A stretch of 64,000 nt of DNA, taken from NCBI RefSeq assembly GCF_000303155.1, contig NC_018719.1, positions 1,550,001 through 1,614,000 on the forward strand, written 5' to 3'. This DNA comes from Candidatus Nitrososphaera gargensis Ga9.2 (lineage in GTDB: Archaea; Thermoproteota; Nitrososphaeria; Nitrososphaerales; Nitrososphaeraceae). Shown here one piece after another: positions 1-64,000 of the stretch. Both the position numbers and the translations under genes were made by a program. The notes under the pieces are model-generated. The model did no database searches, had not been told where the DNA came from, and worked only from the letters and a program-made list of their open reading frames with translations. Numbering within the stretch: the first letter of the stretch is position 1; each line of letters opens with the position of its first letter.

Positions 1-774
1 TTGAACAAACCTTGGGCTGTCAATGTAGAGCAGCCTGGCCTGTAGCGTATTTTTTAGCAGTTTCACATTCCTGTTCAGGTCCTTCCTATCTTTTCCGCCA
101 ACAACGAAATTCACCATTATCTTAAACAATCTTGTCTGGCCGTTTGTTAGAAGCTCCAGAGTCTGATGTGCCATCGTATACCTCTGGACAAGTTCGTAGG
201 GTGATGTCCTGCGTTTTTGCTGGTCTGCAAGGATCATTCCGCTGAGGAACTTTGCATATTTGTTCATCTTTGCTGTAGCCTGCTCCTGCATTATTGGGAC
301 AATTACTATCGATACCTCATCGGCGATCCCATAAGTCTCGCTAACAAAGCCTTCAACAAGAGTGCTCGACAGCTTGTACAGGGTAAATGTCCTGACCATC
401 TTTCCTTCAGGGAGTATCATCCTGTCACTCATCTTTCTGATGATTGTTGTATACGATGGAATTTCCGAAATTCTGTTGTATAGCAGGCCAAAACTTGACA
501 GCCTGTCGTCGATGTTTTCCTCACTTTCAACAAAATACCGGTAGAACTGCATATCATAGAAATCGTCGCCGATAGGAATTCCCTTGCTGCTCCTCTTGGC
601 TACAAGTCGGATTCCGCTATTCAGTGAATTGAGAAACTGTCTGAACCTCTCGATAAGTTCCTGCTGCTTTGAATTTGGCAGCATCACAAAGTTCAGCGGC
701 TGTACTTCATAGATGTATTTGAGACGGTCTTTACTCGATAATTCAGCCAGAAAGCCTGCTGCAGGGATGTTCAA
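1..774 (-). CDS. VirB4-like ATPase, N-terminal part (runs off window)
   Basis: This minus-strand gene is open from a TTG at 774 to the window edge, so about 258 N-terminal residues are visible. The TTG overlaps the TGA of the upstream PrgI-like gene in the sequence TTGA, which indicates translational coupling. No Walker motif lies in the visible part. Its alpha/beta character, with a stretch reading SSKDRLKYIYEVQPLNFV, fits the N-terminal domain of VirB4/TrbE/CagE ATPases. The gene order PrgI then VirB4 is the usual order in Gram-positive conjugation modules. The identification rests mainly on that context and on the TrbL-like gene nearby. It could instead be another HerA/FtsK-type ATPase, such as CedB. 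The ATPase domain would lie outside the window. Confidence 0.55.
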   Translation of the reverse strand, partial: MNIPAAGFLAELSSKDRLKYIYEVQPLNFVMLPNSKQQELIERFRQFLNSLNSGIRLVAKRSSKGIPIGDDFYDMQFYRYFVESEENIDDRLSSFGLLYNRISEIPSYTTIIRKMSDRMILPEGKMVRTFTLYKLSSTLVEGFVSETYGIADEVSIVIVPIMQEQATAKMNKYAKFLSGMILADQQKRRTSPYELVQRYTMAHQTLELLTNGQTRLFKIMVNFVVGGKDRKDLNRNVKLLKNTLQARLLYIDSPRFVQ

Positions 775-1469
775 TTCCGCGCCCCCTGTGCAGTCTTGGT
801 CGCCGAATGCGGTCGTTCTGCCTGCTGTCGCATATGCACGTCGACGGTTACGTTCTTTACAATTGCGGCATAACCATCAGGTTTTACTTCGATTGTGTTA
901 ATGCCTAGTTTTGGTACAAGAGGAATGGTCAGAAATCCCTCCTCGTCTGTCAGCCTTCTTCCTATACTCTTGCCCTCAACCAGTATCTCGCACCCCCTGT
1001 TGGGCAGTGGACTACCTGTTTGTGGGTCCCTGACAAGAACCACCAGCTTCTGCATCTGAGCATCATGGACATCGTCGCCGGCATCCAGCATAGAAATGTC
1101 AATGGTTTCTGAACCTCCATGCACTGAATTGACAGGCAGCGTCAAAATAGGAATCTTGTTCTTTTTAGTTCGTCCAGTACCTCCTGCACCGGTTTTCGGA
1201 GCAAATAGCGCAAACACCATGGATTGCTCGGGCGTCAGTGTCTTTATTCTCTGAAATGCAAATGCGAGACCAAGTATTACAAGAAGGCTTGTTACGGCAA
1301 CCTTTAGCATGTCATCACCTACGCTGTTAAAGGCCGCCCATGCAGAGATGCCAAACACAAAGACTATGGCAACCTGCCTTACAGTCAATTTGCCGATGGG
1401 CGTGTCAAAGAACTTTTCATGAAGGAAGCCTATCTCTTCAAACCATAGCGACCTTATTACTTCAGGCAT
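771..1469 (-). CDS. PrgI-like membrane protein with C-terminal Ig-like domain
   Basis: A 232-residue protein. The N-terminus is a cytoplasmic stretch (FFDTPIGKLTVRQVAIVF) followed by two closely spaced membrane segments at about residues 30-70, which is the plan of PrgI-family proteins of conjugation systems. Residues about 130-215 form a beta-rich domain of carboxypeptidase-regulatory/Ig-like type (RDPQTGSPLPNRGCEILVEG) that bacterial PrgI lacks. The gene overlaps the VirB4-like gene by 4 bp. PrgI function is poorly known; it is a small inner-membrane component. The family call is an inference from topology plus the neighbouring VirB4-like gene. The C-terminal extension is unusual. Confidence 0.6.
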   Translation of the reverse strand: MPEVIRSLWFEEIGFLHEKFFDTPIGKLTVRQVAIVFVFGISAWAAFNSVGDDMLKVAVTSLLVILGLAFAFQRIKTLTPEQSMVFALFAPKTGAGGTGRTKKNKIPILTLPVNSVHGGSETIDISMLDAGDDVHDAQMQKLVVLVRDPQTGSPLPNRGCEILVEGKSIGRRLTDEEGFLTIPLVPKLGINTIEVKPDGYAAIVKNVTVDVHMRQQAERPHSATKTAQGARN

Positions 1470-1516
1470 GTATACAGCAGCATAAACTGCGAGGACTTAA
1501 AACGCAGAAATCCGTA

Positions 1517-1954
1517 TCAGACATGCAACGTGATAGGAGATAATCCCAACACAGAGAATATCTCTTTCATCTCTTGTAACGACTCATCAATTGACATATC
1601 AATCCTATAGAGATGTGAGTTGCAGTTACAGTCGCTTGAGCCAAAAGCCGGAACCCTATTGGAGAATGTCTTAGATGCAATCGCTTTGCTGACTTTACAT
1701 TCGACTCTCTTACTCGTCTCTCCCATTATCGCATATTCTATAGAGGCGTAAGGAGAGCTTGTCAGATAGTCTATATGCCAATGCATGTTCTCCTTCCTTT
1801 TTGACAGGTGTCTGGATATCCTTGGCTCAAGGCCATTGAGGGCTGAACCGACATAGGCGTAGACGCCTTTCTCAAAGCGCAGTCTACCGAGGGAACCGGT
1901 TCTTGCGGTAACAGGCCTGCCAATATGCATCAGGAGGACGTAGACACCGTTCAT
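1517..1954 (-). CDS. DUF123 GIY-YIG-like nuclease domain protein
   Basis: A 145-residue protein matching the archaeal DUF123 family, a GIY-YIG-like fold sometimes fused to endonuclease III. The hallmarks are GVYAYVGSALNGLEPRISRH near residue 30, the WHIDYL motif near residue 60 and the cysteine-rich FGSSDCNCNSHL near residue 105. It is full length for the stand-alone form. A DNA repair or processing role is presumed from the family and has not been shown. It lies between the PrgI-like gene and an AbrB-like gene, which points downstream on the opposite strand. Confidence 0.8.
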   Translation of the reverse strand: MNGVYVLLMHIGRPVTARTGSLGRLRFEKGVYAYVGSALNGLEPRISRHLSKRKENMHWHIDYLTSSPYASIEYAIMGETSKRVECKVSKAIASKTFSNRVPAFGSSDCNCNSHLYRIDMSIDESLQEMKEIFSVLGLSPITLHV

Positions 1955-2100
1955 CTAGGTTAGTATCGACCTGTCGAGGATGTGGAAAAAGTTTTTCGTC
2001 GTCAAGATTCCGGTGTTTCGTTGTTCTGTAATGCAAAATCACAGGCGACAAACACGGCTTCAACAATGCGGTTATTTACAGGCGCAGCCATTTGTCATTC

Positions 2101-2340
2101 ATGACCATGAATGAGGTGTTTGTGGAGGTCACTAGGAAAGGTTGTGTCATGATACCAAAAGCGTTCAGAGAGAAACATCACATCGAGGGCAAGGCGCTCC
2201 TTGTTGACACCAAGGAAGGAGTTCTGATAAAGTCCATTCTAGATCCTCTGACAGAGAAAGGCTCCCTGAAGAAGCTCTTTGCAGGCAGAACAACAAAGCA
2301 ACTGCTCAGGGAGGCTAGGTTCGAGGAGGAAAAAGCATAA
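2101..2340 (+). CDS. SpoVT/AbrB-type small DNA-binding protein (antitoxin-like)
   Basis: A small protein with a MazE/AbrB swapped-hairpin N-terminus (VFVEVTRKGCVMIPKAFREK) and a charged C-terminal tail (KKLFAGRTTKQLLREARFEEEKA) of the VapB type. The ATG at 2101 is preferred; a TTG at 2092 and an internal ATG at 2107 are alternatives. VapB antitoxins are normally followed by a PIN-domain VapC toxin. None follows here: the next 80 bp hold a palindrome and then a gene on the opposite strand. It may therefore be an orphan antitoxin or a transcriptional regulator. Confidence 0.75.
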   Translation: MTMNEVFVEVTRKGCVMIPKAFREKHHIEGKALLVDTKEGVLIKSILDPLTEKGSLKKLFAGRTTKQLLREARFEEEKA

Positions 2341-2368
2341 CGAACAACTTTCAAGTTCGTATGCATAC

Positions 2369-2391
2369 AACATCACCATTATGGTGATGTT
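2369..2391. promoter_or_regulatory. Perfect 11-bp inverted repeat after the AbrB-like gene
   Basis: AACATCACCAT, one T, then ATGGTGATGTT forms a perfect palindrome 28 bp after the AbrB-like stop codon. A weaker inverted repeat (CGAAC/GTTCG) lies at 2341-2359. It lacks a U-tract, so it is more like an operator or mRNA hairpin than an intrinsic terminator. AbrB-type proteins bind such sites, so autoregulation is possible but unproven. Confidence 0.5.
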
Positions 2392-2484
2392 AGCGACATA
2401 CGCACTCGAGTACGCGACAGAACTATGACCGGAGAAACGGGGGCAACCTCTCCAGGAAGCCGGTGGCCTTCAGGGCTTGGTGGT

Positions 2485-3009
2485 TCACTGTGCCTGAGCG
2501 GTTCTTACATACATCCAGACCTTGCTGCCTGTGCTTTCCCGTCCCGCATGAACGAATCCCCACTTTTTGTAGTATCCTGCCTTTTCCCTGTTTGTTTCAA
2601 GACAGAGTACCGCACACCCGACCTTCTGGCCCACTTCTATTGCAAGCCCTAGGCAGTATTTGCATATCGATAGCCCGATTCTTTTGTTACGATACTTCTT
2701 GTCTACGCCCATTTGACCCAGTAGCATAGCGGGATAGTATTTTGTAGTCGCACCTTCGACTGCGTGACCGTCAGCAAGTTTCTTCACTTCTATTGCAGAC
2801 ATGGATACTGCACAGAAGGCGACGACCTTGCCATCGTATCGGACAGTGTAAACTCTGCTTAAGTTGCTGTCTTCATAGAGTCTGGCTTTCTTGCGTATGA
2901 ATTCGTCTACTCCAAGAGGATCGGACCCATCATCTTCGGTGAAGTCATTGTTTGAGAAATCGTCTTTAGGCGTAAAATGGGAAAAATCAAGGTCGTCTGG
3001 ATTGATCAA
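2485..3009 (-). CDS. GNAT-family N-acetyltransferase, possible toxin
   Basis: A 174-residue GNAT protein. Residues about 100-120 carry the acetyl-CoA loop region (LGQMGVDKKYRNKRIGLSIC, with RNKRIG in the Q/R-x-x-G-x-G/A position). It continues with LCLETNREKAGYYKKWGFV, the typical strand 5 to helix 4 ending. It starts at TTG 3009, which overlaps the TGA of a 48-residue upstream ORF (TTGA), so the two are translationally coupled. GNAT toxins of the TacT type acetylate aminoacyl-tRNA and are encoded after a small antitoxin. The layout fits that, but the substrate cannot be read from sequence; it could be an ordinary acetyltransferase. Confidence 0.8.
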   Translation of the reverse strand: MINPDDLDFSHFTPKDDFSNNDFTEDDGSDPLGVDEFIRKKARLYEDSNLSRVYTVRYDGKVVAFCAVSMSAIEVKKLADGHAVEGATTKYYPAMLLGQMGVDKKYRNKRIGLSICKYCLGLAIEVGQKVGCAVLCLETNREKAGYYKKWGFVHAGRESTGSKVWMYVRTAQAQ

Positions 3010-3152
3010 GTCCTGCAGTGCTTTTTGTAGAACTGGTGAGCATCTCTTAAAGATTCCTTCTCTTTGCTAGAAAGAGGCCTGGACATGTATTTCAGAAACT
3101 CTTCGGCATCCTTGCCCTCCAGAACAGGAACCTTAAGATCGGTGGTTGCCAT
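3006..3152 (-). CDS. 48-residue ORF coupled to the GNAT gene (antitoxin candidate)
   Basis: It starts at ATG 3152 and stops at TGA 3006-3008, which is shared with the TTG start of the GNAT gene. The product is charged and mostly helical (VPVLEGKDAEEFLKYMSRPL near the start), and ends HQFYKKHCRT. It has no recognised domain and is shorter than a classical ribbon-helix-helix antitoxin. An 18-bp palindrome lies 10 bp upstream of the start codon, the usual place for an autoregulatory operator. The antitoxin role is inferred only from gene order, coupling and that palindrome. Confidence 0.6.
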   Translation of the reverse strand: MATTDLKVPVLEGKDAEEFLKYMSRPLSSKEKESLRDAHQFYKKHCRT

Positions 3153-3162
3153 GTTATCGACG

Positions 3163-3180
3163 TGTTGTTCTGGAACAACA
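3163..3180. promoter_or_regulatory. 18-bp palindrome upstream of the GNAT module
   Basis: TGTTGTTC, TG, GAACAACA is a perfect 8-bp inverted repeat with a 2-bp centre. It lies 10 bp upstream of the 48-residue ORF. Position and symmetry suggest an operator for autoregulation. Confidence 0.5.
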
Positions 3181-3387
3181 TCTTAGATAAACCTTACTTT
3201 GTAACCAGGTCGTCTGGAAACCCGGGTTGCAAGGTAGCTTTCAAGGTAAGAGATTCCCGACCAAGACTTGACACGCTTCGTTAAGTGCCGTAGTTATGAC
3301 CGACAATGGGTTTTCAGATGGCATCTGTACGCACCCAAGACTGCGACATACAATAAAGATTTATAGATGATAATTACATATAGATAT

Positions 3388-3645
3388 ATGGTCGGTAAAG
3401 ACAAGAGAACGTGGAGCCTGAGGCTATCTTCTGAGACCATTTCAGTAATCGAGAGTATCATGCTTGACGTAAAGATGGATATGATAAAGAAGCAGAGAGG
3501 CAGATGGAGCGTGCCGGAGGACGAGGTCTTCAGGGCTGTAATGAAAGAACACCTTGAATGCATCGGGAAAAAAGACAAAGAACGTTATCAGCAACTGGTT
3601 AAACAGATCGAAGAGACCGGAGGAAGCGGATTCTTCAAGGAGTGA
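3388..3645 (+). CDS. Small basic protein, possibly a ribbon-helix-helix regulator
   Basis: An 85-residue product from ATG 3388; an in-frame ATG at 3367 would add seven residues. The opening (KDKRTWSLRLSSETISVIES) looks like a beta strand followed by a helix, as in ribbon-helix-helix proteins. The rest is a lysine/glutamate-rich helical tail. Upstream, an AT-rich stretch (TTTATAGATGATAATT) looks like a TATA-type promoter. It lies 10 bp ahead of the next gene and probably shares its transcript. The function is unknown. Confidence 0.6.
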   Translation: MVGKDKRTWSLRLSSETISVIESIMLDVKMDMIKKQRGRWSVPEDEVFRAVMKEHLECIGKKDKERYQQLVKQIEETGGSGFFKE

Positions 3646-3655
3646 TTATTGACAA

Positions 3656-4390
3656 ATGATAATACTGCAAAATGGAGAACAACTCATCAGGAAAGATGGT
3701 GCCGAGCTATTCAGCGACGAAAAGAAGTTCGGAAAGGGTACGCTCTATCTCACAAACATAAGAATGATGTTTGAAACGGAAAATGGTATGGTGCAACGGC
3801 TTATTGTTTTACACTCTATCCAATCTGTAGTTCCAGTCAAGAAACACGAATTCACCGTTTCATACATGAACGATGACAGTACCGGAATATTCACGGACAG
3901 ATATAAGATTATGGATGGAGAGAAGTGTGAAGACTGGATTGAAGATTTCCGAAACATATGCAATACTTCCATGTTATCTGGCGCAAATTCGGTCTATTCG
4001 AAATCTACAACTGAAGGCAGAGAAAATAGAATAGAATCTTTACAGGACGACAGACAGAACGTAAATGACGTAGTTGTAGATGTAAATTCAAAAACACTTT
4101 CGTGGAAAAAGATTGAAGGCTGGAGGAAGTTTCCTGATGAGCATATCTGGCAAGGTACCAAAAGACTCGATAGCATGACAAATGAAGAATGGCATGCATT
4201 CAAACAAGAATCATTTGCTTTGGATGATCGGCTCTTCAAACTGAAGCATGAATATCTGAACGCAAAGAAACGCGGAGATAAACAGAGGTGTGCAGAGATC
4301 GGAGAAGAAATGCAGATAATCAATCTGGAACTTACTGGAAGAAAAGTAATTCCATTCAAAAGTATAACTCGTGAGCAGTTCTCAGAATGA
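3656..4390 (+). CDS. GRAM/PH-like domain protein
   Basis: A 244-residue soluble protein. Residues 1-105 have a GRAM/PH-like pattern: GTLYLTNIRMMFETENG, then a strand-rich stretch, then a closing helix with a tryptophan (EDWIEDFRNI). The remainder is hydrophilic, with a helical segment at about 170-225 that may form a coiled coil. The domain call is from pattern only. GRAM-like domains bind lipids or partner proteins in eukaryotes; the archaeal role is unknown. It follows the small basic protein and converges on the TrbL-like gene. Confidence 0.5.
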   Translation: MIILQNGEQLIRKDGAELFSDEKKFGKGTLYLTNIRMMFETENGMVQRLIVLHSIQSVVPVKKHEFTVSYMNDDSTGIFTDRYKIMDGEKCEDWIEDFRNICNTSMLSGANSVYSKSTTEGRENRIESLQDDRQNVNDVVVDVNSKTLSWKKIEGWRKFPDEHIWQGTKRLDSMTNEEWHAFKQESFALDDRLFKLKHEYLNAKKRGDKQRCAEIGEEMQIINLELTGRKVIPFKSITREQFSE

Positions 4391-4407
4391 ACCGAGTCAT
4401 ATAACTG

Positions 4408-6222
4408 CTAGGAATCTGGGAACAGGCTCGACAAGGAAACTATTGTATCAGAGTAATTCATTTTTCGTTCTTTCAATCTCTTCTCTTGTCGTAGTGTCTC
4501 CACACTATTCCTGAGCTTAGATGGGAATTCTTGTCTTAATCCAAGTAGATTCGATATCGTGTGTTTTGGTAATTGTCCTTTCTCCTCAACTTTCCTTAGG
4601 TTTAATGATATCCTGCTTGCAAGTATTGGATTCTGTTTCATCAGATTCAGGTCATTTCTGAACTTTTCTGCAGTCTCTTCTGGTTTTGTAGAGAGTGAAG
4701 GTTGTCCTAACGACCTAGCCAGTATGTCAGATAGTTGTTTATCGTCTAAATCCATGATGTCGTTAATGTATTGCCACCCATGCTTTGCACTTTCTCCTTC
4801 TATTGGCTTGAACGCCATATCAGATATCGTGCCCTGCATATGCAGCAAAGCTGTTTTGTATGGAGCGCTGCTTCTGATGGAATCGAGACCCTGCATCGAC
4901 TGTCTTGAAACCTGGATCTTGTCCGGCAACGCATTTGGACCTATGCTAATGCCTTTGGTAGCTTCCAGCAGACCTTTACCATAGCCCTTTGTTCCACCAA
5001 GGGTCATGGCAGGAGCCATTATCCTCAGACCGTCTGTGAATCCTACAACCCTGTTGCCAATGTCTGCAAAAGTGCTTCCGCCAGCAAATTTGGTGGATGG
5101 GCCAAACACCTTGCCAAAGCCGCCCGCAGTCTGCATAACCGACGTACCGGCAGCTAAAGCACCTCCTCCTGCCATCGCACCGATAACCGCAGCTCCAGTT
5201 CCAGCAGTTGTGACCATGCTGACGGTGCTTGAAAACACACTGCCAACTTTGGGTGCAAGAACGGTTGGCATCAGAGCGGTTGCAACCAGAGTTCCAAATG
5301 CTGCAAGGACGGATAGCAGACCACCCCACTCCGTTGCGACTTCATAGCCGAACTTTAGGAATATCGCCGCTATAAGGCTTGCAAGTATCAGACCTACCTC
5401 CATCTCTATCAGCGAGTCCGCTACGCCTTTGGTAAGGGGAATCAGCCTCAAAATCAGAATCAGAGGCATCATGACCAGGATGGCGCCTACAAAGAATATC
5501 CGGAGGGTTCCAAGAATCGCCACGGCAAGCAGCTCTACAAGAACAAGTATGAAGACAAACACAGATAATATCGTCTGCACAATGCCCTGAGGAACGTTGA
5601 CAAACTCGGGGCTAATTGCTGCCTTCAAAAGCCCTGTTATCTCCCCATTCTTCAGTATCATCCCAGAAGACGGGTCGGTTATCACGTTGAACATAGTGGC
5701 AGTTGTATTGTAGATTGGGAGAATCAGGAAAAGCACAACCAGCGTAAACAGGCTGCTGGAAAGGATATGCGATGCAGTTCCTTCCTTCAATATTCCAAAG
5801 TTCTCTACAGCATAGCTCAGGCCTGCCATCAAAAGCACAAACACAAAGAAGAAAAGGGCAACGTTCTGGATCAAAGGATATACCTCAAGTATCGCAGTCT
5901 CGACGCCGCCGTTGTTAACTGATGGGTCAGCTACAGGCAGTTTCACAAGAAAATAATAGACGCCCTGTTCGCCACCGACGCTGTCAAGGATCCAGCCAAA
6001 AGCTCCAGCTAGGCCGTCTGTGAACGCCTTTACTGTCAGACCAAACATCTGCCCGAAGGCATCTGCCATGATCGACACAGGGTCCGGTGCTATCGGCACT
6101 GGTGGCGAGGAGTCAGATTGTGAAGTACTGTCGGCACTATTGCTGTCAACAACGATGCCACTGGCAGCAGTAACAACGACCATCAGGAATGCGAGGATTG
6201 CCTGTGCTGGATCCAACAACAC
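4408..6222 (-). CDS. TrbL/VirB6-like polytopic membrane protein
   Basis: A 604-residue protein. An N-terminal hydrophobic segment (AQAILAFLMVVVTAASGIVV) is followed by an extracellular linker. About seven more membrane segments lie between residues 105 and 345, including one long hydrophobic block (FVFILVLVELLAVAILGTLR). Next come a glycine/alanine-rich stretch and a roughly 230-residue charged cytoplasmic tail. This layout matches TrbL/VirB6 of type IV secretion and CedA-like proteins of the crenarchaeal DNA-import system. It is encoded between the TadC-like gene and the PrgI/VirB4-like pair on the same strand. The role, a membrane channel component, is inferred from topology and context. 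Confidence 0.6.
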   Translation of the reverse strand: MLLDPAQAILAFLMVVVTAASGIVVDSNSADSTSQSDSSPPVPIAPDPVSIMADAFGQMFGLTVKAFTDGLAGAFGWILDSVGGEQGVYYFLVKLPVADPSVNNGGVETAILEVYPLIQNVALFFFVFVLLMAGLSYAVENFGILKEGTASHILSSSLFTLVVLFLILPIYNTTATMFNVITDPSSGMILKNGEITGLLKAAISPEFVNVPQGIVQTILSVFVFILVLVELLAVAILGTLRIFFVGAILVMMPLILILRLIPLTKGVADSLIEMEVGLILASLIAAIFLKFGYEVATEWGGLLSVLAAFGTLVATALMPTVLAPKVGSVFSSTVSMVTTAGTGAAVIGAMAGGGALAAGTSVMQTAGGFGKVFGPSTKFAGGSTFADIGNRVVGFTDGLRIMAPAMTLGGTKGYGKGLLEATKGISIGPNALPDKIQVSRQSMQGLDSIRSSAPYKTALLHMQGTISDMAFKPIEGESAKHGWQYINDIMDLDDKQLSDILARSLGQPSLSTKPEETAEKFRNDLNLMKQNPILASRISLNLRKVEEKGQLPKHTISNLLGLRQEFPSKLRNSVETLRQEKRLKERKMNYSDTIVSLSSLFPDS

Positions 6223-6349
6223 TAGTATTCATCAGAAAGCTGACCTGTGTTCTTAAAAGGCTGAATTATTGCAGGCTCGGGAATTGGGCGACTATTCATT
6301 CCAAATGAAAAGAAAAGGTCGTAATCTACACAACTTCATCCTGTGCAGC

Positions 6350-8503
6350 CTATCCTGTCACCATTCGAATTATGCCTGAAACAAACTCTGTTGACAGGGA
6401 AATCGATATAGCTGCAATTGCCGCGGTCACGGCTATTCTGAGGGTATTCTTTGAAGTCAGGTCGATTGCTTTTCCAGCCACAAAAGCCATGCTTGCAGAT
6501 GCCGCCACAATCATCATGTTTGTTGTCTGGATCAATTCGTCCGGGACTGACGATATCTGTTTCAAGATTCCGACTTCCGAAGCTGATGCCACAGTAGAGC
6601 TAAAGGCAGTCATCAAACTTGCCATAAGCGCCACGGTAAATGCCAGACCTATCGGTGTAAGGTAAGTGAGAACTTCGTACAGCTGCATCGTACTCTTGGC
6701 TTCTTTCTTTATCTGATTCACATTGCTCACAAAGTTGGTTAGAGTCTCAAGTGCAGATGCTGTACCTCCTCCGCTATTGACTATTTCACCCAAAAGAAAG
6801 AACGTCAGCCGGCCAAGCCAGCTCCTCACTTTGATTTCTGCGTCGCTCAACCTCAGGCCCATCCGCATCTGCTTTGCTGTGTTTTTGAGCAGTGCGTCAA
6901 ATGTTGTATTGTACGAATTTTCTTCGGCAATTTTGAAGACAGATTTGTTTATGTCGTAGCCCATCTTTTTGTACTCTGTAATATCCCTCAGGAATTGCGG
7001 CAATGCCTTTTCGACGAGCGCTATTTCCCTTCTCTGTGCTATGACCGAGGTGCCGTAAAACACGCCTGTGGATATGATGGATGTTGCAAGAGCTATCCAG
7101 ACCGTTGAATGGGAAAGGAAATATGCTACTACAAAACTTGCTATCGCAGCTACTACACTGAAAGTAGTTTTGCCCTCGATTAGATCATAGGTCTTTGGTT
7201 GCATGTTGCTTATCATCATAAAAACGACTGTGGTAAGCAGGGGAATCAGCACTGCCACAACTGCTCCTGTAATGACCGTGGTTTGCAATGGAAACACGAA
7301 TGCTGTTGTAAGTATGAGTACCGGCATTATGAAGAACAGGCTTACCATGACTTCACCTATGTCAGAAACCATTGCAGTGTAGCGCTGCCACCTGAAACGC
7401 ATGTCGTTCAGAAGCTCCTTTGATTTTGCGTCCAAGTAATGCACCGTATCTCCGCCACTTCTCCATTCGCTTGTATATCCAAGAAGCAGGCCCCTGAACT
7501 TTTCATTTGGATGTACCCTCCCCGCCTGCTCCAGGGCCTCTACCTGGTTCTTGAAAAAGAACTGCACATTCCTCTGTATCATCAGCGCTTCTTTCTCAAG
7601 ATTTGCAAAGACGTTTCTGGAGGCAATGTTTTCAAAACTGTTGTAAAGCGATAGACCTACGCTCTGCATCACTGATGCATATGTGCAAAAAAACGGCAGC
7701 TCGTCTTCTATGCCGCGCTTTCTGTCTCCAGCCATGCTTTTTAGTTTCAGGTAAGGCATCACTAGCATCGCCAATGGAGCAAGCAGAAACAAAAAGGCCG
7801 GAAATAGAGGAGCATCATACTGTTGCAAAGAAATAAGGGCAAAGGCTGTCAGCGGGACACTTGCGACAAGAGCAAGCAAGGAGAAGAACACATACTTGCT
7901 TGATAGGACCTGCGGGTTTGCCAGCATCCCGGACTTGATGACTTCTGGTGTCAGCAGGCGTGTGCTCATAGTTCTTGCGATAGCCGATAGTATGTTGTTT
8001 CTGGAGACCACCCTCAGTCCAAGGTCATTCTCAAACGGCTTTACTGTGACTTCTTTACCTGATCCCTTTCCAGAGCCTCTGGCTTTGGCAGCGCTCCGGT
8101 AATGGAAAATTGCAGTTATCGTCAGTGAGGTAATACCGATTCCAATCAGAACAGGACCAAGTGTATCTGTATAGTTTTCATTTACGGGAGTCAGTGCAGA
8201 CAACACCACTCCTATGCCAAAATAAAGGACAACAGCTGACGCTATGTAAGATACCAGAATAGGATTTGGCTGCCACGAAAGCCTCAATTCCAGATACTCT
8301 GGCTTTTTCCATAATTCTATGGCGTATGTCAACAACACCAGTACTCCTCCCACGCCAATCCCCGTAAGCATGATTCCGGCTATCTGTGTGTAAACAAAGC
8401 CTGAGGCAGAGTACTGGATAAAGACGTGCAGCCCAATGTACGAACATGCTATCAAGAGCGCTATGATTATCAGGTAGGTAATTCTAGAATCTGCCTTGAC
8501 CAT
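6350..8503 (-). CDS. TadC/GspF-like type II secretion platform protein
   Basis: A 717-residue membrane protein of the archaeal TadC/FlaJ class. Three to four N-terminal membrane segments are followed by two T2SSF-type repeats. The first has the soluble part ELPFFCTYASVMQSVGLSLY. The second has LPQFLRDITEYKKMGYDINK and a glycine-containing turn (GEIVNSGGGTASALETL). Each is followed by membrane helices, and the C-terminus is hydrophobic. Such proteins hold the pilus assembly ATPase at the membrane and help extract pilins. The gene follows the ATPase gene by 66 bp on the same strand, the standard pairing. Confidence 0.85.
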   Translation of the reverse strand: MVKADSRITYLIIIALLIACSYIGLHVFIQYSASGFVYTQIAGIMLTGIGVGGVLVLLTYAIELWKKPEYLELRLSWQPNPILVSYIASAVVLYFGIGVVLSALTPVNENYTDTLGPVLIGIGITSLTITAIFHYRSAAKARGSGKGSGKEVTVKPFENDLGLRVVSRNNILSAIARTMSTRLLTPEVIKSGMLANPQVLSSKYVFFSLLALVASVPLTAFALISLQQYDAPLFPAFLFLLAPLAMLVMPYLKLKSMAGDRKRGIEDELPFFCTYASVMQSVGLSLYNSFENIASRNVFANLEKEALMIQRNVQFFFKNQVEALEQAGRVHPNEKFRGLLLGYTSEWRSGGDTVHYLDAKSKELLNDMRFRWQRYTAMVSDIGEVMVSLFFIMPVLILTTAFVFPLQTTVITGAVVAVLIPLLTTVVFMMISNMQPKTYDLIEGKTTFSVVAAIASFVVAYFLSHSTVWIALATSIISTGVFYGTSVIAQRREIALVEKALPQFLRDITEYKKMGYDINKSVFKIAEENSYNTTFDALLKNTAKQMRMGLRLSDAEIKVRSWLGRLTFFLLGEIVNSGGGTASALETLTNFVSNVNQIKKEAKSTMQLYEVLTYLTPIGLAFTVALMASLMTAFSSTVASASEVGILKQISSVPDELIQTTNMMIVAASASMAFVAGKAIDLTSKNTLRIAVTAAIAAISISLSTEFVSGIIRMVTG

Positions 8504-8569
8504 ACAGGATTGTATCGGCCAAGCAGTAAAAAGGAAGAAAAGTGAAACGACAGGAATCGCTGCATTAGA

Positions 8570-10174
8570 CTATGCTGTCCGAACGTTATTGCGATGGTAG
8601 TATGATTGGATAGCTTCAGACACATCAGAGTACGATAACCTGTCCTCTTCTACAAGACTTGCAAGCAGGACGCGCCTCTCTTCCAGCTGAGCCACCAGTT
8701 CGTCGTCTGTCCAGCCCCTGAGCTTTGCAATTTCCTTTAACCTGTAACTTGTTTCTACCAGATGTTTCGCGGCATTGTCTCCATCGGGAACGAACCTGTC
8801 TGTCCTTGGATTCCACGCAAACACCTGTTTCAATTCCACAAGGTTCTCCCTCGGAATGACCTCAGTAGAAGATATTGTTCTTCTGATGACCTTTCCTCCC
8901 TGCCTGTCTTTGACCCTGTTTAGCATGAGAAAGTTCCAGACCAGCATCCTGCCTCCAAGGCTTACGTCCATGGGAGGAGAGCTCATCCTGACAAGAGCTG
9001 CCTCAGGGCTTTCTGCATGCATTGTGCACAGCGCAGAGTGTCCTATCGCTGCCGCCTGTATCAGCGCCCTGATCTCTGCGCCCCTTACTTCTCCAAGGAT
9101 GACGTAATCCGGCCTGTACCTTAGAGAAAGGATCACAAGATCCATCAAGTCGACATCAAACCTAGACTCTGTAATAGAATAGGTCCTCCTAGTCTTGAAC
9201 CGCTGCCAGTGGGTATGCGGCAATCGCAGCTCAGGAGTATCTTCTATCGTGGCAATCTTTGAAGAAGGATTTATCATTGTCGACAGCGAGTTGAGTGTCG
9301 TGGTCTTGCCAGAACCCATCGTACCTAAAATCATAACAAATCCCTTTGATTCAACAAGAAGCCAATAGTATGCTGCCATCAGAGCAGACATTGTGTTTGA
9401 TTTTATGAGATGGGCAATGCTCAGCGGTTCTTTGGGGAATTTTCTGATGTCAAACGAGCTTCCTGGCAGCGTGACCTCGCCGGCAAAAGTCACTGCAACC
9501 CTGTGGCCATCAGAAGTCATCGAGTCGGCAAAAGGTACGGCTACGGTGACGCTCTTGCCTGTTTTCTGAGCCAACCTCTGGACATATTTACGAAGGCTAT
9601 CTTCGCTAGCAAACCTGACATTGGTGTCTATCCAGTCGTATTCTGTGAAGCGCCGGTGCATTACTGCAACAGGCTTGTCATAGCCTTCTGATGATATCTC
9701 CTCTACGTCGTTATCCTTCATCAGTATGTCTATTGGTCCGTATCCGATGGCATCTCTTGCGATAAAGTATCTGTACTTTTGATACGCCTTTTCTAAATGC
9801 TGAACCAGTCCTAGATTTTCTGCAACTTCCCATATGTAGCCCTCTATGTACTGCAGCGGGTCTTCGGCCTTGGCAATAGGCTTTAGCGAGAAGTACAGGC
9901 CTTCCATTATGAGCGAGTAAACCCTCTGCTCTTCTTCGTCCAAAGTGGGTTCAGTGACTATGTATCTTGCTTTGCCACCCCCATCGTTCTTATCCAAAAC
10001 GACATAAACCGCCGCCTGCTCTACTGCATACCTGTCAAGTATCTCTCCGCTTACGACAGCTACCAGCGGCTCTGCTCTGAACTTTGGACTTTGATTTAGC
10101 GGCTTGGGGGCCCTAGCCATAAAAACGAATACTTGAGGCAGGGATCTTGGAATTATTCTTGGCATGTTCATCAA
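8570..10174 (-). CDS. TadA/GspE-type pilus assembly (secretion) ATPase
   Basis: A 534-residue ATPase of the archaeal type II/IV secretion superfamily. Walker A is GTMGSGKT at residues 284-291. The Asp box is IATIEDTPELRL at about 307-318, the Walker B-like segment is VILGEVRG at 358-365 and the His box is CTMHAES at 383-389. It powers assembly of archaeal type IV pili with the TadC-like partner encoded next. Internal ATGs at codons 2 and 4 are possible starts. An insertion sequence ends 72 bp upstream of the start and separates this gene from the pilin genes, so it must use its own or an IS-borne promoter. Confidence 0.92.
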   Translation of the reverse strand: MMNMPRIIPRSLPQVFVFMARAPKPLNQSPKFRAEPLVAVVSGEILDRYAVEQAAVYVVLDKNDGGGKARYIVTEPTLDEEEQRVYSLIMEGLYFSLKPIAKAEDPLQYIEGYIWEVAENLGLVQHLEKAYQKYRYFIARDAIGYGPIDILMKDNDVEEISSEGYDKPVAVMHRRFTEYDWIDTNVRFASEDSLRKYVQRLAQKTGKSVTVAVPFADSMTSDGHRVAVTFAGEVTLPGSSFDIRKFPKEPLSIAHLIKSNTMSALMAAYYWLLVESKGFVMILGTMGSGKTTTLNSLSTMINPSSKIATIEDTPELRLPHTHWQRFKTRRTYSITESRFDVDLMDLVILSLRYRPDYVILGEVRGAEIRALIQAAAIGHSALCTMHAESPEAALVRMSSPPMDVSLGGRMLVWNFLMLNRVKDRQGGKVIRRTISSTEVIPRENLVELKQVFAWNPRTDRFVPDGDNAAKHLVETSYRLKEIAKLRGWTDDELVAQLEERRVLLASLVEEDRLSYSDVSEAIQSYYHRNNVRTA

Positions 10175-10246
10175 TCATGATGTGGCCTGAAATTAAAAAG
10201 AGGAAAAATTGGGGTCGGGGTCGGCGGCGGAACTACGTCATCTACA

Positions 10247-10268
10247 CATTATCAGTACTTGGCAATAA
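10247..10268 (+). repeat. Left terminal inverted repeat of the IS
   Basis: It begins CATTATCAGTACTTGGCAAT and pairs with the reverse complement of 11566-11587, with three mismatches. Confidence 0.75.
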
Positions 10269-10350
10269 CGAGTTTGTGAGCAGCTTTTTAGTCGATTGTT
10301 GAAGGGCGTCCCTGGCAACAGCTAAAGCTGCCACCAGAGACGCATGGTTT

Positions 10351-11568
10351 GTGAGAACCCTGCCAATCCAGTGCGGTACATTTACCCAAGAACCTACCGA
10401 CAAACATTTTTTGACACATGAGAGAGTACTTGGTAATGCAGTAAACGTACTGCTGCCAGTCTTCAGGCCAGCCGATTTCAGAAAAAGGCGGTATTCAGTA
10501 GTCGATATAGCAAATTCTGTGGTCTATGCCTGTACCGGTGGGACATCCATAACACAAGCCTGCTGTACTCTGGCCAGCACCCCGTCCAGGAGGGATGTCC
10601 AGTACCACGTGTCCAAGATTGACATTTCGTGGATTCAGTCGGCCGCCAACAGGCTGCTGCAGAAAAGGGTGGCGGAGACCCTGCACAATCGAGCTGTCGA
10701 CATAGCCATCGACATGACAGACGTTCCCTACCACGGCGAGCCTGAGAATGAGGGGGATGTCAGACGCGGCAGGGCCAGGAGCGGCACGACCCACTTTTTC
10801 ACGTACGCCAGCGCCTACGTGATGCTCCATGGAAGGAGGTTCACCTTGGCCACCAGGTACATCCGGGAGGGGGAAGCACTGGTTGGAGTAGTCAGGTACC
10901 TGCTTGCAGAGGTACAGAAGGCGAGCATCGTGATAAAATGCCTGTTCCTTGACAAGGGGTTCTTTACAGCAGCTGTAATGAGCTACCTCAATTCCATGCG
11001 TATCCCGTACATCATAGCCGCTTTTCCAAGAGGCAGGAAAGGCGGCACGTTATCCAGACTGACCCGGAAAAGAAGGGATAGTTTCGTCGTACCGGACTGC
11101 GAAATGACAGATTCTGCCACCGGCGAGAAATGCACATTCAGGCTGTATGCCGTTGCCAAATACCGGAAGAAAAGGTACAGGAAGAAACGCGGCGTCCAGT
11201 ACATGTACTATGCCGCAGGCCTTGTCAATATCCCGGTAGGGCGGATGTTTGACGAGTACCGGAGGAGATTTGGCATAGAATCGTCATACAGGGCGATGGG
11301 AAAGAGCAGGGCCAGGACGTCATCCAGGAGTCCAGCACTGCGCTTCCTCTATGTTCTGGCATCGCTTGTTATACAGAATGAGTGGGTGTACATCAAGTGG
11401 CAGTACCTCAGCAAGGCGACGCGCGGAAGGTACGGGAGAAGATACGATGCAGAATTTACGTACTTTCATATGCTGCTTTTTCTGCGGCTGGGACTGGAGC
11501 AGAAATACGGCGCGGTGTACTCGGTACAGATCAAAAACAGCAGGTCAGTTATAATTGATGGTGGCTAA
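10351..11568 (+). CDS. DDE transposase, IS4/ISH3-like
   Basis: A 405-residue transposase. The probable catalytic acids are in AIDMTDVPYHG (about residue 120), CLFLDKGFF (about 200) and the Y-R-E-like EYRRRFGIESSYR signature (about 310), in which RRRFGIE provides the glutamate. A strongly basic stretch (KYRKKRYRKKRG) lies at about residue 275. The length is normal for IS4-superfamily enzymes and the frame is intact, so the copy may be active. The exact family needs a database comparison; ISH3-like is my best guess from the DxTxxxYHG start and the C-terminal pattern. Confidence 0.85.
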   Translation: MRTLPIQCGTFTQEPTDKHFLTHERVLGNAVNVLLPVFRPADFRKRRYSVVDIANSVVYACTGGTSITQACCTLASTPSRRDVQYHVSKIDISWIQSAANRLLQKRVAETLHNRAVDIAIDMTDVPYHGEPENEGDVRRGRARSGTTHFFTYASAYVMLHGRRFTLATRYIREGEALVGVVRYLLAEVQKASIVIKCLFLDKGFFTAAVMSYLNSMRIPYIIAAFPRGRKGGTLSRLTRKRRDSFVVPDCEMTDSATGEKCTFRLYAVAKYRKKRYRKKRGVQYMYYAAGLVNIPVGRMFDEYRRRFGIESSYRAMGKSRARTSSRSPALRFLYVLASLVIQNEWVYIKWQYLSKATRGRYGRRYDAEFTYFHMLLFLRLGLEQKYGAVYSVQIKNSRSVIIDGG

Positions 11569-11587
11569 TTGCCAGGTACTGATTATG
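11566..11587 (-). repeat. Right terminal inverted repeat of the IS
   Basis: Read on the minus strand it begins CATAATCAGTACCTGGCAAT. The TAA stop codon of the 1710-residue pilin gene (11583-11585) lies inside it. Confidence 0.75.
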
Positions 11588-14500
11588 GATTTGTCGATGT
11601 AAAGTAAAGCGTGGCGACCATGTTGTTTGTGGTCCACCCATACCCATTGCCAAACCTCAAGTCAAAGTTGGAGCCTCTTGTCCACTGATAGGTCGATACA
11701 AGCAAGTCTCCCACTATCACCTGCTTTGGAGTAAATACCCTGGCCGCTCCAACCACTCCATTGTACGATTTTGTATTTGTCCAGTCAACAGACGGGCTTG
11801 TGTCTCCCTTGTTGTTGTAGGTGTCTCTGTATCTGAAGTAAAGCCCCTGGTCTGAATCCGAGGTTATGCCTTTCACATTCAAGTAACCGGAATAGCTTAT
11901 CGCCAGTTTGTCTATCGCATACGAGTGGGTTGCAGGTGTCAGCTTTGAGTTCCACTTTGTTGTAAAGGCCTTGGTATACCCCCATGCGGCATAATCATGG
12001 GCGCCATAGTGTGCTCCCTTGTTGTCTGTCCTCACATCCATACTCCACTCCCACCCAAGAAGCCAATTGCTGGCAGACTTTGCATATGGCAGGGATACTG
12101 ACCTCAGGACAGGGTTTCCAAGAGAGTCGGTCTTCGAGGGGTCAGCCACTTCTGCAGTGTATGTATTTGGATTCAAAGTGTACTGCTGCCACGTGATTGG
12201 ATAGTAGGCTATCAGTGTTGAAGGTCCGTTTACATTGATCGTCCTAGGATTTGACGTTGAGAGGTTGTCCCACCACTTGAACACAAAGCCTCTAACATCA
12301 ACGCTGGTTATCGACTTTGTCACGGATGTATCGACAAGGCTTATGTCATAGGTGCCAGCAGGAAGCGCAAAGGATGCCACGCCATTGGAATCTGTCTGGA
12401 CCGTGGCGGTTCCTATCTTTACCTTCAGGCCGGATAACGGTGACGTTGAAAGACTTCCATAGGTTGCCAGAGTTTTCACGCTGACGGTGTATACCTTCTG
12501 GAAGCTTGCTGTTTCTGTTATTGGTGCGTTAATCGTTATCGTGACAGGGTTGCCTGTTCCCGAATACGAGCCTGAACCAGAACCTGACCATGTATCGAAC
12601 TTGTAGCCTGACGATGCCGATGCTGAAATCGTCACCTGTTTACCAGAGTCGTACCAGTCACTGGAAGGCGATACGGTACCAGCTGATGAAGAAGGCGATA
12701 CCTGCATCGTCAGGTAATGCTGCTTCTTCTCCATGGCAGTAAAAGTCACTGCAGAGTTGACCGTCACAGTCCTTGGATTTGCTGTTACTCCTCCGCCATC
12801 GCTCCATTTTTCAAACAAATATCTTGTGCCTGACGACTGGAGATAAGAAGAGGGAACTGCTATGGTGTGGGTTCCTTGTGAGACCTGTACTGTTACCTGA
12901 CCACTTGTATCGGTCGTGTATGAGGAGGAGTCTATCGTAACAGTGATTCCCTTCACCGGCGCGTTGAACTGATCCTTGACACCTACTGTAAGTTGATAAG
13001 TTGTCTGCTTGGGTATTGTAAGCGTCAGAGTCGTAGTCCTTGTTTTGCCATCGGCACCTGCACCATTGATCGTTACTGTGAATGTTCCAGTAGCGGCTGA
13101 CTGGGACACGGAGAGTGTTAGCGTACTTGAAAAAGTCGGCTTGCCGCTTGACGGGATGAATGCATAGGTAACGCCGGAAGGCAGACCTGTGGCCGACAGC
13201 GATACTATGTTGCTATATCCATTCAGTGCATCTATCTTGATTGTGGTTGAACCAGTGGAACCTTGCTGTACTGTGAGAGTGCCAGGAGTCGCAGATAGCG
13301 TAAAATCTGCTGTATTGACTATTGTCAGGGTTAACGTTGTGGATTTTGCAAGGGCACCTGCAGTTCCGGTTATTGTCAGGGTATAGGTGCCGGCATTAGC
13401 TGCGGAAGACACGCTTATGCTCATGGTACTTTTGAATGTGGGATTTCCAGTCGATGGATTGAAAGAGACAGCAACGCCGGAAGGCTGTCCTGTCGACGAC
13501 AGCACGACGGCCTGCGCAGAGGATCCCGCGAGTAGGTCTACAGAGACTGTAGTCTGCGCAGACGAACCTTTGGCAATCGACAAGCTTGAGGGACTGATGG
13601 ACATGGCATAGTTGAATGGCTGTTGCGTTGTCTGCGAGCTTATCGTCAGCTGATATGTTGCTGTCCTTGAGACGCCTCCGCCACTTCCTGCAACAGTTAT
13701 TTGGTATATGCCAGTAGCAGCGTTGCTTGGAATGCTGATTGTCAGGGTACTGGCAAATGTTGGATTTCCTGAAGCAGGACCGAAAGTAAAGGTCATTCCA
13801 AGCGGTCCTCCACTTGCAGAGAGGCTCACTGTAGATGATGTACCACTCAGCAAGGTTGTTGTCACCGTAGTCTGAGAGGTTCCTCCCTGCTGCACCGTCC
13901 CGGAAGACGGATTCAGCGACAGCGAGAAGTCAAACTGAGGCGCTATCGTAAGCGTTATAGTGGTGGTTCTGATCTTGCCGTCAACCACACCTGTTCCTGT
14001 GACAGAAAGCGTGTATGTCCCGGCGTTCGCTGTGCCGGCATTTATCGTCAGTGTACTGGTAAATGGAGCATTTGACGACCATGGGAGGAAGGAGTAGGAT
14101 GCCCCTACAGGAAGACCTGACAGGCTCAGGCTCACCCCCGAGGAATAGCCGTTTATCGAGTTTACGGTGACAGTCGATGAACCTGAAGAACCTTTTGCAA
14201 TGCTTAAAGAGGAGGGGTTTGCAGAGACCACAAAATCGCTGCCTGATTGACCCTGTGCAAATACCGCAGCCAGCGCATGATCCTTGTTCATTGTGACTGA
14301 GGCAGGGTTCTGGGACCCGATGCTTACTCCGTCAAGAGTCCAGTACGATAATTTCCATCCTGCGTTGGGCAGGGCAGTTACCTGCACGCTTTCATCTTCG
14401 AGGTAGGAGTACGTGCCGGGAGCTGGGCTCGTAGTGCCTCCACAGGTTGCAGCTGACGCCGAACTTTCCAGCTTTATATTGTCATACCAGTTCTTCTGGT

Positions 14501-16715
14501 TCCAGTTTGCGCTCCACCCGTCTCCCAGAAACAGGACAATCCTGATCTTGTTGTTGATATTGCTCCCTGACGATGAGGATAGCACGCTGCAGGTAATGTC
14601 TTTGCTGTAGGATTTCCAGCCGGTGTCCTGTGTTCCCCCGGCTACGAGCGTTTCTTCGTAAAGTATCTGGTCTGTGTCGGCGTTGTAGATGCGGACGAAG
14701 GCGTTGGTTACCGTGCTGCCAGCATAATCTGATGCAGCCCTGTAATTGAAAGATAGCGTCAGGGTCCCTGCCTTTGACCACGAAGAAAGGTCAACCACCT
14801 TCTGCATCCCGTGTACTGTGGCAAACGCGTCTCCACTGATCTTTGCCGAGGGGGCCGGACTGCCAGTTCCGGTGTCTCGGGTCAGCGAATAGCCGCTGTC
14901 TCCCCAGTATGACCATCCATCAAGACCTGTGCCAAAAGTGTCTGAGATGAAAGTGGTTGGCGCGACAGACGGTCCGGCTGTCTGGACTGATATTGTCAGC
15001 TGGTATTTTGCCTGCACTTTCAGCGTAAAGGTTGTTGAATGGGTTTTCCCGTCCTCTCCCTGCGCCTGCACTGTTACAGGGTACGAGCCTGGCGCCGCAG
15101 ACGTTGATGCAGATATGGACATTGTGCTTGTGAACGCAGGGACACCACTCTGTGGACTGAAAGAGGCAGATACGCCGGATGGAATTCCAGATGCTGACAG
15201 GCTCACGATCTTGTTGTAGCCGTTGATAGGAGAGATTGTAACAGTGTTAGAACCGCTTCCGCCTTGCTGGACATCTACGTTACTCGAATCCAGCACCAGC
15301 GAAAAGTCAAACGATGTCTCTTGGATGGCAAGCGTCAGCTGGGCGGATTTTGTCTTGCCGTCGATACTTCCAGTACCTGTCACTATGAGGTTGTATGTTC
15401 CCGGGTTTGCCGTGCCTGCGTTGATGTCAAGGACGCTTGTAAATGATGGATTTCCAGAAGGCTTGCTAAAAGTTGCAGTAGCACCGCTTGGCAGTCCTGA
15501 TAACGACAGGCTGACCTGCCCGGGGTATCCGTTCAGAGATGTTACAGACACTAACGAGGAGCCTGAACCTCCGCTCTGCAGATTCAATGATGACGGGTTG
15601 ACTGATAAATCAAAGTCTGGCTGAGCGGTTATTTGCAGTGTAAAAGTATCTGAATGGACCTTGCCTGTGTCGTCGCTTCCTTTCACCGTGATTACGTAGG
15701 TTCCAGCCGGCGTGTTTGCTGCTGAACCCATAGTCAGTGTACTTGTGAACAGCGGTTTTGCACCGAGAGGGTTGTAGCTGTAGGTAACCCCTGCAGGAAA
15801 ACCTGATGTTTCCAGCGTTACTGTCTTGTCATAGCCGTTTACCGGCGACACAGTAACCGAATTTGTTGCAGCAGAAGAACCCCGTTGCAAAGTTACAGTC
15901 TTTGATGACACTGACAGTGTGAAATCTTGGTTGGATGCGGCATTGACCTGCAGAGTCAGGGTGGCAGAATGCACCCCGCCATTCTTGTCATCACCTGTAA
16001 TTGTGATGGTGTAAACTCCTGTAGGCGTGGCCGAGCCTACCTGCACTGTCAAAGTGCTTGTGTACGGGAGATTTCCACTTGACGGCTTGATCAGGTAACT
16101 TGTACCGTGAGGAAGACCAGATGCAGACAGAAACACGGCGTCTGAGAAGTCATTTAAGGGACTCACAGTTATCGACGCGGTACCTGTCTTGCCTTGTTCT
16201 ACTATCAGCGAATCCGGTGCAACGGCTATTGCAAAATCTGGAAGAGGTTTGTTCTGCAGTGGTTCAGAATCTACCCAGAAGATATTTCCCAAAGATGTAA
16301 GGAGACCCATCTTGCCGCTGCCAAGGCCTCCTCCTGTAGTACTGTCAGGTATCGTGTAATCCAGTTTCTGTGCAGAGGGTAAAGCCAGATTGAGAGGTTT
16401 CAGACTGAGGTTCCCTGTTGAATCATCTGCCGACACCAGCCCAATTATTCTGGATGTTGCAGGACCATCGTTTGCTATCTGTAATTTTGCTTCTTCCAGC
16501 TGTACTGCAGTTATCTGCTCCTTTCCCTTGTTGCCAACTAATTCTGTGGTCTTCTTTACAGCGGTGTTGTAGTTGTCCTGGGCCATGAATATGAAAGATG
16601 TGGTGCCTATAGCTGCCACTGCAACAAGCACAAAGATTATCGTGCCTAGGACTGGCGAGATCCCTTTGTTTCGTCGAGAATGATTGTTATTGCGTTTATT
16701 ATTATCATTTGTCAT
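11583..16715 (-). CDS. Giant archaeal prepilin-like surface protein with eight Ig-like repeats
   Basis: A 1710-residue protein. The N-terminus (RRNKGISPVLGTIIFVLVAV) is a class III/prepilin-type signal with an ISPVLGT core, so it can be processed by archaeal prepilin peptidase and built into or attached to a pilus. Eight roughly 95-residue beta-sandwich repeats follow, each opening like DFTLSVSSKTVTLQRGSS and ending in AGTYTLTVTG-type strands. There are four repeats, then a jelly-roll/carbohydrate-binding-like domain (about residues 590-720) and an InlB-B-like repeat, then four more. The C-terminal region has further B-repeat modules (YKFDTWSGSGSGS). This looks like a tip adhesin. The stop codon lies in the IS repeat; across the IS the frame would reach a TAG within two codons, so little seems lost. 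Confidence 0.88.
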   Translation of the reverse strand: MTNDNNKRNNNHSRRNKGISPVLGTIIFVLVAVAAIGTTSFIFMAQDNYNTAVKKTTELVGNKGKEQITAVQLEEAKLQIANDGPATSRIIGLVSADDSTGNLSLKPLNLALPSAQKLDYTIPDSTTGGGLGSGKMGLLTSLGNIFWVDSEPLQNKPLPDFAIAVAPDSLIVEQGKTGTASITVSPLNDFSDAVFLSASGLPHGTSYLIKPSSGNLPYTSTLTVQVGSATPTGVYTITITGDDKNGGVHSATLTLQVNAASNQDFTLSVSSKTVTLQRGSSAATNSVTVSPVNGYDKTVTLETSGFPAGVTYSYNPLGAKPLFTSTLTMGSAANTPAGTYVITVKGSDDTGKVHSDTFTLQITAQPDFDLSVNPSSLNLQSGGSGSSLVSVTSLNGYPGQVSLSLSGLPSGATATFSKPSGNPSFTSVLDINAGTANPGTYNLIVTGTGSIDGKTKSAQLTLAIQETSFDFSLVLDSSNVDVQQGGSGSNTVTISPINGYNKIVSLSASGIPSGVSASFSPQSGVPAFTSTMSISASTSAAPGSYPVTVQAQGEDGKTHSTTFTLKVQAKYQLTISVQTAGPSVAPTTFISDTFGTGLDGWSYWGDSGYSLTRDTGTGSPAPSAKISGDAFATVHGMQKVVDLSSWSKAGTLTLSFNYRAASDYAGSTVTNAFVRIYNADTDQILYEETLVAGGTQDTGWKSYSKDITCSVLSSSSGSNINNKIRIVLFLGDGWSANWNQKNWYDNIKLESSASAATCGGTTSPAPGTYSYLEDESVQVTALPNAGWKLSYWTLDGVSIGSQNPASVTMNKDHALAAVFAQGQSGSDFVVSANPSSLSIAKGSSGSSTVTVNSINGYSSGVSLSLSGLPVGASYSFLPWSSNAPFTSTLTINAGTANAGTYTLSVTGTGVVDGKIRTTTITLTIAPQFDFSLSLNPSSGTVQQGGTSQTTVTTTLLSGTSSTVSLSASGGPLGMTFTFGPASGNPTFASTLTISIPSNAATGIYQITVAGSGGGVSRTATYQLTISSQTTQQPFNYAMSISPSSLSIAKGSSAQTTVSVDLLAGSSAQAVVLSSTGQPSGVAVSFNPSTGNPTFKSTMSISVSSAANAGTYTLTITGTAGALAKSTTLTLTIVNTADFTLSATPGTLTVQQGSTGSTTIKIDALNGYSNIVSLSATGLPSGVTYAFIPSSGKPTFSSTLTLSVSQSAATGTFTVTINGAGADGKTRTTTLTLTIPKQTTYQLTVGVKDQFNAPVKGITVTIDSSSYTTDTSGQVTVQVSQGTHTIAVPSSYLQSSGTRYLFEKWSDGGGVTANPRTVTVNSAVTFTAMEKKQHYLTMQVSPSSSAGTVSPSSDWYDSGKQVTISASASSGYKFDTWSGSGSGSYSGTGNPVTITINAPITETASFQKVYTVSVKTLATYGSLSTSPLSGLKVKIGTATVQTDSNGVASFALPAGTYDISLVDTSVTKSITSVDVRGFVFKWWDNLSTSNPRTINVNGPSTLIAYYPITWQQYTLNPNTYTAEVADPSKTDSLGNPVLRSVSLPYAKSASNWLLGWEWSMDVRTDNKGAHYGAHDYAAWGYTKAFTTKWNSKLTPATHSYAIDKLAISYSGYLNVKGITSDSDQGLYFRYRDTYNNKGDTSPSVDWTNTKSYNGVVGAARVFTPKQVIVGDLLVSTYQWTRGSNFDLRFGNGYGWTTNNMVATLYFTSTNP

Positions 16716-16718
16716 CGC

Positions 16719-17246
16719 TCAAAGCCCCCATGAATAGACAAGATTGTCATCAGTCACAAGGACTGCCTCGTAACTCTGACCGGAAACTATTGGATTGACA
16801 GCGTATGGAACGTCGATGACAAGGTTGGTTACCGAGCCTACCTTTACCGCGCTAACCTGCTTTCCGTCCAGCGCGAGGAGGTTGAAGCTGTTCTGCGGAA
16901 CACCATCGATGAATACGTATTTTACATTGACATCTGAATAGCCATAGTTGTACAGGCTGATCTTTACCTGAGTACTTGTTCCCTGGACCTTTTCCCAGTG
17001 GTAAACAACGCTGAGAAGCTGGCCTTGCTTTAGCGTTCCTTTCCTTAGCGATTGAACGACAGACTGGGCTTCGTTGCTTGTCTGGTTTAGTGCATAACTG
17101 GCATAAACAGAGAAGGCACCCATGGTGATAACAGCAACCAGTACTGCCCCAAGCACCTCGCTTGAGCCCCTTCTGGACCTTACTCTCTTCCTCGGACCTT
17201 CAGGCGGAGTGTTGCGGTATTGCAGATCACTAGAATCTCCCATCAT
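16719..17246 (-). CDS. Archaeal type IV prepilin (175 aa)
   Basis: An arginine-rich cytoplasmic leader (KRVRSRRGSS) precedes EVLGAVLVAVITMGAFSVYA, a pilin-type hydrophobic helix, at about residues 28-50. A beta-rich pilin head follows, with STQVKISLYNYGYSDVNV in the middle. It ends 3 bp before the giant prepilin gene begins, so the two are probably co-translated. It is likely a minor pilin or a connector for the large surface protein. The family call rests on the N-terminal signal. Confidence 0.82.
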   Translation of the reverse strand: MMGDSSDLQYRNTPPEGPRKRVRSRRGSSEVLGAVLVAVITMGAFSVYASYALNQTSNEAQSVVQSLRKGTLKQGQLLSVVYHWEKVQGTSTQVKISLYNYGYSDVNVKYVFIDGVPQNSFNLLALDGKQVSAVKVGSVTNLVIDVPYAVNPIVSGQSYEAVLVTDDNLVYSWGL

Positions 17247-17322
17247 TCAATTCCCACAAAATCGGCCGGTGAATCTTTAAAAGACGAAAAAATGGGGGTT
17301 GAGAGCCTTCTTTGTTGTAGAC

Positions 17323-17778
17323 TCAACCAGAGCTGGCAAGTACCGACGATGTGTACTGGGCTGTGCTTCCGTCGCTTGCAGTAGCAGTTATTGATACAGG
17401 GTACGTCTTGCCCGGCGTTACAGAGAACCCTGCCGGGTTTGTCTTTGTGTCGCTCAATGACTGTCCTGGCTGCAGGTTGTTCAGCGTGGCAGTCAGCGTT
17501 CCTGTGTCTCCGGTGACTGTGTATGTGACAGAGTTGAGGAATTTGTTGCCCGTGTTCTGCAGCGTGATGCTAAAGACCGTTGCTCCGCTGGTTGTCTTTA
17601 CCATGTTGACGGATTCTATCTCTATCTGTGTTCTGGCTGCTACTGCTCCTGCGGTTGCAAAGAAGACGTTGTAGACGAGCAGTCCTCCAGCCACTGTTAT
17701 GGCTATAAGGACTATTGTTGCCAGTATTGGACTGATTGCTCTCCTGTCTGATTTCAGCTTGCCTAAAAGGTGATTCAC
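17323..17778 (-). CDS. Archaeal type IV pilin, likely major subunit (151 aa)
   Basis: The N-terminus reads KSDRRAISPILATIVLIAIT, the canonical archaeal pilin signal (DUF1628/Pilin_N type), with processing expected near the alanine before ISPI. The head domain is threonine/valine rich (TIVLIAITVAGG then VFSITLQNTGNKFLN) and has no cysteines. It is the first of three pilin genes on this strand and the smallest, as expected for a major subunit. The start is ATG 17778. Confidence 0.88.
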   Translation of the reverse strand: MNHLLGKLKSDRRAISPILATIVLIAITVAGGLLVYNVFFATAGAVAARTQIEIESVNMVKTTSGATVFSITLQNTGNKFLNSVTYTVTGDTGTLTATLNNLQPGQSLSDTKTNPAGFSVTPGKTYPVSITATASDGSTAQYTSSVLASSG

Positions 17779-17872
17779 TTTGGTTTATGCACCAAAAGCA
17801 AGGTTTTCGAGAGTTTAAAAGAGGGAACCTGGACAGAGGCAAGCCGTTTTGGCGGATGGCGAAAGTGAACGG

Positions 17873-18970
17873 CTAGATCCACCTGAAAGTTCTACCCTCA
17901 AAATCAATGGATATCTGATTGCCACACCTGGGGCACCCGTCAGTAACTTTGGTGGGCAGGGCTTGGACCTCTGAGGCCCTTACGAACGTGTCTTCTGGGG
18001 TGAGCTTTAGCACTCTCTTATTGTTCCAGTCAATCATGTAGTGGCTGTCGCAGCCTTCGCAGTCAAAATTCCCTTCAACAACATGCCTTGATTTTGATCT
18101 TGATGTTGGAAAACTGCCGCCGTTGCGGCTACAAGCAAACCCTTTTCCAGTTTTACTTGGCGCTTCGTTGTGTTCGTTATCATCGTCATCATCAGAGTCT
18201 TGGCGATTGGAGCCGTCAGCAACATCATCATCGTCGTCGTTGGGAGTTTTACTATGTAATTCCTGTACCACGGTTTCCAAAAGAAATCTCAAGTCCGTGT
18301 AGCTTTCCACCTTCTTGTTCTGAGGGCTGAAGAAATAGTCAACTACCTTCTTTAGCTCCACTTCCGGGATGGCCTGTGCCTTTTCTGCAAGCACTATGGC
18401 GTGTGTTATGGAGAACCGTTTTGATGCGTCACGCATCAAAGAACTTATATAGTTGCGCACTGGCTCTGGTATTTCTCTTATCGTAAGAATCCGGGAAATC
18501 CATGACTGGTCAACACCGTATTTTTGTTCTAGCTGTCTTGTCGTCACCTTCTCTTTGCCGCTACCGCCTTCATCTTCGCCATCATCATAGGCCTTGCTGC
18601 TTTCTCTCATCCATTCCCCATAGAACAGCTTGAACGTCTTTATCGGGTCCAGGAACCCCCTGTTGTAGTGCGATGTAAAGCACCTGACTTTTACCTGGTC
18701 GTCGTTAATGCTGTCTTCGACTATGGCCTGCAGGGACTTCCATCCAAGGTCAATAGCTGCATCGAACCTCTTTTCACCGTCTATTATGAGGAAATAGTCA
18801 GCGCGTGGAGTGACTAGGACCGGATTTACCTGACCTTCAATTTTCATGCTGGTTTTAAGCGATTCAAACTCTTCTTTTGTCATGGTGTTGCAGTTCCATC
18901 CGTTCTTTTTTAGATGGTCGAGGGATATCGCCTGTATGCTGTTTTTTGATAGAGTGGCAGAAGATTTCAA
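17873..18970 (-). CDS. ParB-like protein with C-terminal zinc ribbon
   Basis: A 365-residue protein. Residues about 13-95 form a ParB/sulfiredoxin-type domain (EGQVNPVLVTPRADYFLIID, then GEKRFDAAIDLGW, the GERR-like box). A helix-turn-helix follows at about 145-175 (TTRQLEQKYGVDQSWISRIL). The middle is acidic and low in complexity (DDDDDVADGSNRQDSDDDDD). The C-terminus has cysteine pairs CEGC and CPRCG that could bind zinc. ParB proteins act in partition or in CTP-dependent DNA sliding. No ParA lies nearby. Its ATG overlaps the stop of the TFB-like gene by 4 bp, so both are probably made together. Confidence 0.8.
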   Translation of the reverse strand: MKSSATLSKNSIQAISLDHLKKNGWNCNTMTKEEFESLKTSMKIEGQVNPVLVTPRADYFLIIDGEKRFDAAIDLGWKSLQAIVEDSINDDQVKVRCFTSHYNRGFLDPIKTFKLFYGEWMRESSKAYDDGEDEGGSGKEKVTTRQLEQKYGVDQSWISRILTIREIPEPVRNYISSLMRDASKRFSITHAIVLAEKAQAIPEVELKKVVDYFFSPQNKKVESYTDLRFLLETVVQELHSKTPNDDDDDVADGSNRQDSDDDDDNEHNEAPSKTGKGFACSRNGGSFPTSRSKSRHVVEGNFDCEGCDSHYMIDWNNKRVLKLTPEDTFVRASEVQALPTKVTDGCPRCGNQISIDFEGRTFRWI

Positions 18971-20205
18971 ATTGAAGTATCCCCTCGTGACTCTCCTTCA
19001 TCCGGCCGCCATCGCTGCCCGAATCTTGCGAATTCGCCAAAAACCTGCGACCTGTACTCCGCAGCCGGATTGACCCTAAATTTCACTACTTTTCCTCCTT
19101 CGCGCATCTGGTTCAGGATACGTTCTATTGCAAGAGAAACCTTGTATTTGTCTAGGTGAAGCGTCTTTGCTATTATGCTGGATCCCAGCACTCCACCTTC
19201 GATTCTGTCCGCAACGCAGATAGCAGCCGCGGCCACCATGACGTTGTTTCTGCCTTCTCCGCGGACGTCTGCAAGTATCTCCAGCGACCTACTGTAGATT
19301 CTCCTTTCAATATAGTCCAGAGGGTTTGCGATATTTGCGAGCCGGGATCTTGTTCCTTCGTCAGAGATCAAACAGTTTGTGAGATTGAAGACATAGTCTC
19401 TTGGAGCAAGGGTTTCGTATTTTATCCCTGTTACAAAGCTGATCCTCCTCAGATTTCTGAGGATTTTCTTATCTTCGATGTTGCTGTATCCTATCTTTCT
19501 GTGAGCCTCCACTAGCTTTTGTGTTGAGCAAGATATACCGGATGTTTTGCAGGCCTTTCTTATTGAGAATATGGAAATCTCTGCAGGAGAGACCTTTATC
19601 CTGACTTGGTCTTCTTTCCTTTTTGATGCCAGCTCGTTCGTGACCTTGGTTGCCCAGTACACTGCTTCTTTGACAAGGCTTTCTGGGAGCGCCAGGTTGT
19701 TTCTGTCACAGACCCTGTCGATAATCTTTACAACCTTCTCTTCTGACGACCTGAGTGTATGCCTGTAAGCGCCTGTCTTCAGCCCGAGTTTCTCTTTCTC
19801 TCCCCTTGTCAGCAAGGCAGTACCATTGCCGGACCTTGTAATCGACCAGATGTTGTTCATTACCGCACCGTGCACGTGTGGGTGGTACGAAGGGTAGCAA
19901 CCCTCTTCATCCTGCAGGCCGGTCCTCTGCTCGTCGTCCACGGCGCCGCAGGCTGTGCAGACTACATCGCCTCCATCATAGACTAACATTCCGCTGCGGC
20001 ATACCCTGCACGTATTGACAGACTGTTGTCCGCGTTGTTCGCCGACAGGCGTAGGTGGTAAACTGGCATAGTTTTTGTCATAGGGATAATAATCTTCTTC
20101 ACAACCAACCCTTTCTGGCGGATTTTCATCTTGAGCTTGTGGTGTAAAGCCTTGTGGTTGTGCAGAGTTCTCGCTTTGCATTAAACGGTATGGATATGCG
20201 GACAT
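18967..20205 (-). CDS. tfb: Divergent transcription initiation factor B (TFB) paralogue
   Basis: A 412-residue product from ATG 20205, chosen because of the AAGGAGAGAG stretch just upstream and because the preceding gene ends at 20220. The zinc ribbon uses C66, C69, C83 and C86 (CRVC and CTAC). It is followed by the B-finger region and by two cyclin-like repeats (about 150-250 and 285-385), with EAVYWATKVTNELASKR in the first and VAAAAICVADRIEGG in the second. Standard TFBs are about 300 residues; the extra is an acidic/proline-rich N-terminal extension of about 60 residues and a longer C-terminus. It is likely an alternative TFB, perhaps dedicated to a local regulon. Confidence 0.85.
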   Translation of the reverse strand: MSAYPYRLMQSENSAQPQGFTPQAQDENPPERVGCEEDYYPYDKNYASLPPTPVGEQRGQQSVNTCRVCRSGMLVYDGGDVVCTACGAVDDEQRTGLQDEEGCYPSYHPHVHGAVMNNIWSITRSGNGTALLTRGEKEKLGLKTGAYRHTLRSSEEKVVKIIDRVCDRNNLALPESLVKEAVYWATKVTNELASKRKEDQVRIKVSPAEISIFSIRKACKTSGISCSTQKLVEAHRKIGYSNIEDKKILRNLRRISFVTGIKYETLAPRDYVFNLTNCLISDEGTRSRLANIANPLDYIERRIYSRSLEILADVRGEGRNNVMVAAAAICVADRIEGGVLGSSIIAKTLHLDKYKVSLAIERILNQMREGGKVVKFRVNPAAEYRSQVFGEFARFGQRWRPDEGESRGDTSI

Positions 20206-20219
20206 TTCTCTCTCCTTTT

Positions 20220-20492
20220 TCACCGCCCTGAAAAAAATGAGCCAGCTTCTATGTGGCCGCCTGTTATTTCTGCAAAGGACTGTTTCTGGCAAAAACTGAT
20301 GATCTCTTCAAACTCGGGGTCATCGCTAACAAATCTGCCAGTATAACCGAACTTTCCTACCAGAACCTTTACTTCCTGTTCTCTTCCCCTGTCTATGATT
20401 CGGTAGCATCCCAGGTCGTTGTGGTTGCAGCAGCTACTATTCAGTAGTGCGGCTTGCTTGAAAACGTCCCAGTCTTTTATGATGTAGACCAT
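20220..20492 (-). CDS. Conserved-looking 90-residue protein of unknown function
   Basis: A small alpha/beta protein (MVYIIKDWDVFKQAALLNSS at the start, then EQEVKVLVGKFGYTGRFVSD) with three cysteines near the N-terminus. It ends 14 bp before the preferred TFB start, so the two probably share a transcript. I do not recognise a family. The reading frame and the spacing to the TFB gene are the main support. Confidence 0.6.
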   Translation of the reverse strand: MVYIIKDWDVFKQAALLNSSCCNHNDLGCYRIIDRGREQEVKVLVGKFGYTGRFVSDDPEFEEIISFCQKQSFAEITGGHIEAGSFFSGR

Positions 20493-20567
20493 GTGTCTTC
20501 AAGCAGTACTATATACCTGCAAAAGCGGTTAAACTTTTATTGCATCACGTGCAATTTTTGTGCGTAA

Positions 20568-20996
20568 CTAACTTTTCCGGGTCGACAAAATGACCGTGCT
20601 GGTGCGGGAGAGCGAATAAAGCAGCGGGAACCTCCTTTTGTTCAAAGTCCATAGCCTGCTGCGTTCTTCCTTTGAAGCAAAGCCATGCTGTTCCAGTCTT
20701 TCCAGTGAACGGTGGGCAGTGCTTATGTTTATGCCAAATGTATCTGCGATTTCCTTTGTCTTTGCATCTCTTTCAAGTAGGTACGTCACAATCTTCATGA
20801 TGGTTCCTCCCTTACAACCGCCTAGAGAACAGAGCGCCTTTACTTCCTGTACAATGTCTGCAGAATGTGCGGCCGGCATAAGGAGCCTTTGCATGCTGTC
20901 CTCAAGCTTGTGTTCTACCATCTGCACAAGCCTTTCAGAGTAGACGGCAAGGTACGCCATCCCATCATCGTCACCACCACCAGCTGCTGCAGACAA
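20568..20996 (-). CDS. Winged helix-turn-helix regulator (142 aa)
   Basis: A winged-helix domain of MarR/TrmB type lies at about residues 55-125: KGGTIMKIVTYLLERDAKTK, then EIADTFGINISTAHRSLERL as the HTH, followed by the wing GFASKEERSRLWTLNKR. The N-terminal part (residues 10-50) is helical and may dimerise. It lies 75 bp upstream of the 90-residue gene and the TFB/ParB pair, on the same strand. It is a candidate local regulator; the ligand and targets are unknown. Confidence 0.75.
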   Translation of the reverse strand: MSAAAGGGDDDGMAYLAVYSERLVQMVEHKLEDSMQRLLMPAAHSADIVQEVKALCSLGGCKGGTIMKIVTYLLERDAKTKEIADTFGINISTAHRSLERLEQHGFASKEERSRLWTLNKRRFPLLYSLSRTSTVILSTRKS

Positions 20997-21565
20997 CTAT
21001 CGCTCAGGGCTGTGGGCAAGGGACGAGGTTTTAAGCACTGTAGTATACCCAGCCCCTCCCCCTACCCACCTGCAGCTTTTTCATAAAATGTCCAAAAGTT
21101 ATGGATCTTTTTACATATCAAAAGCATACGTAAGTAGCATACAGAAACGCTAACTAAATGAAAGTGGAACTACAAAATTCTATAATTTATGCGGCTGATA
21201 TGAATAATTATGTGAGAAAATCGCTCCCTTCGAGCGTCCAATGCAACAAAAGCGTTGCATAATCCGTTGCACAGGCGCGAATGTACAGACACTAAACTTC
21301 TACTTCAGCGTTAATCAAGCATCACTAACAATTTTTCCGACTTTATTATTTGTTATCTGGTATATCTATCCCCCTACCACGTCACTGCTTCTGGCAGTTC
21401 TAGATGCCATTACAAAAGGAGAAGCAGAGGATTAATGGCTCAGACATTTGTACGAAGAAAGAGCCGCCTGCGGGTTAAGGGTCTGAAAGTCTAGCACAAG
21501 AATATCGTCGATTAGAAAATGAGCCATTTAACCAGCTTCCGTCCATACAGAAGTGGATAACATTT
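20997..21565. other. Non-coding stretch before the integrase
   Basis: It holds a C-rich tract (CCCAGCCCCTCCCCCTACCC near 21050), an inverted repeat at 21241-21260 and a short frame from ATG 21435 (MAQTFVRRKSRLRVKG...) that stops after 19 codons. In another frame 29 integrase-like codons precede the first usable start at 21566. No convincing gene is seen between 21000 and 21430. Confidence 0.5.
21241..21260. repeat. Inverted repeat ATGCAAC/GTTGCAT upstream of the integrase
   Basis: ATGCAAC, 6 bp, GTTGCAT is a perfect 7-bp inverted repeat, followed by CCGTTGCAC. It could be an operator or a recombinase arm site. ATGCAACAAAA also occurs near 26572 and 54390. Confidence 0.4.
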
Positions 21566-22591
21566 TTGCGGTCAGGTGGAATCCCACCAAGACGTATGCA
21601 GTATCTTGTAAACGTGGTACATGGGATATCTGACCAACTGAAGCTGATGCCAGAGATCATCGTGAGCTACGGTGTATCTTTAGATTCTGCAAAACGCAAG
21701 GAAATAGCTATAGAGTACTGGCGCAATTTCCTTGCATGTTTCAATACCGCGTACCCGCAGATGCAGAAGACAAATACCATCAACACTTATCGCAGCTTTC
21801 TAGCGGCGCATAACATCAATTTTGCACACGGTGAAGGTCGGCGCTATGGGTTGTCAACGACGCCGGAAAGATTGGGCGAATACAAGGAGATCATGCTGAC
21901 GCCTGAACAGATAGAGAAGATAAACAGAAGACTTGAAAATGAGGGAGACTGGGAAGCTTGGAGCTTCATGAATATTGACCTGCATACGGGTGCAAGAGCT
22001 TTTGCAATGGCATCCATGAGCTGGGAAAGAATCGCTTTTTCACCTTTATTTAGAGTCGAACAGTTTGAACCCAAGGTCAAGCGCGGCGACTGGTGCCTGA
22101 CAAAAGAGGGCAAGTGGTGGGTCAAGTACCCGACTGAAGAGTGTAGGACTGTTGTAGAGACTGCGCGTGAAAGGTTGCCAAAGGGAAGGAGATTCCTGTT
22201 CTTTGAAGATGTGAAGAGTGACAGGGCAAACGCACTGCAGGCTTCTTACCTTATGTCGAGGATGGCAGTCAGATTCAAAAAGATATTCTTGGAGCTTGAC
22301 AGAGATAGTTGGCTCAATGAAAAGACGAGAGTGTATGCGCTTGGCGATGGGGTGTACTTTAGCGGGCACCCACTGCACCTGTTTAGACATACAATGGCTC
22401 AATATTATCTGGCGGCAACTAATTGGTCATTAGCTTATGTGGCAGGCTTGGGCGGATGGGAAAACACTGAAGTGCTGAATAAGTGCTACGGCGGAATTCC
22501 AGAGCACATCAAGGCGCAGGTAGCAAAATCAATCCATGTAAGGTTTGATACCCTTGATTTGAGCACCACGGTCAGAGTGGTCCATATCTAG
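21566..22591 (+). CDS. Tyrosine recombinase/integrase, N-terminus uncertain
   Basis: A 341-residue product from TTG 21566. The catalytic domain is recognisable: the first arginine in DLHTGARAFAMASMSW (about residue 135), then the HxxR box HPLHLFRHTMAQYYLAA (about 270) and the GGWENTEVLNKCYG motif with the nucleophilic tyrosine (about 308). The frame is open for 29 more codons upstream and reads like protein (PFNQLPSIQKWITFLRSGG) but offers no ATG, GTG or TTG. An ATG at 21435 in a different frame suggests a frameshift near 21475-21490. It may be functional from the TTG or be N-terminally broken. It fits the mobile character of the first 29 kb. Confidence 0.8.
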   Translation: MRSGGIPPRRMQYLVNVVHGISDQLKLMPEIIVSYGVSLDSAKRKEIAIEYWRNFLACFNTAYPQMQKTNTINTYRSFLAAHNINFAHGEGRRYGLSTTPERLGEYKEIMLTPEQIEKINRRLENEGDWEAWSFMNIDLHTGARAFAMASMSWERIAFSPLFRVEQFEPKVKRGDWCLTKEGKWWVKYPTEECRTVVETARERLPKGRRFLFFEDVKSDRANALQASYLMSRMAVRFKKIFLELDRDSWLNEKTRVYALGDGVYFSGHPLHLFRHTMAQYYLAATNWSLAYVAGLGGWENTEVLNKCYGGIPEHIKAQVAKSIHVRFDTLDLSTTVRVVHI

Positions 22592-22615
22592 AAGTTATCT
22601 GGAAGCTAGGGAGTC

Positions 22616-22981
22616 ATGCAATCCCGTTTGGATATTTGCATAAATATAGAACAGGCGTATTATTCACAAGAATTGTTGACTAGTGCCACGCATAGCCGCA
22701 TAATCAGCATTACAGGATTGGCTATGCTTGTCTCAGGCGTGTCCCTATTTCTGCTAGTTGCCTTTGTGGGCATGGCATATCCTGCTGTCACACAGTGCGT
22801 AGACTATGCTTACGGCTATGGACAATCACAATGCAGAGAATTTGGAACCAGACCATCCTATCTTGACCCTCTAATGAACGAGACCTTTGCCATTGGAATG
22901 CTGGTCCTAGCAGCGAGCGGTGGCGCTGTGATAGGCATCAACCAGTTTAAGAGGAGCCGTGGCCAAGAGCTTAGTTCTTGA
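22616..22981 (+). CDS. Two-helix membrane protein, unknown function
   Basis: A 121-residue protein with two membrane helices (LAMLVSGVSLFLLVAFVGMA and FAIGMLVLAASGGAVIGINQ). They are joined by a roughly 45-residue external loop that contains two cysteines and several tyrosines (CVDYAYGYGQSQC). It begins 24 bp after the integrase stop. Similar cysteine-loop two-helix proteins occur at 24798 and 25661, suggesting a loose family of small membrane proteins. No function is assigned. Confidence 0.65.
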   Translation: MQSRLDICINIEQAYYSQELLTSATHSRIISITGLAMLVSGVSLFLLVAFVGMAYPAVTQCVDYAYGYGQSQCREFGTRPSYLDPLMNETFAIGMLVLAASGGAVIGINQFKRSRGQELSS

Positions 22982-23172
22982 TAGTCGCTATTCTTGTTCA
23001 TTCTCGCTCTGAAAAACAAGATAGTTGCCAACTCTAGCATGATAACAACCAATCATCCATCTATTGCTATACAATGGGCGCTGGACAGCATCGATTATTA
23101 TTTGAATCCACCGAAGCTCGTTCTTGAGTATTGCGCAATTATGGTTCACATATCTTTCAGGGATAGCTGTGG

Positions 23173-24540
23173 TTATGGTTGCCTTTTCTTTCTAAATGCC
23201 AAATATGCAACAATTCCAGTTATGCCTGCCCCGATGCTAATAGCAAGCGCCAATGATAAATCTGCACCATCATCAGTAATTATTTCTGGTACAGGGACGG
23301 AGTCTTTGTTAGTAGAACTTGTGAGAGTTTCGGTCGATATTGCAATAATGGCATCGGATCCCACAAAGTACAGTATTCCTGTCTCAGGATTAAGAACCAT
23401 TCTTGGATAAAAGTTTGGCAGCTCGCCTGTTTCAAAATAGAACTTGCCAATTACTTTATTGTTAGACGTATCTATTGCCACAAAGCTATTGCTCCCAGAG
23501 AGTGCGTATAGCCTGTTTTGCTTGGCATCAAGAGTCAAGTCGAAGTGAAAGCTCTGCACTTCTGCCATGCTCTCCGAGATTATCTCACCAGTCGAAGCAT
23601 TGACTGCGATGATGTCTGCAGTAGGTATACTGATGCCTGCATCAGGATGCTGTGGTATGATCGCTTGATTCATGATGTACAAAATGCTGGTTTCCGAGTT
23701 GATTATCATGTCAACGGGGTAACTATCTATGGCATTTTCACGCAGAACAGCATTGAGGCGGGTATCTGTGTTAATGATACTGTTTGAGCGCAAATCCAAT
23801 ATAGCTAACGTTCTGTTGCCTTCACGTACTCCATAAATGAGATTATTCTCGGGGCTTATCGCCATCAATCTTACAAACTTATCGTTCTCGTGTTTGATAT
23901 CTTCGAGATTGCTACTGCCACCAGCAACGATCGCAATAGTGTCTAACACCTCATTTCTATTGCCATCGATGATTGACATGGCAGTGCCATTTGAAACATA
24001 GATTCTGTTGATAACGGGGTTTACAAGGATGTCATAAATGCCATGAGCCCAATTGCGCATCACCATGTTATCTTCAATGTTTCCAGTAACGTTGTCTGTG
24101 TTGCCGTCGATCACCGTAACGGTGCTGCCTTCTGGACAATTAAAGTTATGAAGCAAGTATATAGTGTTAGTATTAGGATTGATGACAAGATTCGATGGGT
24201 AGAAGCTCACTGGAATGTTTGTGCTGTGCGCAATAGCTCCATTAAGAGTGGTATGAAAGACCGCAACGTGTCCACCTGACGATTCCCCAACTGCGTCTGA
24301 CATGTTAACCAAGTACAGTTTGCCCGTGTTGGGATTGATTGCAGCATCAGACAAGTTAGGAAAAGGTTTTTCGAATACCAACACTCTTTGAGGCTCTAGG
24401 CGAGCGGGGTTGAGGGTAGGCGCGGGGCTATCAGTTTGCGCTGATGCGGCTCCGTTAGTAAAGATGGCGTCATTTCCTGCGATAAATGATAACGTCAGCA
24501 AGAAAATAATGAATTTGCTGCCGTAATGAATCTTGGTCAA
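23173..24540 (-). CDS. Secreted, membrane-anchored YVTN-type beta-propeller
   Basis: A 455-residue protein. A Sec signal (KFIIFLLTLSFIAGNDAIF) is followed by repeated blade motifs such as INPNTGKLYLVNMSD, INPNTNTIYLLHN and LNPETGILYFVGSD. These are typical of YncE/YVTN propellers, with about seven blades between residues 55 and 405. A C-terminal membrane anchor (LALAISIGAGITGIVAYLAF) ends in a basic tail. It is likely a cell-surface binding or scaffold protein. It stands alone on this strand. Confidence 0.85.
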   Translation of the reverse strand: MTKIHYGSKFIIFLLTLSFIAGNDAIFTNGAASAQTDSPAPTLNPARLEPQRVLVFEKPFPNLSDAAINPNTGKLYLVNMSDAVGESSGGHVAVFHTTLNGAIAHSTNIPVSFYPSNLVINPNTNTIYLLHNFNCPEGSTVTVIDGNTDNVTGNIEDNMVMRNWAHGIYDILVNPVINRIYVSNGTAMSIIDGNRNEVLDTIAIVAGGSSNLEDIKHENDKFVRLMAISPENNLIYGVREGNRTLAILDLRSNSIINTDTRLNAVLRENAIDSYPVDMIINSETSILYIMNQAIIPQHPDAGISIPTADIIAVNASTGEIISESMAEVQSFHFDLTLDAKQNRLYALSGSNSFVAIDTSNNKVIGKFYFETGELPNFYPRMVLNPETGILYFVGSDAIIAISTETLTSSTNKDSVPVPEIITDDGADLSLALAISIGAGITGIVAYLAFRKKRQP

Positions 24541-24797
24541 TGTGTAAAGTTGCTAATGGAATAGATACAGGTTACTTTTGAGCTTTTGTCGAGTTTGTAC
24601 ATGCATGGCATAGCTTTATTCAAGCAGCATCTCTTCCATAACGGAACAAGATATCCGCGAATTGACACTAGCCTCATCGATGCGCCCGTCTCCAATGCGA
24701 CATATCTGCTCCGAAATGCACCGTCGCCGACGCTTATTGAAGTATCTTATAGAATGTGAACCAAGACCAAATGTAAGCAATACCGTCGAATATGACT

Positions 24798-25076
24798 TCA
24801 TTTTGACTGTGGTTTGGGCGACGACAAAAGCGACCTATTCTTTACTCCCATGACCAAAATGACAGCGCCACCGATGCCCACTGGTAATGCAGCAATGAGA
24901 AATTTGCCTGAGGGTTCTGGTGGGCACGCAGGGAGAACATTGGACTCTCCCCTTTCAAATGCTCTTATAATTTCCATACAATTCTCATGAGCAAACCACT
25001 CCAAAAACCCCATTGTGACTAGCACTACCGCCGCAACGATGAAAGAAATGCCAACTAATACTGTGGTCTTGTTCAC
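24798..25076 (-). CDS. Small two-helix membrane protein with cysteine loop
   Basis: A 92-residue protein with helices at about 7-28 (VLVGISFIVAAVVLVTMGFL) and 58-80 (FLIAALPVGIGGAVILVMGV). The external loop carries two cysteines (ENCMEIIRAFERGESNVLPA and then CPPE), which may form a disulfide. The function is unknown. Its architecture matches its neighbour at 25661. Confidence 0.65.
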   Translation of the reverse strand: MNKTTVLVGISFIVAAVVLVTMGFLEWFAHENCMEIIRAFERGESNVLPACPPEPSGKFLIAALPVGIGGAVILVMGVKNRSLLSSPKPQSK

Positions 25077-25205
25077 TGCGTCTAGTTATACACTTGGCTA
25101 CTCTTGTAGTTTTTGCAGACATCCTGCATAAGGGTTGAATGATCCTCGCACCTTATCGCCTACCTATTTTATATCTGTGATTCCTAACTGACTTATTCGG
25201 CGTCT

Positions 25206-25664
25206 ATGAAACGCATAAAGGGCTTGATTATAGTGCCACTTGCAGGAATAGGAATAACCATCTTGGTGATTGCCTTTATATCCAATCTTCCCAAACCTCC
25301 AAAACCATTGGACTACGATCCTACAAGAATATCCGACATAATCTCCGAGGGTGACGCTGAAAGGGCGGCTAGGAACGCTGTGGATGAAAGTTACCAAATG
25401 AACGGCTACGAAAAGGGTGCCGTAAGAGGCGGAGCCCTCGGTACAACTGAGCTTATCTACGTAAGTAAGGATGGGAATAGTTTTGCAGTTGACAAAAATG
25501 ACGGAACGCTGGGGGAGAGCACGTTCTTTGTTGTTGACAATATTCAAAGAGACCATTATTACTGGAAAGTTATTCTGAACCTCGGAAATACCACAAAACC
25601 CGAGTATGATTTTAAGATCGATGCACACACCGGCATAGTGCTGCAACTGGGTGTTATCGATTAG
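25206..25664 (+). CDS. Membrane-anchored PepSY-like protein
   Basis: A 152-residue protein. An N-terminal anchor (LIIVPLAGIGITILVIAFIS) precedes a soluble outer domain. Its end (DHYYWKVILNLGNTTKPEYD then FKIDAHTGIVLQ) matches the PepSY pattern of a strand pair with D-x-x-T-G. PepSY domains often inhibit proteases or bind partners outside the membrane. The assignment is by pattern only. It converges with the minus-strand gene at 25661, overlapping by 4 bp. Confidence 0.65.
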   Translation: MKRIKGLIIVPLAGIGITILVIAFISNLPKPPKPLDYDPTRISDIISEGDAERAARNAVDESYQMNGYEKGAVRGGALGTTELIYVSKDGNSFAVDKNDGTLGESTFFVVDNIQRDHYYWKVILNLGNTTKPEYDFKIDAHTGIVLQLGVID

Positions 25665-25930
25665 ACTGCCTTTTCCAGCGACGCAGGACGACTATCTCGT
25701 AATTCCAGTATCAGAAATGACAAACCAATCACCATCAGCGGTATGAAAATCGGATAGGTGGGGTTCGTTCTAAGCCACAGATTACAACCCTCAAAGTATT
25801 CCGGAAACGGCGAATGGACGGCACCAGATGCAGGATAACAAACATTGCCAATACCGCTTGCATGGGGGAACATAAACACCAATCCCGCTGCAAGAAATAA
25901 TCCACCGATAGCGATTCTCCAAGGGCGCAT
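25661..25930 (-). CDS. Small two-helix membrane protein with cysteine loop
   Basis: An 89-residue protein with helices near residues 6-24 (IAIGGLFLAAGLVFMFPHAS) and 60-76 (YPIFIPLMVIGLSFLILELR). The loop has two cysteines (NVCYPASGAVHSPFPEYFEG then CNLW). It has the same plan as the 24798 protein. No function is known. Confidence 0.6.
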   Translation of the reverse strand: MRPWRIAIGGLFLAAGLVFMFPHASGIGNVCYPASGAVHSPFPEYFEGCNLWLRTNPTYPIFIPLMVIGLSFLILELRDSRPASLEKAV

Positions 25931-26013
25931 GAACTATAGCTGCTGATCGCTTGCGTAGTAAATAAGGTACCCGCCTACTATTTCGGCGGCCAGACAAAAC
26001 AATCGGTTATTTA

Positions 26014-26451
26014 GTGTGGTCACAGAATATCATACTACGAAAAGGCAGGCACTCTCTAGCTTTTGTAGGTATTGCGGTAGCTACTATAGTGGCAGCTTTT
26101 CTATTTCAACGGCTTACAATATATGGTGATGCAGTTGTTTCTGTGTATCAGGATTTTTACGTACAAGATCTTTCAGAAAACCATTCTGATATTCTGAATG
26201 GTGCCATTACTATAGATGATGCAACCCTGAGCCAAGCTCCAAAACTAAGAGAGCTTATGAACGGATCTCTCAAGATAAAAGATAGTCCGTATGGCTCTTC
26301 CGTTGCCTCTCAGATCAGCATTTTTGATTACAATGTTATAAAGACCATCTCTGAGAATAACCCCTTAGGTGCTGAGCGTCTCAGACAGAGTAACAGTCAT
26401 GTTGTAAACTATGATGGTCAGTATTATGGTGTGATCATAATCAAGCGCTAG
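26014..26451 (+). CDS. Membrane-anchored extracytoplasmic protein, unknown function
   Basis: A 145-residue product starting at GTG 26014. One N-terminal anchor (SLAFVGIAVATIVAAFLFQR) is followed by a mixed alpha/beta outer domain that ends NYDGQYYGVIIIKR. I do not recognise a family. It is one of several small envelope proteins between 22.6 and 26.5 kb. Confidence 0.6.
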   Translation: MWSQNIILRKGRHSLAFVGIAVATIVAAFLFQRLTIYGDAVVSVYQDFYVQDLSENHSDILNGAITIDDATLSQAPKLRELMNGSLKIKDSPYGSSVASQISIFDYNVIKTISENNPLGAERLRQSNSHVVNYDGQYYGVIIIKR

Positions 26452-26609
26452 GTTTGTAGTCCTGACAACACGATTATTAGTTAGCACACCACTGTATAGC
26501 ATGAGCCTTTGGTCATCCATAGCCATAATATGTTGCATATTCTATTACTCCCGGTCTGACTGCATCTCGGTATGCAACAAAATCGAAAGATTAATTAATT
26601 AAGCGTAGG

Positions 26610-26906
26610 TTAGGAGACACAACGCCGGAGAAATTCGGCGAAAAGTAATGCCAGTTCACCTTCATCAAAAGAATACAACATAACTCCGCCGCTAACAGTT
26701 TTCACAAGTTTAGCCTCAACAAGTATTTTCATATGCTTTGAAACTTCCTTGGCAGAGACGTTGGTTGCAGACGATATCTTGTATCTGCTAAATGCACGAC
26801 CGCGATTAGCTGCCAGGAAAACGAGTATTCTTATCCTGACCTTGGAAGACAGGGTCTGCTCTATCCATTTGGAGCTTGCGGTAATGCTGTCTAAAGTCCC
26901 TTTCAT
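26610..26906 (-). CDS. ArsR-like winged-helix regulator paired with Cdc6
   Basis: A 98-residue winged-helix protein: VRIRILVFLAANRGRAFSRY, then KISSATNVSAKEVSKHMKIL as the HTH, then a wing (KLVKTVSGGVMLYSFDEGE). It begins 17 bp after the Cdc6-like gene on the same strand, so the two are probably one operon. Small winged-helix proteins often accompany replication initiators on archaeal plasmids; whether that holds here is unproven. Confidence 0.75.
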   Translation of the reverse strand: MKGTLDSITASSKWIEQTLSSKVRIRILVFLAANRGRAFSRYKISSATNVSAKEVSKHMKILVEAKLVKTVSGGVMLYSFDEGELALLFAEFLRRCVS

Positions 26907-26923
26907 TTGAATTTCCTCTTTAG

Positions 26924-28120
26924 CTAGTCAGAATGCTCTTTTGCCACCATGGGTTCAAGCACTTCAAGCAAAATCCCGATAGGGACGTCATGGATGCTTG
27001 CTTCTAGTTTGGATTTTGCATTTTTGATATCTAGGAACCCTATCCTCGACAGGTCGAGCAGATATTCCCTGACACTTCGATTATCGGCCGGTTTAGATCT
27101 GTATGTTTCGCAGAGGACATGGTATGTCTCTGTTATATCTGATAGATTCACATAGATGTTGGATTCTTTTCTTAATAGGTTCGCCACAGCCTGCAGTACG
27201 ACTTTCTCATCCCTTGGCAGGGAGAGTAAGTCCTCGCTCCTAACCTTGGGGTCAGTCATAGATTTGGCCATCCTGACATGCTCCGGTATAACCCTGTCCA
27301 TCCCAAAGTTATCGGCGCACTTGCCAGCCTTCCACAGTATCTGTATCGCATAGTATGCATCACCTATCGAACACGCCATTTCAGCGATGAAGTCGATTAT
27401 GTTATCGGGAACCGATCCGTCTGTTCTGAATGCCATCTGTACTCTTTGGCCAATGATGTCTACAAGCTGCTCTTTGGTGTAAGGCTCCAACTTTAGCATT
27501 CTCGCACCGAAGGTTCTGTGGAGCTTGCTGCGCTCTAGCTCTGCCATGGTGTCAATGTTGCTATCCCTAATAACGAAAATTATTGCCAGCCTTTTGGGTC
27601 TTGAAAGTTCTTCCCTGTATCTGGTCAGCTGCTCGATGAGGTCTTCACCAGTCCTCTTGATGAACCAATCGACTTCGTCCAGAGTAAGTAAAAGGTACTT
27701 GTTGTTGGCATCTAGCTGCCTGTACATCTCCCTGAACATCAGGTCGGGGCTCAGGCCCTTGACATCTGCGCCCGTAGTCGAGCGGACTATCTGCTGCATC
27801 AGCGCATGCATGTTTGTGACAAACTTGCAGTTGATGTGTACATATTTCAGGTCGATGCCTTTTGACTTGAGCATGTCTGCGGCGATGCCGCCAAAAGTCT
27901 TTGTTATGGATGTCTTGCCGGTTCCCGACCTGCTGTAGATCAAGGCAACAGGCGAAGCTTTGCCAGGTGTTTCCAAGAGGGGCCTAAAAAACAATGCTAG
28001 TGAGCCTAACTCTCTGCCTCTGTGCATCAGGCTGTCTGGAGTATACTCCACGTCTAGCACCGATTCGTCTTTGAATACGGTGTGCTTTTGAAGTATGTCT
28101 TGAACAATATTGTTAGTCAT
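26924..28120 (-). CDS. cdc6: Orc1/Cdc6-like replication initiator ATPase
   Basis: A 398-residue AAA+ protein. Walker A is SRSGTGKTS around residues 63-71, Walker B is LLLTLDEVDW at about 145-155 and sensor-1 lies in LAIIFVIRDSN at about 175-185. A C-terminal winged-helix domain covers about 300-390 (VLQAVANLLRKESNIYVNLS). The length and order are typical of archaeal Orc1/Cdc6. Nitrososphaeria chromosomes encode their own copy, so this could be a chromosomal paralogue or the initiator of an integrated element. No origin-box repeats were evident in the 330 bp upstream. Confidence 0.88.
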   Translation of the reverse strand: MTNNIVQDILQKHTVFKDESVLDVEYTPDSLMHRGRELGSLALFFRPLLETPGKASPVALIYSRSGTGKTSITKTFGGIAADMLKSKGIDLKYVHINCKFVTNMHALMQQIVRSTTGADVKGLSPDLMFREMYRQLDANNKYLLLTLDEVDWFIKRTGEDLIEQLTRYREELSRPKRLAIIFVIRDSNIDTMAELERSKLHRTFGARMLKLEPYTKEQLVDIIGQRVQMAFRTDGSVPDNIIDFIAEMACSIGDAYYAIQILWKAGKCADNFGMDRVIPEHVRMAKSMTDPKVRSEDLLSLPRDEKVVLQAVANLLRKESNIYVNLSDITETYHVLCETYRSKPADNRSVREYLLDLSRIGFLDIKNAKSKLEASIHDVPIGILLEVLEPMVAKEHSD

Positions 28121-28451
28121 GGCGATTTACTCGACTCCCATTTGTGGATCATGCCACCACTGACACGCGACGCCTTTCAGCCATAGAATGACATGTAAAG
28201 CATAAACCGCATCTGGTGCAGAAGAGAGATTTTCGCTTGCCGCAACCCTTGCATTCATGATATGATGGTCTGATAGGACATAGGAACCCATGCATGGCTG
28301 CCAGCTCGTCTGCCAATAGATAAAGCTGGAGACACCTTAGGGGAAGGGAGTAGGTCCTTTAGCTGGTTCAGGTCACTTTCCAGAGCGTAGCTCAAAAAAT
28401 TCGCTCGAGTATAGACAATTTCCAAAAATCGCCAGTACCTTCAATATAACC
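28121..28451. other. Intergenic stretch upstream of cdc6
   Basis: No ORF or RNA gene is supported here. I looked for repeated origin recognition boxes next to the Orc1/Cdc6 gene and saw none. It may hold the cdc6 promoter and degraded 3' sequence of the epimerase pseudogene. Confidence 0.4.
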
Positions 28452-29078
28452 TTAGGAATTCTCGACAAATTTACAAATTTCTTGCTGTACAAACGATTCA
28501 CTAAAGTATTCCTGTATCCTAAAAAAGATTGGTGCCATCAACCTGTTAACTACGTTTGACCCATAATAATCTGGAAAGCGTGGGATAACGACACTTACCT
28601 GACCTGACTTTTGTGCATCCATAAGTTTTCCCTCTATGAAATTCCGAAGCTTGCCTTTCTTGCTTGTGGCTGCCAGAGGATGATTTTCAGTTGCTGACAT
28701 TTGTTGGAACCTACCGAAACCGTAAACACCAGAGTCGCCTTGGCCTCTTTCGCACCTCCCAAAATATTATCTGTTACTCTTGGCATGATCTCTGAACCAT
28801 TGTTAGTACGGCACATTCACGCAATGATAGATCGTGTCGGCATCATGACACAAAGCGCGAACACTTTCGGCGTTCATCGCATCATCTGCCTCTATTGCAA
28901 TCCTTGAATGCTTTGGGAGCACTTGCCCGGCGCGATCCGATGAGCGCACGACAGCCCTAGTTGATATGCCCAGTGCAACCAGTCTTCTTACTGTCGCAGC
29001 ACCTAGTGAACCAGTAGTACCAAACACAACATATGTTTGGCTGGTATCCTTGCTTAAGCGGTCTTTGCTAGCTTCCAA
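28452..29078 (-). pseudogene. Decayed NAD-dependent epimerase/dehydratase
   Basis: Homologous pieces lie in successive frames. The N-terminal Rossmann part is at 29078-28803 (VVFGTTGSLGAATVRRLVAL). A middle part is in a second frame near 28790-28720 (PRVTDNILGGAKEAKATLVF). A third part is at 28700-28452 (TENHPLAATSKKGKLRNFIE, then VSVVIPRFPDYYGSNVVNRL). At least two frameshifts are needed, and about 100 C-terminal residues of a normal epimerase are missing. A TGCA element lies 55 bp upstream of the start, so the gene once belonged to the same regulon as its neighbours. Confidence 0.82.
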
Positions 29079-29133
29079 TACTTATTGCTTTCACGCAAAC
29101 GGTGTGTCAGGCATGTGAATAAGGAAATCAGGT

Positions 29134-29147
29134 TGCAATGCAGTGCA
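29134..29147. promoter_or_regulatory. TGCA element 1 (exact)
   Basis: TGCA-A-TGCA-G-TGCA. It lies 55 bp upstream of the epimerase pseudogene start (minus strand). Confidence 0.75.
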
Positions 29148-29364
29148 GACGTAATCGATAAAAGTAAGCATCTTGCTCTCGAGGTTAGAATCCCAGAAAC
29201 CCCACCAACGGCTTCGTGCTGAACGGAAGCCAATCCTGCCCTGAAGGAAACGAGGATTCTACATAACCCCAAGAAATATTGACATGTGTCAGGGCAGGAC
29301 ACATATCTTCTGAAAACATACAGCAGATAATCAGTACTTGCTATAATAATATGCTATGGTGTTT

Positions 29365-29378
29365 TGCAATGCAGTGCA
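29365..29378. promoter_or_regulatory. TGCA element 2 (exact)
   Basis: TGCA-A-TGCA-G-TGCA, 39 bp before the ATG at 29418. A TATA-like GTAAATATC begins 11 bp downstream. Confidence 0.85.
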
Positions 29379-29417
29379 AACCTACAAGGTAAATATCTGC
29401 CGCAAGAATGACAAAAC

Positions 29418-29633
29418 ATGATAAAACTCAATGGCGAAAACATAGCCGGAACTGCGTTTCTATTCTTTTCAGCCCTTCTTATGGCCGCGGGGCAGGTAAA
29501 TGCAGTATTTGGCAAGCTCTATCCGGCCTATTACATTCTTGTTGCGGCAGGAGTAGCACTTGTTTTCCTAGGCTACAGGACTGCCCGCAATGAAACAATG
29601 CCGCCAGCAAAAGAGCATTACAGGTTGTCATAA
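29418..29633 (+). CDS. Two-helix membrane protein of the TGCA regulon
   Basis: A 71-residue protein with two membrane helices (TAFLFFSALLMAAGQVNAVF and AYYILVAAGVALVFLGYRTA) and a short charged tail. It has its own exact TGCA element and TATA-like box, the best evidence that it is expressed. No family is recognised. Confidence 0.7.
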   Translation: MIKLNGENIAGTAFLFFSALLMAAGQVNAVFGKLYPAYYILVAAGVALVFLGYRTARNETMPPAKEHYRLS

Positions 29634-29645
29634 CTGGTTTTCAAA

Positions 29646-29927
29646 ATGTCTTGCCTTGGCATCTGCTTGAAATACAAGAACCGGCTTCCCGCAGCTGGCG
29701 TACGACGATATCAGGGGGAACGCAAGCGCTGCACAAACTGCGAGGTTTTCCTGCGCTGGAGTGGAGCAAGGTGTCCGTGCTGCAATACACTCCTTCGGAC
29801 CAGGCCCCGGAACAGGTGGGGAGATTATACCGCTAAAGCACAGAAAAAGCTCTTGAATTCTCCTAGAATGCCCGTAAGCAGAGAACTCAACAAATCTTAT
29901 GAAACAGATCTTGTGATCCGCGGGTAG
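29646..29927 (+). CDS. Zinc-ribbon microprotein (start uncertain)
   Basis: The central part, RKRCTNCEVFLRWSGARCPC followed by CNTLLRTRPRN, has a C-x2-C...C-P-C-C zinc-knuckle pattern of a kind I associate with small Nitrososphaeria proteins. The real start is unclear. The first roughly 25 residues are atypical, and a later non-ATG start or a frameshift is possible. The 3' end overlaps the convergent nitroreductase gene by 41 bp. It lies just after the membrane protein at 29418 and may share its TGCA-controlled transcript. Confidence 0.55.
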   Translation: MSCLGICLKYKNRLPAAGVRRYQGERKRCTNCEVFLRWSGARCPCCNTLLRTRPRNRWGDYTAKAQKKLLNSPRMPVSRELNKSYETDLVIRG

Positions 29928-30417
29928 TTTTTTCTTTTGGCGCTTCACTAGGATAACCGATGGGCAGCATTGCTACCGGCCTGTGCCCTTCTGGCAGGCC
30001 TAGTATTTCAGACACTCTCTTCTCATCAAAGGCTCCCGTCCATACCGTAGTCAACCCAAGAGCATAGACTGTTAGCTGCGCGTAAGCGGCTGCTATGGTG
30101 GCATCCTGAACAGAAAACAGTTGCGAGCGTTCACCAAACTTATGAATGGACCGGGACGGATTGGCGCAGAATACAAGCAACAGTGGAGCTTCTGCGACAA
30201 ATCCTTGGTCTCTGGCAGCCGCTACCAGCCGCCTCTTCTTCTCATCATTCTCCACCATGTATATTTCAAAGCTCTGGAGCCCTCCTGACGAGGGTGCGAG
30301 GTCACAACCCTCAAGAATCGCGTCCAGCACGGAATCGTCCAACTTCCTTTCTCTGTCGAAAGCTCTTACTGACCTCCTCTGCTTCAGAAGCCAGAAGAAT
30401 TGTTCCTTCATATCCAT
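29887..30417 (-). CDS. Nitroreductase family protein
   Basis: A 176-residue FMN-dependent nitroreductase-like protein from ATG 30417; a TTG at 30471 would add 18 residues. It has the N-terminal RRSVRAFD signature and LAPSSGGLQSFEIYMVEN (PSSGxxQ-type FMN contact). It also has ATIAAAYAQLTVYALGLTTV and a C-terminal GYPSEAPKEKTTR. It probably carries out NAD(P)H-dependent reduction of nitro compounds or quinones; the substrate is unknown. It follows the glycine-rich membrane protein gene at 30472 and is probably co-transcribed with it from the TGCA promoter at 30935. Confidence 0.85.
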   Translation of the reverse strand: MDMKEQFFWLLKQRRSVRAFDRERKLDDSVLDAILEGCDLAPSSGGLQSFEIYMVENDEKKRRLVAAARDQGFVAEAPLLLVFCANPSRSIHKFGERSQLFSVQDATIAAAYAQLTVYALGLTTVWTGAFDEKRVSEILGLPEGHRPVAMLPIGYPSEAPKEKTTRGSQDLFHKIC

Positions 30418-30471
30418 CTGACCATACCCTGCACACATAATTAAAAAATGGTGGAAATCTGTGCCTGTCAA

Positions 30472-30882
30472 TTACTTCTTTGTCAGGGCCAGTATTCCGC
30501 CTATGATGCCTAGTATCGGACCTATGAAAAAGCCACTCATGCCGACGAGTCCTACGATACCTGAGATCAGTATTGCTACACCCCATGCGCCTGAACTTTC
30601 AGGCCTCTTGTATATCGAATATCCGCCTAAAATAGAAACTGTTCCAGCGCCTACTGAAATTGCGGCCATTGTTCCAACAGCGGCCCACATAAATCCGCCT
30701 GACATCATCATGCCCCAGCCGCCGCTCATCATTCCTCCGCCGCCCCATCCCGGCATTCCTGCTTGGCTCCAGACTGCAAACATAGAGAGTCCCAGTGTTC
30801 CGCCGATGATCATTAGTGCCCCGCCTATTATGGACAGTATTGAGGACGGTCTCATGCTACTAGCTTTCGAAACACTTTCCAT
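30472..30882 (-). CDS. Glycine/methionine-rich four-helix membrane protein
   Basis: A 136-residue protein with four hydrophobic segments rich in glycine. They are separated by a Gly-Met-rich stretch (MPGWGGGGMMSGGWGMMMSG) at about residues 43-62. Methionine-rich loops can bind copper or silver, but none of this is proven. The start may be ATG 30882 or 30855 (MRPSS). It is divergent to the CBS gene at 30994 across a TGCA element. Confidence 0.7.
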   Translation of the reverse strand: MESVSKASSMRPSSILSIIGGALMIIGGTLGLSMFAVWSQAGMPGWGGGGMMSGGWGMMMSGGFMWAAVGTMAAISVGAGTVSILGGYSIYKRPESSGAWGVAILISGIVGLVGMSGFFIGPILGIIGGILALTKK

Positions 30883-30934
30883 TTTCTTCTACCCGATATT
30901 CGTATGGAGGCTCCCTGCATATAGACAGGAGGTA

Positions 30935-30948
30935 TGCAGTGCAATTCA
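30935..30948. promoter_or_regulatory. TGCA element 3 (one unit degenerate)
   Basis: TGCA-G-TGCA-A-TTCA, between divergent genes: 45 bp from ATG 30994 (plus) and 52 bp from 30882 (minus). TGAATAAT 12 bp downstream is a possible TATA box. Confidence 0.7.
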
Positions 30949-30993
30949 CTGTAGACAAACTGAATAATACCATTGTGCAATGTCGCGTATACG

Positions 30994-31827
30994 ATGTACA
31001 TCGTGGGACTAGACGCAAAGGGAGCAATGTGGAAACCAGTAACGCTTGGACCGGACGAGACCGTTCTTGACGCAAGGGACATCCTTTTGAGATACGGCAT
31101 CAGCAGAGTCGTAATTGCAAAGAACCACAAGCCACTTGGCATAGTCACAGAAAAGGACATTGCACGGTTCCTGTACGAGCAGGTGCCGCCAAGGCAGCTT
31201 GATGAGATCAGGCTGGACGAGGTTATGAGCAGGAGTCTCGTGACAGTAGGTGAAGAGACGGACCTGAGAGCCTGTGCCAAGGTAATGCTGGCGAAGGGGG
31301 TCAGCTCGCTTGTAGTGGTAGACGGTAAGAAGAACCTGAAGGGCATATTCACCAAGACCGACCTTACAACCGCCTATGTGGAATATTATGCGATGGAGCA
31401 TAGGGTGCGGGAATTCATGACAAAAAAGGTCATAACGGTAGCGCCCGACGAGCCGGTGCATTCTGCAATCATGCTAATGATCGTCAACAAAATATCAAGA
31501 ATTGTGGTCACAAGGAACGGACGGCTTGTCGGCATGATAACGGGACGGGATTTGCTGCCGCTTGGAGCGATGGTAGAAAGGCGTCAACCCTGGAATGTAA
31601 AGAAATGGCAGCCGTTCATTCCTGCAGGGATAAAGGCGGCCATGCTGGTGTCAGATGTCATGACACCAAACCCTGTCACGACAACTGCGGATTCCGATCT
31701 GGCTGATGCAGGATACATCATGCTTAGGAACAGGATAAGCGGCCTGCCTGTTGTTGACTCAAAGCAAGCAGTGGCAGGAATAGTTACAAAAACCGATGTA
31801 GTCAAGGCATTAGCCTCACATGCTTGA
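30994..31827 (+). CDS. Protein with four CBS domains
   Basis: A 277-residue product from ATG 30994; a TTG at 30973 is the alternative, but the 45-bp spacing to the TGCA element favours 30994. Two CBS pairs are visible: LGPDETVLDARDILLRYGIS with IVTEKDIARFL, MSRSLVTVGEETDLRACAKV, ITVAPDEPVHSAIMLMIVNK, and VMTPNPVTTTADSDLADAGY with GIVTKTDVV. CBS pairs bind adenosine nucleotides and act as energy sensors. No catalytic domain is attached, so it probably regulates a partner. Confidence 0.9.
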   Translation: MYIVGLDAKGAMWKPVTLGPDETVLDARDILLRYGISRVVIAKNHKPLGIVTEKDIARFLYEQVPPRQLDEIRLDEVMSRSLVTVGEETDLRACAKVMLAKGVSSLVVVDGKKNLKGIFTKTDLTTAYVEYYAMEHRVREFMTKKVITVAPDEPVHSAIMLMIVNKISRIVVTRNGRLVGMITGRDLLPLGAMVERRQPWNVKKWQPFIPAGIKAAMLVSDVMTPNPVTTTADSDLADAGYIMLRNRISGLPVVDSKQAVAGIVTKTDVVKALASHA

Positions 31828-31874
31828 ACTAAGAAAGGTAGGATGACAGGAAAATCTATCTCCCGCGTAAATGA

Positions 31875-32342
31875 TTACGAACTCGGCACAGCCTGCTGGT
31901 GGAGCAGTCTGCGGACCTTCAAATAGAGCATGACGTTAACCGATATGAAGGCCACTCCTCCAAGAATTCCGAGTATGAAGAGAATCCTTGCAATGTCATT
32001 TGTGATCCAGCTTACCAAAAAGCGCAGAAACTCTGGAACCACGTCAGCAAAATGTGCAAAGTTGAATGGAAATACGTAAAACAACCATACTGAGCTTACT
32101 ATCCAGAATATCGATGTTGCAAGCTCTGGAAGCCGCGAAATATTTCTCCTTCCTGTCGCTAGCCGGGCAACAGGTTCTGCCATACCAGTCAGGATCGAAC
32201 CATAAAGGAGGAATGCTTCCGTTGAAGCAGAGGCAGATGTAAAGAATCCTGTACACCACGCCTGATGTGTATAGAAGAAAAATGCAACAAGGATGATGCC
32301 GATGATGGCAGCTATTTCTCCTCCTCTTTCGGAAAGAGTCAT
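31875..32342 (-). CDS. Four-helix membrane protein
   Basis: A 155-residue protein from ATG 32342 with four membrane segments (IAAIIGIILVAFFFYTHQAW, AFLLYGSILTGMAEPVARLA, LATSIFWIVSSVWLFYVFPF and ILFILGILGGVAFISVNVML). Short basic loops suggest a simple bundle. It is the last gene of a minus-strand run that starts with the RDD gene at 34037 and includes the broken flavodoxin. The family is unknown. Confidence 0.7.
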   Translation of the reverse strand: MTLSERGGEIAAIIGIILVAFFFYTHQAWCTGFFTSASASTEAFLLYGSILTGMAEPVARLATGRRNISRLPELATSIFWIVSSVWLFYVFPFNFAHFADVVPEFLRFLVSWITNDIARILFILGILGGVAFISVNVMLYLKVRRLLHQQAVPSS

Positions 32343-32421
32343 GCGATCTCTGCTTGCTTCTTTCTGTGCCTACCCTAGATGCTGCCGCTCTGTCATGCCG
32401 CCCCCACCTGTTGCATCTTTT

Positions 32422-32883
32422 TCAAGAGTGTCCCAAGCTCTTTTCCAATCGATTCGAAGAGGTCTTCCATCCCTCCTTGAGCATGGTGTCTTCAGGCTTG
32501 GCCCCCTTCTCACAGACAACCAGTGCCGAAGCGCGAGGCCGGATAATGTCGGTTCCAAGTTCTTGCAACCTTTTTTCGACGAACCTGTCCGCGCTGCCCG
32601 ACAAACGTGAATCCAGTCTTGTGTCAAACGCAAAGCCGCGCCTACCTTTAAGGTCCAAGCCCTTCAGTTGCTCTAAAAATATCTTCAGGGGTTTTGATGC
32701 GGTAAAGTACTGGGTCGGCGCTCCAAGAGCCAGAAGGTCATAGCCGGCGAACCCGTCTACCCGCGCTTGCTTGATGTTGGTTGATTCGGCTTCTACGCCG
32801 GTTTCCTACAGGCCGGCTGCCAGCCGGCGGGTTATTTTCTCCGTGTTTCCAAAGAGCGTGTCAAAAAGCACTATTGCCTTCAT
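32422..32883 (-). pseudogene. Flavodoxin-domain protein interrupted by in-frame TAG
   Basis: From ATG 32883 the frame reads MKAIVLFDTLFGNTEKITRR, a flavodoxin FMN-binding start (T/S-x-T-G/N-x-T), then LAAGL, then TAG at 32806-32808. It continues in the same frame with ETGVEAESTNIKQARVDGFA and GYDLLALGAPTQYF. The 153-codon total is normal for a flavodoxin. The TAG replaces a codon that is often lysine (AAG) at this position. TAG is an ordinary stop in neighbouring genes, so a nonsense mutation or sequence error is likelier than recoding. It sits 2 bp after the membrane protein gene at 32886. Confidence 0.85.
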
Positions 32884-32885
32884 TT

Positions 32886-34037
32886 CTAATCCTTCCTGTA
32901 CGTGACTCCGCTCTCGCTGGTAGTTGTTGTCTCGTGCCTTCTGCCGTCTGCGATTGTAATTACGCCTCCCACGATCAAAGTCACGACTCCTGCCGCGGCC
33001 AGGCTTCCGCCCAGAATTAGCATGTCAAGTCCACCAGACATCATGTCGTCAAAATTAGGCTGGCCGTCCGCTGAAGCAAATGGCATGTACCCAAACGATC
33101 CGCTGACCATTGCGGTCTGTGTGCCGATGTTCGTAACAATGACAGTGTATGTTCCAGTCCCCTCAGGCTTGATGGTCGTAAAGAACGACTCGTCAAATTC
33201 GCCGTTGCTCACTGTTTCTCCGCTTGGGTCAGTTACTGTTTCCTTCAACCTGATGTCGCCTGAAGAATCCTGCCGCTCTACTCCGAGCGATAGCGAAAGC
33301 GGCCTGTCCAGAGCGTCGACCTTTATCTGCGCGTCTACCTACTGGCCCGGCTGTATCGATGTTGTTTGCACAATAGTGTTGTCTGCCAAAAACGAGCTGG
33401 CGAGTGAAGTCCTCCATACTGCTGTTATGGCTATTCCTGCCACTAGGAGCACTGTACCGGCAATAAGGATTGTGTGACCCCTCTGCATTTCACCGAATCG
33501 CCCCTTTGTATACCTCACATTTGCGGTATCGCCGGTCTCTTCCCTTGCTTTGATTACTATTGTATTTGCCGCTCTGCTAAGTAATCTCTGCCTCTTGTCA
33601 TTAGTGAATATCCAGCCCAGAAGTACATCTAATGGTAGAATGAATGCCTTGCCAAAACTCGATATGGCAATGCTCTTTGTGTCTGCCGGTTTCCCATCAA
33701 GGTTCGTTGTCTTGATATGCAGTAGCATTTTACCAATTGACTGACCATTGTACTTGGATTCCATGTATGTCCAATATCCAAAGAATACTAGGCTGTTGAT
33801 TGCAAAGCTGAATGGTCCGCCAATGTTGTTCCACCATTGGCCGTTTGATATCATGCTTGGATTCATAAATTCTGTGAGCCAGATTGGCATTGCCACTATC
33901 GCAAACAGTACTCCTAACGCAACATTGACTATGATGAAATCTACAAGCCATGCCCAGAACCTAGTGCTCCATCTCGCTAGTGTTAATTCTGTTCGCCTGT
34001 CTGAAGGCGAAGTTCCACGATCAAATTCCGAAGTCAT
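32886..34037 (-). pseudogene. RDD membrane protein joined in frame to an outer-domain protein, interrupted by TAG
   Basis: From ATG 34037 the first about 190 residues are an RDD-family membrane protein (RFWAWLVDFIIVNVALGVLF, then NGQSIGKMLLHIKTTNLDGK). The frame then runs into a second module with its own membrane helix (GHTILIAGTVLLVAGIAITA) and outer domain. A TAG at 33339-33341 interrupts it (TTSIQPGQ, stop, VDAQIKVDALDRPL), after which the frame stays open to 32886 and ends with another membrane helix (LAAAGVVTLIVGGVITIADG). The C-terminal module was probably once a separate gene starting at the MQRGHT methionine. A TGCA element lies 46 bp upstream of 34037. Confidence 0.75.
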
Positions 34038-34083
34038 ACGGGTGTTGTTGCAGCAAATGACTATTAGAAGCTCAGGAACACTT

Positions 34084-34097
34084 TGCCGTGCAGTGCA
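34084..34097. promoter_or_regulatory. TGCA element 4 (one mismatch)
   Basis: TGCC-G-TGCA-G-TGCA, 46 bp upstream of the RDD gene (minus strand) and 89 bp from ATG 34187 (plus strand). Confidence 0.7.
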
Positions 34098-34186
34098 GGC
34101 AGCAAGGCTCTACCGAAGATTTTTGCACCTTTTTCTGCCGATCTTTCTATTGAACTGTAATAAAACATAGCGCGCTAGCGGTTACT

Positions 34187-34795
34187 ATGAAAGCAGGTCC
34201 TACAAGAGGGGGCGAGTTTGGGATTGCCTCAAAGGGCAATACTTGGGCTAGGAGATTCATGGCTGCGGCAATCATACAGGGTGCAATTGTTGTTGGACTG
34301 ACCGTCTTTCTTGTCCTAGGACAGATATCAATCCTAAATCCAGAAGTTTCAAGAGTGATAGCATCCGGCGGTGCCGGGACTTGGTTTACATTTGGCTATT
34401 TGTCATACATACTTGTAGGAGTAATCGGAGTCGCTGTATCCTCGGCATTCTATCATTATCTGGCAGGCAACTTCAAGCGCAGTGCGAATGCACTAGCATG
34501 GGTTCACTTGATCCTAATGAATGTCGGAACCAGCGCGACTGCAGGCATGATGATGTATGCTGGCTATCAGGGAGGAGCTGCGATGTTGCCAACTGCTATA
34601 GGCGGAAGAGGTTTTGACGCACAGCAAGCGCACTCTATCATGGCACCATTTGTAGAGCCAATCGCAGGGTCTATCTTGGCAATTCTAGTTGGAGTTATCG
34701 CTGGTGGCGCAGGCTTTCTCATCGCATATAGGAGGGCACAGCGTTTCGCAGAAACTAGTCCAACTTCACGACGTGATGAGACGGAAGCTGCATAA
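34187..34795 (+). CDS. Four-helix membrane protein with conserved histidines (copy 1)
   Basis: A 202-residue protein with four membrane segments. It is strongly similar to the protein at 55148, sharing for example VFLVLGQIS and GGAGTWFTFGY. Histidines are conserved in both copies at FYHYL, W-x-HL and AH-x-I-x-AP, which could be metal or heme ligands as in cytochrome subunits; this is only a suggestion. The basic C-terminal tail is longer than in copy 2. The function is unknown. Confidence 0.75.
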   Translation: MKAGPTRGGEFGIASKGNTWARRFMAAAIIQGAIVVGLTVFLVLGQISILNPEVSRVIASGGAGTWFTFGYLSYILVGVIGVAVSSAFYHYLAGNFKRSANALAWVHLILMNVGTSATAGMMMYAGYQGGAAMLPTAIGGRGFDAQQAHSIMAPFVEPIAGSILAILVGVIAGGAGFLIAYRRAQRFAETSPTSRRDETEAA

Positions 34796-34874
34796 TAGAT
34801 AGAAAATAGGAACTTGCAGGAAAGTAGATTTCCTCTACAATATAATGTAGTATCTTTATCTTAGATAATCGCTC

Positions 34875-35287
34875 TTGTCTGACAGAACAGGTGACATGGC
34901 CGCCAATCTGAAAGATACATGTAGCGAAATACTATCGCTGGATAAATCAATACGCTTTGCGGGCATTGCAAACATAATGGGAAAGGTGGTAGCTCAGGAA
35001 TTTAGAAAAGATGTGACTCCCCTGCCTTCATTTGAAGAAGTAGAGAGCTCTGCCATCAAATCGGTCCTCCGAATGAGGACACGAGAAGATTATGAAGCAA
35101 AACTTGGTAGAGCCATATACACATTTACTCTTTATGAAAAATCAAGAGGGCATCAATTCCGTTGGAACACCGGGATTATGCACTATTGATGGTATCATTT
35201 GACAAGCAAGCCGACCACGAAGACATAATATTGAAAAAGATATTGCCAGTCATACAGAGAGAGGGGCTTGTCAAAAAGCGTCAATAA
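34875..35287 (+). pseudogene. DUF6659-type protein with a frameshift
   Basis: The first frame (34875-35189) encodes ILSLDKSIRFAGIANIMGKV, AQEFRKDVTPLPSFEEVESS and YTFTLYEKSRGHQFRWNTG. This matches my memory of the DUF6659 family abundant in Nitrososphaeria. The family's C-terminal part is present in another frame from about 35183 (LLMVSFDKQADHEDIILKKI) and ends at TAA 35285-35287. A single frameshift near 35160-35185 restores a normal length of about 137 residues. It is either a real mutation or a sequencing error. DUF6659 function is unknown. Confidence 0.78.
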
Positions 35288-35404
35288 AGTTGGTTTCAGA
35301 ATTACAACTTGCAAAGCAGTGAGTCTTAAGTTAAATGCCTCAAGGGAGAACTAACGCCTTTTGTTTTCAGATCGATAGCGCCTTTGCAGTAAGGCTTTTT
35401 TAAA

Positions 35405-35644
35405 ATGACGTACGCTATAGAGCATATGACAGACAAGCTCTGCCCAGTTTGTGGTCTAAAGTTCACCGAAACCAGCAGGGGTATAACTGTTGATGGCAAG
35501 CCATACCACGATAAATGTATTACAGAATTGAGATGTGACAATTGCGGGGCAATAATGGGATACCTGGCAAGAGATGCCACAATTGAAGGAAGAAACCCAA
35601 AAATGTTCTGTGCGGCATGTTCAAAGAAAGTAATAGCAAAGTAG
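35405..35644 (+). CDS. LIM-like double zinc-binding protein
   Basis: A 79-residue protein with cysteine pairs CPVC, CDNCG and CAAC and a histidine/cysteine step (PYHDKC). It resembles a small LIM or treble-clef fold that binds two zinc ions. It may start at ATG 35405 or at the later ATG (MTDKLCPVCG). It is one of at least six small zinc proteins in this island; the role is probably protein or nucleic-acid binding. Confidence 0.75.
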   Translation: MTYAIEHMTDKLCPVCGLKFTETSRGITVDGKPYHDKCITELRCDNCGAIMGYLARDATIEGRNPKMFCAACSKKVIAK

Positions 35645-35704
35645 CAAATCGTCTATTCTTGTAGCTTTAGACTTTGGTCAGGAGGAAACACAAGATGAGA
35701 TGTA

Positions 35705-35893
35705 TCAAGATCCAAAATAAGCTGTTTTCCTCCTGCTCAAGTAGCCTACATATCTTTTGTAGATATTGTCGGGTATCGTTTTATAATAATACAGGAGAAA
35801 CAGGACAAAGAGGACAATTAGCGTATAGATGACAATAGATCCTGCTAGCAATTCCAAGTACCAAGTCAGTCCATCAGTTACGTCTGTTGCCAT
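35705..35893 (-). CDS. Single-helix membrane microprotein of the TGCA regulon
   Basis: A 62-residue protein with one membrane helix (AGSIVIYTLIVLFVLFLLYY) and a basic aromatic tail. It has an exact TGCA element 41 bp upstream. A 66-residue protein of similar plan is encoded at 54849. The function is unknown. Confidence 0.65.
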   Translation of the reverse strand: MATDVTDGLTWYLELLAGSIVIYTLIVLFVLFLLYYYKTIPDNIYKRYVGYLSRRKTAYFGS

Positions 35894-35934
35894 CTATGTA
35901 ATAGCAGTTCATCACGTTGATAATGTCTAGGTAT

Positions 35935-35948
35935 TGCATTGCAATGCA
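35935..35948. promoter_or_regulatory. TGCA element 5 (exact)
   Basis: TGCA-T-TGCA-A-TGCA, 41 bp from the start at 35893 (minus strand). Confidence 0.85.
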
Positions 35949-35991
35949 AAGAATCCAACGCAAGCATTAAGTTGAATAAAATAAGAGGTTA

Positions 35992-36441
35992 TTACCTGAC
36001 TACGAGCACAGAGCACTTGGCATGAGTTACAACTCCATTTGCAACGCTTCCAATCAGGAAGCGCTTTATGCCTGTTCTTCCATGCGTACCCATGACTATC
36101 AGGTCTACATTTTTGCTCTCGGCGTACTTGATGATGGAATCTGCGGCCGAAGCTATGTCAAGTATGGTCTCAGACGAAGCCTTGACTCCTTCCTTTGCAG
36201 CCAATTCACCTAGGTTCTTGTACCACATTTCTGAATGGCGCTTGGCTTCCTCTATGTACCGCACGATCACAAGCCCAGCGGCCTTGTATTCGACATATGG
36301 TGGGTTGACCACTGCATGCATGAAAATAATTTCAGCCTTGGCCATCTTGGCCAGCTTTATCGCATACTTGGCAGCCTGAAAAGAAGGGTCAGAGCCATCC
36401 AACGGCACAAGTATTCGCTTTGGCAGTATGGCGCTTGGCAT
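35992..36441 (-). CDS. Universal stress protein (UspA family)
   Basis: A 149-residue single-domain Usp. It has the N-terminal strand ILVPLDGSDPS and the nucleotide loop GTHGRTGIKRFLIGSVA (G-x2-G-x9-G-S/T pattern), so it is expected to bind ATP. It starts 3 bp after the stop of the four-CBS gene at 36445, so CBS and Usp are made from one transcript and may act together in energy sensing. Confidence 0.93.
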   Translation of the reverse strand: MPSAILPKRILVPLDGSDPSFQAAKYAIKLAKMAKAEIIFMHAVVNPPYVEYKAAGLVIVRYIEEAKRHSEMWYKNLGELAAKEGVKASSETILDIASAADSIIKYAESKNVDLIVMGTHGRTGIKRFLIGSVANGVVTHAKCSVLVVR

Positions 36442-36444
36442 CCT

Positions 36445-37236
36445 CTATCTGCCCCTCTGAAATGCCTCTACCAAGTCTCTGGCGGTGACCATGGCCACGA
36501 TCTCATCACCCTTAGTCAGAGGAAGCCTCTTGATCTTGCGGGAAAACATTATCTTGGCTGCGTCCTTGGCACCGATTCCAAGCTTTGCAGTCACCACTGG
36601 ATACGTGCAGTAGGCACCCACTCTTTCTTCAATATCGATGCGCTGTCCCAGAACCCTGAGCAGATCTCTTTCAGTAAATATCGCGTATGGCGAGCCATTT
36701 GTAGTTACAACTACACTTCCGATTCCTTTCTTGAGCATCATTTTGGCTGCTGCAAGAATTGTGTTATCCGGCTTGATTGTAAAGATCCGGTTTGTCATCG
36801 CGCTTTCTATTGACGGGTTCCTGTCTGTCTGGAGGAACGCTCTGACAATGTCGGAAGCGGTTATTATGCCGACCAACTGGTCTGCCCCCGTCCGCCTTTC
36901 TTTCTCAAACACCAGAAGCCTTGCCTTTTTAGAGATCATGGTCTTTGCCGCCTCAAGTATGCTGGTCTCGCGATTTATCTTTGTGAACTTTTGAGTCAGG
37001 ACGTACCTGACTTGTTTGTTTGTCACTGTCTTGTTCAAAACAAGGTGCTGCAGTAACTCTCTTTCCGTTATGATGCCGTCTACTCTTTCGCCTTCAACTA
37101 CTACCAGGTTGCCTATGCCCTTCAGTATCATCACCTGCACGGCATCCACAAAGTTCGTGTTTGGCCGCACCGTTACTACTGGCGAGCTCATAAAGTCGCC
37201 GACCTTCAGTTGTCGTTCTTCAGCCTGCTGCTTCAT
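36445..37236 (-). CDS. Protein with four CBS domains, operon with UspA
   Basis: A 263-residue product from ATG 37236; an ATG at 37254 is possible, but 37236 gives the common 39-bp spacing to the TGCA element. Four CBS units are visible: MSSPVVTVRPNTNFVDAVQV with GIITERELL, TKINRETSILEAAKTMISKK, IFTIKPDNTILAAAKMMLKK, and YPVVTAKLGIGAKDAAKIMF with MVTARDLVEAF. The family binds AMP/ATP or related ligands. No other domain is present. Confidence 0.92.
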   Translation of the reverse strand: MKQQAEERQLKVGDFMSSPVVTVRPNTNFVDAVQVMILKGIGNLVVVEGERVDGIITERELLQHLVLNKTVTNKQVRYVLTQKFTKINRETSILEAAKTMISKKARLLVFEKERRTGADQLVGIITASDIVRAFLQTDRNPSIESAMTNRIFTIKPDNTILAAAKMMLKKGIGSVVVTTNGSPYAIFTERDLLRVLGQRIDIEERVGAYCTYPVVTAKLGIGAKDAAKIMFSRKIKRLPLTKGDEIVAMVTARDLVEAFQRGR

Positions 37237-37275
37237 GCATAAACTTGGCTTCAAATTTTATTTAAAGAGGGAGAT

Positions 37276-37289
37276 TGCAGTGCAATGCA
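37276..37289. promoter_or_regulatory. TGCA element 6 (exact)
   Basis: TGCA-G-TGCA-A-TGCA, 39 bp from the preferred CBS start at 37236 (minus strand). Confidence 0.85.
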
Positions 37290-37297
37290 CAAAAACG

Positions 37298-38359
37298 CTA
37301 TGGGACGATTACCGCCCTTCCTATGATCTGCCCCTGTCTTAGCTGGTCTATTGCTTGGTTGATCTCCTTCAATGAAAAGCTCTGGTAGGCATGCTTTATT
37401 TTGCGCTGGCTGGCTAGCTCTATCACTTCTTTCAGCTCGTTATAGTTTCCCCACAACGATGCGATCACTTGGTACTCGTTTACTATCGCTGGCAAGAGCG
37501 GGATTTTTATCTGGCTGCCAAACAGGCCTACTACCACCAGCGCACCGCCCTTTGCCAGCATCCTGACCGAATCGGCTATCGTATTCTCTGCACCAACGGT
37601 GTCAACTACCACATCGATCCCTCTGCCGTCTGTCAGCTCTAACACCTCATCACGTATGTTCCGTGTGGTTGCCGAGTTTACTGTGCGATCGGCACCAAAA
37701 TTCTCGGCAAGGCTGAGCTTTTTGTCTTTCCGGTCCACTGCAATGACAGTCGAGTGTGGCGCAAGGAGCCTGGCGTACTGGATGCCATACGCACCAAGGC
37801 CGCCCATTCCGACTATTGCGATGTTTGTCCCGGGACCAAGCATATGCGTCACCTTTTTGACTGCCCTGTACGGGGTGAGTCCTGCGTCTGTCAGCGGCGC
37901 AAGCTCTTCAGGAGTCAATCTGCCCTTTTTTGGAACCTTGACAAGGAACCTGTACGAAGGCACAAGTATGTATTCGGAGTATCCGCCATCGCGCTGCGAC
38001 AGGCCGGGCCACTGCGGAGCAACACAGAGCTGCTCGTCACCCCTTTTGCAGAACGTGCATATGCCGCAGCCCCATCCACCGAAAATTGCAACAAGCTCGC
38101 CCTTGCTGAACAGCCCTTCCGGCACCGTATTGCCAATCTCTTCGACCCAGCCGGCGTTTTCGTGACCGGGAATCTTGGGCAGCGCCAGCGGGATTGCATC
38201 TTTCCATTCTCCGTTTATCAGATGAAGGTCACTGTGGCAGAGGCCGGCTGCGCCTACCCTGACAAGGACAGCTTCGCCATGAACGTTGCTAGGCTTTGGA
38301 ACTCTTTCAACTACAAGTGGTCTTTGGTATTGGTGAATGCGCGCAGAGAGCATTTGCAT
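37298..38359 (-). CDS. Zinc-dependent alcohol dehydrogenase (MDR family)
   Basis: A 353-residue product from ATG 38359, which gives 40 bp to the TGCA element; an ATG at 38383 lies too close to it. The catalytic-zinc region is GLCHSDLH with GHENAGWVEEIG. The structural-zinc lobe is CGICTFCKRGDEQLC. The NAD(P)-binding motif is GMGGLGAYGIQYAR. It probably oxidises alcohols or reduces aldehydes with NAD(P); the substrate is unknown. It is expected to be stress-regulated by the upstream element. Confidence 0.93.
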   Translation of the reverse strand: MQMLSARIHQYQRPLVVERVPKPSNVHGEAVLVRVGAAGLCHSDLHLINGEWKDAIPLALPKIPGHENAGWVEEIGNTVPEGLFSKGELVAIFGGWGCGICTFCKRGDEQLCVAPQWPGLSQRDGGYSEYILVPSYRFLVKVPKKGRLTPEELAPLTDAGLTPYRAVKKVTHMLGPGTNIAIVGMGGLGAYGIQYARLLAPHSTVIAVDRKDKKLSLAENFGADRTVNSATTRNIRDEVLELTDGRGIDVVVDTVGAENTIADSVRMLAKGGALVVVGLFGSQIKIPLLPAIVNEYQVIASLWGNYNELKEVIELASQRKIKHAYQSFSLKEINQAIDQLRQGQIIGRAVIVP

Positions 38360-38399
38360 GCCAACAGTAGGGACTTGCTTCATATTTTAACAAACAGTA

Positions 38400-38418
38400 T
38401 GCACTGGCGTGCATTGCA
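38400..38418. promoter_or_regulatory. TGCA element 7 (extended, degenerate)
   Basis: TGCA-C-TGGC-G-TGCA-T-TGCA, four units with one degenerate. It is 40 bp upstream of the ADH start at 38359. Confidence 0.65.
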
Positions 38419-38429
38419 CACGCATGAGC

Positions 38430-39251
38430 TTATGATTTTGATTTTCTGAGACCTTTCATCACAACATCCCAAGGGGTTACAATCGAGCCATTATCTAGTA
38501 GCAGGCAAGGGGCGTTGAGATCGAGCAAGAGTTCAGCCGCCAAACCTGCGGGCGTATCTCGATTAACAGATTTAGCTGCAGCCAGATCAAGGATGTTGAC
38601 TTGAGTCTCGAAAAGCCCGTCCAAGCCTCGCGACAAGACAGTCTCTCTGCCCCCATAGCTCAGGAGATATTCGAGCATCTTGCGATCATTTAGGACTCCT
38701 GTATTGGAGTTATTGTCTTTAACGATCAAGTTTCGAATTCCTTGCTCTAACATTATTTCTAAAGCGTCTCCTATACTTGTGTTACTCTTTACTGCGACTA
38801 ATGGGGATGACAATCGATCGATTGGTGTATCTAGCTTTGAAGCCATTGCGACTCTTAATACATCACGTATAGACAGAGAAGTAACAACACTTTGCTTGAC
38901 TGTTATGGGTACAAATGCAAATCCGGTCTTGCTAAAAATATCTAGCGCGACACTTAGAGGGTAGTCGACCTGCACCGCGTGTTCAAATCGGCTCATCACC
39001 ATCGATGCTGTTCCCTGCAGCCAACCCTTTGGGTGGTACAAGATGTGTTCGATGATGTGCCTGCCCCCTATTGCTCCTACAACCTTGTGGTTATCAAGAA
39101 CCACTACTCCATCAACATAGATCTGGGGACCTATAGCCAAGAATGTGGCAACTTGCAGTAGCGGATCTGACGGGCTGGCTGAGAGAAGTGGCCGTTTGAA
39201 GATGTGAGGAACTATGTCAAATATCGGCCGCTCTGTTTCTGCAAGCTGCAT
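38430..39251 (-). CDS. CBS-domain protein, divergent
   Basis: A 273-residue protein with about four weak CBS-like units, for example YVDGVVVLDNHKVVGAIGGR, LDIFSKTGFAFVPITVKQSV, and VAVKSNTSIGDALEIMLEQG with IRNLIVKDNN. The end (CLLLDNGSIVTPWDVVMKGL) is a typical last CBS strand-helix. It begins 12 bp after the small HTH gene at 39264, so the two probably form an operon under TGCA element 8. Confidence 0.85.
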   Translation of the reverse strand: MQLAETERPIFDIVPHIFKRPLLSASPSDPLLQVATFLAIGPQIYVDGVVVLDNHKVVGAIGGRHIIEHILYHPKGWLQGTASMVMSRFEHAVQVDYPLSVALDIFSKTGFAFVPITVKQSVVTSLSIRDVLRVAMASKLDTPIDRLSSPLVAVKSNTSIGDALEIMLEQGIRNLIVKDNNSNTGVLNDRKMLEYLLSYGGRETVLSRGLDGLFETQVNILDLAAAKSVNRDTPAGLAAELLLDLNAPCLLLDNGSIVTPWDVVMKGLRKSKS

Positions 39252-39263
39252 ATCAGTTCCCTC

Positions 39264-39434
39264 CTAATCAGAAGCTGCATAGCCTAGCAGCTTGAGGAGC
39301 TTTTTCACTGTCATCTGATCCATTCTCAACTGATCAGAGATATCCTTTATTGAAATCCCAGCTTCATACATTCTTGACAGCCGCTTCAGTAGCGCTGCGT
39401 CAATATTTGTTGCGTTTCCTATCACGATTACCAC
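39264..39434 (-). CDS. Small helix-turn-helix protein in operon with CBS gene
   Basis: About 56 residues from GTG 39434. The upstream ATG at 39482 lies inside the TGCA element and is unlikely to be used. The HTH is LKRLSRMYEAGISIKDISDQ then LRMDQMTVKKLLKLLGY, a compact helix-turn-helix of the kind used for DNA binding. Because it has its own TGCA element and precedes a CBS gene, it is one candidate for a regulator acting on the island. Direct evidence is lacking. Confidence 0.7.
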   Translation of the reverse strand: MVIVIGNATNIDAALLKRLSRMYEAGISIKDISDQLRMDQMTVKKLLKLLGYAASD

Positions 39435-39477
39435 GAGGTACGACTGCGAAACAGTGTGATAAGGACTTGGAATTTTG

Positions 39478-39491
39478 TGCATTGCAGTGCA
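39478..39491. promoter_or_regulatory. TGCA element 8 (exact)
   Basis: TGCA-T-TGCA-G-TGCA, 43 bp from the GTG at 39434 (minus strand). Confidence 0.85.
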
Positions 39492-39558
39492 TTCATGCTA
39501 TGGAAATAGAATCCTCCTTCACACCACTTAAATCAAATTAATTCTACAAGACAATTGA

Positions 39559-39966
39559 ATGTCTCCGTCATCTGGCATTTCGTCAGAACAAATAGCCAGC
39601 ATCGACATTTCGCCATTTTGGAAGAAAAACGAGCCTCTATTGAGAGAATTAGAAAGGTCAGAAATGCCTTCAAAGTCAAGGTTAATCTATAAAGAAATAG
39701 CCAGCAATACAGACAGTAACAATAATCACATACTAACAAACTACGACCTTGTTAACATCTATGACAACCGAAAGCACTTTTTTGGGATAGTCGCGGAGCT
39801 GTCTCCAGATCGTTCCTCGGTAATAAGAGAGGAAATTGTTGCAGGCAACGGATTGTCTAATGCTAAAAAGACTATGGTAGATGGCAGCAGGATAAGCAAC
39901 AAAGCACATATAGATTGGCTAAAGACTATGAGCCAAAATGATGTCTGCCGACTGTTCCGCACCTAG
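39559..39966 (+). CDS. 135-residue protein of unknown function
   Basis: A hydrophilic protein starting at ATG 39559 without membrane segments. The middle (HILTNYDLVNIYDNRKHFFG) and end (KAHIDWLKTMSQNDVCRLFR) look like folded alpha/beta sequence. I do not recognise a family. It has no TGCA element directly upstream; the nearest, at 39478, faces the other strand but is 67 bp from this start. Confidence 0.55.
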   Translation: MSPSSGISSEQIASIDISPFWKKNEPLLRELERSEMPSKSRLIYKEIASNTDSNNNHILTNYDLVNIYDNRKHFFGIVAELSPDRSSVIREEIVAGNGLSNAKKTMVDGSRISNKAHIDWLKTMSQNDVCRLFRT

Positions 39967-40115
39967 AAGAATATCATCAATTCCCGCACCGAAGCACAGT
40001 TAGAAAACTTGTTGAAGTTGATTGATTATATCTGCACATTTCATCATCCGAAAGTGGTCAGCTGGCGGTCTTTGAATAGAACCTAGCCGTGAGACCCTTT
40101 CTTCGCGACCTCTTG

Positions 40116-40364
40116 TTATGTCATGAGGTCAAGTGCCATCTTTAATTCTGCTATTTCTTTTGCAATTACTTCACTTTCAGATTCGGCTGTAGCATATTTT
40201 GAGAGCTTTTCGCATGCTGCGATCTCTGCGGACAGCAAATCCTTCTTGTCCATGCATAGGCTGTGAAAGTCTGCAGAAAACGCATAGGTAACTCTTTGCT
40301 TGCCGCTGCTGCAACCACAGGTCTTTGCTATCACTATATCTGATTGCGGATAGACTACGTTCAT
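40116..40364 (-). CDS. 82-residue protein divergent from the PHA synthase gene
   Basis: The ATG at 40364 is preferred because it gives the usual 40 bp to the TGCA element. An ATG at 40463 would place the element inside the gene. It contains CGCSSGKQRV near the start and a helical C-terminus (SESEVIAKEIAELKMALDLM). It may help PHA synthesis, as its position opposite phaC suggests, but it does not clearly resemble PhaE or PhaR. Confidence 0.55.
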   Translation of the reverse strand: MNVVYPQSDIVIAKTCGCSSGKQRVTYAFSADFHSLCMDKKDLLSAEIAACEKLSKYATAESESEVIAKEIAELKMALDLMT

Positions 40365-40404
40365 GAGCAGAGTTGTTGGGATGGAGATATTTACATTGCG
40401 CGTT

Positions 40405-40418
40405 TGCAGTGCATTGCT
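40405..40418. promoter_or_regulatory. TGCA element 9 (one mismatch)
   Basis: TGCA-G-TGCA-T-TGCT, 40 bp from ATG 40364 (minus strand) and 105 bp from the phaC start (plus strand). Confidence 0.7.
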
Positions 40419-40523
40419 TTGAATTCCTATAGCACAAATAGCATTCTCCGATTTACAGGGCATATGAGTCTTGAAGGTTTATTTGTGATAGAGAATCGAT
40501 AAAGCCGAGGAATTAGAGATAGG

Positions 40524-41897
40524 ATGGACATGAACCAACTAACATCAACATTTCTTGACGCTTGCCTGTACGGCCTCAAACTGTCGAATATATACAATTC
40601 AGTCTATTTGCGAGCGTTTCAAAAAGCGGTTACAGAAGAAAGAAAAGGTGTAATTGAAGCTGCGATGGGAGGCGGAGGTAAAGGAACAATTTCTTACAAT
40701 ACGGTAGAATCAATATACAACAAGTGGCTAAAGAATGTAGACGAAGAACTAGAGGCAGAATTGAAATCTGAACATTTTACAAGCCTACTCTCAAGATACA
40801 CGCGATTGCTGCTGGAGCAGCGTTCAATTTTCAGAAAAGCTGGTTATCCTGTCGACTATCTTGACCGTCTGTTTGATTGGTACGTGAGAAGCCACTTAGT
40901 TTTCTCGCTCATTCCAAAAGAATCCCATCTGGCACCATATGATGTGGTATACAGAAAAGGAAAGGCGAGATTGCTCCACTATCGCGCATTTGGACAAGAA
41001 GCACCAACTGCGAAAAAACAACCACTTCTAATAATTTATGCTCCAATCAACACCTTTCATATACTGGACCTGAATCCTAGGCGAAGTGTAGTTAGAGACC
41101 TTTTGACATCTGATGGCCTCGACATCTACCTGCTTGATTGGGGCTACCCCGACTGGAATGATAACCACCTGTCGCTAGAAGACTACCTTGGATACGTGAA
41201 TGATGCTGTTATAGTGGTAAAGGATCAAACCAAAGAAAACAAGATATCAATTCTTGGGTATTGCTGGGGTGGAATATTTGCACTTATCCATGCTGCCCTG
41301 AATCCAGAAGAGGTCAGGAACCTGGTCCTCATGGCAGTTCCGATAGATTTCAGCAAGGACGACACTATACTTGCAAGATGGTCAAAGGTGATTGATGTTG
41401 ATGCTATGATGGATGAATTTGGTCACATGGACGGTCAGGCACTTGATCTAGGTTTTCTGATGCGTAACCCGCCTAGATATGGCTTTGACAAATACTTAAA
41501 ACTCTTCCAGAAAACCTATGACAGCGAATTTGTCGACACCTTCATAGATGTCGAAAGGTGGCTGTACGACACTCCTCCGATACCTGGTGTCCTACACCGG
41601 CAAATCATCAACGATTGTTACAAGAATAACCTGCTGGTATCAGGCGGCATGGAGATTGCCAAAGATGGCAAAAAGCAAAAAGTTAATCTCAAAAAAATAT
41701 CCGTGCCGGTACTATCTATAATTGCAGAAAAGGATGACCTCGTTTCTCCTGCATCCTCTGCCGCTATAAATGACTATATCTCAAGCCAAGACAAATCAGT
41801 TCTGAATAACCCTGGCGGCCACGTTGCGTTATGTATTAGCAGCAACGCGCACAGAAAGCTCTGGCCCGAAGTGGCAAAATGGCTTCTCTCAAGATGA
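40524..41897 (+). CDS. phaC: Poly(3-hydroxyalkanoate) synthase, PhaC
   Basis: A 457-residue alpha/beta-hydrolase-fold polymerase. The lipase-like box is GYCWGG with the nucleophilic cysteine at about residue 247. The catalytic aspartate lies in AEKDDLVSPASS (about 402) and the histidine in PGGHVALCIS (about 432). It joins hydroxyacyl-CoA units into storage polyester. The long N-terminal helical region of about 160 residues resembles archaeal type III synthases, which usually need a PhaE partner. No PhaE-like gene is obvious next to it. Confidence 0.92.
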   Translation: MDMNQLTSTFLDACLYGLKLSNIYNSVYLRAFQKAVTEERKGVIEAAMGGGGKGTISYNTVESIYNKWLKNVDEELEAELKSEHFTSLLSRYTRLLLEQRSIFRKAGYPVDYLDRLFDWYVRSHLVFSLIPKESHLAPYDVVYRKGKARLLHYRAFGQEAPTAKKQPLLIIYAPINTFHILDLNPRRSVVRDLLTSDGLDIYLLDWGYPDWNDNHLSLEDYLGYVNDAVIVVKDQTKENKISILGYCWGGIFALIHAALNPEEVRNLVLMAVPIDFSKDDTILARWSKVIDVDAMMDEFGHMDGQALDLGFLMRNPPRYGFDKYLKLFQKTYDSEFVDTFIDVERWLYDTPPIPGVLHRQIINDCYKNNLLVSGGMEIAKDGKKQKVNLKKISVPVLSIIAEKDDLVSPASSAAINDYISSQDKSVLNNPGGHVALCISSNAHRKLWPEVAKWLLSR

Positions 41898-41930
41898 AGT
41901 CACATGCTTTTTGTTCGCCGCATCATAACC

Positions 41931-42380
41931 CTAGAAAAAAAGCTCCCAGACTTCTGACGCTGCAAGATCCTCGTCGGCCAGATTTCTCTTGAGATACCTT
42001 GCCAAGTCAGTAACTGTAATGATGCCCATAATATCTTGATTGTTCGCATCCTCGACCAAGAGATGCCTTAGTTTTTTCTGTCCCATTACCCGCGCGGCAT
42101 CTTCGACAGACGAACCTTTCTCTATAGACACTACTTGGTATGACATCAATGAGCCGGCGGTGATGCCACTTGGAGGCACACTGTTTGCAACGATCTTTAC
42201 AACATCGCGCTCTGTCAGTATCCCAATAATCCTGTCTTTGTCATCAGTTATCGCTATCGAGCTTATGTTGCGCTCCATCATTCTTTTTGCAGCATCAAAT
42301 ACGCTGTCCTTCCATCCCATTGTGATCATCTTGGTGGTCATGTAATCTGCAACTGTTGCTCCACTATTTTTCTGTGACAT
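41931..42380 (-). CDS. Two-CBS-domain protein
   Basis: A 149-residue product from ATG 42380 (MSQKNSGATVADYMTTKMIT), 47 bp from the TGCA element. The first in-frame ATG at 42446 lies beyond the element, so the element itself would be translated as NAVQCTT. The CBS pair is WKDSVFDAAKRMMERNISSI with GILTERDVVK, then MSYQVVSIEKGSSVEDAARV with GIITVTDLARYL. It probably senses nucleotides and has no attached enzyme domain. Confidence 0.9.
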   Translation of the reverse strand: MSQKNSGATVADYMTTKMITMGWKDSVFDAAKRMMERNISSIAITDDKDRIIGILTERDVVKIVANSVPPSGITAGSLMSYQVVSIEKGSSVEDAARVMGQKKLRHLLVEDANNQDIMGIITVTDLARYLKRNLADEDLAASEVWELFF

Positions 42381-42427
42381 TTCATCGTTATGTTTAACAT
42401 CAAATGACATATGCTGGTGGAATGTTG

Positions 42428-42441
42428 TGCACTGCACTGCA
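42428..42441. promoter_or_regulatory. TGCA element 10 (exact)
   Basis: TGCA-C-TGCA-C-TGCA, 47 bp from the CBS start at 42380 (minus strand). Confidence 0.85.
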
Positions 42442-42457
42442 TTCATAATTTAATAAG

Positions 42458-42895
42458 CTACCGATGAGAAACCAGCTTGCTGAATTGGCTTCTCGCCTCT
42501 TGTTCTGGTTCATCTAGACTGCCTTCTGCTATGGCAGATTGCGTATCTGCTTCAATGATTTCCAGCATGTAAAGTCCAAGCTTGGTCAATTTCACCTTAC
42601 TGCTTAGAACTCCAAAGTAGTAATCCCCGGTTTCAAGAACGTGTTGAACAACACCGCTCTTACTCATGGTCTCTGGTGCAGATAGCGTGGCCGGCTTATC
42701 AAACTCGATGACTCCTTTGGCCATCGCCCTGTTGACATCTTTCCGCGTAAAGCCATATTCTAGTAGCTCAAGGATCGACAGGCTTGCCAAGTTCACCACA
42801 GTGACAACTCTAATCATTACCGGATCGCTCAGCAATCCAGATAAGGCATCATGGTCAAGTGGTATTGTCGAGTCACTCACATTGTAACTCTGCAC
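42458..42895 (-). CDS. Winged-helix protein of unknown target
   Basis: A 145-residue soluble protein with a winged-helix pattern. The recognition region is about residues 40-65 (LSILELLEYGFTRKDVNRAM), followed by TGDYYFGVLSSKVKLTKLGL (wing and last helix). The acidic C-terminus (DEPEQEARSQF) may be a tail. It stands next to the CBS gene on the same strand and has a degenerate TGCA element upstream. It is a plausible regulator of the island. Confidence 0.7.
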   Translation of the reverse strand: MQSYNVSDSTIPLDHDALSGLLSDPVMIRVVTVVNLASLSILELLEYGFTRKDVNRAMAKGVIEFDKPATLSAPETMSKSGVVQHVLETGDYYFGVLSSKVKLTKLGLYMLEIIEADTQSAIAEGSLDEPEQEARSQFSKLVSHR

Positions 42896-42928
42896 TTGTA
42901 GTAGATATGTACCACGAATACACTGTCG

Positions 42929-42942
42929 TGCAACGCACTCAC
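42929..42942. promoter_or_regulatory. Degenerate TGCA-like element 11
   Basis: TGCA-A-CGCA-C-TCAC (core GTGCAACGCAC), 33 bp upstream of ATG 42895. It keeps the phase of the element but only one complete unit. Confidence 0.4.
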
Positions 42943-43111
42943 ATCATGGCAACGTGAAAAGCTTGAACATAGTATTTCTCGCCAAATTGAACTTACAGAT
43001 GAAGAAATTAGAACGATAATTGCAATTCTAATTCTCTGCATATGTATTGTCAATTTAGCGTAGGATCAAGTTCTCCTATGACTATCCACCAGATGGAGAT
43101 TTGAAAGTACC

Positions 43112-43476
43112 TTATTTCGCCAGCTTTTCAAGCAGATATTCCTTGAGTGCCACTGCATTGTTGAATTTCTCATCCTTGGCACCATAAAGCAGTAATACCG
43201 AAGTGTCAGAATGAACTTTTGCAGAATTGGCTCAACCAATTCTTTCTTGCCGTCTAGCTCTTTGAAATACCGCTCCTTGAATTCATTCCACTTGCGGGGG
43301 TCATGCCCAAACCACTTTCTGAGCTCATCGCTCGGAGCTATGTCCCTTAACCACAAGTCTATGTCTGCTTCTTCCTTTTTCATGCCCCTAGCCCAAAGCC
43401 TGTCTACAAATATATTGAAACTTCCGACAGTGGCATGCTTCTTCATGCTGTAGATTCTTCGCGTTTCAATCACCAT
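43112..43476 (-). pseudogene. DUF488-family protein with a frameshift
   Basis: From ATG 43476 the frame reads [10 protein letters not shown], then [20 protein letters not shown] and [18 protein letters not shown], which are DUF488 signatures. After EPILQK the frame is lost; one base later it continues [20 protein letters not shown] and ends LEKLAK at TAA 43112-43114. The change lies at a run of four Ts (43217-43220 on the plus strand) where five would keep the frame. This is a single-base homopolymer indel, so sequence error is a strong alternative to true loss. Confidence 0.82.
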
Positions 43477-43563
43477 GATGGAAGCCTCACATAGCAATAT
43501 CTCGAATTACTATTTAAGATCTATACAAGGACGTAACTTAATGTTCAGCTACCGGGACAAGGC

Positions 43564-43998
43564 TTATTGTCGCTGCAGAGAACTTGCCTTTATAGCAAGA
43601 GGAAACATTATTTCTTCTTCCTCTGAGAAATGAGTCCTCAGATTCTGGATAAATTGCGTCAGCTCCTGTTTTGCTTGCTGTTGTGGCATAGTTGTTGTCA
43701 TTTGAGGGAGTTTGTGTTTGAAGAACTCCATAATCCAGTTGTGTTCTTGTGCGATCTTGATAGATTCTTCCGCTTGCTCCCTTGCTTTGTGCATGATGAC
43801 GCGCATTATTATTGCTTCTTCCTCTACCGCATGACGTAAAATAGGTTCACTTAGTTCCTCCAGTATCCCCATGGATTGATTGTTAACGGTGGCGATAGTT
43901 TCTAATTCGGCTAACTTCAATTCAAATTGGCGGTGTTCTTTTTTCAGCCTTTCTACCAGATCAGGTATTGGCTCATCAAAGTTGATTTTATGGCTCAA
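43564..43998 (-). CDS. Hemerythrin-like HHE-domain protein
   Basis: A 144-residue four-helix protein with the hemerythrin cation-binding pattern: KKEHRQFELKL (first His), ILRHAVEEEAII (H...E), AQEHNWIMEFF and LRTHFSEEEEIMFPLA. These would hold a di-iron centre that binds oxygen, nitric oxide or senses iron. The length is typical. It has no TGCA element close by. It sits next to the ferredoxin gene, which is transcribed the other way. Confidence 0.88.
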   Translation of the reverse strand: MSHKINFDEPIPDLVERLKKEHRQFELKLAELETIATVNNQSMGILEELSEPILRHAVEEEAIIMRVIMHKAREQAEESIKIAQEHNWIMEFFKHKLPQMTTTMPQQQAKQELTQFIQNLRTHFSEEEEIMFPLAIKASSLQRQ

Positions 43999-44130
43999 AC
44001 AGACACTTCATTCCTCCGGCAGTGGATTTACTGTGACAATCGACTAATGAGTATCATCAGATAAAAGCATTGATAATTGTTGTAATCGAATGTGAACAAG
44101 CTCTATACGCAATGTGTTCTTTAAACCACC

Positions 44131-44670
44131 ATGCCAATTGACGCAGATTTTCCAAAGAACCATCAAGTGATTGGAAAACACCAGCATTCTGACGGCGAGC
44201 ATTTTCATTTCGTATGGGGACCGGGAAGGTATGCTGAAGCTGCGGAAAACGAGGAAGTCAAGAAAGCCTACGAAGCAAGAGGTGAGCAGCTTGTACCACT
44301 TGGAGTGCACGGTACGATGGTCGCTCTTGATTGGGATTCTTGCATCGCCGATGGAGCTTGCATAGAAGCATGTCCTGTTCAAGTCTATCAATGGTACAGA
44401 AGCGAGCAGGATGTGCCGGGAATAGAAATGCAGAATGCAACGAGCGCAGGCACTGGTGAAGACCACTCTAGGGATGGCCGCAAAGACTACACTGACAAGT
44501 CAGACCCAATAAGGGAGCACGATTGCATCTGGTGCATGGCTTGTGTGTCGGTGTGTCCTACCCAAGCAATCAAGGTTGACCAGTCAAACCTAGAATTCCA
44601 TGAAAAGGCTGCAGGAACATTCAATGAGGCATTAGCGAAAGGAAGCGCGCCGCCCCCACATGCACATTAG
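44131..44670 (+). CDS. Zinc-type dicluster ferredoxin
   Basis: A 179-residue protein. The N-terminus is histidine rich (VIGKHQHSDGEHFHFVWGPG), as in archaeal zinc-containing ferredoxins where these residues hold zinc. The first cluster region is SCIADGACIEACP (C-x5-C-x3-C-P), typical of a [3Fe-4S] or modified site. The second is CIWCMACVSVCP, a standard [4Fe-4S] motif. It is a likely electron carrier for oxidoreductases. The C-terminal tail ends in proline/histidine residues. Confidence 0.9.
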   Translation: MPIDADFPKNHQVIGKHQHSDGEHFHFVWGPGRYAEAAENEEVKKAYEARGEQLVPLGVHGTMVALDWDSCIADGACIEACPVQVYQWYRSEQDVPGIEMQNATSAGTGEDHSRDGRKDYTDKSDPIREHDCIWCMACVSVCPTQAIKVDQSNLEFHEKAAGTFNEALAKGSAPPPHAH

Positions 44671-44749
44671 AGGCTCATCTCCTTATCTTTTGTTTTCTGA
44701 ACTGTTTTCAACAGCCTTATCTTTTTGATTTTTCAGCAGTATCCTGCAG

Positions 44750-45232
44750 TCAGTGAACGATCATTACCGGGCATGGTGCTCTTTCACTGACGCTTCTTGA
44801 AACGCTGCCCAGCGTTCTTATCTTGGATATCCCCGACCGGCCGACATTTCCTATCACTATCAGGTCAACCTTTTCTTTTTTGGCAAATTCTATAATCATA
44901 TCTGATACGTGGCCTGCTAGGATCTTGGTAGTTATTTCAAAATCGCTAAACTTCTTGACTTCGTCCTTTTTCTTAGCCAGCGCGTCAACAGCGTTCTTTT
45001 CCATCAACTCATAAACCTCTTTGAGATATTGTGAAAGCATTATCTTCTCGCCTGTCTTGATAGACCGGGCAGGCCGATCAATAAAATGATAGTTAGGAAA
45101 TTCTGCAATTACATGCAACAATATCACTTCCGGCTTTATTATTCCATGTGCTTTTGCAATGTTTACTGCTTGATCAAGCGCACGGCCAGCCGGTTCAGAA
45201 CCGTCGTATGGAACAAGTATCCTTTTGAACAT
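44750..45232 (-). CDS. Universal stress protein (UspA family)
   Basis: A 160-residue Usp: RILVPYDGSEPAGRALDQAV at the start and VIGNVGRSGISKIRTLGSVS at the nucleotide loop (G-x2-G-x9-G-S). ATP binding is expected. It is divergent from a membrane protein gene across one exact TGCA element that is 45 bp from each start. Confidence 0.93.
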   Translation of the reverse strand: MFKRILVPYDGSEPAGRALDQAVNIAKAHGIIKPEVILLHVIAEFPNYHFIDRPARSIKTGEKIMLSQYLKEVYELMEKNAVDALAKKKDEVKKFSDFEITTKILAGHVSDMIIEFAKKEKVDLIVIGNVGRSGISKIRTLGSVSRSVSERAPCPVMIVH

Positions 45233-45277
45233 AGGATAAAGCTCGCCGTGACTCTAGATAAAGATGCAGGATTATAC

Positions 45278-45291
45278 TGCAATGCACTGCA
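45278..45291. promoter_or_regulatory. TGCA element 12 (exact, divergent)
   Basis: TGCA-A-TGCA-C-TGCA, 45 bp from the Usp start at 45232 (minus strand) and 46 bp from ATG 45338 (plus strand). TTAATTAT 10 bp downstream is TATA-like on the plus side. Confidence 0.9.
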
Positions 45292-45337
45292 TACATGCAC
45301 GTTAATTATTCAATACCCTCATAATCATTGAGCGAGA

Positions 45338-45751
45338 ATGAAAAACTACAAGAGAATAGGATTTGTATTGGCCGCTTTATCCGCAGGAATAATAGCGGCA
45401 GCAGGGATATTGCATCTAGAAATTGCTTTTGAAGTAATGCCTACAAGCATATTTGCAGCTGGCATTTTCATTGCATTTGGCATTCCACAAATAGCTTGGA
45501 TCATTCCTACAATCAAACAACTGGGCACAAAGTGGTACATCGCAGGCATCGCATGGAATGGAGCGCTGATAGGGTTCTTCCTTATGACGCTGTTTCCAAA
45601 CCCTGTAACCGGAATTGCCATTCCACCAGTGACAACTGACATTGCGATAGAAATACTGCAAAGTACATTCATTGGACTTTCAGCGCTAATGGTACTCTAT
45701 GAAAGGAAACGAAAGCGCTTGACAGAAAAGGAAAGGACGGGCCTGACCTAG
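45338..45751 (+). CDS. Four-helix membrane protein
   Basis: A 137-residue protein with four hydrophobic helices, spaced like a small integral membrane protein: FVLAALSAGIIAAAGILHLE, SIFAAGIFIAFGIPQIAWII, GIAWNGALIGFFLMTLFPNP and a last one near STFIGLSALMVLYER. It ends in a basic tail. It shares its promoter element with the Usp gene. The family is unknown. Confidence 0.7.
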   Translation: MKNYKRIGFVLAALSAGIIAAAGILHLEIAFEVMPTSIFAAGIFIAFGIPQIAWIIPTIKQLGTKWYIAGIAWNGALIGFFLMTLFPNPVTGIAIPPVTTDIAIEILQSTFIGLSALMVLYERKRKRLTEKERTGLT

Positions 45752-45760
45752 CCCTCTTTT

Positions 45761-46444
45761 TTATACAACCAGATTGAGGAGATAACCCACGACGTATGCG
45801 ACGGCAGCAGCAATCCCTCCAACTAAGAGTGTGCTAAGCCCTGACCTGAGCAAAGGCTTTTGCACGATTCTTCCCTTTACGCCCCCTACTAGAAAGAATG
45901 CAGCTGCAGTGAATATTACAGAATAGATGAAAGCATCATTGGGCGATGCAGAGGAGCCAACAACAAACATCACCACGAATGGAAGCAGCGGGATCAAGCC
46001 TACCGCGTTGAATGCCGCAAATGTTGTGACCGCAGCGTCACGGGGCCGCTTGCTGTCCTCGATAAGGCCAAGCTCTTCCCTCATCATAGTGTCTATCCAG
46101 ACTTTCCGACATGATATGATGACCCTTACCACCTCGTTTAGCAGCTCGTCTTTGAACCCCTTCTTTGCGTAAATGTCCCGGATCTCTTGCTTCTCCTGCT
46201 CCACAAGGTTGTCAATTTCCCATTCTTCTCTTTTCCTTGCCTTTTCAATGTATTCGCGCTGGGCTTTTGTCGCCAAGTAATTGCCGACAGCCATTGAAAA
46301 CCCGTCTGCAAGTAGGTTTGCAAACCCAAGTATGAGCACTATTGAAGGCGACAGTGACGCGCCGATGACTCCTGCAACCACCGCAAAGGTGGTAACTGCG
46401 CCATCGGTTGCGCCATAGACAAAGTCTCCGAGGGACCATCTCAT
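45761..46444 (-). CDS. VIT1/CCC1-type membrane protein (Fe/Mn transport family)
   Basis: A 227-residue protein with the VIT family plan: [20 protein letters not shown] (helix 1) and [20 protein letters not shown] (helix 2). A charged, glutamate-rich middle ([20 protein letters not shown]) corresponds to the metal-binding cytoplasmic part. Three more helices follow near the end. These proteins move Fe(II) or Mn(II) into stores or out of the cell. The gene starts within the last codons of the APC permease (4-bp overlap), so both are made together. Confidence 0.88.
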
Positions 46445-47787
46445 GAGTACCGTTTGCTCCTGTACCTCTCTATTGCTGCATAGCTTGCCAACCCGATTGC
46501 TACGGTAGCGGCCCCAGCAATCATCGTTCCGCTGTCAAACTGCGACAGCATAGCCAGCGACGTTATGAATCCAAGCCCTGCCAGCACCGGGAACCAGCCA
46601 ATTCTTACTGGGGACCTAAACGGCCTTTCAAGCTCTGGTTGCTTGTGCCTGAGCCAGATCAGCGCCAGATTGACAAGCGCATATACCATGAATATCGCAA
46701 ATACTGCAATGTTGGCCACTGCAGAAATGCTCCCCCGGGAAAAGACAACCATGGCCGAGGTGAGCAGCATCATCAAAACGACTGCAATCCACGGTGTCTT
46801 TGTCGCAGGGTGGACCCTACCCAGCACAGCAGGCAGGGCGCGCTCTCTTGACATCCCATACATTATCCTAGACCCGGCGATCAGCATCATCAGGACTGTA
46901 TTGGACGTGGCAAACAGCGCTATTGCAGAAAGAACAGTCACGCCCGGTCTTCCAAAGGCTTTCTCTGCCGCCAGCGCAAGCGGCGCTCCTGTAGAGGATA
47001 GCGCTTCCCATCCTACCAGCGCTATAGCAGACACGGCAATCAGAATGTAAACTCCTGTTGTGACGGCAATTGAAATGATGAGAGCCTTTGGGATTGTCCT
47101 TGGCGCATTTTTAGTTTCTTCAGAAATGTTGGCAAGATTTTCAAATCCATAATATGCAAAGAATACGAGTCCGGCAGCGCCTATTATAGCACCTACGGAC
47201 AGCGAAAGCGTCGAAGCTGCTGGCGGCAGCTCGTAATAGTCAACCCCTGCAAACGAGCCCAGCAGCACCGCCGCCAGAACAACTATTGCAAGACCTGCCA
47301 GTTCTATGAGCGTAAACGTGGTGTTCATCCACACCGATTCCCTGATGCCTATGAAGTTGATGGCCGACAGTGCCGCTAACAGCGCGACAGCAGAAAGCAC
47401 CGGATCAAACTGAGGGAGAAAGCTTGCCAGGTATCCGGAAAAGCCGATGGCTACTGCGGCAGCAGACGCCACTGCTACAAAGGTTATCAGCCACCCGGTG
47501 ATGAACGCCACCAAGTTGTTTTTGAAGGCGTTCTTGGCAAAGACGTATTCTGCCGCGCTCTTTGGGAACATGGAGGATAGCTCAGCATAGCTGAGCCCAG
47601 TAAAGGTGGCAATGACAGCGGCGATCACAAAAGATATCCACATCGCGTTGCCGGCAATCCCTGCCACATCTCCTATCAGGACGTAAATGCCAGCACCAAG
47701 TATCAGCCCTACGCCGTACATCACTGCCTGAAAGAGGTTGATGTTCCGCTTCAGGCCCGGCTCTTTCTGCTCTCCGACTTTCAACAC
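46441..47787 (-). CDS. APC-family amino acid/polyamine permease
   Basis: A 448-residue membrane protein with about 12 helices. Helix 1 has [19 protein letters not shown] and helix 6 has [20 protein letters not shown], both typical of the APC/LAT core. The substrate cannot be told. It has a degenerate TGCA element 38 bp upstream and is followed by the VIT-type gene. Confidence 0.92.
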
Positions 47788-47825
47788 AAAGTAACTCTCC
47801 TTATCACTATTATGAAATATAGGAA

Positions 47826-47839
47826 TGCAGTGCAGGGCA
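47826..47839. promoter_or_regulatory. TGCA element 13 (one unit degenerate)
   Basis: TGCA-G-TGCA-G-GGCA, 38 bp from ATG 47787 (minus strand). Confidence 0.7.
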
Positions 47840-47928
47840 GTGAACTACCTTGCTTCTTTACGCTGCCCTTACTTCCAAAATAAGTCCGATGCCGCATCCA
47901 CATAGGATTGTAATGTTGTTAAAAAATT

Positions 47929-48444
47929 TCATTTGGGGCTGCCTCCTGGAAATGGCACTTCCCCAAGCATGAATTCGCCAAGCCTCTCGTAGACTGGCCT
48001 GTATTCTACCAAGAGGCTTTCGCAAAAGCTCGCTACAAGCGACTGGCTTCTCATAAGCGCCCTGAATATGTCCTTGTCAGTGACTATCCCAACTATCTTT
48101 TTCTCTTTGTCGATCACCGGAAGCCTGCGGATGTTGTTCAGTTCCATAGTCTGAAGTGCATCCCTGATTGAACCCATTGCGTCTATGGTGATAACAGGCT
48201 TGCTCATTATATCGCGCGCAGACATCTGAAGCATCAATGCCTTTTCGGCCCCTGCTATGCGGACAATGTCCCTCTCTGTTATTATGCCCACTGGCCTGTT
48301 TGGATCAGCATTTTTTACAATAACTACGCTTCCAATGTTGTTGTCAGCCATGATCTTGGCAACCGCCTTGACGGTCTGGCTTTCCTTGGCCGTCTTTACG
48401 TCCCTGACCATGACGCTGGAAACGGTTATCGATTCTATGCTCAT
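47929..48444 (-). CDS. Two-CBS-domain protein with C-terminal extension
   Basis: A 171-residue product from ATG 48444 (MSIESITVSSVMVRDVKTAK), 44 bp from the TGCA element. An upstream in-frame ATG at 48513 lies beyond the element and would translate it. The CBS pair is ESQTVKAVAKIMADNNIGSV with GIITERDIVRI, then VITIDAMGSIRDALQTMELN with GIVTDKDIFRAL. The tail (MRSQSLVASFCESLLVEYRP) is longer than usual. It is divergent from a CBS-zinc-finger gene. Confidence 0.9.
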   Translation of the reverse strand: MSIESITVSSVMVRDVKTAKESQTVKAVAKIMADNNIGSVVIVKNADPNRPVGIITERDIVRIAGAEKALMLQMSARDIMSKPVITIDAMGSIRDALQTMELNNIRRLPVIDKEKKIVGIVTDKDIFRALMRSQSLVASFCESLLVEYRPVYERLGEFMLGEVPFPGGSPK

Positions 48445-48488
48445 GCTGGATTGTTCGGCTTCATGGTATTTTACGTCTAGGAATGTTG

Positions 48489-48502
48489 TGCATTGCACTG
48501 CA
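48489..48502. promoter_or_regulatory. TGCA element 14 (exact, divergent)
   Basis: TGCA-T-TGCA-C-TGCA, 44 bp from ATG 48444 (minus strand) and 39 bp from ATG 48542 (plus strand). AATATATC 10 bp downstream is a good TATA-like box. Confidence 0.92.
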
Positions 48503-48541
48503 AACATCCACAATATATCGCCGGGTCGCCAAAGTCGACCT

Positions 48542-49099
48542 ATGTATCAGGAATACGCTGACAAAAAAGCTGGCGATATTGCAGAAAGGGACATTTTAGT
48601 GATGGACGAATCTGCCTATGTTGCCGATGCTGCAAGGGCCATGCGGCAAAAGGGTGTATCAAGCGTCCTTGTGAGCAGGAAAGCGGCCATGGAGCCAATC
48701 GGAATAATCACAGAAAGAGACATCCTTTACCGGCTGGTGGCAGAGCATAGAAGCCCATTCAAGACGGTTCTTAAAGATGTAATGAGCTCTCCCCTGATAG
48801 TCGTTGACGAATCTGCAACTGTCAAGGATGCAATCGTGCTAATGAGAAAGAACGGTATTAGAAGGATGCCTGTAACAAAGGAAGGCAAGGTTGTAGGAAT
48901 GCTGACTCTCAAGTCGGTCGTAGGAGATTCACGCGAAAAGAGCATAGAGTTGATAGATGTGGAATTGCCCGCTACGATAAGCAAGGTTGCATGCCCCTAC
49001 TGCGGATCAAGGTTTGAGAACAAGCAGGACCTGTCAAAGCACATCGATAGGCTGCATCTTGGAAGTGGTCTTCTAGAAGGGGACCTGCGCCAGTGGTGA
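48542..49099 (+). CDS. CBS pair fused to a C2H2 zinc finger
   Basis: A 185-residue product from ATG 48542. The CBS pair is VMDESAYVADAARAMRQKGV with GIITERDILYRL, then VVDESATVKDAIVLMRKNGI with GMLTLKSVVGD. It is followed at about residues 145-170 by CPYCGSRFENKQDLSKHIDR plus LH, a C2H2 zinc finger. The fusion suggests that nucleotide sensing is linked to DNA or protein binding. It is an attractive candidate for a nucleotide-responsive regulator in the island. Confidence 0.9.
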   Translation: MYQEYADKKAGDIAERDILVMDESAYVADAARAMRQKGVSSVLVSRKAAMEPIGIITERDILYRLVAEHRSPFKTVLKDVMSSPLIVVDESATVKDAIVLMRKNGIRRMPVTKEGKVVGMLTLKSVVGDSREKSIELIDVELPATISKVACPYCGSRFENKQDLSKHIDRLHLGSGLLEGDLRQW

Positions 49100-49181
49100 A
49101 GCGTATCAACTAACAGTAGTTACCCGCAGACGATCACAAAACGTTTTATAATAATGCAATATTGAGTATAAAGAGCGCCAA

Positions 49182-49787
49182 ATGCCAGACGATCCCAGCA
49201 TATCTGAGAACGTGCCCCAATCAAAGAAGACTCGTAGCGTTACATTCAGACTAGATTCCTCGGTAATTGATGAGCTCCAAGCAGAAGCGGACAACAGAGA
49301 GATTTCTCTCAATGTGCTTGTCAACCAGATCCTAAAGAGGTATTCAGAATGGGAAAGATTTGAAAACAAGATTGGCATGATGCCAGTCCCAAAAGTAATC
49401 CTGTCCAGCCTAATAGACAAGGCCATTTCCGTGGCAAAGAGCAGCGGGATCAAGGATGTCGACCGCTACAGGGACGAAATCATAAAACAGGCTGCACAGA
49501 TTGCGTTTGGCTTGATGAAGGACTCGGTGCTCTTCATGAAGAGGCAGTACAACCTGTGGGTGGTGCTGGCAGTGCTTGAAGAATACATGAAGGTTTCAGG
49601 CATTAAAGCCGACCACAAGCTGGAAGGCTCTAGGAAGCACGTCTTTATAATACAACATGAGCTTGGTGAAAATTGGTCTCTATTTACAAAAGAGCTGCTG
49701 AACCTTATATTCCAGAATCTGGCCAATGTCAGGGCTGACATCAACACGACTCCAAACACAACCGTGGCTGAAGTCGTGCTAAGATAA
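49182..49787 (+). CDS. Ribbon-helix-helix N-terminus with long helical C-terminal domain
   Basis: A 201-residue protein. Residues 13-50 (KKTRSVTFRLDSSVIDELQA, then EADNREISLNVLVNQILKRY) form a ribbon-helix-helix DNA-binding domain. The remainder is mostly helical with a compact end (FIIQHELGENWSLFTKELLN). TTTTATAATAATGCAAT about 30-45 bp upstream could be a TATA region. It lacks a TGCA element of its own, so it is not obviously self-controlled through that element, but it could recognise it. The function is unknown. Confidence 0.72.
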   Translation: MPDDPSISENVPQSKKTRSVTFRLDSSVIDELQAEADNREISLNVLVNQILKRYSEWERFENKIGMMPVPKVILSSLIDKAISVAKSSGIKDVDRYRDEIIKQAAQIAFGLMKDSVLFMKRQYNLWVVLAVLEEYMKVSGIKADHKLEGSRKHVFIIQHELGENWSLFTKELLNLIFQNLANVRADINTTPNTTVAEVVLR

Positions 49788-49790
49788 CAC

Positions 49791-49804
49791 TGCATTGCAG
49801 TGCA
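49791..49804. promoter_or_regulatory. TGCA element 15 (exact)
   Basis: TGCA-T-TGCA-G-TGCA, just after the RHH gene. It lies 84 bp from ATG 49889, or 60 bp from the TTG at 49865, farther than usual. Confidence 0.75.
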
Positions 49805-49888
49805 ATCCTACCAGTTATCTATGTTGAGCCTGTACATAGAGTATCAAAAGAGTGAATAATATCTTTGAAGGTTAGAAGTAAAGAACGA

Positions 49889-50251
49889 ATGCCACTTACA
49901 GGCGAGGAAATTGTATATCGATACTTCAAATGTATTGATAGCAAGGATCTAAATGGTATTCTCGACCTTTTTGACTATGATGCTGTGATTCATGAGCCGT
50001 TCAGCAACATACCAGAAGGATTGAAAGGCAGGTCCTCGATAGAGCCATTCCTCAAGGTGGCAATGATGGCCAACTCCAGCCTGCAGCGCACGATCAAGAT
50101 CGAAAAACCAAGCAAGCCTGATGCCAACAAGATAACGGCGCTGATAACATTTGAAAAAGGAGACAAGGTTAAGGGCCGGTTCACATTTGAATTCGAAAAC
50201 GACACGGCCGGCGCAAAAAAGATCAAGTCACTGAACATCGAATTTCTTTAG
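49889..50251 (+). CDS. SnoaL/NTF2-like protein
   Basis: A 120-residue product from ATG 49889; a TTG at 49865 is possible. It has the NTF2-like cone pattern: EEIVYRYFKCIDSKDLNGIL (first helices), FDYDAVIHEPFSNIPEGLKG and the end strands RFTFEFENDTAGAKKIKSLN. Members are small ligand-binding proteins or enzymes with mixed roles. No specific function can be assigned. Confidence 0.82.
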   Translation: MPLTGEEIVYRYFKCIDSKDLNGILDLFDYDAVIHEPFSNIPEGLKGRSSIEPFLKVAMMANSSLQRTIKIEKPSKPDANKITALITFEKGDKVKGRFTFEFENDTAGAKKIKSLNIEFL

Positions 50252-50398
50252 GTTTTTGTAATTCTATAACGAAGAAGGGTGATTTGCAGCTATCCGCTTT
50301 GAAGTGTTGGCTAAAGGTGGAGTAGATTCTGAGGCTAGTAATCAGGTTCCCGTTGTAAGCCTGCCTAGTTTAGAGCAGCAATTTGACAATGCGATTTG

Positions 50399-50854
50399 TT
50401 ATCTGATAATCATGACAGGACAGCTGGCCGTTTCTGATACCCTTCTCGCTATGCTACCCAAGGTGATCATTTTTGTCGCCTTCAACTGCCTGCTGCCGAT
50501 AATTATCATTTCTGCTTTTTCAGCATTTGCTATCGATACAATTTCTTCAGCAGGCGACCCTACACCAAGTAGGAATCTGGCGCTCACTCCGCCTTCTCTT
50601 GCTTTTTGAATCCTGTCCTTCAGCATGATCTCTGCCCCTGTCTTTAGGATTCTGATAAGTTGCGTCTTGGCATTTTCAAGTGTAGTCTTTTCGCTTATCA
50701 GACCAAGGGTTGCGCTTGGAGGGACGAACCTGCTGTCAACGATGTGCACAATTATTATCTCAGACTTTAAGACCCTCGCGAATTCTATTGCCTTGTCAAG
50801 AGCTCTATCTGACATTTCGGTTCCGTCATGCGGCACCAGTATTGGTTTTGCCAT
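50399..50854 (-). CDS. Universal stress protein (UspA family), non-canonical loop
   Basis: A 151-residue product from ATG 50854 (MAKPILVPHDGTEMSDRALD). The nucleotide loop reads IIGSRQLKATKMITLGSIAR. The second glycine of G-x2-G is replaced by leucine or glutamine, so ATP binding may be lost. An upstream ATG at 50908 lies in the TGCA element and is unlikely. It is divergent from a zinc protein gene. Confidence 0.9.
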   Translation of the reverse strand: MAKPILVPHDGTEMSDRALDKAIEFARVLKSEIIIVHIVDSRFVPPSATLGLISEKTTLENAKTQLIRILKTGAEIMLKDRIQKAREGGVSARFLLGVGSPAEEIVSIANAEKAEMIIIGSRQLKATKMITLGSIARRVSETASCPVMIIR

Positions 50855-50898
50855 AGCCTTGACACGGAATACATGATATTTACGTTTGAGGGTTGTAT

Positions 50899-50912
50899 TG
50901 CATTGCACTGCA
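50899..50912. promoter_or_regulatory. TGCA element 16 (exact, divergent)
   Basis: TGCA-T-TGCA-C-TGCA, 44 bp from ATG 50854 (minus strand) and 38 bp from ATG 50951 (plus strand). TTAATTAT 10 bp downstream is TATA-like. Confidence 0.92.
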
Positions 50913-50950
50913 TTCTTGCTGCTTAATTATCTGTCCGTTCTAACGTGAAC

Positions 50951-51262
50951 ATGGTACGTGCGAAGAAAAGCTATCAAAGAAGCTCAGATTCGCCGGAAAA
51001 CCTTGTCTCTCCCTACGAAGATATTAGCACAAGACAGTTTCACATAACCGGGGAGACATTCCCTACTCTTGCTCTTGGCATATGTGACAATTGCCACTGG
51101 TGCTATTCATGCATAAATGCAAGAGGTGTTATCAAAGTATGCCCGGTGTGTGGAGAAGAAGTATCGCAGATTCCAATGGATATTGATGAAATTTGTTTGA
51201 TAGAAGAAGACGAGAAGCGCGGCATTACGTTGAATTTTGACCGCAGGCTTCCTCTGCGGTGA
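50951..51262 (+). CDS. Small zinc-binding protein
   Basis: A 103-residue product from ATG 50951; an ATG at 50945 adds two residues. The centre is LGICDNCHWCYSCINARGVI followed by KVCPVCGEE, with six cysteines suggesting one or two zinc sites. The C-terminus is acidic and then basic (LIEEDEKRGITLNFDRR). The function is unknown. Confidence 0.75.
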   Translation: MVRAKKSYQRSSDSPENLVSPYEDISTRQFHITGETFPTLALGICDNCHWCYSCINARGVIKVCPVCGEEVSQIPMDIDEICLIEEDEKRGITLNFDRRLPLR

Positions 51263-51280
51263 CTATGCACGGATAAGCAA

Positions 51281-51733
51281 CTAATTTTCATTTGGCACGT
51301 CGTCTATTGTCCTTTGGAAGAAGGCATCATAGTCAATGTTTGATCCTCGTACATCGCTCAGTTTTTCAAAGTTTGCAGGATAAGATGGACCGATTGGATA
51401 GTTTTCTCTTACTACCTTGTGCCCAGAATTTGCCTTATGTTCTGCCGCAGCTCTACGGTCTTTAAAAGTCAGCCTGCAGCTAAGGCATACATAGAATTCC
51501 CTTTTCTCCACTGGTTCAACCGGCTCCCCAATTGCGATATCCTCAAACGGCAATATCTCAGGAAGCGAATCTGCAGGCTTGCTAAGCTGAATTGGAGGAA
51601 ATGGCTCAAAGCGCGATAGAAAATACTCCTCTTTGATGTCGTCATGGAGCGTGGCGGTCTTGTGTTCTATTGCCGATGCTAGGATCTTGAACGTCAAGTT
51701 GCAAGCAAAGCATCTGTAGTATTTTATGACCAC
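51281..51733 (-). CDS. Two-zinc-finger protein
   Basis: About 150 residues from GTG 51733 (VVIKYYRCFACNLTF); the ATG at 51808 lies at the TGCA element and is unlikely. Two similar fingers are present: CFACNLTFKILASAIEHKTA then LHD, and CLSCRLTFKDRRAAAEHKAN then SGHK, each with C-x2-C and H-x-(5-6)-H. They resemble U1-like/C2H2 fingers that can bind RNA or DNA. It is divergent from the NirK-like gene across one TGCA element. Confidence 0.72.
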   Translation of the reverse strand: MVIKYYRCFACNLTFKILASAIEHKTATLHDDIKEEYFLSRFEPFPPIQLSKPADSLPEILPFEDIAIGEPVEPVEKREFYVCLSCRLTFKDRRAAAEHKANSGHKVVRENYPIGPSYPANFEKLSDVRGSNIDYDAFFQRTIDDVPNEN

Positions 51734-51793
51734 GTTATTCAGTGCCTGTAAGGCAATGACAGTGGTACATCTATTTATCAGCCACGAGTGTAT

Positions 51794-51807
51794 TGCAATG
51801 CACTGCA
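51794..51807. promoter_or_regulatory. TGCA element 17 (exact, divergent)
   Basis: TGCA-A-TGCA-C-TGCA, 42 bp from ATG 51850 (plus strand) and 60 bp from GTG 51733 (minus strand). Confidence 0.88.
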
Positions 51808-51849
51808 TACGCGGCAGTTAATTCTCTGCAATGAAAAGTTGCAGCCAAG

Positions 51850-53178
51850 ATGAAAGATAATTTTGAAAAGAAACGAGCAGGCGCTTTTGTTTTGTGGGGC
51901 ATACTAGTTGCTTCCGCGGTAACAGGGGCATTGCTTTCGGTTTCCAATATGAATTTCGGCGACAAAGTAGGTGCGTCAGCAGCTGCAAGCCCTGTACACA
52001 GAGAATACACGCTGGTGGCAGAAGATGCAGAATTAGAAATAGCTCCGGGAGAAGTAGTAAAGCCATGGACGTTCAACGGCACTATGCCGGGCCCCACGCT
52101 ACGGTTTACTGAAGGCGACAATGTTACAATCCACTTCATCAACAAGACGCCGCTGATTCACACGGTGCATTTTCACGGAAATCATGACGAAAAAAACGAT
52201 GGAGTACTTCCACAGATAATACCCGCCGAGAACTATACATACAATTTCATTGCCGATCCGGCTGGGGCATTTATGTATCACTGTCATGCGTATCCAACCT
52301 CGCTTCACATACGGATGGGAATGTACGGCTCGATTATCGTAGACCCGAAGGATTCCGAGGTTTTGAAGCCTGCAAAAGAGTTTGCGCTGGTATTGAGCGA
52401 GTTTGATCCTGATAATCAGGACAACTTTGTCGCAAAATACTATCCCGTAAATGGCTACATTGACCAGTATATGGGAGAAAACGCATTGAAAATAAAGCAG
52501 AACGAGCTTGTAAGACTCTATGTCATCAATATCGGCACGACAATACCATATTCATTCCATCTTCACAGCACAGTGTTCAAGGTTTACGCATCTGGATTGC
52601 CGTCAAATGATCCGATAGATGCCCAGACTATCGAGATTGGTCCGGGAAATGCTGCGATCGTAGAAGCTGTCTGGAAGTCGCCGGGGACATACATGTTCCA
52701 TAGCCACGGCTTTTTGGAAGAGCGCGGCAACATGGGTGCGGTGCGTGTGTTGTCAGACGGCTCTGGTGAGCAGTTGTCAGAAAGCGTATCAATGATCGAT
52801 TGGCAATATGAATTGCAGAAAGAACTTCAAAAACCGACAGTAATTGATTACGACAACTTGTCAGGCTCTGCATCCGCACAGTCGCACAGTAGTTCGGCTC
52901 ATGGTGGGACGACAGTAAAGATCGTTAAAGGGGCATGGGATAAGAACCAAAGAGACTACTATGAGCCGGCAGAGATAACGGTTGAGGAAGGAGCTGTAAT
53001 AAACTGGATAAATGAAGATGGCGTCGTACATACTGTGACTAGCAAGCAGCAAGGTCTTTTCGACTCTTCCATAATCGCTGCGGGTCAAGAATGGCAATAC
53101 CAATTCGCTGAAGAGGGCGAGTACGACTACTATTGCATAGTGCATCCGTGGATGGAAGGGATAGTGCACGTAGAATAA
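51850..53178 (+). CDS. nirK: NirK-like multicopper oxidase with extra cupredoxin domain
   Basis: A 442-residue protein with an N-terminal membrane anchor or signal (GAFVLWGILVASAVTGALLS). Domain 1 has HTVHFHGNHD and YHCHAYPTSLHIRMGM: the C145-H153-M156/158 set with H104 fits a type 1 copper site, and H109/H144 fit type 2 ligands. Domain 2 has FHLHS and FHSHGFLEERGNMG, without a cysteine. This is the copper nitrite reductase layout. A C-terminal plastocyanin-like domain (VVHTVTSKQ ... YYCIVHPWMEG) adds another type 1 site. In ammonia oxidisers such proteins are linked to nitrite/NO metabolism. Laccase-type activity is an alternative. Confidence 0.85.
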   Translation: MKDNFEKKRAGAFVLWGILVASAVTGALLSVSNMNFGDKVGASAAASPVHREYTLVAEDAELEIAPGEVVKPWTFNGTMPGPTLRFTEGDNVTIHFINKTPLIHTVHFHGNHDEKNDGVLPQIIPAENYTYNFIADPAGAFMYHCHAYPTSLHIRMGMYGSIIVDPKDSEVLKPAKEFALVLSEFDPDNQDNFVAKYYPVNGYIDQYMGENALKIKQNELVRLYVINIGTTIPYSFHLHSTVFKVYASGLPSNDPIDAQTIEIGPGNAAIVEAVWKSPGTYMFHSHGFLEERGNMGAVRVLSDGSGEQLSESVSMIDWQYELQKELQKPTVIDYDNLSGSASAQSHSSSAHGGTTVKIVKGAWDKNQRDYYEPAEITVEEGAVINWINEDGVVHTVTSKQQGLFDSSIIAAGQEWQYQFAEEGEYDYYCIVHPWMEGIVHVE

Positions 53179-53261
53179 CCGGGTGGTGCGTCACACGCCA
53201 CCACTATTTTTGACACACCAATGTCGAGAACTTCCTTTCTCATTTTTGGACAAGATTATTG

Positions 53262-53275
53262 TGCATTGCACTGCA
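53262..53275. promoter_or_regulatory. TGCA element 18 (exact)
   Basis: TGCA-T-TGCA-C-TGCA, 39 bp from the Hsp20 ATG at 53315. An AT-rich stretch (TTTTCAAATAGAAATAAA) lies in between. Confidence 0.92.
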
Positions 53276-53314
53276 TACCTACTTTTCAAATAGAAATAAA
53301 CCGGTATTCTCAGT

Positions 53315-53797
53315 ATGACAAAATCAGGTAAGATTGCCAAAAGAGAGGATAAGCAACTAGGATACCTAGACGACATTTTTGAGAATTTTAGAAGGGAAGT
53401 TGAGAGCGCCTTGAAACCATGGCATGCCGGGTTCAGGTTTCCATCGCTGTTCGATGGAGAAACCAGAGTGCCACTATGCGACATGGCAGACAGAGGAGAC
53501 AGATACGAGCTGCAGGTAGAGGTGCCTGGAATCGAGAAGGACAAGGTAAACGTCAAGGCCACGGGCAACTCTGTAGAGATATCAGCAGAGCAATCAGAAA
53601 AGACGGAGGAAAAGAGAAAAGATTACGTATACAGCGAAAGGTCCCACAGATCCTTCTACCGCAAGATACCTGTGCCAGAAGAAATAGTGCCTTCAAAGAT
53701 CGACGCCAAGATGAACAACGGCATACTCGTTGTCAAGCTTCCAAAGAAGAATCCTACCAAATCCAAAGAAGAGGCAACAAAGGTCGAGGTAAAGTAA
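53315..53797 (+). CDS. hsp20: Hsp20/alpha-crystallin small heat shock protein
   Basis: A 160-residue protein with a central alpha-crystallin domain: DRGDRYELQVEVPGIEKDKV, SVEISAEQSEKTEEKRKDYV, SHRSFYRKIPVPEEIVPSKI and the conserved end AKMNNGILVVKLPKK. It forms oligomers and holds unfolding proteins. The next gene's ATG follows its stop codon directly. Its exact TGCA element ties a classical stress gene to the regulon. Confidence 0.95.
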   Translation: MTKSGKIAKREDKQLGYLDDIFENFRREVESALKPWHAGFRFPSLFDGETRVPLCDMADRGDRYELQVEVPGIEKDKVNVKATGNSVEISAEQSEKTEEKRKDYVYSERSHRSFYRKIPVPEEIVPSKIDAKMNNGILVVKLPKKNPTKSKEEATKVEVK

Positions 53798-53956
53798 ATG
53801 ACTAGGATGCGGATGTCCCACAACTACCACGAGGTAAAGGCGTTCAACCCTGAAACCTTTTGCACAAAGTGCGGGACAGCCACTCCGCGCGTGTGCGAAT
53901 GGTGCGGGGCATGCTACACCTGCCACAAAGGCGCACCTGAAGAAAAACACTTCTGA
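53798..53956 (+). CDS. 52-residue zinc microprotein after hsp20
   Basis: The ATG directly follows the hsp20 stop codon, so translation is coupled. The sequence has FCTKCGTATPRVCEWCGACY then TCHKGAPEE, with seven cysteines, mostly in C-x2-C pairs that suit zinc ribbons. A similar pattern occurs at 61345. It may assist the stress response, for example by protein or RNA binding; this is speculative. Confidence 0.72.
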   Translation: MTRMRMSHNYHEVKAFNPETFCTKCGTATPRVCEWCGACYTCHKGAPEEKHF

Positions 53957-54016
53957 TGTCTCCCCCTTTTTATTGGCAGTCGGCTAATTTTTCTTAGGTT
54001 TTAACTGGCTCGATAG

Positions 54017-54349
54017 ATGATACACATATGTTCTAGGAGATTGCACCCTGTTAGCTTAATTGCTGGTGTTCTTTCTGTTGTTTGGTGCTTTGATACGATT
54101 GACTATGATGAGCAAGTGTCCAGTTACTGTACCCAGACGTTTGTTATTTTGGACAAGTGGCTAAATCAGCTGGGACGGGAGAAAGGTGATGAAGCTCTAA
54201 AAATTATCAAAGAGGCATTGCGGAATAACACTAAAGCAAATATCACGTATTATCAAGAGTTTGCCAAAGAAGCAAAAGAGAACGGACATGTTGAGCTCGC
54301 TTCTCAAAACATGCTTCTCGCAAGGTTGTACAAAGGACTGTTGGAATAA
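54017..54349 (+). CDS. Possible 110-residue helical protein
   Basis: The second half (EKGDEALKIIKEALRNNTKA, then YYQEFAKEAKENGHVELASQ) is an amphipathic helical hairpin that looks like true coding sequence. The first 35 residues are less convincing, and a later start may be used. It has no TGCA element. The function is unknown. Confidence 0.45.
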   Translation: MIHICSRRLHPVSLIAGVLSVVWCFDTIDYDEQVSSYCTQTFVILDKWLNQLGREKGDEALKIIKEALRNNTKANITYYQEFAKEAKENGHVELASQNMLLARLYKGLLE

Positions 54350-54408
54350 CAGCATTCTTAGCCGAACCTAGTCCGATAGCCTTTCGTTATGCAACAAAAT
54401 TTAATCGA

Positions 54409-54852
54409 CTAAAAGTCGAGTATGGCTTTGAAATGACCGTAACGTTTGTAATCATTTGCAAGTATTTTGGCCAGTTTTCTTGTGATGTCTGTGATTGATA
54501 GCACGCCTACCAGAGAGCCGTCCTGCTCTAGCACAACAAGCCTCTTTATCTTGTTCTTTGCCATCACAGCGGCAGCAGTTTCAATAGAATCATATGTCTT
54601 GATAGTAATAACCGGAAATGACATGATATCTTGAACTGCAATCTCTCTTGGAGATTTATTCAAGGCAGTAACCTTCTTGAGAATGTCTCTTTCAGTAACT
54701 ATGCCAACTGGCTTTTCTTCGAAGTCTACAACTACAACAGAACCAACCTTGTTCTTTACCATGAGCTTGGCTGCATCCAAGGCTGACGGGGTACGGTCGA
54801 CCCTCAGGGCGACGATCTTTCTTGGCGACACGATTTCACTTACTGCGCTCAT
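54409..54852 (-). CDS. Two-CBS-domain protein
   Basis: A 147-residue product from ATG 54852 (MSAVSEIVSPRKIVALRVDR), which overlaps the stop of the microprotein gene at 54849 by 4 bp. The CBS pair is TPSALDAAKLMVKNKVGSVV with GIVTERDILKKV, then VITIKTYDSIETAAAVMAKN with GVLSITDITRKL. It is one of the CBS genes without a TGCA element. Confidence 0.9.
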   Translation of the reverse strand: MSAVSEIVSPRKIVALRVDRTPSALDAAKLMVKNKVGSVVVVDFEEKPVGIVTERDILKKVTALNKSPREIAVQDIMSFPVITIKTYDSIETAAAVMAKNKIKRLVVLEQDGSLVGVLSITDITRKLAKILANDYKRYGHFKAILDF

Positions 54853-55049
54853 TCTTTTCGCCTGCCCATGAAATAGTACGGCGGCCAGAAAAATGCAGCC
54901 CAAGGATAGGTTATGAAAAATAGCACTGATGCAATGGTCATCTTGTAGATATAATCGATCAATGTAGAGGTGTACCACTCAATGAATGTTTCCCCAATTT
55001 CATTTTCCTCCACCCCATCTGTGGGTGATTTCGCCAGTTCTTCCATCAT
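54849..55049 (-). CDS. Single-helix membrane microprotein coupled to a CBS gene
   Basis: A 66-residue protein with an acidic N-terminus (PTDGVEENEIGETFIEWYTS) and one membrane helix (ASVLFFITYPWAAFFWPPYY) ending in a basic tail. It overlaps the CBS gene by 4 bp. Its layout resembles the microprotein at 35705. A CBS protein translated with a membrane microprotein suggests a membrane-linked sensor, which is an inference. Confidence 0.65.
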   Translation of the reverse strand: MMEELAKSPTDGVEENEIGETFIEWYTSTLIDYIYKMTIASVLFFITYPWAAFFWPPYYFMGRRKE

Positions 55050-55147
55050 CAGCTGGAATTGGTCTCCTTTGACTCTTAATCACTATGTTTGCAGAGCCAC
55101 GCACTGTACTCTTTGTCGATAATAACATGCAATCACGCATTAATCAT

Positions 55148-55705
55148 ATGAATAGATCAGGGTTAAACTACCAATCCAAAGGCACTTGGACCAAGAGGTT
55201 CATGGCGGCGGCAGTTGTGCAGGGCGCTGTTGTTGCAGGACTAACTGTATTTCTAGTGCTTGGTCAAATATCTTTCATAAAGCCTGAAGTATCAAGGGTC
55301 ATGGCGGCAGGCGGCGCAGGGACATGGTTTACTTTTGGCTACATGATGTATATCATCGTCGGGGTGATGGGAGTGGCAGTTTCTGCACTTTTCTACCATT
55401 ACCTTGAAAACGTGCTTGGAAGGCGCATTCGCAGAAGCGCCAAGGCACTTGCTTGGACCCATCTTGTGTTGATGAATGTCGGGACAGCCGCAGCAATGGG
55501 ATTGCTCATGTATGCAGGATATCTTGGTGGATCCTCGATGTTGCCCGAGAATGTAGGAGGGCAGGGCTTTAACGCAGGACAAGCGCATGAAATACTAGCG
55601 CCTTTCGTAGAGCCAATATCGGTAGCAATATTGGTGATCGTCGCCAGTGTCGTGGCAGGTGGAACAGGCTTCCTTATGACCTATAGATATTCAAATACAT
55701 CGTAG
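55148..55705 (+). CDS. Four-helix membrane protein with conserved histidines (copy 2)
   Basis: A 185-residue product from ATG 55148, aligned to the start of the paralogue at 34187 (MNRSGLNYQSKGTWTKRFMA). Upstream in-frame ATGs at 55085 and 55127 are alternatives. All four helices and the histidines at FYHYL, W-x-HL and AH-x-I-x-AP match copy 1. Both copies sit in the stress island, but only copy 1 has a nearby TGCA element. The function is unknown. Confidence 0.75.
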   Translation: MNRSGLNYQSKGTWTKRFMAAAVVQGAVVAGLTVFLVLGQISFIKPEVSRVMAAGGAGTWFTFGYMMYIIVGVMGVAVSALFYHYLENVLGRRIRRSAKALAWTHLVLMNVGTAAAMGLLMYAGYLGGSSMLPENVGGQGFNAGQAHEILAPFVEPISVAILVIVASVVAGGTGFLMTYRYSNTS

Positions 55706-55735
55706 TTCAGAGTTAGAACCCGAGGTAGACATTAC

Positions 55736-56341
55736 TTGAGAAGCTTGATGGTCGACGAGAAAAAGAAAAGTACCATCACCAACCTTTATCGCTACTCTGA
55801 CCTTTCAGTTGAAGCTATAGCACAACAGGTCGATATGGATGCAAGTGCTGTCCAGCAAATTATTGATAACCTGACAAGGGAAGATGCGCTGGAAGTGTTG
55901 ATAGAGCAGAGCATAACCAAAGTTGAAAAAATAATGTCGCCCATTGTTATTAGCCTAGATGTTTCCAAGACACCTAGAGAAGCGGCGGCGCTAATGGCTG
56001 AAAATCAAGTTGGAAGCGTCGTGGTGACAAAGAATGGCAAACCCTTTGGCATCGTTACACAAAGCGACATCGTGAGATGGGCTGGCAAGTGGCCAAAGCT
56101 GCTAGATTCTAAACTGGAAGGCATTGCGTCTGTACCGCTAATAAAAGTAGGCCGCGGGACAAGCGTTGAAGAAGCCGCCCAGATCATGATGAAAAATCAG
56201 ATACACAAACTGCCAGTGGTTGACGGAGAAAAGCTTCTGGGCATAGTGACGATTACAGACCTAGCCGTGTTCCTATCACCTTCAAGAAGGCCGGGCCTGG
56301 CGCTGTCTGTATTACAGGCTATATCCAGAGGAACAAAGTAG
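55736..56341 (+). CDS. HTH-CBS protein
   Basis: A 201-residue product starting at TTG 55736; the ATG at 55748 is an alternative. An N-terminal helix-turn-helix (ITNLYRYSDLSVEAIAQQVD then MDASAVQQIIDNL) precedes a CBS pair: VISLDVSKTPREAAALMAEN with GIVTQSDIVRW, then VPLIKVGRGTSVEEAAQIMM with GIVTITDLAVFL. This arrangement resembles DNA-binding regulators that respond to nucleotides. It ends 8 bp before the NAD kinase start, so the two are probably co-transcribed. Confidence 0.9.
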   Translation: MRSLMVDEKKKSTITNLYRYSDLSVEAIAQQVDMDASAVQQIIDNLTREDALEVLIEQSITKVEKIMSPIVISLDVSKTPREAAALMAENQVGSVVVTKNGKPFGIVTQSDIVRWAGKWPKLLDSKLEGIASVPLIKVGRGTSVEEAAQIMMKNQIHKLPVVDGEKLLGIVTITDLAVFLSPSRRPGLALSVLQAISRGTK

Positions 56342-56349
56342 AGGCTTCA

Positions 56350-57165
56350 TTGAAGTTTGGGATATTCGTTCATCCAAAACGCCCCAAAGTTCCTGTTGAC
56401 AAGATACTAAAGCATATAGAGTCTGCAGGCGCATCGTGCTCTCGAAAAGACCCGGATGTCGCCATAGTTGTAGGAGGGGACGGCACATTTGGATACTATG
56501 GAAGAACGCTTTCTATTCCGATGTTGTTTGTTGGAGTACGAGACAATAGTATCGCAGGCAGCAGGGCAAGGCTAGCCGAGATATTCTATGACGACCTTGC
56601 CAGAGCCTTGCATGATATCGAAGATGGCAGATACTCAGTTGAAGAGAAGAAAATGATTTCTGTGTGCTTGAATGGGCATTCAGTTGACGTGTTGACGGAT
56701 GTTTATCTTGAACGCGGCAAGTTTGCAGGATGCCTCAGATATGCGACAATGGTCAAACCTTCTGATAGAAGCAAATTCATCCACTTTGGCGATTATGCGA
56801 TTGGCAACGGAGTCATCGTCAGCACATCATTTGGAGCCGGAGGGTATTTTTCATATCCTAATAGGCTGTTGCCATACCGACAGGCAAGCATAGGTCCTGC
56901 GAGTTTTGGTGATAACAGGATTGGCATATGCCATATAATACCGACGTACTTGGTAAGGAAAAGAAATGGAACAACTCGTCAAAACAGCCGAGTCAGGTAT
57001 ACCGTACCGCGTCAGTCAATTATCGAGATAAAACTACTTCGAGATGCCAATGCACGCCTATATGGCACAACCATGCATTCAAAAGGAGTTGCTGTCAGGC
57101 GAGGCGATATAATAACAGTCACCCCGTCTAGGCGTACGGCCAAAATTATAAGGTTAGGAAATTAA
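56350..57165 (+). CDS. nadK: NAD kinase
   Basis: A 271-residue protein from TTG 56350. The signature VVGGDGTFGYYGRTLSIPML is at about residues 38-57. Later it has GVIVSTSFGAGGYFSYPNRL, which fits the substrate loop (T-x-x-G-A/S-G-x-Y). It makes NADP from NAD. It follows the HTH-CBS gene by 8 bp, which would link cofactor supply to nucleotide sensing. Confidence 0.9.
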   Translation: MKFGIFVHPKRPKVPVDKILKHIESAGASCSRKDPDVAIVVGGDGTFGYYGRTLSIPMLFVGVRDNSIAGSRARLAEIFYDDLARALHDIEDGRYSVEEKKMISVCLNGHSVDVLTDVYLERGKFAGCLRYATMVKPSDRSKFIHFGDYAIGNGVIVSTSFGAGGYFSYPNRLLPYRQASIGPASFGDNRIGICHIIPTYLVRKRNGTTRQNSRVRYTVPRQSIIEIKLLRDANARLYGTTMHSKGVAVRRGDIITVTPSRRTAKIIRLGN

Positions 57166-57220
57166 GCAGTCTATTTCATGTGTTCGCAGTAACTGTGCTA
57201 GCGTGTTTCCCCACATCCTA

Positions 57221-57691
57221 TCATCTTGCCACAAGAACAGGGCAGGGTGCATGGTTCGACACTCCACTGGCAACGCTGCCTAGGAGCAGCCGCTTGAAAC
57301 TTGACAGCCCTCTAGTTCCTACAACTATGAGATCAACAGCATTTTTCTCTGCATACTCTACTATCATTCCAGTCACTGACTTGCCGGTGTCGTACAAGAT
57401 CTCTCTCCTTGCCTCAAGATTCGCCTTACTTGCTTGTTCCTCATAACGCTTCATCCACTGCAGAGCCGATTCTTTCCTTGCCCTGTTGTACCCTTCCACC
57501 AACTTGACATCACCGTACCTTGCTCGCGCTCCTATTACGCCACCCATCTTTATGTCCTCTATTACGTGCACAAACACCAGCTCTGCGCTTGTCATCTTGG
57601 CTAAATTGATAGCATCTTCAACCGCCTTATCGGATGACGGCGATCCATCTACCCCTACCAATATTTTTTGTATGGATGATTCTCTGACCAT
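57221..57691 (-). CDS. Universal stress protein (UspA family)
   Basis: A 156-residue Usp: IQKILVGVDGSPSSDKAVED at the start and VVGTRGLSSFKRLLLGSVAS at the nucleotide loop (G-x2-G-x9-G-S). ATP binding is expected. It is divergent from a membrane protein gene with one exact TGCA element 39 bp from this start. Confidence 0.93.
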   Translation of the reverse strand: MVRESSIQKILVGVDGSPSSDKAVEDAINLAKMTSAELVFVHVIEDIKMGGVIGARARYGDVKLVEGYNRARKESALQWMKRYEEQASKANLEARREILYDTGKSVTGMIVEYAEKNAVDLIVVGTRGLSSFKRLLLGSVASGVSNHAPCPVLVAR

Positions 57692-57730
57692 GAGTGCCTT
57701 TGCAGCATACTAGGATAAAGCATCTAGGAT

Positions 57731-57744
57731 TGCAGTGCATTGCA
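57731..57744. promoter_or_regulatory. TGCA element 19 (exact, divergent)
   Basis: TGCA-G-TGCA-T-TGCA, 39 bp from ATG 57691 (minus strand) and 47 bp from ATG 57792 (plus strand). CAAAATATAAC about 12 bp downstream is TATA-like. Confidence 0.92.
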
Positions 57745-57791
57745 AGGCATTCGACCAAAATATAACATATTCAAACCAATTCTTGGATGTA

Positions 57792-58232
57792 ATGCCAATA
57801 GAATGGGATGTCTTGGTTACAGAAATGGCAATGCTTGGCACAATAATCTACAGTGCAATATTTGTGGAAAACTGGATTGCAAAGAGAAAAATGCATCTGA
57901 AAGAAAAGGAAGATGGCAGACGGACTATTGAGTTTGTTGCCAACGACCTCAAGAAAAAAATCCGGTTCATAGATGACTCGGTGCAGTACAAGGATTTCAA
58001 GCCATTCTTCACGGACATGTGGGATGCCATCATCTTGGGCGGCAAGCAAACAGTTCTCCCCTTTGAGCTATTTGAAAACCTCCAGCATACATACTCTTGG
58101 ATGAAATATTATAACAACGAGCTTGAACAAAGGGAGAAAGGCGACGGCGAAGCGGTTGTAATGGAGATTCTGGGCGAGGTGAAAGGATCCATCGGTCAGT
58201 CTCTGAAACTATTGAAAGAAGCCAAATTGTAA
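57792..58232 (+). CDS. Membrane-anchored helical protein
   Basis: A 146-residue product from ATG 57792; an ATG at 57735 lies inside the element. One N-terminal membrane helix (EMAMLGTIIYSAIFVENWIA) is followed by a charged helical domain with conserved-looking aromatic residues (KPFFTDMWDAIILGGKQTVL). It shares its element with the Usp gene. I do not recognise the family. Confidence 0.7.
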   Translation: MPIEWDVLVTEMAMLGTIIYSAIFVENWIAKRKMHLKEKEDGRRTIEFVANDLKKKIRFIDDSVQYKDFKPFFTDMWDAIILGGKQTVLPFELFENLQHTYSWMKYYNNELEQREKGDGEAVVMEILGEVKGSIGQSLKLLKEAKL

Positions 58233-58236
58233 AAGA

Positions 58237-58250
58237 GTGCAGTGCAGTAC
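58237..58250. promoter_or_regulatory. TGCA element 20 (one mismatch)
   Basis: TGCA-G-TGCA-G-TACA, 46 bp from ATG 58297. Confidence 0.7.
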
Positions 58251-58296
58251 ACAACAATCCTATTACTTATTACACTAGGACGGTTTGAACTGTCGG

Positions 58297-58641
58297 ATGA
58301 AGAAACTCGATATCATAATTCCGCACGAGAACCTGGTGGATGTCAATAGGATACTACACAAGCACGGGGTAGGCGGCATGTCATTTTACGACATCAAAGG
58401 TAGAGGGAGAGCAAAGCAAGAGCCAGTTTCGGTCGGCAGAGGAGTTATGACGTATGTGCCAGAGTTTGGCTACCGTACAAAAATAGAGGTGGTGGTCTCT
58501 GATGCTTTGGCAAAGTCCATCATTGCCGATGTGCTAAAGTTACTTGGTACTGGCTCGTCTGCTATCGGCAAGATTTTTGTCTATGACGTAAAAGAAGCGT
58601 ATGACCTAGGAACAAAGGAAGAAGGGGATTCGGCGCTCTAA
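58297..58641 (+). CDS. glnB: PII signal transduction protein
   Basis: A 114-residue PII-family protein from ATG 58297 (MKKLDIIIPHENLVDVNRIL). The T-loop region is RGRAKQEPVSVGRGVMTYVP, and the end IGKIFVYDVKEAYDLGTKEE is the conserved PII C-terminal part. It binds ATP/ADP and 2-oxoglutarate and controls nitrogen or carbon targets. No amt ammonium transporter gene adjoins it, so the target is not evident. A TGCA element upstream places it in the stress regulon. Confidence 0.9.
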   Translation: MKKLDIIIPHENLVDVNRILHKHGVGGMSFYDIKGRGRAKQEPVSVGRGVMTYVPEFGYRTKIEVVVSDALAKSIIADVLKLLGTGSSAIGKIFVYDVKEAYDLGTKEEGDSAL

Positions 58642-58649
58642 GTCATTTT

Positions 58650-59486
58650 TTATTTGTATATTCTTTCAGCCTCGCGGCTTGCCGAGCGCTCATAGTCCTG
58701 CAGTTGTTGTCGGTGCATTTTCAGAAATTCTTCCAAATGTTTCTTTATCATTTCCACTTTTTGCCTCAGCGAAGAAGTATCGACCTTCAAGCCGGGTAGA
58801 ATCTTGGGCAACGCTTCTAGCACGATGGCGGCTCCTTCAGGATCAGGCGATTCTACCATTGTTGGGATCATCAAGGCGGTGCAGCCGAGACCGCGTGCGG
58901 CGCATACGGATAAGAGCGAGCCGGAAAGACCAACAATAATCGCATCATCCGGAACTGCCATTCCAAGACTATCGGCCGGATTGGGGCTTTGGGCAGATGG
59001 CTTTTCTGCAAGTTCATTTCGCAATAGCATCGCCTTTCTTTCAAGCAGGTACGGGGGGCTGAAATTGGCTGGCAGTATGCCGCCAAGCACTACTATTTCA
59101 CTGACCTTTGCGTTCATGCACCAGTCAACGATTGTGTTAATTATGGAATAGGTCCCCCTTGCAGTCACCGGTACTTCACAAATCAGTGCGCATACCGTCC
59201 CTGAATCATTGGCGTAAATCCTGAACGCATGCCTGAACCTCTTTCCTATGAAAATTGCAGCCGGCATTACATGTTGGGATTCTATGTATCCAATCTGATG
59301 CATCTTTAGCTGTTCTATGATGTGGTTAATTGTAACTGACCCTATCATTCCACTGTCGGGAAAGCCTGCTATCAGCACAGGTCTTTCAAGCACGATTTTT
59401 TGGTTTGTAACGGGCAAGACCTTTGTGTATCCATCTGAGACGACAGGCAGATTGTTGCTATTCTTCCTATTCGGTCTAGGGTTCAT
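58650..59486 (-). CDS. PAC2-family protein (proteasome assembly chaperone-like)
   Basis: A 278-residue protein of the archaeal PAC2 family: PVLIAGFPDSGMIGSVTINH near residue 32, FRIYANDSGTVCALICEVPV and SEIVVLGGILPANFS. PAC2 proteins are related to proteasome assembly chaperones; archaeal members are mostly uncharacterised. The C-terminal 40 residues form a coiled helix (LEEFLKMHRQQLQDYERSAS). It converges with PII and is divergent from the thermosome gene. Confidence 0.88.
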   Translation of the reverse strand: MNPRPNRKNSNNLPVVSDGYTKVLPVTNQKIVLERPVLIAGFPDSGMIGSVTINHIIEQLKMHQIGYIESQHVMPAAIFIGKRFRHAFRIYANDSGTVCALICEVPVTARGTYSIINTIVDWCMNAKVSEIVVLGGILPANFSPPYLLERKAMLLRNELAEKPSAQSPNPADSLGMAVPDDAIIVGLSGSLLSVCAARGLGCTALMIPTMVESPDPEGAAIVLEALPKILPGLKVDTSSLRQKVEMIKKHLEEFLKMHRQQLQDYERSASREAERIYK

Positions 59487-59526
59487 CTATCGCTACTAGA
59501 GCAGCAGGATAAATATCAATATTGTT

Positions 59527-59540
59527 TGCAGTGCATGGCA
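59527..59540. promoter_or_regulatory. TGCA element 21 (one unit degenerate)
   Basis: TGCA-G-TGCA-T-GGCA, 45 bp from the thermosome ATG at 59586 and 40 bp from the PAC2 gene start (59486). Confidence 0.75.
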
Positions 59541-59585
59541 GAGTATCCTCCCAACAGAAATAGTGGTTACAAGATAATTGCTCTG

Positions 59586-61235
59586 ATGTCAACACTATCG
59601 GTTGCAGGAACCACTAAAGAAGGTATTCCAATACTGCTATTGAAAGAGGGGACATCCCAGACAAAGGGAAGGGATGCAATAAGAAATAATGTCGAGGCCG
59701 CAAAGCTCGTTGCCGCTATCCTAAAGCCTGTCCTTGGCCCGCGTGGCATGGACAAGATGCTTGTAGACTCCCTCGGAGATGTTACAATAACAAACGATGG
59801 CGCTACGATTTTGAAGGAAATGGATGTGCAACATCCTGCAGCCAAGATCATGGTCGAGATAGCAAAAACTGTGGATGAAGAGGTCGGCGACGGGACCACT
59901 TCCTCTGTGATAATTGCCGGGGCAATGCTGGAAAAAGCTGAGGAGCTGCTGATCAAAAAGGGGATACACCCTACAATTATTGTTGATGGCTACCGCAAGG
60001 CGATGAGAATGTCGATAGAGATTCTGAACAAGATAGCCGAGGATGTGAACATTAACGATCATGCTGTCCTGAAGGATATAGCAAAGACAAGCATGGAGTC
60101 AAAAATTGTCTCTGTTGACAGTGATGTCTTGGCAGACCTTGCTGTCAAAGCTATTTTGACAGTGGCCGAAAAGGCAGATGGTGCTAACGGAGATAATTAC
60201 ATGGTGGCAGATCTGGATAATGTGAAAGTCCAGAAAAAGGCGGGAGAATCGATGGGTGAATCCAGCTTGATTGAAGGCATAATTGTGGACAAGGAAATCA
60301 CCCATTCGGAAATGCCAAAAAGGATCGAAAATGCACGGATCCTGCTTCTGAATTCTGGTCTGGAGATTGAAAAAACAGAGTTTGACGCAAAGATAAGCAT
60401 CGACAGGCCCGAGCAGATGAAAATGTTTCTAGAGGAAGAGACTAGGATGATAAAGGCAATGGTGGATAAGATTGCTGCAGTAAAAGCAAATGTAGTGTTC
60501 TGCCAGAAAGGAATAGACGACATTGGCCTACACTATCTTACAAAGGCAAACATTTCCGCTGTAAGAAGAGTAAAAGAATCTGACCTTGATGCATTGGCAA
60601 AAGCCACGGGCGCAAGGGTAGTCACGAACATTGACGATCTCTCGCCAGACGATCTTGGGTACGCGCAGCTTGTTGAGGAAAAGAAGGTCGAGCTGGACAA
60701 ATGGGTCTTTGTAGAGAAATGCAGGAATCCCAAGGCAGTGTCAGTACTGATACGTGGCGGCTCGCAAAGGATTGTTGATGAAGCTGAGCGGTCAATCCAT
60801 GATGCATTAATGGTGGTAAAAGATGTTGTCCAAAAACCAGCAATAGTGGTTGGAGGAGGCTCGCCTGAAGCTTATGTGGCTCAAAGATTAAGGGAATGGG
60901 CTCCGTCAGTCTCCGGCAGAGAACATTTTGCCATTCTTGCATTTGCAGATGCCATCGAGTCAATACCCGTTACGCTAATTGAAAATGCAGGAATGGATAC
61001 AATCGATACGATTACCCAGATACGTTCGAAACAATCAGCAACGAGCCTCTGGATGGGCGTTGACGTAAAAGAAATGAAAGTCACGGACATGCGTAAGAAG
61101 AACGTGATAGAACCTCTTGCCGTCAAGGAGCAGGTACTAAAATCGGCTACAGAAGCAGCTGCAATGCTGCTGAGGATAGATGACATTCTTGCAGCGTCGC
61201 CTACGCCTGCAGCCGGTCAGTCGTCGACGAAGTAA
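59586..61235 (+). CDS. thsA: Thermosome subunit (group II chaperonin)
   Basis: A 549-residue product from ATG 59586, the standard length; an ATG at 59526 overlaps the element and is rejected. It carries [30 protein letters not shown] and [16 protein letters not shown] near the N-terminus and [19 protein letters not shown] in the C-terminal equatorial domain. It folds proteins using ATP in a double ring. Its TGCA element links it to hsp20 and the Usp genes. The A/B subunit type is not assigned with confidence. Confidence 0.95.
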
Positions 61236-61284
61236 AACGCCGTCTATTTTAGCTAAGCACCCAATAAGCTCCAAAAGACTAGAT

Positions 61285-61303
61285 CGCAGTGCGGTGCACC
61301 GCA
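61285..61303. promoter_or_regulatory. TGCA element 22 (four units, perfect outer palindrome)
   Basis: CGCA-G-TGCG-G-TGCA-C-CGCA. GTGCGGTG/CACCGCAC at 61289-61304 is a perfect 16-bp palindrome. The end of the element is 41 bp from ATG 61345. Confidence 0.7.
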
Positions 61304-61344
61304 CACCTGAAGTTATTATCTTGCAATACATTTAGTTCTCACGT

Positions 61345-61560
61345 ATGAGGATGGGAAAAAGAGAAGTTCACGAGTTTTTACATCCACTTGAGCCGGTCTA
61401 TAAGGAATGCCTGTATTGTGGCGAAAGAAAAAGCATGGTCTGTTTGACCTGCGGCTATTGCTATGAGTGCCATCCGGCAATTGAACAGATGGAAAGAAGG
61501 CTGCTAGCAAAGGCTCCCAATGTTATCATTTCTACGCTGGAAGATATAGAAGCTGCCTGA
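61345..61560 (+). CDS. Zinc-ribbon microprotein
   Basis: A 71-residue protein with KECLYCGERKSMVCLTCGYC then YECHPAIEQM, with three C-x2-C pairs. The short stretch between the pairs resembles the 52-residue protein after hsp20, so the two may be distant relatives. The C-terminal part is helical (MERRLLAKAPNVIISTLEDI). The function is unknown. Confidence 0.75.
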   Translation: MRMGKREVHEFLHPLEPVYKECLYCGERKSMVCLTCGYCYECHPAIEQMERRLLAKAPNVIISTLEDIEAA

Positions 61561-61927
61561 TAAGAAAAACATCTGGTATATCTTCTTGCGTAATGGGATG
61601 GGCATACTTGAATACCTCTCCTAGAAGAGGCTTAATTTCAGTTTAGGATGACCAGTCCCGTCATTTCCATTTATGAAACGTAATAGAGAATTGTTCCATA
61701 ATACTTATATCAAACTCCCTCCACGATTGTGGAGCTGGCAGGTTCTTGCTCAGTAAGGAAGCTTATGAGAAATTCATGCGCGATGTCCAAAAGCAAATAG
61801 ATGATGCTCATAGACGCTGTTAAGTTGGCTGCGGATTTTCACCTTTCCTGACAGATGTTAAGTTACGGGTGATATTTTGACGGGCAGAAATGGGTGTTAA
61901 GATAGGGATGAAAAGTTGATTGTCGGC
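61561..61927. other. Intergenic region leading into the left inverted repeat
   Basis: No complete gene is seen. A short open stretch at about 61739-61822 reads RFLLSKEAYEKFMRDVQKQI then DDAHRRC and stops at a TAA inside the repeat, so it may be the tail of a truncated gene. The repeat occupies 61811-61910. Confidence 0.45.
61811..61910 (+). repeat. Left 100-bp inverted repeat of a 1.7-kb element
   Basis: It begins TAGACGCTGTTAAGTTGGCT and ends GATAGGGATG. It matches the reverse complement of 63432-63531 at 80 of 100 positions by hand, without gaps. It is itself made of about 38-bp sub-repeats beginning GTTAAG at 61819, 61857 and 61896. Confidence 0.8.
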
Positions 61928-62834
61928 TCAGTCTTTATAGTAGCCGTGCAAGTCACGCCTGCCGCCACCGCTCCAGTTTACAGGCAGGTTAGGAATGGAT
62001 GGTTCGCTCAGACTTGCAAGGTCATAGATTACTTTTGTCAGATCATTTGATGGTTGGACATTCTTCATTATTTCCATAACATGAGATTGCAATGTTTCGA
62101 CCTGTTGCTTTGCTTTCTTTAGAATAACATCCTTATCCTGCTTGGGAAGTGGAACAAGAACATTATCTATGTCTTCTGATCGAATTGTTGGCGTAACAGA
62201 CCCAGATATGAATCGCCTTGTCAAAGCCTGACCTAATCGAGAGTTCATAACCTGTACAATGTACGGTGCGTATTCAGCATACTCCTTGTTGAGCTGTATG
62301 CGATAAACATGAGAAGAACATGCAACTTTTTCGTGTTTAAATTCATCTCTAAGTGTATCAATAAGCACCTTCGAGATGTAACAATAAGCTGCTGGCATAC
62401 CATCTTTGGTCAAAAGAATATCATTTTCAATAACTATAAAATCATCAGGCTCCTTCATTTTCTGACATTGAAGTAAATTTCTCAAATAGCGGATAGACTA
62501 CATTTGGTCTGATGTTGTTGCCCTCAATCAACGGTACATCGCCATCTTCAGTTGGCGAAGCTCCAGTTACTCTAAGTGAACATAGTTCTGAAAAGCGTTT
62601 GACCTCAACCACATCTCTATCTTGTAGTGCCTTCAGTGTCTTTAAGGCATTGAAGTATGAAGCAGACCAATAGTTGTTATCCAGTCTTTCATCTAATCTC
62701 TGAGTTAACGTAAACGACGAGTCCAGCCAGATGGGTAGTTTCTCTTCCAGTATTTTGACCTTGATTTTTTTCAGCTCGTCCTCAACATGATTTTTTGTTG
62801 ATGCTGCCATTCTTTTCACCAAGGTGGTCTCCAT
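61928..62834 (-). pseudogene. HsdS-like type I restriction specificity protein with a frameshift
   Basis: The first frame (62834-62445) ends SLRVTGASPTEDGDVPLIEG then NNIRPNVVYPLFEKFTSMSE. The second (62485-61928) continues DDFIVIENDILLTKDGMPAA, VYRIQLNKEYAEYAPYIVQV, ISGSVTPTIRSEDIDNVLVP and LPKQDKDVILKKAKQQV. These are the target-recognition and central helix features of type I S subunits or related N6 methylase helpers. The frames join at an A-rich spot near 62458-62465 where one base fewer restores the reading. It is short for a complete S subunit (about 300 residues, one recognition domain), and no hsdM or hsdR is near. Confidence 0.7.
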
Positions 62835-63019
62835 TTTTGCCAGTATTGGTAAACTGTTGTAAGGTCAGCATATCAAATGAAAAGGACTGCATCAAGGTCT
62901 ACTGCAAGGGATGGGTTGAAAAGCAGACTTGGCGCGAGATAAACGACATTCGCAGGATAAACGGCTTTGCGTGGCTGTCAAATGGCAAGGACTCATGCTG
63001 GATAAAACTCATTTCCTAG

Positions 63020-63199
63020 ATGCAGGTGATTCTTGGCATGGTTGTATCAGACAAGGAAGTAGTCAGAAGATCGAGAGAAACGATAGAGTTCCTCAAGGTA
63101 GAATCTATTGGCGGCGTTTGGAATACGCCGCAGCTGATCGATATGTTAGAGGACTTGTTCAAGGAAGATTCCAAGATATACAAGAATAAAGAGCGATGA
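63020..63199 (+). CDS. Possible 59-residue protein inside the inverted-repeat element
   Basis: It starts at ATG 63020, directly after a stop codon, with helical coding-like sequence (KEVVRRSRETIEFLKVESIG then VWNTPQLIDMLEDLFKEDSK). A preceding open stretch to 63019 (KDCIKVYCKGWVEKQTWREI then NDIRRINGFAWLSNGKDSCW) lacks a clear start and may be a fragment of another gene. No family is recognised. Confidence 0.45.
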   Translation: MQVILGMVVSDKEVVRRSRETIEFLKVESIGGVWNTPQLIDMLEDLFKEDSKIYKNKER

Positions 63200-63236
63200 A
63201 ATACTATTAGATCAGGATGCAGAGAACCCTTTTCCT

Positions 63237-63389
63237 CTATTTGTGAAATTCATTTCTGGCTATTTGCTCTATCTTCTTTATCTGCTCGCTAGTAAATCCA
63301 GCATCGTGAAGTCTCCATTTCATTCTGTTGATCCTATCATCTATGAACATCTGCAAGTACAACTCAGGCGGGAGAGATGCTTCTGGCAT
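63237..63389 (-). CDS. 50-residue helical protein
   Basis: From ATG 63389 to TAG 63237: ASLPPELYLQMFIDDRINRM then KWRLHDAGFTSEQIKKIEQI. The pattern of two amphipathic helices and the proline-led start look like real coding sequence. It lies inside the 1.72-kb inverted-repeat element. The function is unknown. Confidence 0.55.
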   Translation of the reverse strand: MPEASLPPELYLQMFIDDRINRMKWRLHDAGFTSEQIKKIEQIARNEFHK

Positions 63390-63431
63390 AGAAGTAATAG
63401 CCTAAGTAGTGGCTCTTAACCATATCTGTAT

Positions 63432-63531
63432 CACCCCTATCCTAACACCCACTTTTCCACGTCAGAAAATCAGCCGCAAGTTAACGCCCGGCTGGAAACC
63501 TGAAAATCAGCAGCCAACTTAACAGTGTCTA
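63432..63531 (-). repeat. Right 100-bp inverted repeat of a 1.7-kb element
   Basis: Read on the minus strand it begins TAGACACTGTTAAGTTGGCT and ends GATAGGGGTG. Its sub-repeats begin GTTAAG and GTTAAC 38 bp apart and then GTTAGG 39 bp later, the same phase as in the left copy. Confidence 0.8.
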
Positions 63532-63626
63532 TTAACGTTGTATTTTTATATTTGAACAGGCCTCTTTTTACCCATGGCAGCCAACAATGCGCCAAAAAGC
63601 AGGGTGGTTCCGATACCAAAAGGTAG

Positions 63627-63716
63627 CGGGCCCGGTGGGCTTCGATCCCACGACTTCCGGCTCTCTTCAATAGAATTTAGAAGGCAGGCGCTCTATCCAT
63701 GCTGAGCTACGAGCCC
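63627..63716 (-). tRNA. tRNA-Arg (UCU) with 15-nt intron
   Basis: On the minus strand the gene opens GGGCTCG and closes CGGGCCC, a complete acceptor stem with one G-U pair. The D arm is GCTC...GAGC and the T stem is GTGGG/CCCAC. The anticodon loop CTTCTA, with UCU as anticodon, is followed by a 15-nt intron after position 37, a canonical archaeal site. The anticodon stem CCTGC/GCCGG has one T-C mismatch at 29/41. CCA is not encoded. The mismatch is odd and could reflect decay or a sequence error. Confidence 0.88.
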
Positions 63717-64000
63717 GCTCAGGAAACTGTCTTGCTGACAGACAGTTTGCATGGGCAGCAGAAAGGCGACCCGATCCTTTATAAAATGTTTATTGGATAT
63801 GGCTCTTCCGGGCAGACAGCCAATTGTTGACTGCACCTATTCGTTATCCCAATTTCCACATACAAGAGATGTTAATTATTCAATCATGAATGCAAAATCT
63901 GTACTAATGTTGCATGATTAATGTAAATTCCATACCAAGAAACTATAATAGCCAGTCGACGAAATTTTACTGGTGTTATCAAGTGAAATTTGATGGCTGA

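Follow-up and report, generated by a model that had tools for sequence, protein, structure and literature searches.

The window analyzed here, a 64-kb stretch of DNA, comprises positions 1550001-1614000 of a 2.83-Mb genome (2,833,868 bp) held in a single contig. Between window positions 29134 and 61303 it contains an island of genes, whose products were identified by Pfam and NCBIfam scans, and among these genes a short element, TGCANTGCANTGCA, recurs; its core consists of TGCA units at 5-bp spacing, three to four units in a copy. A total of 21 distinct sites were found once overlapping registers had been merged, 19 of them with at most one mismatch and two, at 38405 and 61290, with two mismatches. 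In the following account the gap is the distance in nucleotides between the element and the start codon.

Usp proteins are encoded directly behind three of the elements, each of which is exact and lies between a divergent pair: the element at 45278-45291 separates a Usp gene (44750-45232, minus strand, gap 45) from a membrane protein gene (45338-45751, plus strand, gap 46); that at 50899-50912 separates a Usp gene (50399-50854, minus, gap 44) from a gene for a Cys-rich protein (50951-51262, plus, gap 38); and that at 57731-57744 separates a Usp gene (57221-57691, minus, gap 39) from a reading frame at 57792-58232 (plus, gap 47). One more Usp gene (35992-36441) follows a CBS gene (36445-37236) in a minus-strand operon that begins 39 nt from the exact element at 37276-37289. 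Five CBS proteins are encoded directly behind elements, and a sixth is reached via an HTH operon. In addition to the CBS gene just mentioned, these are a four-CBS protein (30994-31827, plus, gap 45), whose one-mismatch element at 30935-30948 also faces a DUF6114-like gene (30472-30882, minus); a CBS protein at 41931-42380 (minus), 47 nt from the exact element at 42428-42441; and a divergent pair around the exact element at 48489-48502, made up of a CBS gene (47929-48444, minus, gap 44) and a CBS-zinc finger gene (48542-49099, plus, gap 39). The sixth (38430-39251) lies behind an ORF for a 56-amino-acid HTH protein (39262-39434), both on the minus strand, with an exact element at 39478-39491, 43 nt from the HTH ORF.

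Further targets include Hsp20 (53315-53797, plus), 39 nt from the exact element at 53262-53275, and a thermosome gene (59586-61235, plus, gap 45), which shares the divergent one-mismatch element at 59527-59540 with a PAC2 gene (58650-59486, minus, gap 40). A zinc alcohol dehydrogenase (37298-38359, minus) is preceded at 45 nt by the four-unit, two-mismatch element at 38405-38418, a PII-like protein (58297-58641, plus) at 45 nt by the one-mismatch element at 58238-58251, and an RDD membrane protein (33339-34037, minus) at 46 nt by that at 34084-34097, also with one mismatch. The one-mismatch element at 47826-47839 lies about 40 nt before an amino-acid permease (46441-47784) followed by VIT1 (45761-46444, both minus), and the exact element at 51794-51807 lies 42 nt before a NirK-like multicopper oxidase fused to plastocyanin (51850-53178, plus). 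Several small ORFs complete the set: a small membrane ORF at 29418-29633 (plus), 39 nt from the exact element at 29365-29378; an ORF at 35707-35893 (minus), 41 nt from the exact element at 35935-35948; an 82-amino-acid ORF at 40116-40364 (minus), 40 nt from the one-mismatch element at 40405-40418; and a 71-amino-acid ORF at 61345-61560 (plus), 41 nt from the two-mismatch element at 61290-61303. The gene list given in a preliminary description of this DNA was thus essentially right. The nitroreductase and the ferredoxin of the island have no element directly upstream.

Two sites are spaced differently. At the exact element 29134-29147, the nearest start is a TTG at 55 nt (ORF 28803-29078, minus). 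The exact element at 49791-49804 follows directly on the stop codon of a gene for a 201-amino-acid protein (49182-49787, plus), described below as a candidate ribbon-helix-helix (RHH) regulator, and precedes a SnoaL-like gene (49889-50251, plus) with 60 nt to a TTG at 49865 and 84 nt to the ATG; gaps of about 58 to 61 precede this gene in several relatives too.

Exact copies of TGCANTGCANTGCA number 13 in the window, where shuffled sequences give an expectation of 0.02, and the same 13, all inside a 28.6-kb part of the island, are the only ones in the genome; the reversed pattern, used as a control, has no copy in the whole genome. Allowing up to one mismatch raises the genome-wide number of places to 31, of which 22 fall inside the island. 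At least six of the nine outside it are located within long open frames and are apparently chance matches, while the one at 39595, 43 nt before a 71-amino-acid ORF outside the island, may be a genuine element. The first 29 kb of the window holds no element even with up to two mismatches. These counts rule out both chance and a genome-wide repeat. The preliminary description had reported 22 copies, 13 of them exact, and none in the first 29 kb; its exact count and the empty 29 kb stand, the total becomes 21 on merging of registers, and the complete-genome scan that it had proposed confines the exact copies to the island.

Placement relative to genes is equally distinctive. All 21 sites are wholly intergenic in a region that is 85% coding (p about 5e-19), and for 19 of the 21 an accepted start codon lies 38 to 47 nt away, compared with 8.7% of random intergenic positions; some starts were picked among in-frame alternatives partly by their gap, which makes the gap p-value optimistic. 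Orthologues in relatives show the same gaps as the island genes, and often, as in the pairs above, the element has start codons at 38 to 47 nt on both sides. The gaps form a double mode, at 38 to 40 and at 43 to 47, and the difference equals one 5-bp TGCAN unit. In several relatives a four-unit element (19 bp) stands 38 to 39 nt from both genes of a divergent pair, and with one outer unit degenerate, the apparent gap on that side becomes 43 to 45. By this geometry the center of the four-unit form is about 48.5 bp from the start codon. Relative to the same codon, an A+T-rich, TATA-like hexamer is found mostly at -28 to -33, a position that fits leaderless transcription. The element is therefore found just upstream of BRE/TATA and outside the core promoter, where an archaeal upstream activator element is located. 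Promoter location, a 38- to 47-bp gap for most genes, and a position just upstream of BRE/TATA had all been claimed from the first inspection, and each was borne out: the promoter bias is strong and the offset from start codons fixed.

A short repeated sequence clustered in one region might also be a repeat, a terminator, or an RNA signal rather than the site of a regulator. Against this stand the constant position of the element before a TATA-like box, since an element so placed is not transcribed from these promoters; the spacing kept at orthologous genes in divergent genomes; and the flanks outside the TGCA core, which carry little information and are hardly conserved between copies. This reading is largely refuted, and we regard it as extremely improbable. 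We conclude that the element is genuine and almost certainly serves as a conserved site for a transcription factor.

The exact element was found in 101 of 400 genomes of the class, and the reversed control in only a handful; the genome-wide promoter statistics come from pattern searches. Exact copies number up to 22 in the same genus and up to 14 in a second genus of this family; many Nitrosopumilaceae have between one and five, and a Nitrosocosmicus-like genus has close to none (0 or 1). Other Nitrososphaera genomes keep the same spacing and the same targets (Hsp20, Usp, CBS, alcohol dehydrogenase, PII, and thermosome), so that the enrichment upstream of stress orthologues anticipated in the preliminary description is found in related Nitrososphaeria. 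In Nitrosopumilaceae a gene for a winged-HTH (wHTH) protein of 109 to 116 amino acids has the element upstream, frequently in four-unit form. The element is thus conserved in marine ammonia-oxidizing archaea (AOA) as well as in Nitrososphaera, and recurs among soil and marine relatives alike.

Several DNA-binding proteins were considered as readers of the element. The TFB-linked factor mentioned in the preliminary description is without support, as no TFB gene is present among the island ORFs scanned. The small HTH ORF at 39262-39434 has its own element and appears to be element controlled in four other Nitrososphaera genomes too, but it was not found in G120, G137, G143, and G259, each with 7 to 22 exact elements, and the other genera of the family that were searched likewise gave no match. 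This distribution led us to reject it as the regulator; the reading is largely refuted, and very little likelihood attaches to it. An ArsR/TrmB-like wHTH protein would bind the element in a second reading, with autoregulation in Nitrosopumilaceae, another wHTH protein acting in Nitrososphaera, and the RHH protein as a passenger or partner. Indeed, 58 of 64 distinct wHTH promoters have the element at a fixed gap (up to two mismatches; commonest gap, 43 or 38), and wHTH and RHH genes are frequently adjacent. However, the Pfam scan of the island found no wHTH ORF of the marine type; the best matches in this genome (E values of 1e-13 to 1e-14) lie about 1 Mb from the island and are not close counterparts. 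The RHH protein, by contrast, is present in the element-rich Nitrososphaera islands examined. The wHTH protein was rejected as common regulator for want of a close counterpart in Nitrososphaera, and we consider the reading as a whole improbable.

The remaining candidate is the 201-amino-acid RHH protein (49182-49787), with a predicted RHH domain at about residues 17 to 57 and a C-terminal domain at about 71 to 199. Its N-terminal Pfam matches (CopG_antitoxin, HicB, and RHH_1) are weak and under the curated cutoffs; under a permissive threshold, 37 of 38 homologues match CopG_antitoxin, and a PHROG Arc-like repressor family matches the protein itself with an E value of 1.7e-5. In the structure model, helices span residues 26 to 38 and 43 to 55, the strand being unassigned in the monomer. 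The strand residues S19 and T21 (94%) and R23 (100%) are almost invariant across 52 homologues; they alternate and would face DNA in the RHH fold. The N terminus thus has the strand-helix-helix order with alternating DNA-facing strand residues that marks the MetJ/Arc/CopG group.

The C-terminal domain was modeled with a mean pLDDT of 84, and a Foldseek search matched H-NOX, TRAPP, and de novo proteins equally well but weakly (TM about 0.5 to 0.6; E values of 5e-4 to 1e-2); a PDB sequence search with this domain gave no meaningful match. Identity as an H-NOX heme protein was rejected, since the YxSxR heme motif is absent from the sequence; moreover, the conserved histidines (145, 153, and 159) lie, as read by eye, in or beside a beta hairpin, whereas the proximal histidine of H-NOX is in a helix. 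The residues D144, H145, E148, H153, and H159 are almost invariant, a pattern that suggests a ligand or metal site.

Co-localization links this protein to the element. In those Nitrososphaera genomes examined that are rich in elements, the main island has an RHH gene among or next to its elements; of 23 Nitrosopumilaceae genomes, 8 have the gene no more than 3 kb from an exact element (expected, 0.25). Around 80 RHH loci, taken from a separate, named genome collection, 1.05 Mb of sequence contains 36 exact elements, versus none in one shuffle. No other DNA-binding protein of the island was found to be linked with the element in both lineages. Other observations fit less simply: several Nitrosopumilaceae have the RHH gene tens of kilobases from the element, a few genomes (e.g., G118 and G146) have one or two elements and no detected RHH gene, and the RHH gene of this genome has no element upstream of itself. 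The main objection comes from Nitrosocosmicus-like genomes, whose RHH orthologue has the same DNA-facing strand residues but no element within about 8 kb; a degenerate element around it was looked for and not found. We judge the RHH protein to be the best-supported candidate binder and think that it probably reads the element.

On this basis, a lineage-wide regulator of transcription in AOA would bind to the element, whose center lies about 48.5 bp before the start codons of genes that are probably leaderless. Dimers of the RHH protein may insert a two-stranded ribbon into the major groove at palindromic TGCA cores, turning S19, T21, and R23 toward the DNA, and dimers on neighboring units may bind cooperatively. 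Because the element sits directly upstream of BRE/TATA, a single bound complex could act on both promoters of a divergent pair. The C-terminal H-NOX/TRAPP/V4R-like domain might respond to a signal of stress, redox state, or metabolism, and the bound complex would activate a stress and dormancy-type set (Hsp20, thermosome, Usp, CBS, alcohol dehydrogenase, PII, and the cupredoxin oxidase).

The direction of control could instead be the opposite, with the same binder: as a repressor operator, the element would block TBP/TFB in unstressed cells and be released by stress. It abuts the BRE region, and most RHH proteins, CopG and Arc among them, act as repressors. Against this, the near end of the element is at -38 or beyond, on the upstream side of TATA and clear of it, and one fixed center usable by two divergent promoters is the usual arrangement of an activator. 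A repressor operator is, in our estimate, unlikely but deserving of attention. Activation is what we infer from position, and the words "controls" and "activator" in the preliminary description, whose interpretation is supported, are to be read in the same way. Taken as a whole, an activating element bound by the RHH protein is the best explanation and the one that we favor.

A wider proposal, plausible if short of probable, is that these sites define an undescribed, lineage-wide stress regulon of AOA, in which an RHH activator with an H-NOX/TRAPP/V4R-fold sensor reads tandem TGCA palindromes with a 5-bp period; marine AOA would have a self-controlled wHTH-RHH module with few targets, and Nitrososphaera an island of some 25 promoters. 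AOA, which drive nitrification, rank among the most abundant archaea, and no AOA stress regulator with a binding site turned up in the literature searched. The literature on the element, CopG operators, and AOA regulons, searched in its open-access part and hence weak evidence of novelty, has no description of the element, in agreement with the earlier remark that no archaeal element of this form was known. What is gained is a defined cis element, targets in many genomes, and a single testable candidate protein. If correct, the proposal would add a new transcription factor architecture, RHH plus an H-NOX/TRAPP-like domain, and would show one site driving divergent leaderless archaeal promoters.

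The mycobacterial dormancy regulon of DosR comprises Hsp20, Usp proteins, CBS proteins, a nitroreductase, and a ferredoxin. The island resembles it in kind, but the analogy is one of gene content only, as DosR, a response regulator, recognizes an unrelated site. In AOA, the copper-limitation promoter motifs of Nitrososphaera viennensis, TTCSGSMTTTGWACYANT and RATTTAAABATAGATTTAAATAATAAS, are located at -35 to -70, and their sequences are unrelated to TGCA repeats (PMC7785015). For the C-terminal domain, the predicted fold weakly resembles that of H-NOX, V4R, and TRAPP (Bet3) proteins (4u9b, TM 0.60; 2bjn, TM 0.59), at a sequence identity of about 8 to 14% and without the heme motif. NikR-type regulators share with the candidate an N-terminal RHH domain and a C-terminal ligand-binding domain; in NikR this is a nickel-binding, ACT-like domain, whereas the candidate model resembles the H-NOX/TRAPP/V4R fold. 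The nearest solved RHH protein by sequence is CopG, the repressor of plasmid pMV158/pLS1 (PDB 1b01, 1ea4, and 2cpg), which aligns with the RHH domain over residues 8 to 45 of the profile at an E value of 0.21, the best obtained and not significant. The CopG operator carries TGCA cores; the literature searched cites a 13-bp symmetric element. CopG is a plasmid copy number repressor of 45 amino acids, a single domain with no sensor, and the candidate is not a CopG repressor proper; it has 201 amino acids with an extra domain, S/T/R as its strand residues, and a putative site of three to four units at 5-bp spacing.

The gene for the ribbon-helix-helix (RHH) protein, the candidate binder of the TGCA element, is retained in Nitrosocosmicus-like genomes with identical DNA-facing residues (loci L163-L168, L173, L175, and L176); neither the island nor elements were found in its surroundings at these loci. 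RHH proteins of the type found in ammonia-oxidizing archaea are also encoded on contigs of bacterial MAGs assigned to Chitinophagaceae (L230) and Phycisphaerae (L244), which are probably archaeal contigs that were misbinned. In Nitrosopumilaceae, RHH and winged-HTH genes form a pair, frequently side by side, that is present in several paralogous copies (L093, L094, L096, L098, and L177-L182); most copies are preceded by a degenerate element, the position of which is unchanged between them.

Beyond the island, the N. gargensis genome carries an element with one mismatch (genome positions 39595-39608), 43 nt upstream of a 71-aa membrane ORF, which is possibly a genuine distant target.

Within the window, a 56-aa HTH ORF (39262-39434), predicted to be element controlled, matched the CRISPR repeat-binding protein Cbp1 weakly (E value of 2e-4), far below the cut-off. 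The window also encodes a two-domain, NirK-like multicopper oxidase with a fused plastocyanin domain (51850-53178) and two membrane proteins that resemble each other (34187-34795 and 55148-55705), the second of which showed weak similarity to subunit I of cytochrome oxidase (E value of 9e-4).

What the first reader, a model, noticed from the sequence alone, without database searches (positions are those of the whole stretch)
61811..63531. 1.72-kb element bounded by 100-bp inverted repeats made of 38-bp sub-repeats
The two ends match at 80 of 100 positions in inverted orientation, and each consists of tandem units beginning GTTAAG at 38- and 39-bp spacing. Between them lie an HsdS-like gene with a frameshift and two small ORFs, but no transposase. 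It may be a non-autonomous transposon, a recombinase-bound switch or a novel mobile cassette.
Basis: seen in the sequence. Interest (0 to 1): 0.7.

Follow-up and report, generated by a model that had tools for sequence, protein, structure and literature searches.

The report
Remnant of a defence-gene-carrying archaeal transposon
The 1.7-kb segment between the two long inverted repeats is the shrunken, non-autonomous remnant of a transposon that once carried a type I restriction-modification (anti-virus) system, and complete relatives of it, with a transposase and defence genes between matching repeats, were found in other ammonia-oxidising archaea.

Summary
Arms 61813-61915 and 63427-63529 are inverted copies (80% over about 100 bp, E=4e-19). 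Each has three units at 38/39-bp spacing, and the pair is unique in its genome. The arms are the terminal inverted repeats (TIRs) of a transposon. Three related 155/157-bp TIR-TIR elements sit at unrelated sites in a congener; two are identical and have 8-bp target-site duplications. Complete 5.3-7.1-kb elements with homologous three-unit TIRs exist in three other genomes, and a fourth element is cut by a contig end. Each encodes a 447-465-aa IS6-related transposase with N-terminal zinc fingers. Three carry hsdS+hsdM, and one carries ShosTA/PsyrTA-like genes. Window 62861-63019 encodes the last 51 residues of this transposase (75% identity), followed by a 59-aa gene (89% identity) that also follows it in the complete relative. 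The window element therefore looks like an internal deletion: left TIR, frameshifted 3' half of hsdS, transposase tail, small gene, right TIR. It lacks a target-site duplication, and its genome holds no full-length close transposase, so it is probably immobile. Non-autonomous transposon: supported. Inversion switch: not supported. The parent group (cargo-carrying, IS6-related, multi-unit TIRs) is not described in the papers I could search.

The parts
61813..61915 (+). Left terminal inverted repeat, three tandem units (61819, 61857, 61896)
   Evidence: homologous to TIRs of complete elements L140, L172, L173
63427..63529 (-). Right terminal inverted repeat, three tandem units (63523, 63485, 63446, read on the minus strand)
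61928..62834 (-). 3' half of a type I specificity gene (hsdS), broken by one frameshift near 62454-62464; read through, residues 36-249 match positions 238-442 of 461 of the MADS5 HsdS model
62835..62860 (.). Inferred internal-deletion junction between hsdS and the transposase tail; lost relative to complete relatives: hsdS 5' half, hsdM, transposase residues 1-399
   Evidence: inference from collinearity with L140 and L173
62861..63019 (+). C-terminal remnant (51 residues) of the IS6-related transposase; 75% identical to residues 401-451 of L140:14772-16127
63020..63199 (+). orfA, 59-aa accessory gene starting at the transposase stop; 89% identical over 55 aa to the ORF after the transposase in L140; dN 0.057, dS 1.66
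61805..61812 (.). Left flanking octamer TGCTCATA; does not match the right octamer, so no target-site duplication
63530..63537 (.). Right flanking octamer TATTAACG

Best explanation
The segment is an internally deleted, non-autonomous copy of a cargo-carrying DNA transposon. The ancestor, as seen complete in relatives, was TIR - hsdS(-) - hsdM(-) - transposase(+) - orfA(+) - TIR. The 38/39-bp repeated units of each TIR are most likely transposase binding sites, and the 8-bp target-site duplications are made on insertion by the IS6-type DDE transposase. A deletion inside the element joined the middle of hsdS to the last 51 codons of the transposase, removing hsdM and the catalytic domain, and hsdS then acquired a frameshift. 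Shown: TIR homology, collinear transposase tail and orfA, mobile TIR-TIR copies with target-site duplications in a congener, complete relatives with transposase and defence cargo. Inferred: binding-site role of the units, the single-deletion origin, and present immobility.
For: TIR pair. A model made only from window-type arms picks out the two ends of the L140 element as its top hits (20.7 and 19.3 bits against at most 7.5 in 40 shuffles), and a model from window-type arms found the same end in a genome search (E=4e-4). Elements in G014: 157 bp (two identical copies, duplications CTTTCAGG and CAAAAAAC) and 155 bp. Complete elements: L140 6.4 kb, duplication ACAAAATG, hsdS+hsdM+transposase; L173 5.3 kb, hsdS+hsdM+transposase; L172 7.1 kb, duplication ATACTGGC, ShosTA/PsyrTA-like cargo. 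L203: TIR, hsdM, hsdS, a transposase 91% identical to that of L140, and orfA, but cut by the contig end. Transposase tail in the window: 75% identity, E=6e-25 (genome search E=6.6e-21). orfA: 89% identity in the same place. Window and L173 both end hsdS about 10 bp inside the left TIR.
Against: The window copy has no target-site duplication. The hsdS half is only about 30% identical to the hsdS of L140, so the exact ancestor was not found. TIR similarity to the G005 and G082 elements is modest: 9.8 and at most 4.8 bits with the window-only model. No transposition event was observed directly.
Confidence: 0.9

Rival explanations
1. Composite element: two separately inserted short TIR-TIR elements came to flank, and may have mobilised, an unrelated hsdS fragment, like TIME-COMP structures.
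For: Short TIR-TIR elements with the same ends exist in a congener.
Against: Each window arm is a single three-unit TIR, not a complete two-TIR element. The transposase tail and orfA lie inside in the order seen in complete transposons.
Confidence: 0.05
2. Phase-variation switch: the inverted repeats let a recombinase flip the hsdS segment.
For: hsdS genes are known targets of such switches (own knowledge); the repeats are inverted.
Against: No recombinase and no second hsdS outside; hsdS is a frameshifted half gene without hsdM; the repeats occur elsewhere as insertions with target-site duplications.
Confidence: 0.02
3. The remnant has been kept for a function: orfA and/or the transposase tail is expressed, for example as a repressor or titrating factor against related transposons. 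This can be true together with the best explanation.
For: orfA is intact and its protein sequence conserved (dN 0.057, dS 1.66). C-terminal-only transposase pieces recur in G000, G008, G011, G013, G014, G015 and G020, and orfA-plus-right-TIR remnants occur in G222 and G020.
Against: The selection signal may predate the deletion. Some other C-terminal pieces contain stop codons. The C-terminal part is simply the coding part nearest the right TIR and the best conserved, so truncated copies would show it anyway.
Confidence: 0.08

Closest known systems
IS6/IS26 family, including archaeal IS6-like elements and their MITEs (PMC7986276, PMC6807381)
   Same: DDE_Tnp_IS240 catalytic domain above the Pfam cut-off; 8-bp target-site duplications; TIR tips with CTGTT near the end; MITE derivatives known
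   Different: Transposase 447-465 aa with SWIM-like and zinc-ribbon domains and a C-terminal extension, below NCBIfam's IS6 cut-off (106-110 against 125 bits); TIRs of about 80-100 bp made of repeated units instead of 14-20 bp; 5-7-kb elements with cargo instead of 0.7-0.9 kb
Insertion sequences of Thaumarchaeota as surveyed by Krupovic et al. 2019 (PMC6563490)
   Same: Same hosts; that survey counts 83 IS in Nitrososphaera gargensis and lists HsdM/S/R genes among integrated-element cargo
   Different: A term search of its text finds no SWIM-domain transposase and no MITE; IS-like transposons are described as having one or two genes, with no multi-gene IS6-like element in the section I read
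Tn7-like transposons carrying defence genes (PMC8649781)
   Same: Transposon with anti-phage cargo; repeated transposase-binding sites at the ends (the latter from own knowledge)
   Different: Single IS6-related transposase and 8-bp duplications; no TnsABC-type genes seen
Casposons
   Same: Present in the same hosts, long TIRs, multi-gene
   Different: Cas1 integrase and polymerase B in casposons; none among the ORFs examined of the complete elements here
TIME / TIME-COMP mini-elements (PMC13367494)
   Same: Non-autonomous elements made of transposon ends that can flank genes
   Different: Tn3-derived; here single TIRs flank and the derivation is an internal deletion

Membership tests
IS6/IS26 family | IS6-type DDE domain (PF13610) | tested here: met
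   Intact relatives 59.9-62.1 bits, cut-off 27
IS6/IS26 family | NCBIfam IS6 transposase model over its cut-off | tested here: not met
   106.2-110 bits in the three complete close relatives, cut-off 125
IS6/IS26 family | 8-bp target-site duplication | tested here: inconclusive
   Met in L140, L172 and two G014 mini-elements; absent in the window copy, L173 and the third G014 mini-element
IS6/IS26 family | Short 14-20-bp terminal repeats and 0.7-0.9-kb single-gene element | tested here: not met
   About 80-100-bp TIRs of repeated units; complete relatives 5.3-7.1 kb with several genes
MITE / non-autonomous derivative of this transposon group | TIRs homologous to those of an autonomous element | tested here: met
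MITE / non-autonomous derivative of this transposon group | No functional transposase but traces of the parent | tested here: met
   C-terminal 51 residues only, plus orfA
MITE / non-autonomous derivative of this transposon group | Mobilised in trans | not testable with these tools
   The window copy has no duplication; close mini-elements in G014 do
Type I restriction-modification system | hsdS with hsdM (and hsdR) | tested here: not met
   Only a frameshifted 3' half of hsdS in the window; hsdS+hsdM present in L140, L173 and L203
Casposon | Cas1 integrase | tested here: not met
   No Cas1 among the window ORFs or the tested ORFs of the complete relatives
Invertible (phase-variable) hsdS locus | Site-specific recombinase and alternative hsdS partner | tested here: not met
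   Neither is present in or beside the element

The most novel reading that the evidence does not exclude
The window element is a remnant of a previously undescribed group of defence-carrying transposons of ammonia-oxidising archaea. The group uses an IS6-related transposase with zinc-finger N-terminus and a C-terminal extension, recognises multi-unit TIRs, exchanges type I restriction-modification and ShosTA-like cargo, inserts next to other elements' ends to build tandem arrays, and leaves small non-autonomous derivatives and a conserved 59-aa accessory gene.
Probability: 0.5. Interest if true: 0.62.

Novelty: new variant of a known kind. Interest (0 to 1): 0.48.

Why it matters
It turns an unexplained repeat pair into evidence for a transposon group that moves anti-virus systems among ammonia-oxidising archaea. 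Defence-gene transfer in these archaea has mostly been discussed for integrated conjugative, viral and casposon-like elements. It also gives concrete complete elements and TIR models for finding more, and shows that small repeats in Nitrososphaera genomes can be derivatives of larger cargo transposons. The individual window copy is probably dead and by itself unremarkable.

Tried and rejected
DNA similarity of the segment to phage and plasmid records: none. Exact arm pattern in genome contigs and viral contigs: none beyond one Nitrososphaeraceae MAG and matches in unrelated bacteria that look like chance. Rfam: only a tRNA. Hypothesis that the G008 C21 IS6-like element (L110) was the direct parent: dropped, because its TIRs share only a short stretch with the arms and its transposase lies in another part of the tree. 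Empty-site search with joined flanks: the two flanks match separate places in relatives, so no occupied/empty comparison was possible. Close homologue of the hsdS half: none in the order sample or in plasmids. PDB gave only a zinc-finger match to the transposase. Composite-element and inversion-switch readings were considered and rejected (see rivals).

Full report
Setting. The window is positions 1550001-1614000 of a closed 2,833,868-bp genome. That size matches 'Candidatus Nitrososphaera gargensis' Ga9.2 from memory; the name is inferred. f9 is another family of the same order.

The observation. The inverted repeats are real and far beyond chance: 101 bp at 80%, E=4e-19 in a whole-genome search that found no third copy; 128 nt at 76% ungapped. 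Three units per arm, spaced 38 and 39 bp, are visible in the sequence. On the right arm the inner units read GTTAAC and GTTAGG.

The arms are mobile-element ends. In a congener (G014) three short elements consist of two such arms head to head. Two are identical 157-bp copies at 2364446-2364602 and 1270247-1270403, flanked by CTTTCAGG and CAAAAAAC respectively on both sides, i.e. 8-bp target-site duplications. The third is 155 bp without a duplication. Single arms occur in G008 and G020, and a diverged one in G020:C28. A model from these arms also found arms in f9 genomes (G184 E=4.6e-8; G260 E=4.3e-4).

Complete relatives. Around the G260 hit, both ends and everything between were recovered (L140:10671-17050): left TIR, hsdS(-), hsdM(-), a 451-aa transposase(+), a small ORF, right TIR, with ACAAAATG on both sides. 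Two further complete elements: G082 (L173, 5.3 kb, hsdS+hsdM+transposase, no duplication seen) and G005 in the same genus (L172, 7.1 kb, ATACTGGC duplication). G005 carries a DprA-like protein (ShosA model, E=5e-52) and a ComF-like phosphoribosyltransferase (PsyrT model, E=1.5e-13), plus three unassigned ORFs. G355 (L203) has the left TIR, a different hsdM/hsdS pair in the other orientation, a transposase 91% identical to that of L140, and orfA, and is then cut by the contig end. The closest transposases thus travel with different restriction cassettes.

Is the TIR link real? An HMM from window-type arms alone ranks the two L140 TIRs first among three loci (20.7 and 19.3 bits; best of 40 dinucleotide shuffles 7.5). 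A model that also included the f9 arms, but not those of L172 and L173, found both ends of each (E from 1e-5 to 3e-3). All aligned TIRs share ACRCTG-TAA-like tips, a GATTT block, and inner GTTAA-TT-GGG units.

The transposase tail. Window 62861-63019 matches residues 401-451 of the L140 transposase at 75% (E=6e-25; 73%, E=6.6e-21 in the genome search). The next ORF, orfA (63020-63199), is 89% identical to the ORF in the same place in L140, with dN 0.057 and dS 1.66. So the right half of the window element is collinear with a complete transposon. On the left, hsdS ends about 10 bp inside the TIR, as in L173. Read through its frameshift, the window hsdS matches positions 238-442 of the 461-position MADS5 HsdS model, i.e. 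the 3' half, whereas the L140 hsdS matches positions 14-415. The simplest history is one internal deletion with its junction in 62835-62860, plus a later frameshift; this history is inferred.

Is it still mobile? Flanking octamers differ (TGCTCATA / TATTAACG). The host's transposases of this broad class reach at most 36% identity to that of L140, and none is full-length with the C-terminal part; the other pieces are fragments. Trans-mobilisation is not excluded but seems unlikely.

What kind of transposase? DDE_Tnp_IS240 is above its cut-off; SWIM and zinc-ribbon matches are near or below theirs. NCBIfam's IS6 model scores 106-110 against a cut-off of 125. A 42-row tree groups the transposases of G005, G082 and G260 with full support; the C-terminal part also occurs in a second, neighbouring group (G014, G020), and the tree needs three changes for it, so its history is not one clean clade. 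Bacterial plasmid records hold only distant IS6 matches, at most 66-69% coverage among those listed and under 60% identity; phage records none. PMC6807381 already argues that archaeal IS6-like elements should be separated from IS6/IS26. The thaumarchaeal survey PMC6563490 reports IS families but, in the section and term searches I read, no SWIM transposase, MITE or multi-gene IS6-like transposon. Library searches for such elements returned none, though the library lacks most subscription papers and ISfinder itself was not searchable.

Wider group. Other IS6-like elements in these genomes, including two in the host genome (L119, L120), also have TIRs of roughly 45-85 bp, several visibly made of two repeated units near 38-40-bp spacing, with 8-bp duplications read in L110, L112, L115 and L120. 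This supports the architecture as general, but their relation to the window TIRs is by resemblance only.

Verdict. The missing transposase is present as a tail. The copy itself is a remnant; the interest lies in the parent group.

Noticed in passing
L140/L141 (G260:C17 25634-39676): Transposons stand end to end with the same octamer ACAAAATG between them: a GACACTGTTCAATC-type end, then the complete element, then a second hsdS/hsdM/transposase element. This suggests insertion next to resident ends.
   Followed up: partly
L024 and L025 (G014), L172 (G005:C44 9198-9216): Both duplication-flanked mini-elements in G014, and the G005 element, lie within about 15 bp of a rare motif TGTTAACTTATCGTTNGCT that resembles an IS6-like end (4 copies in G014 within 2 mismatches). 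Possible target preference.
   Followed up: partly
L172:2055-9184: Transposon carrying ShosTA/PsyrTA-like defence genes (DprA-like and ComF-like phosphoribosyltransferase) plus three ORFs without family matches.
   Followed up: partly
G000 (2678566, 2021317), G015 1986955, G014 529628, G013:C30, G008:C20, G011:C9, G020:C76: Several genomes keep only C-terminal pieces of this transposase, some starting near residue 390-407; unclear whether this is ordinary decay or a retained small protein.
   Followed up: partly
window 63020-63199: A 59-aa protein without a Pfam family, strongly conserved between families of the order and tied to this transposon's right end.
   Followed up: partly
L104-L109 (G014): Six copies of an IS6-like element of about 693 bp between the inner repeats, with GGCTCTGTTAACTTAGGG-type ends.
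   Followed up: no
L120 (G000:C1 about 1765947-1772877): A 6.9-kb element in the host genome with 54-bp identical TIRs, an IS6-like transposase and an 8-bp duplication ATCGCTCT; cargo not examined.
   Followed up: no
window 63627-63716 (-): tRNA gene with a probable intron 98 bp right of the element, found by Rfam but missed by ARAGORN.
   Followed up: no
window 61745-61822 (+): A short open frame (...KEAYEKFMRDVQKQIDDAHR...) runs into the left TIR and stops there; possibly a gene interrupted by the insertion (read by eye).
   Followed up: no
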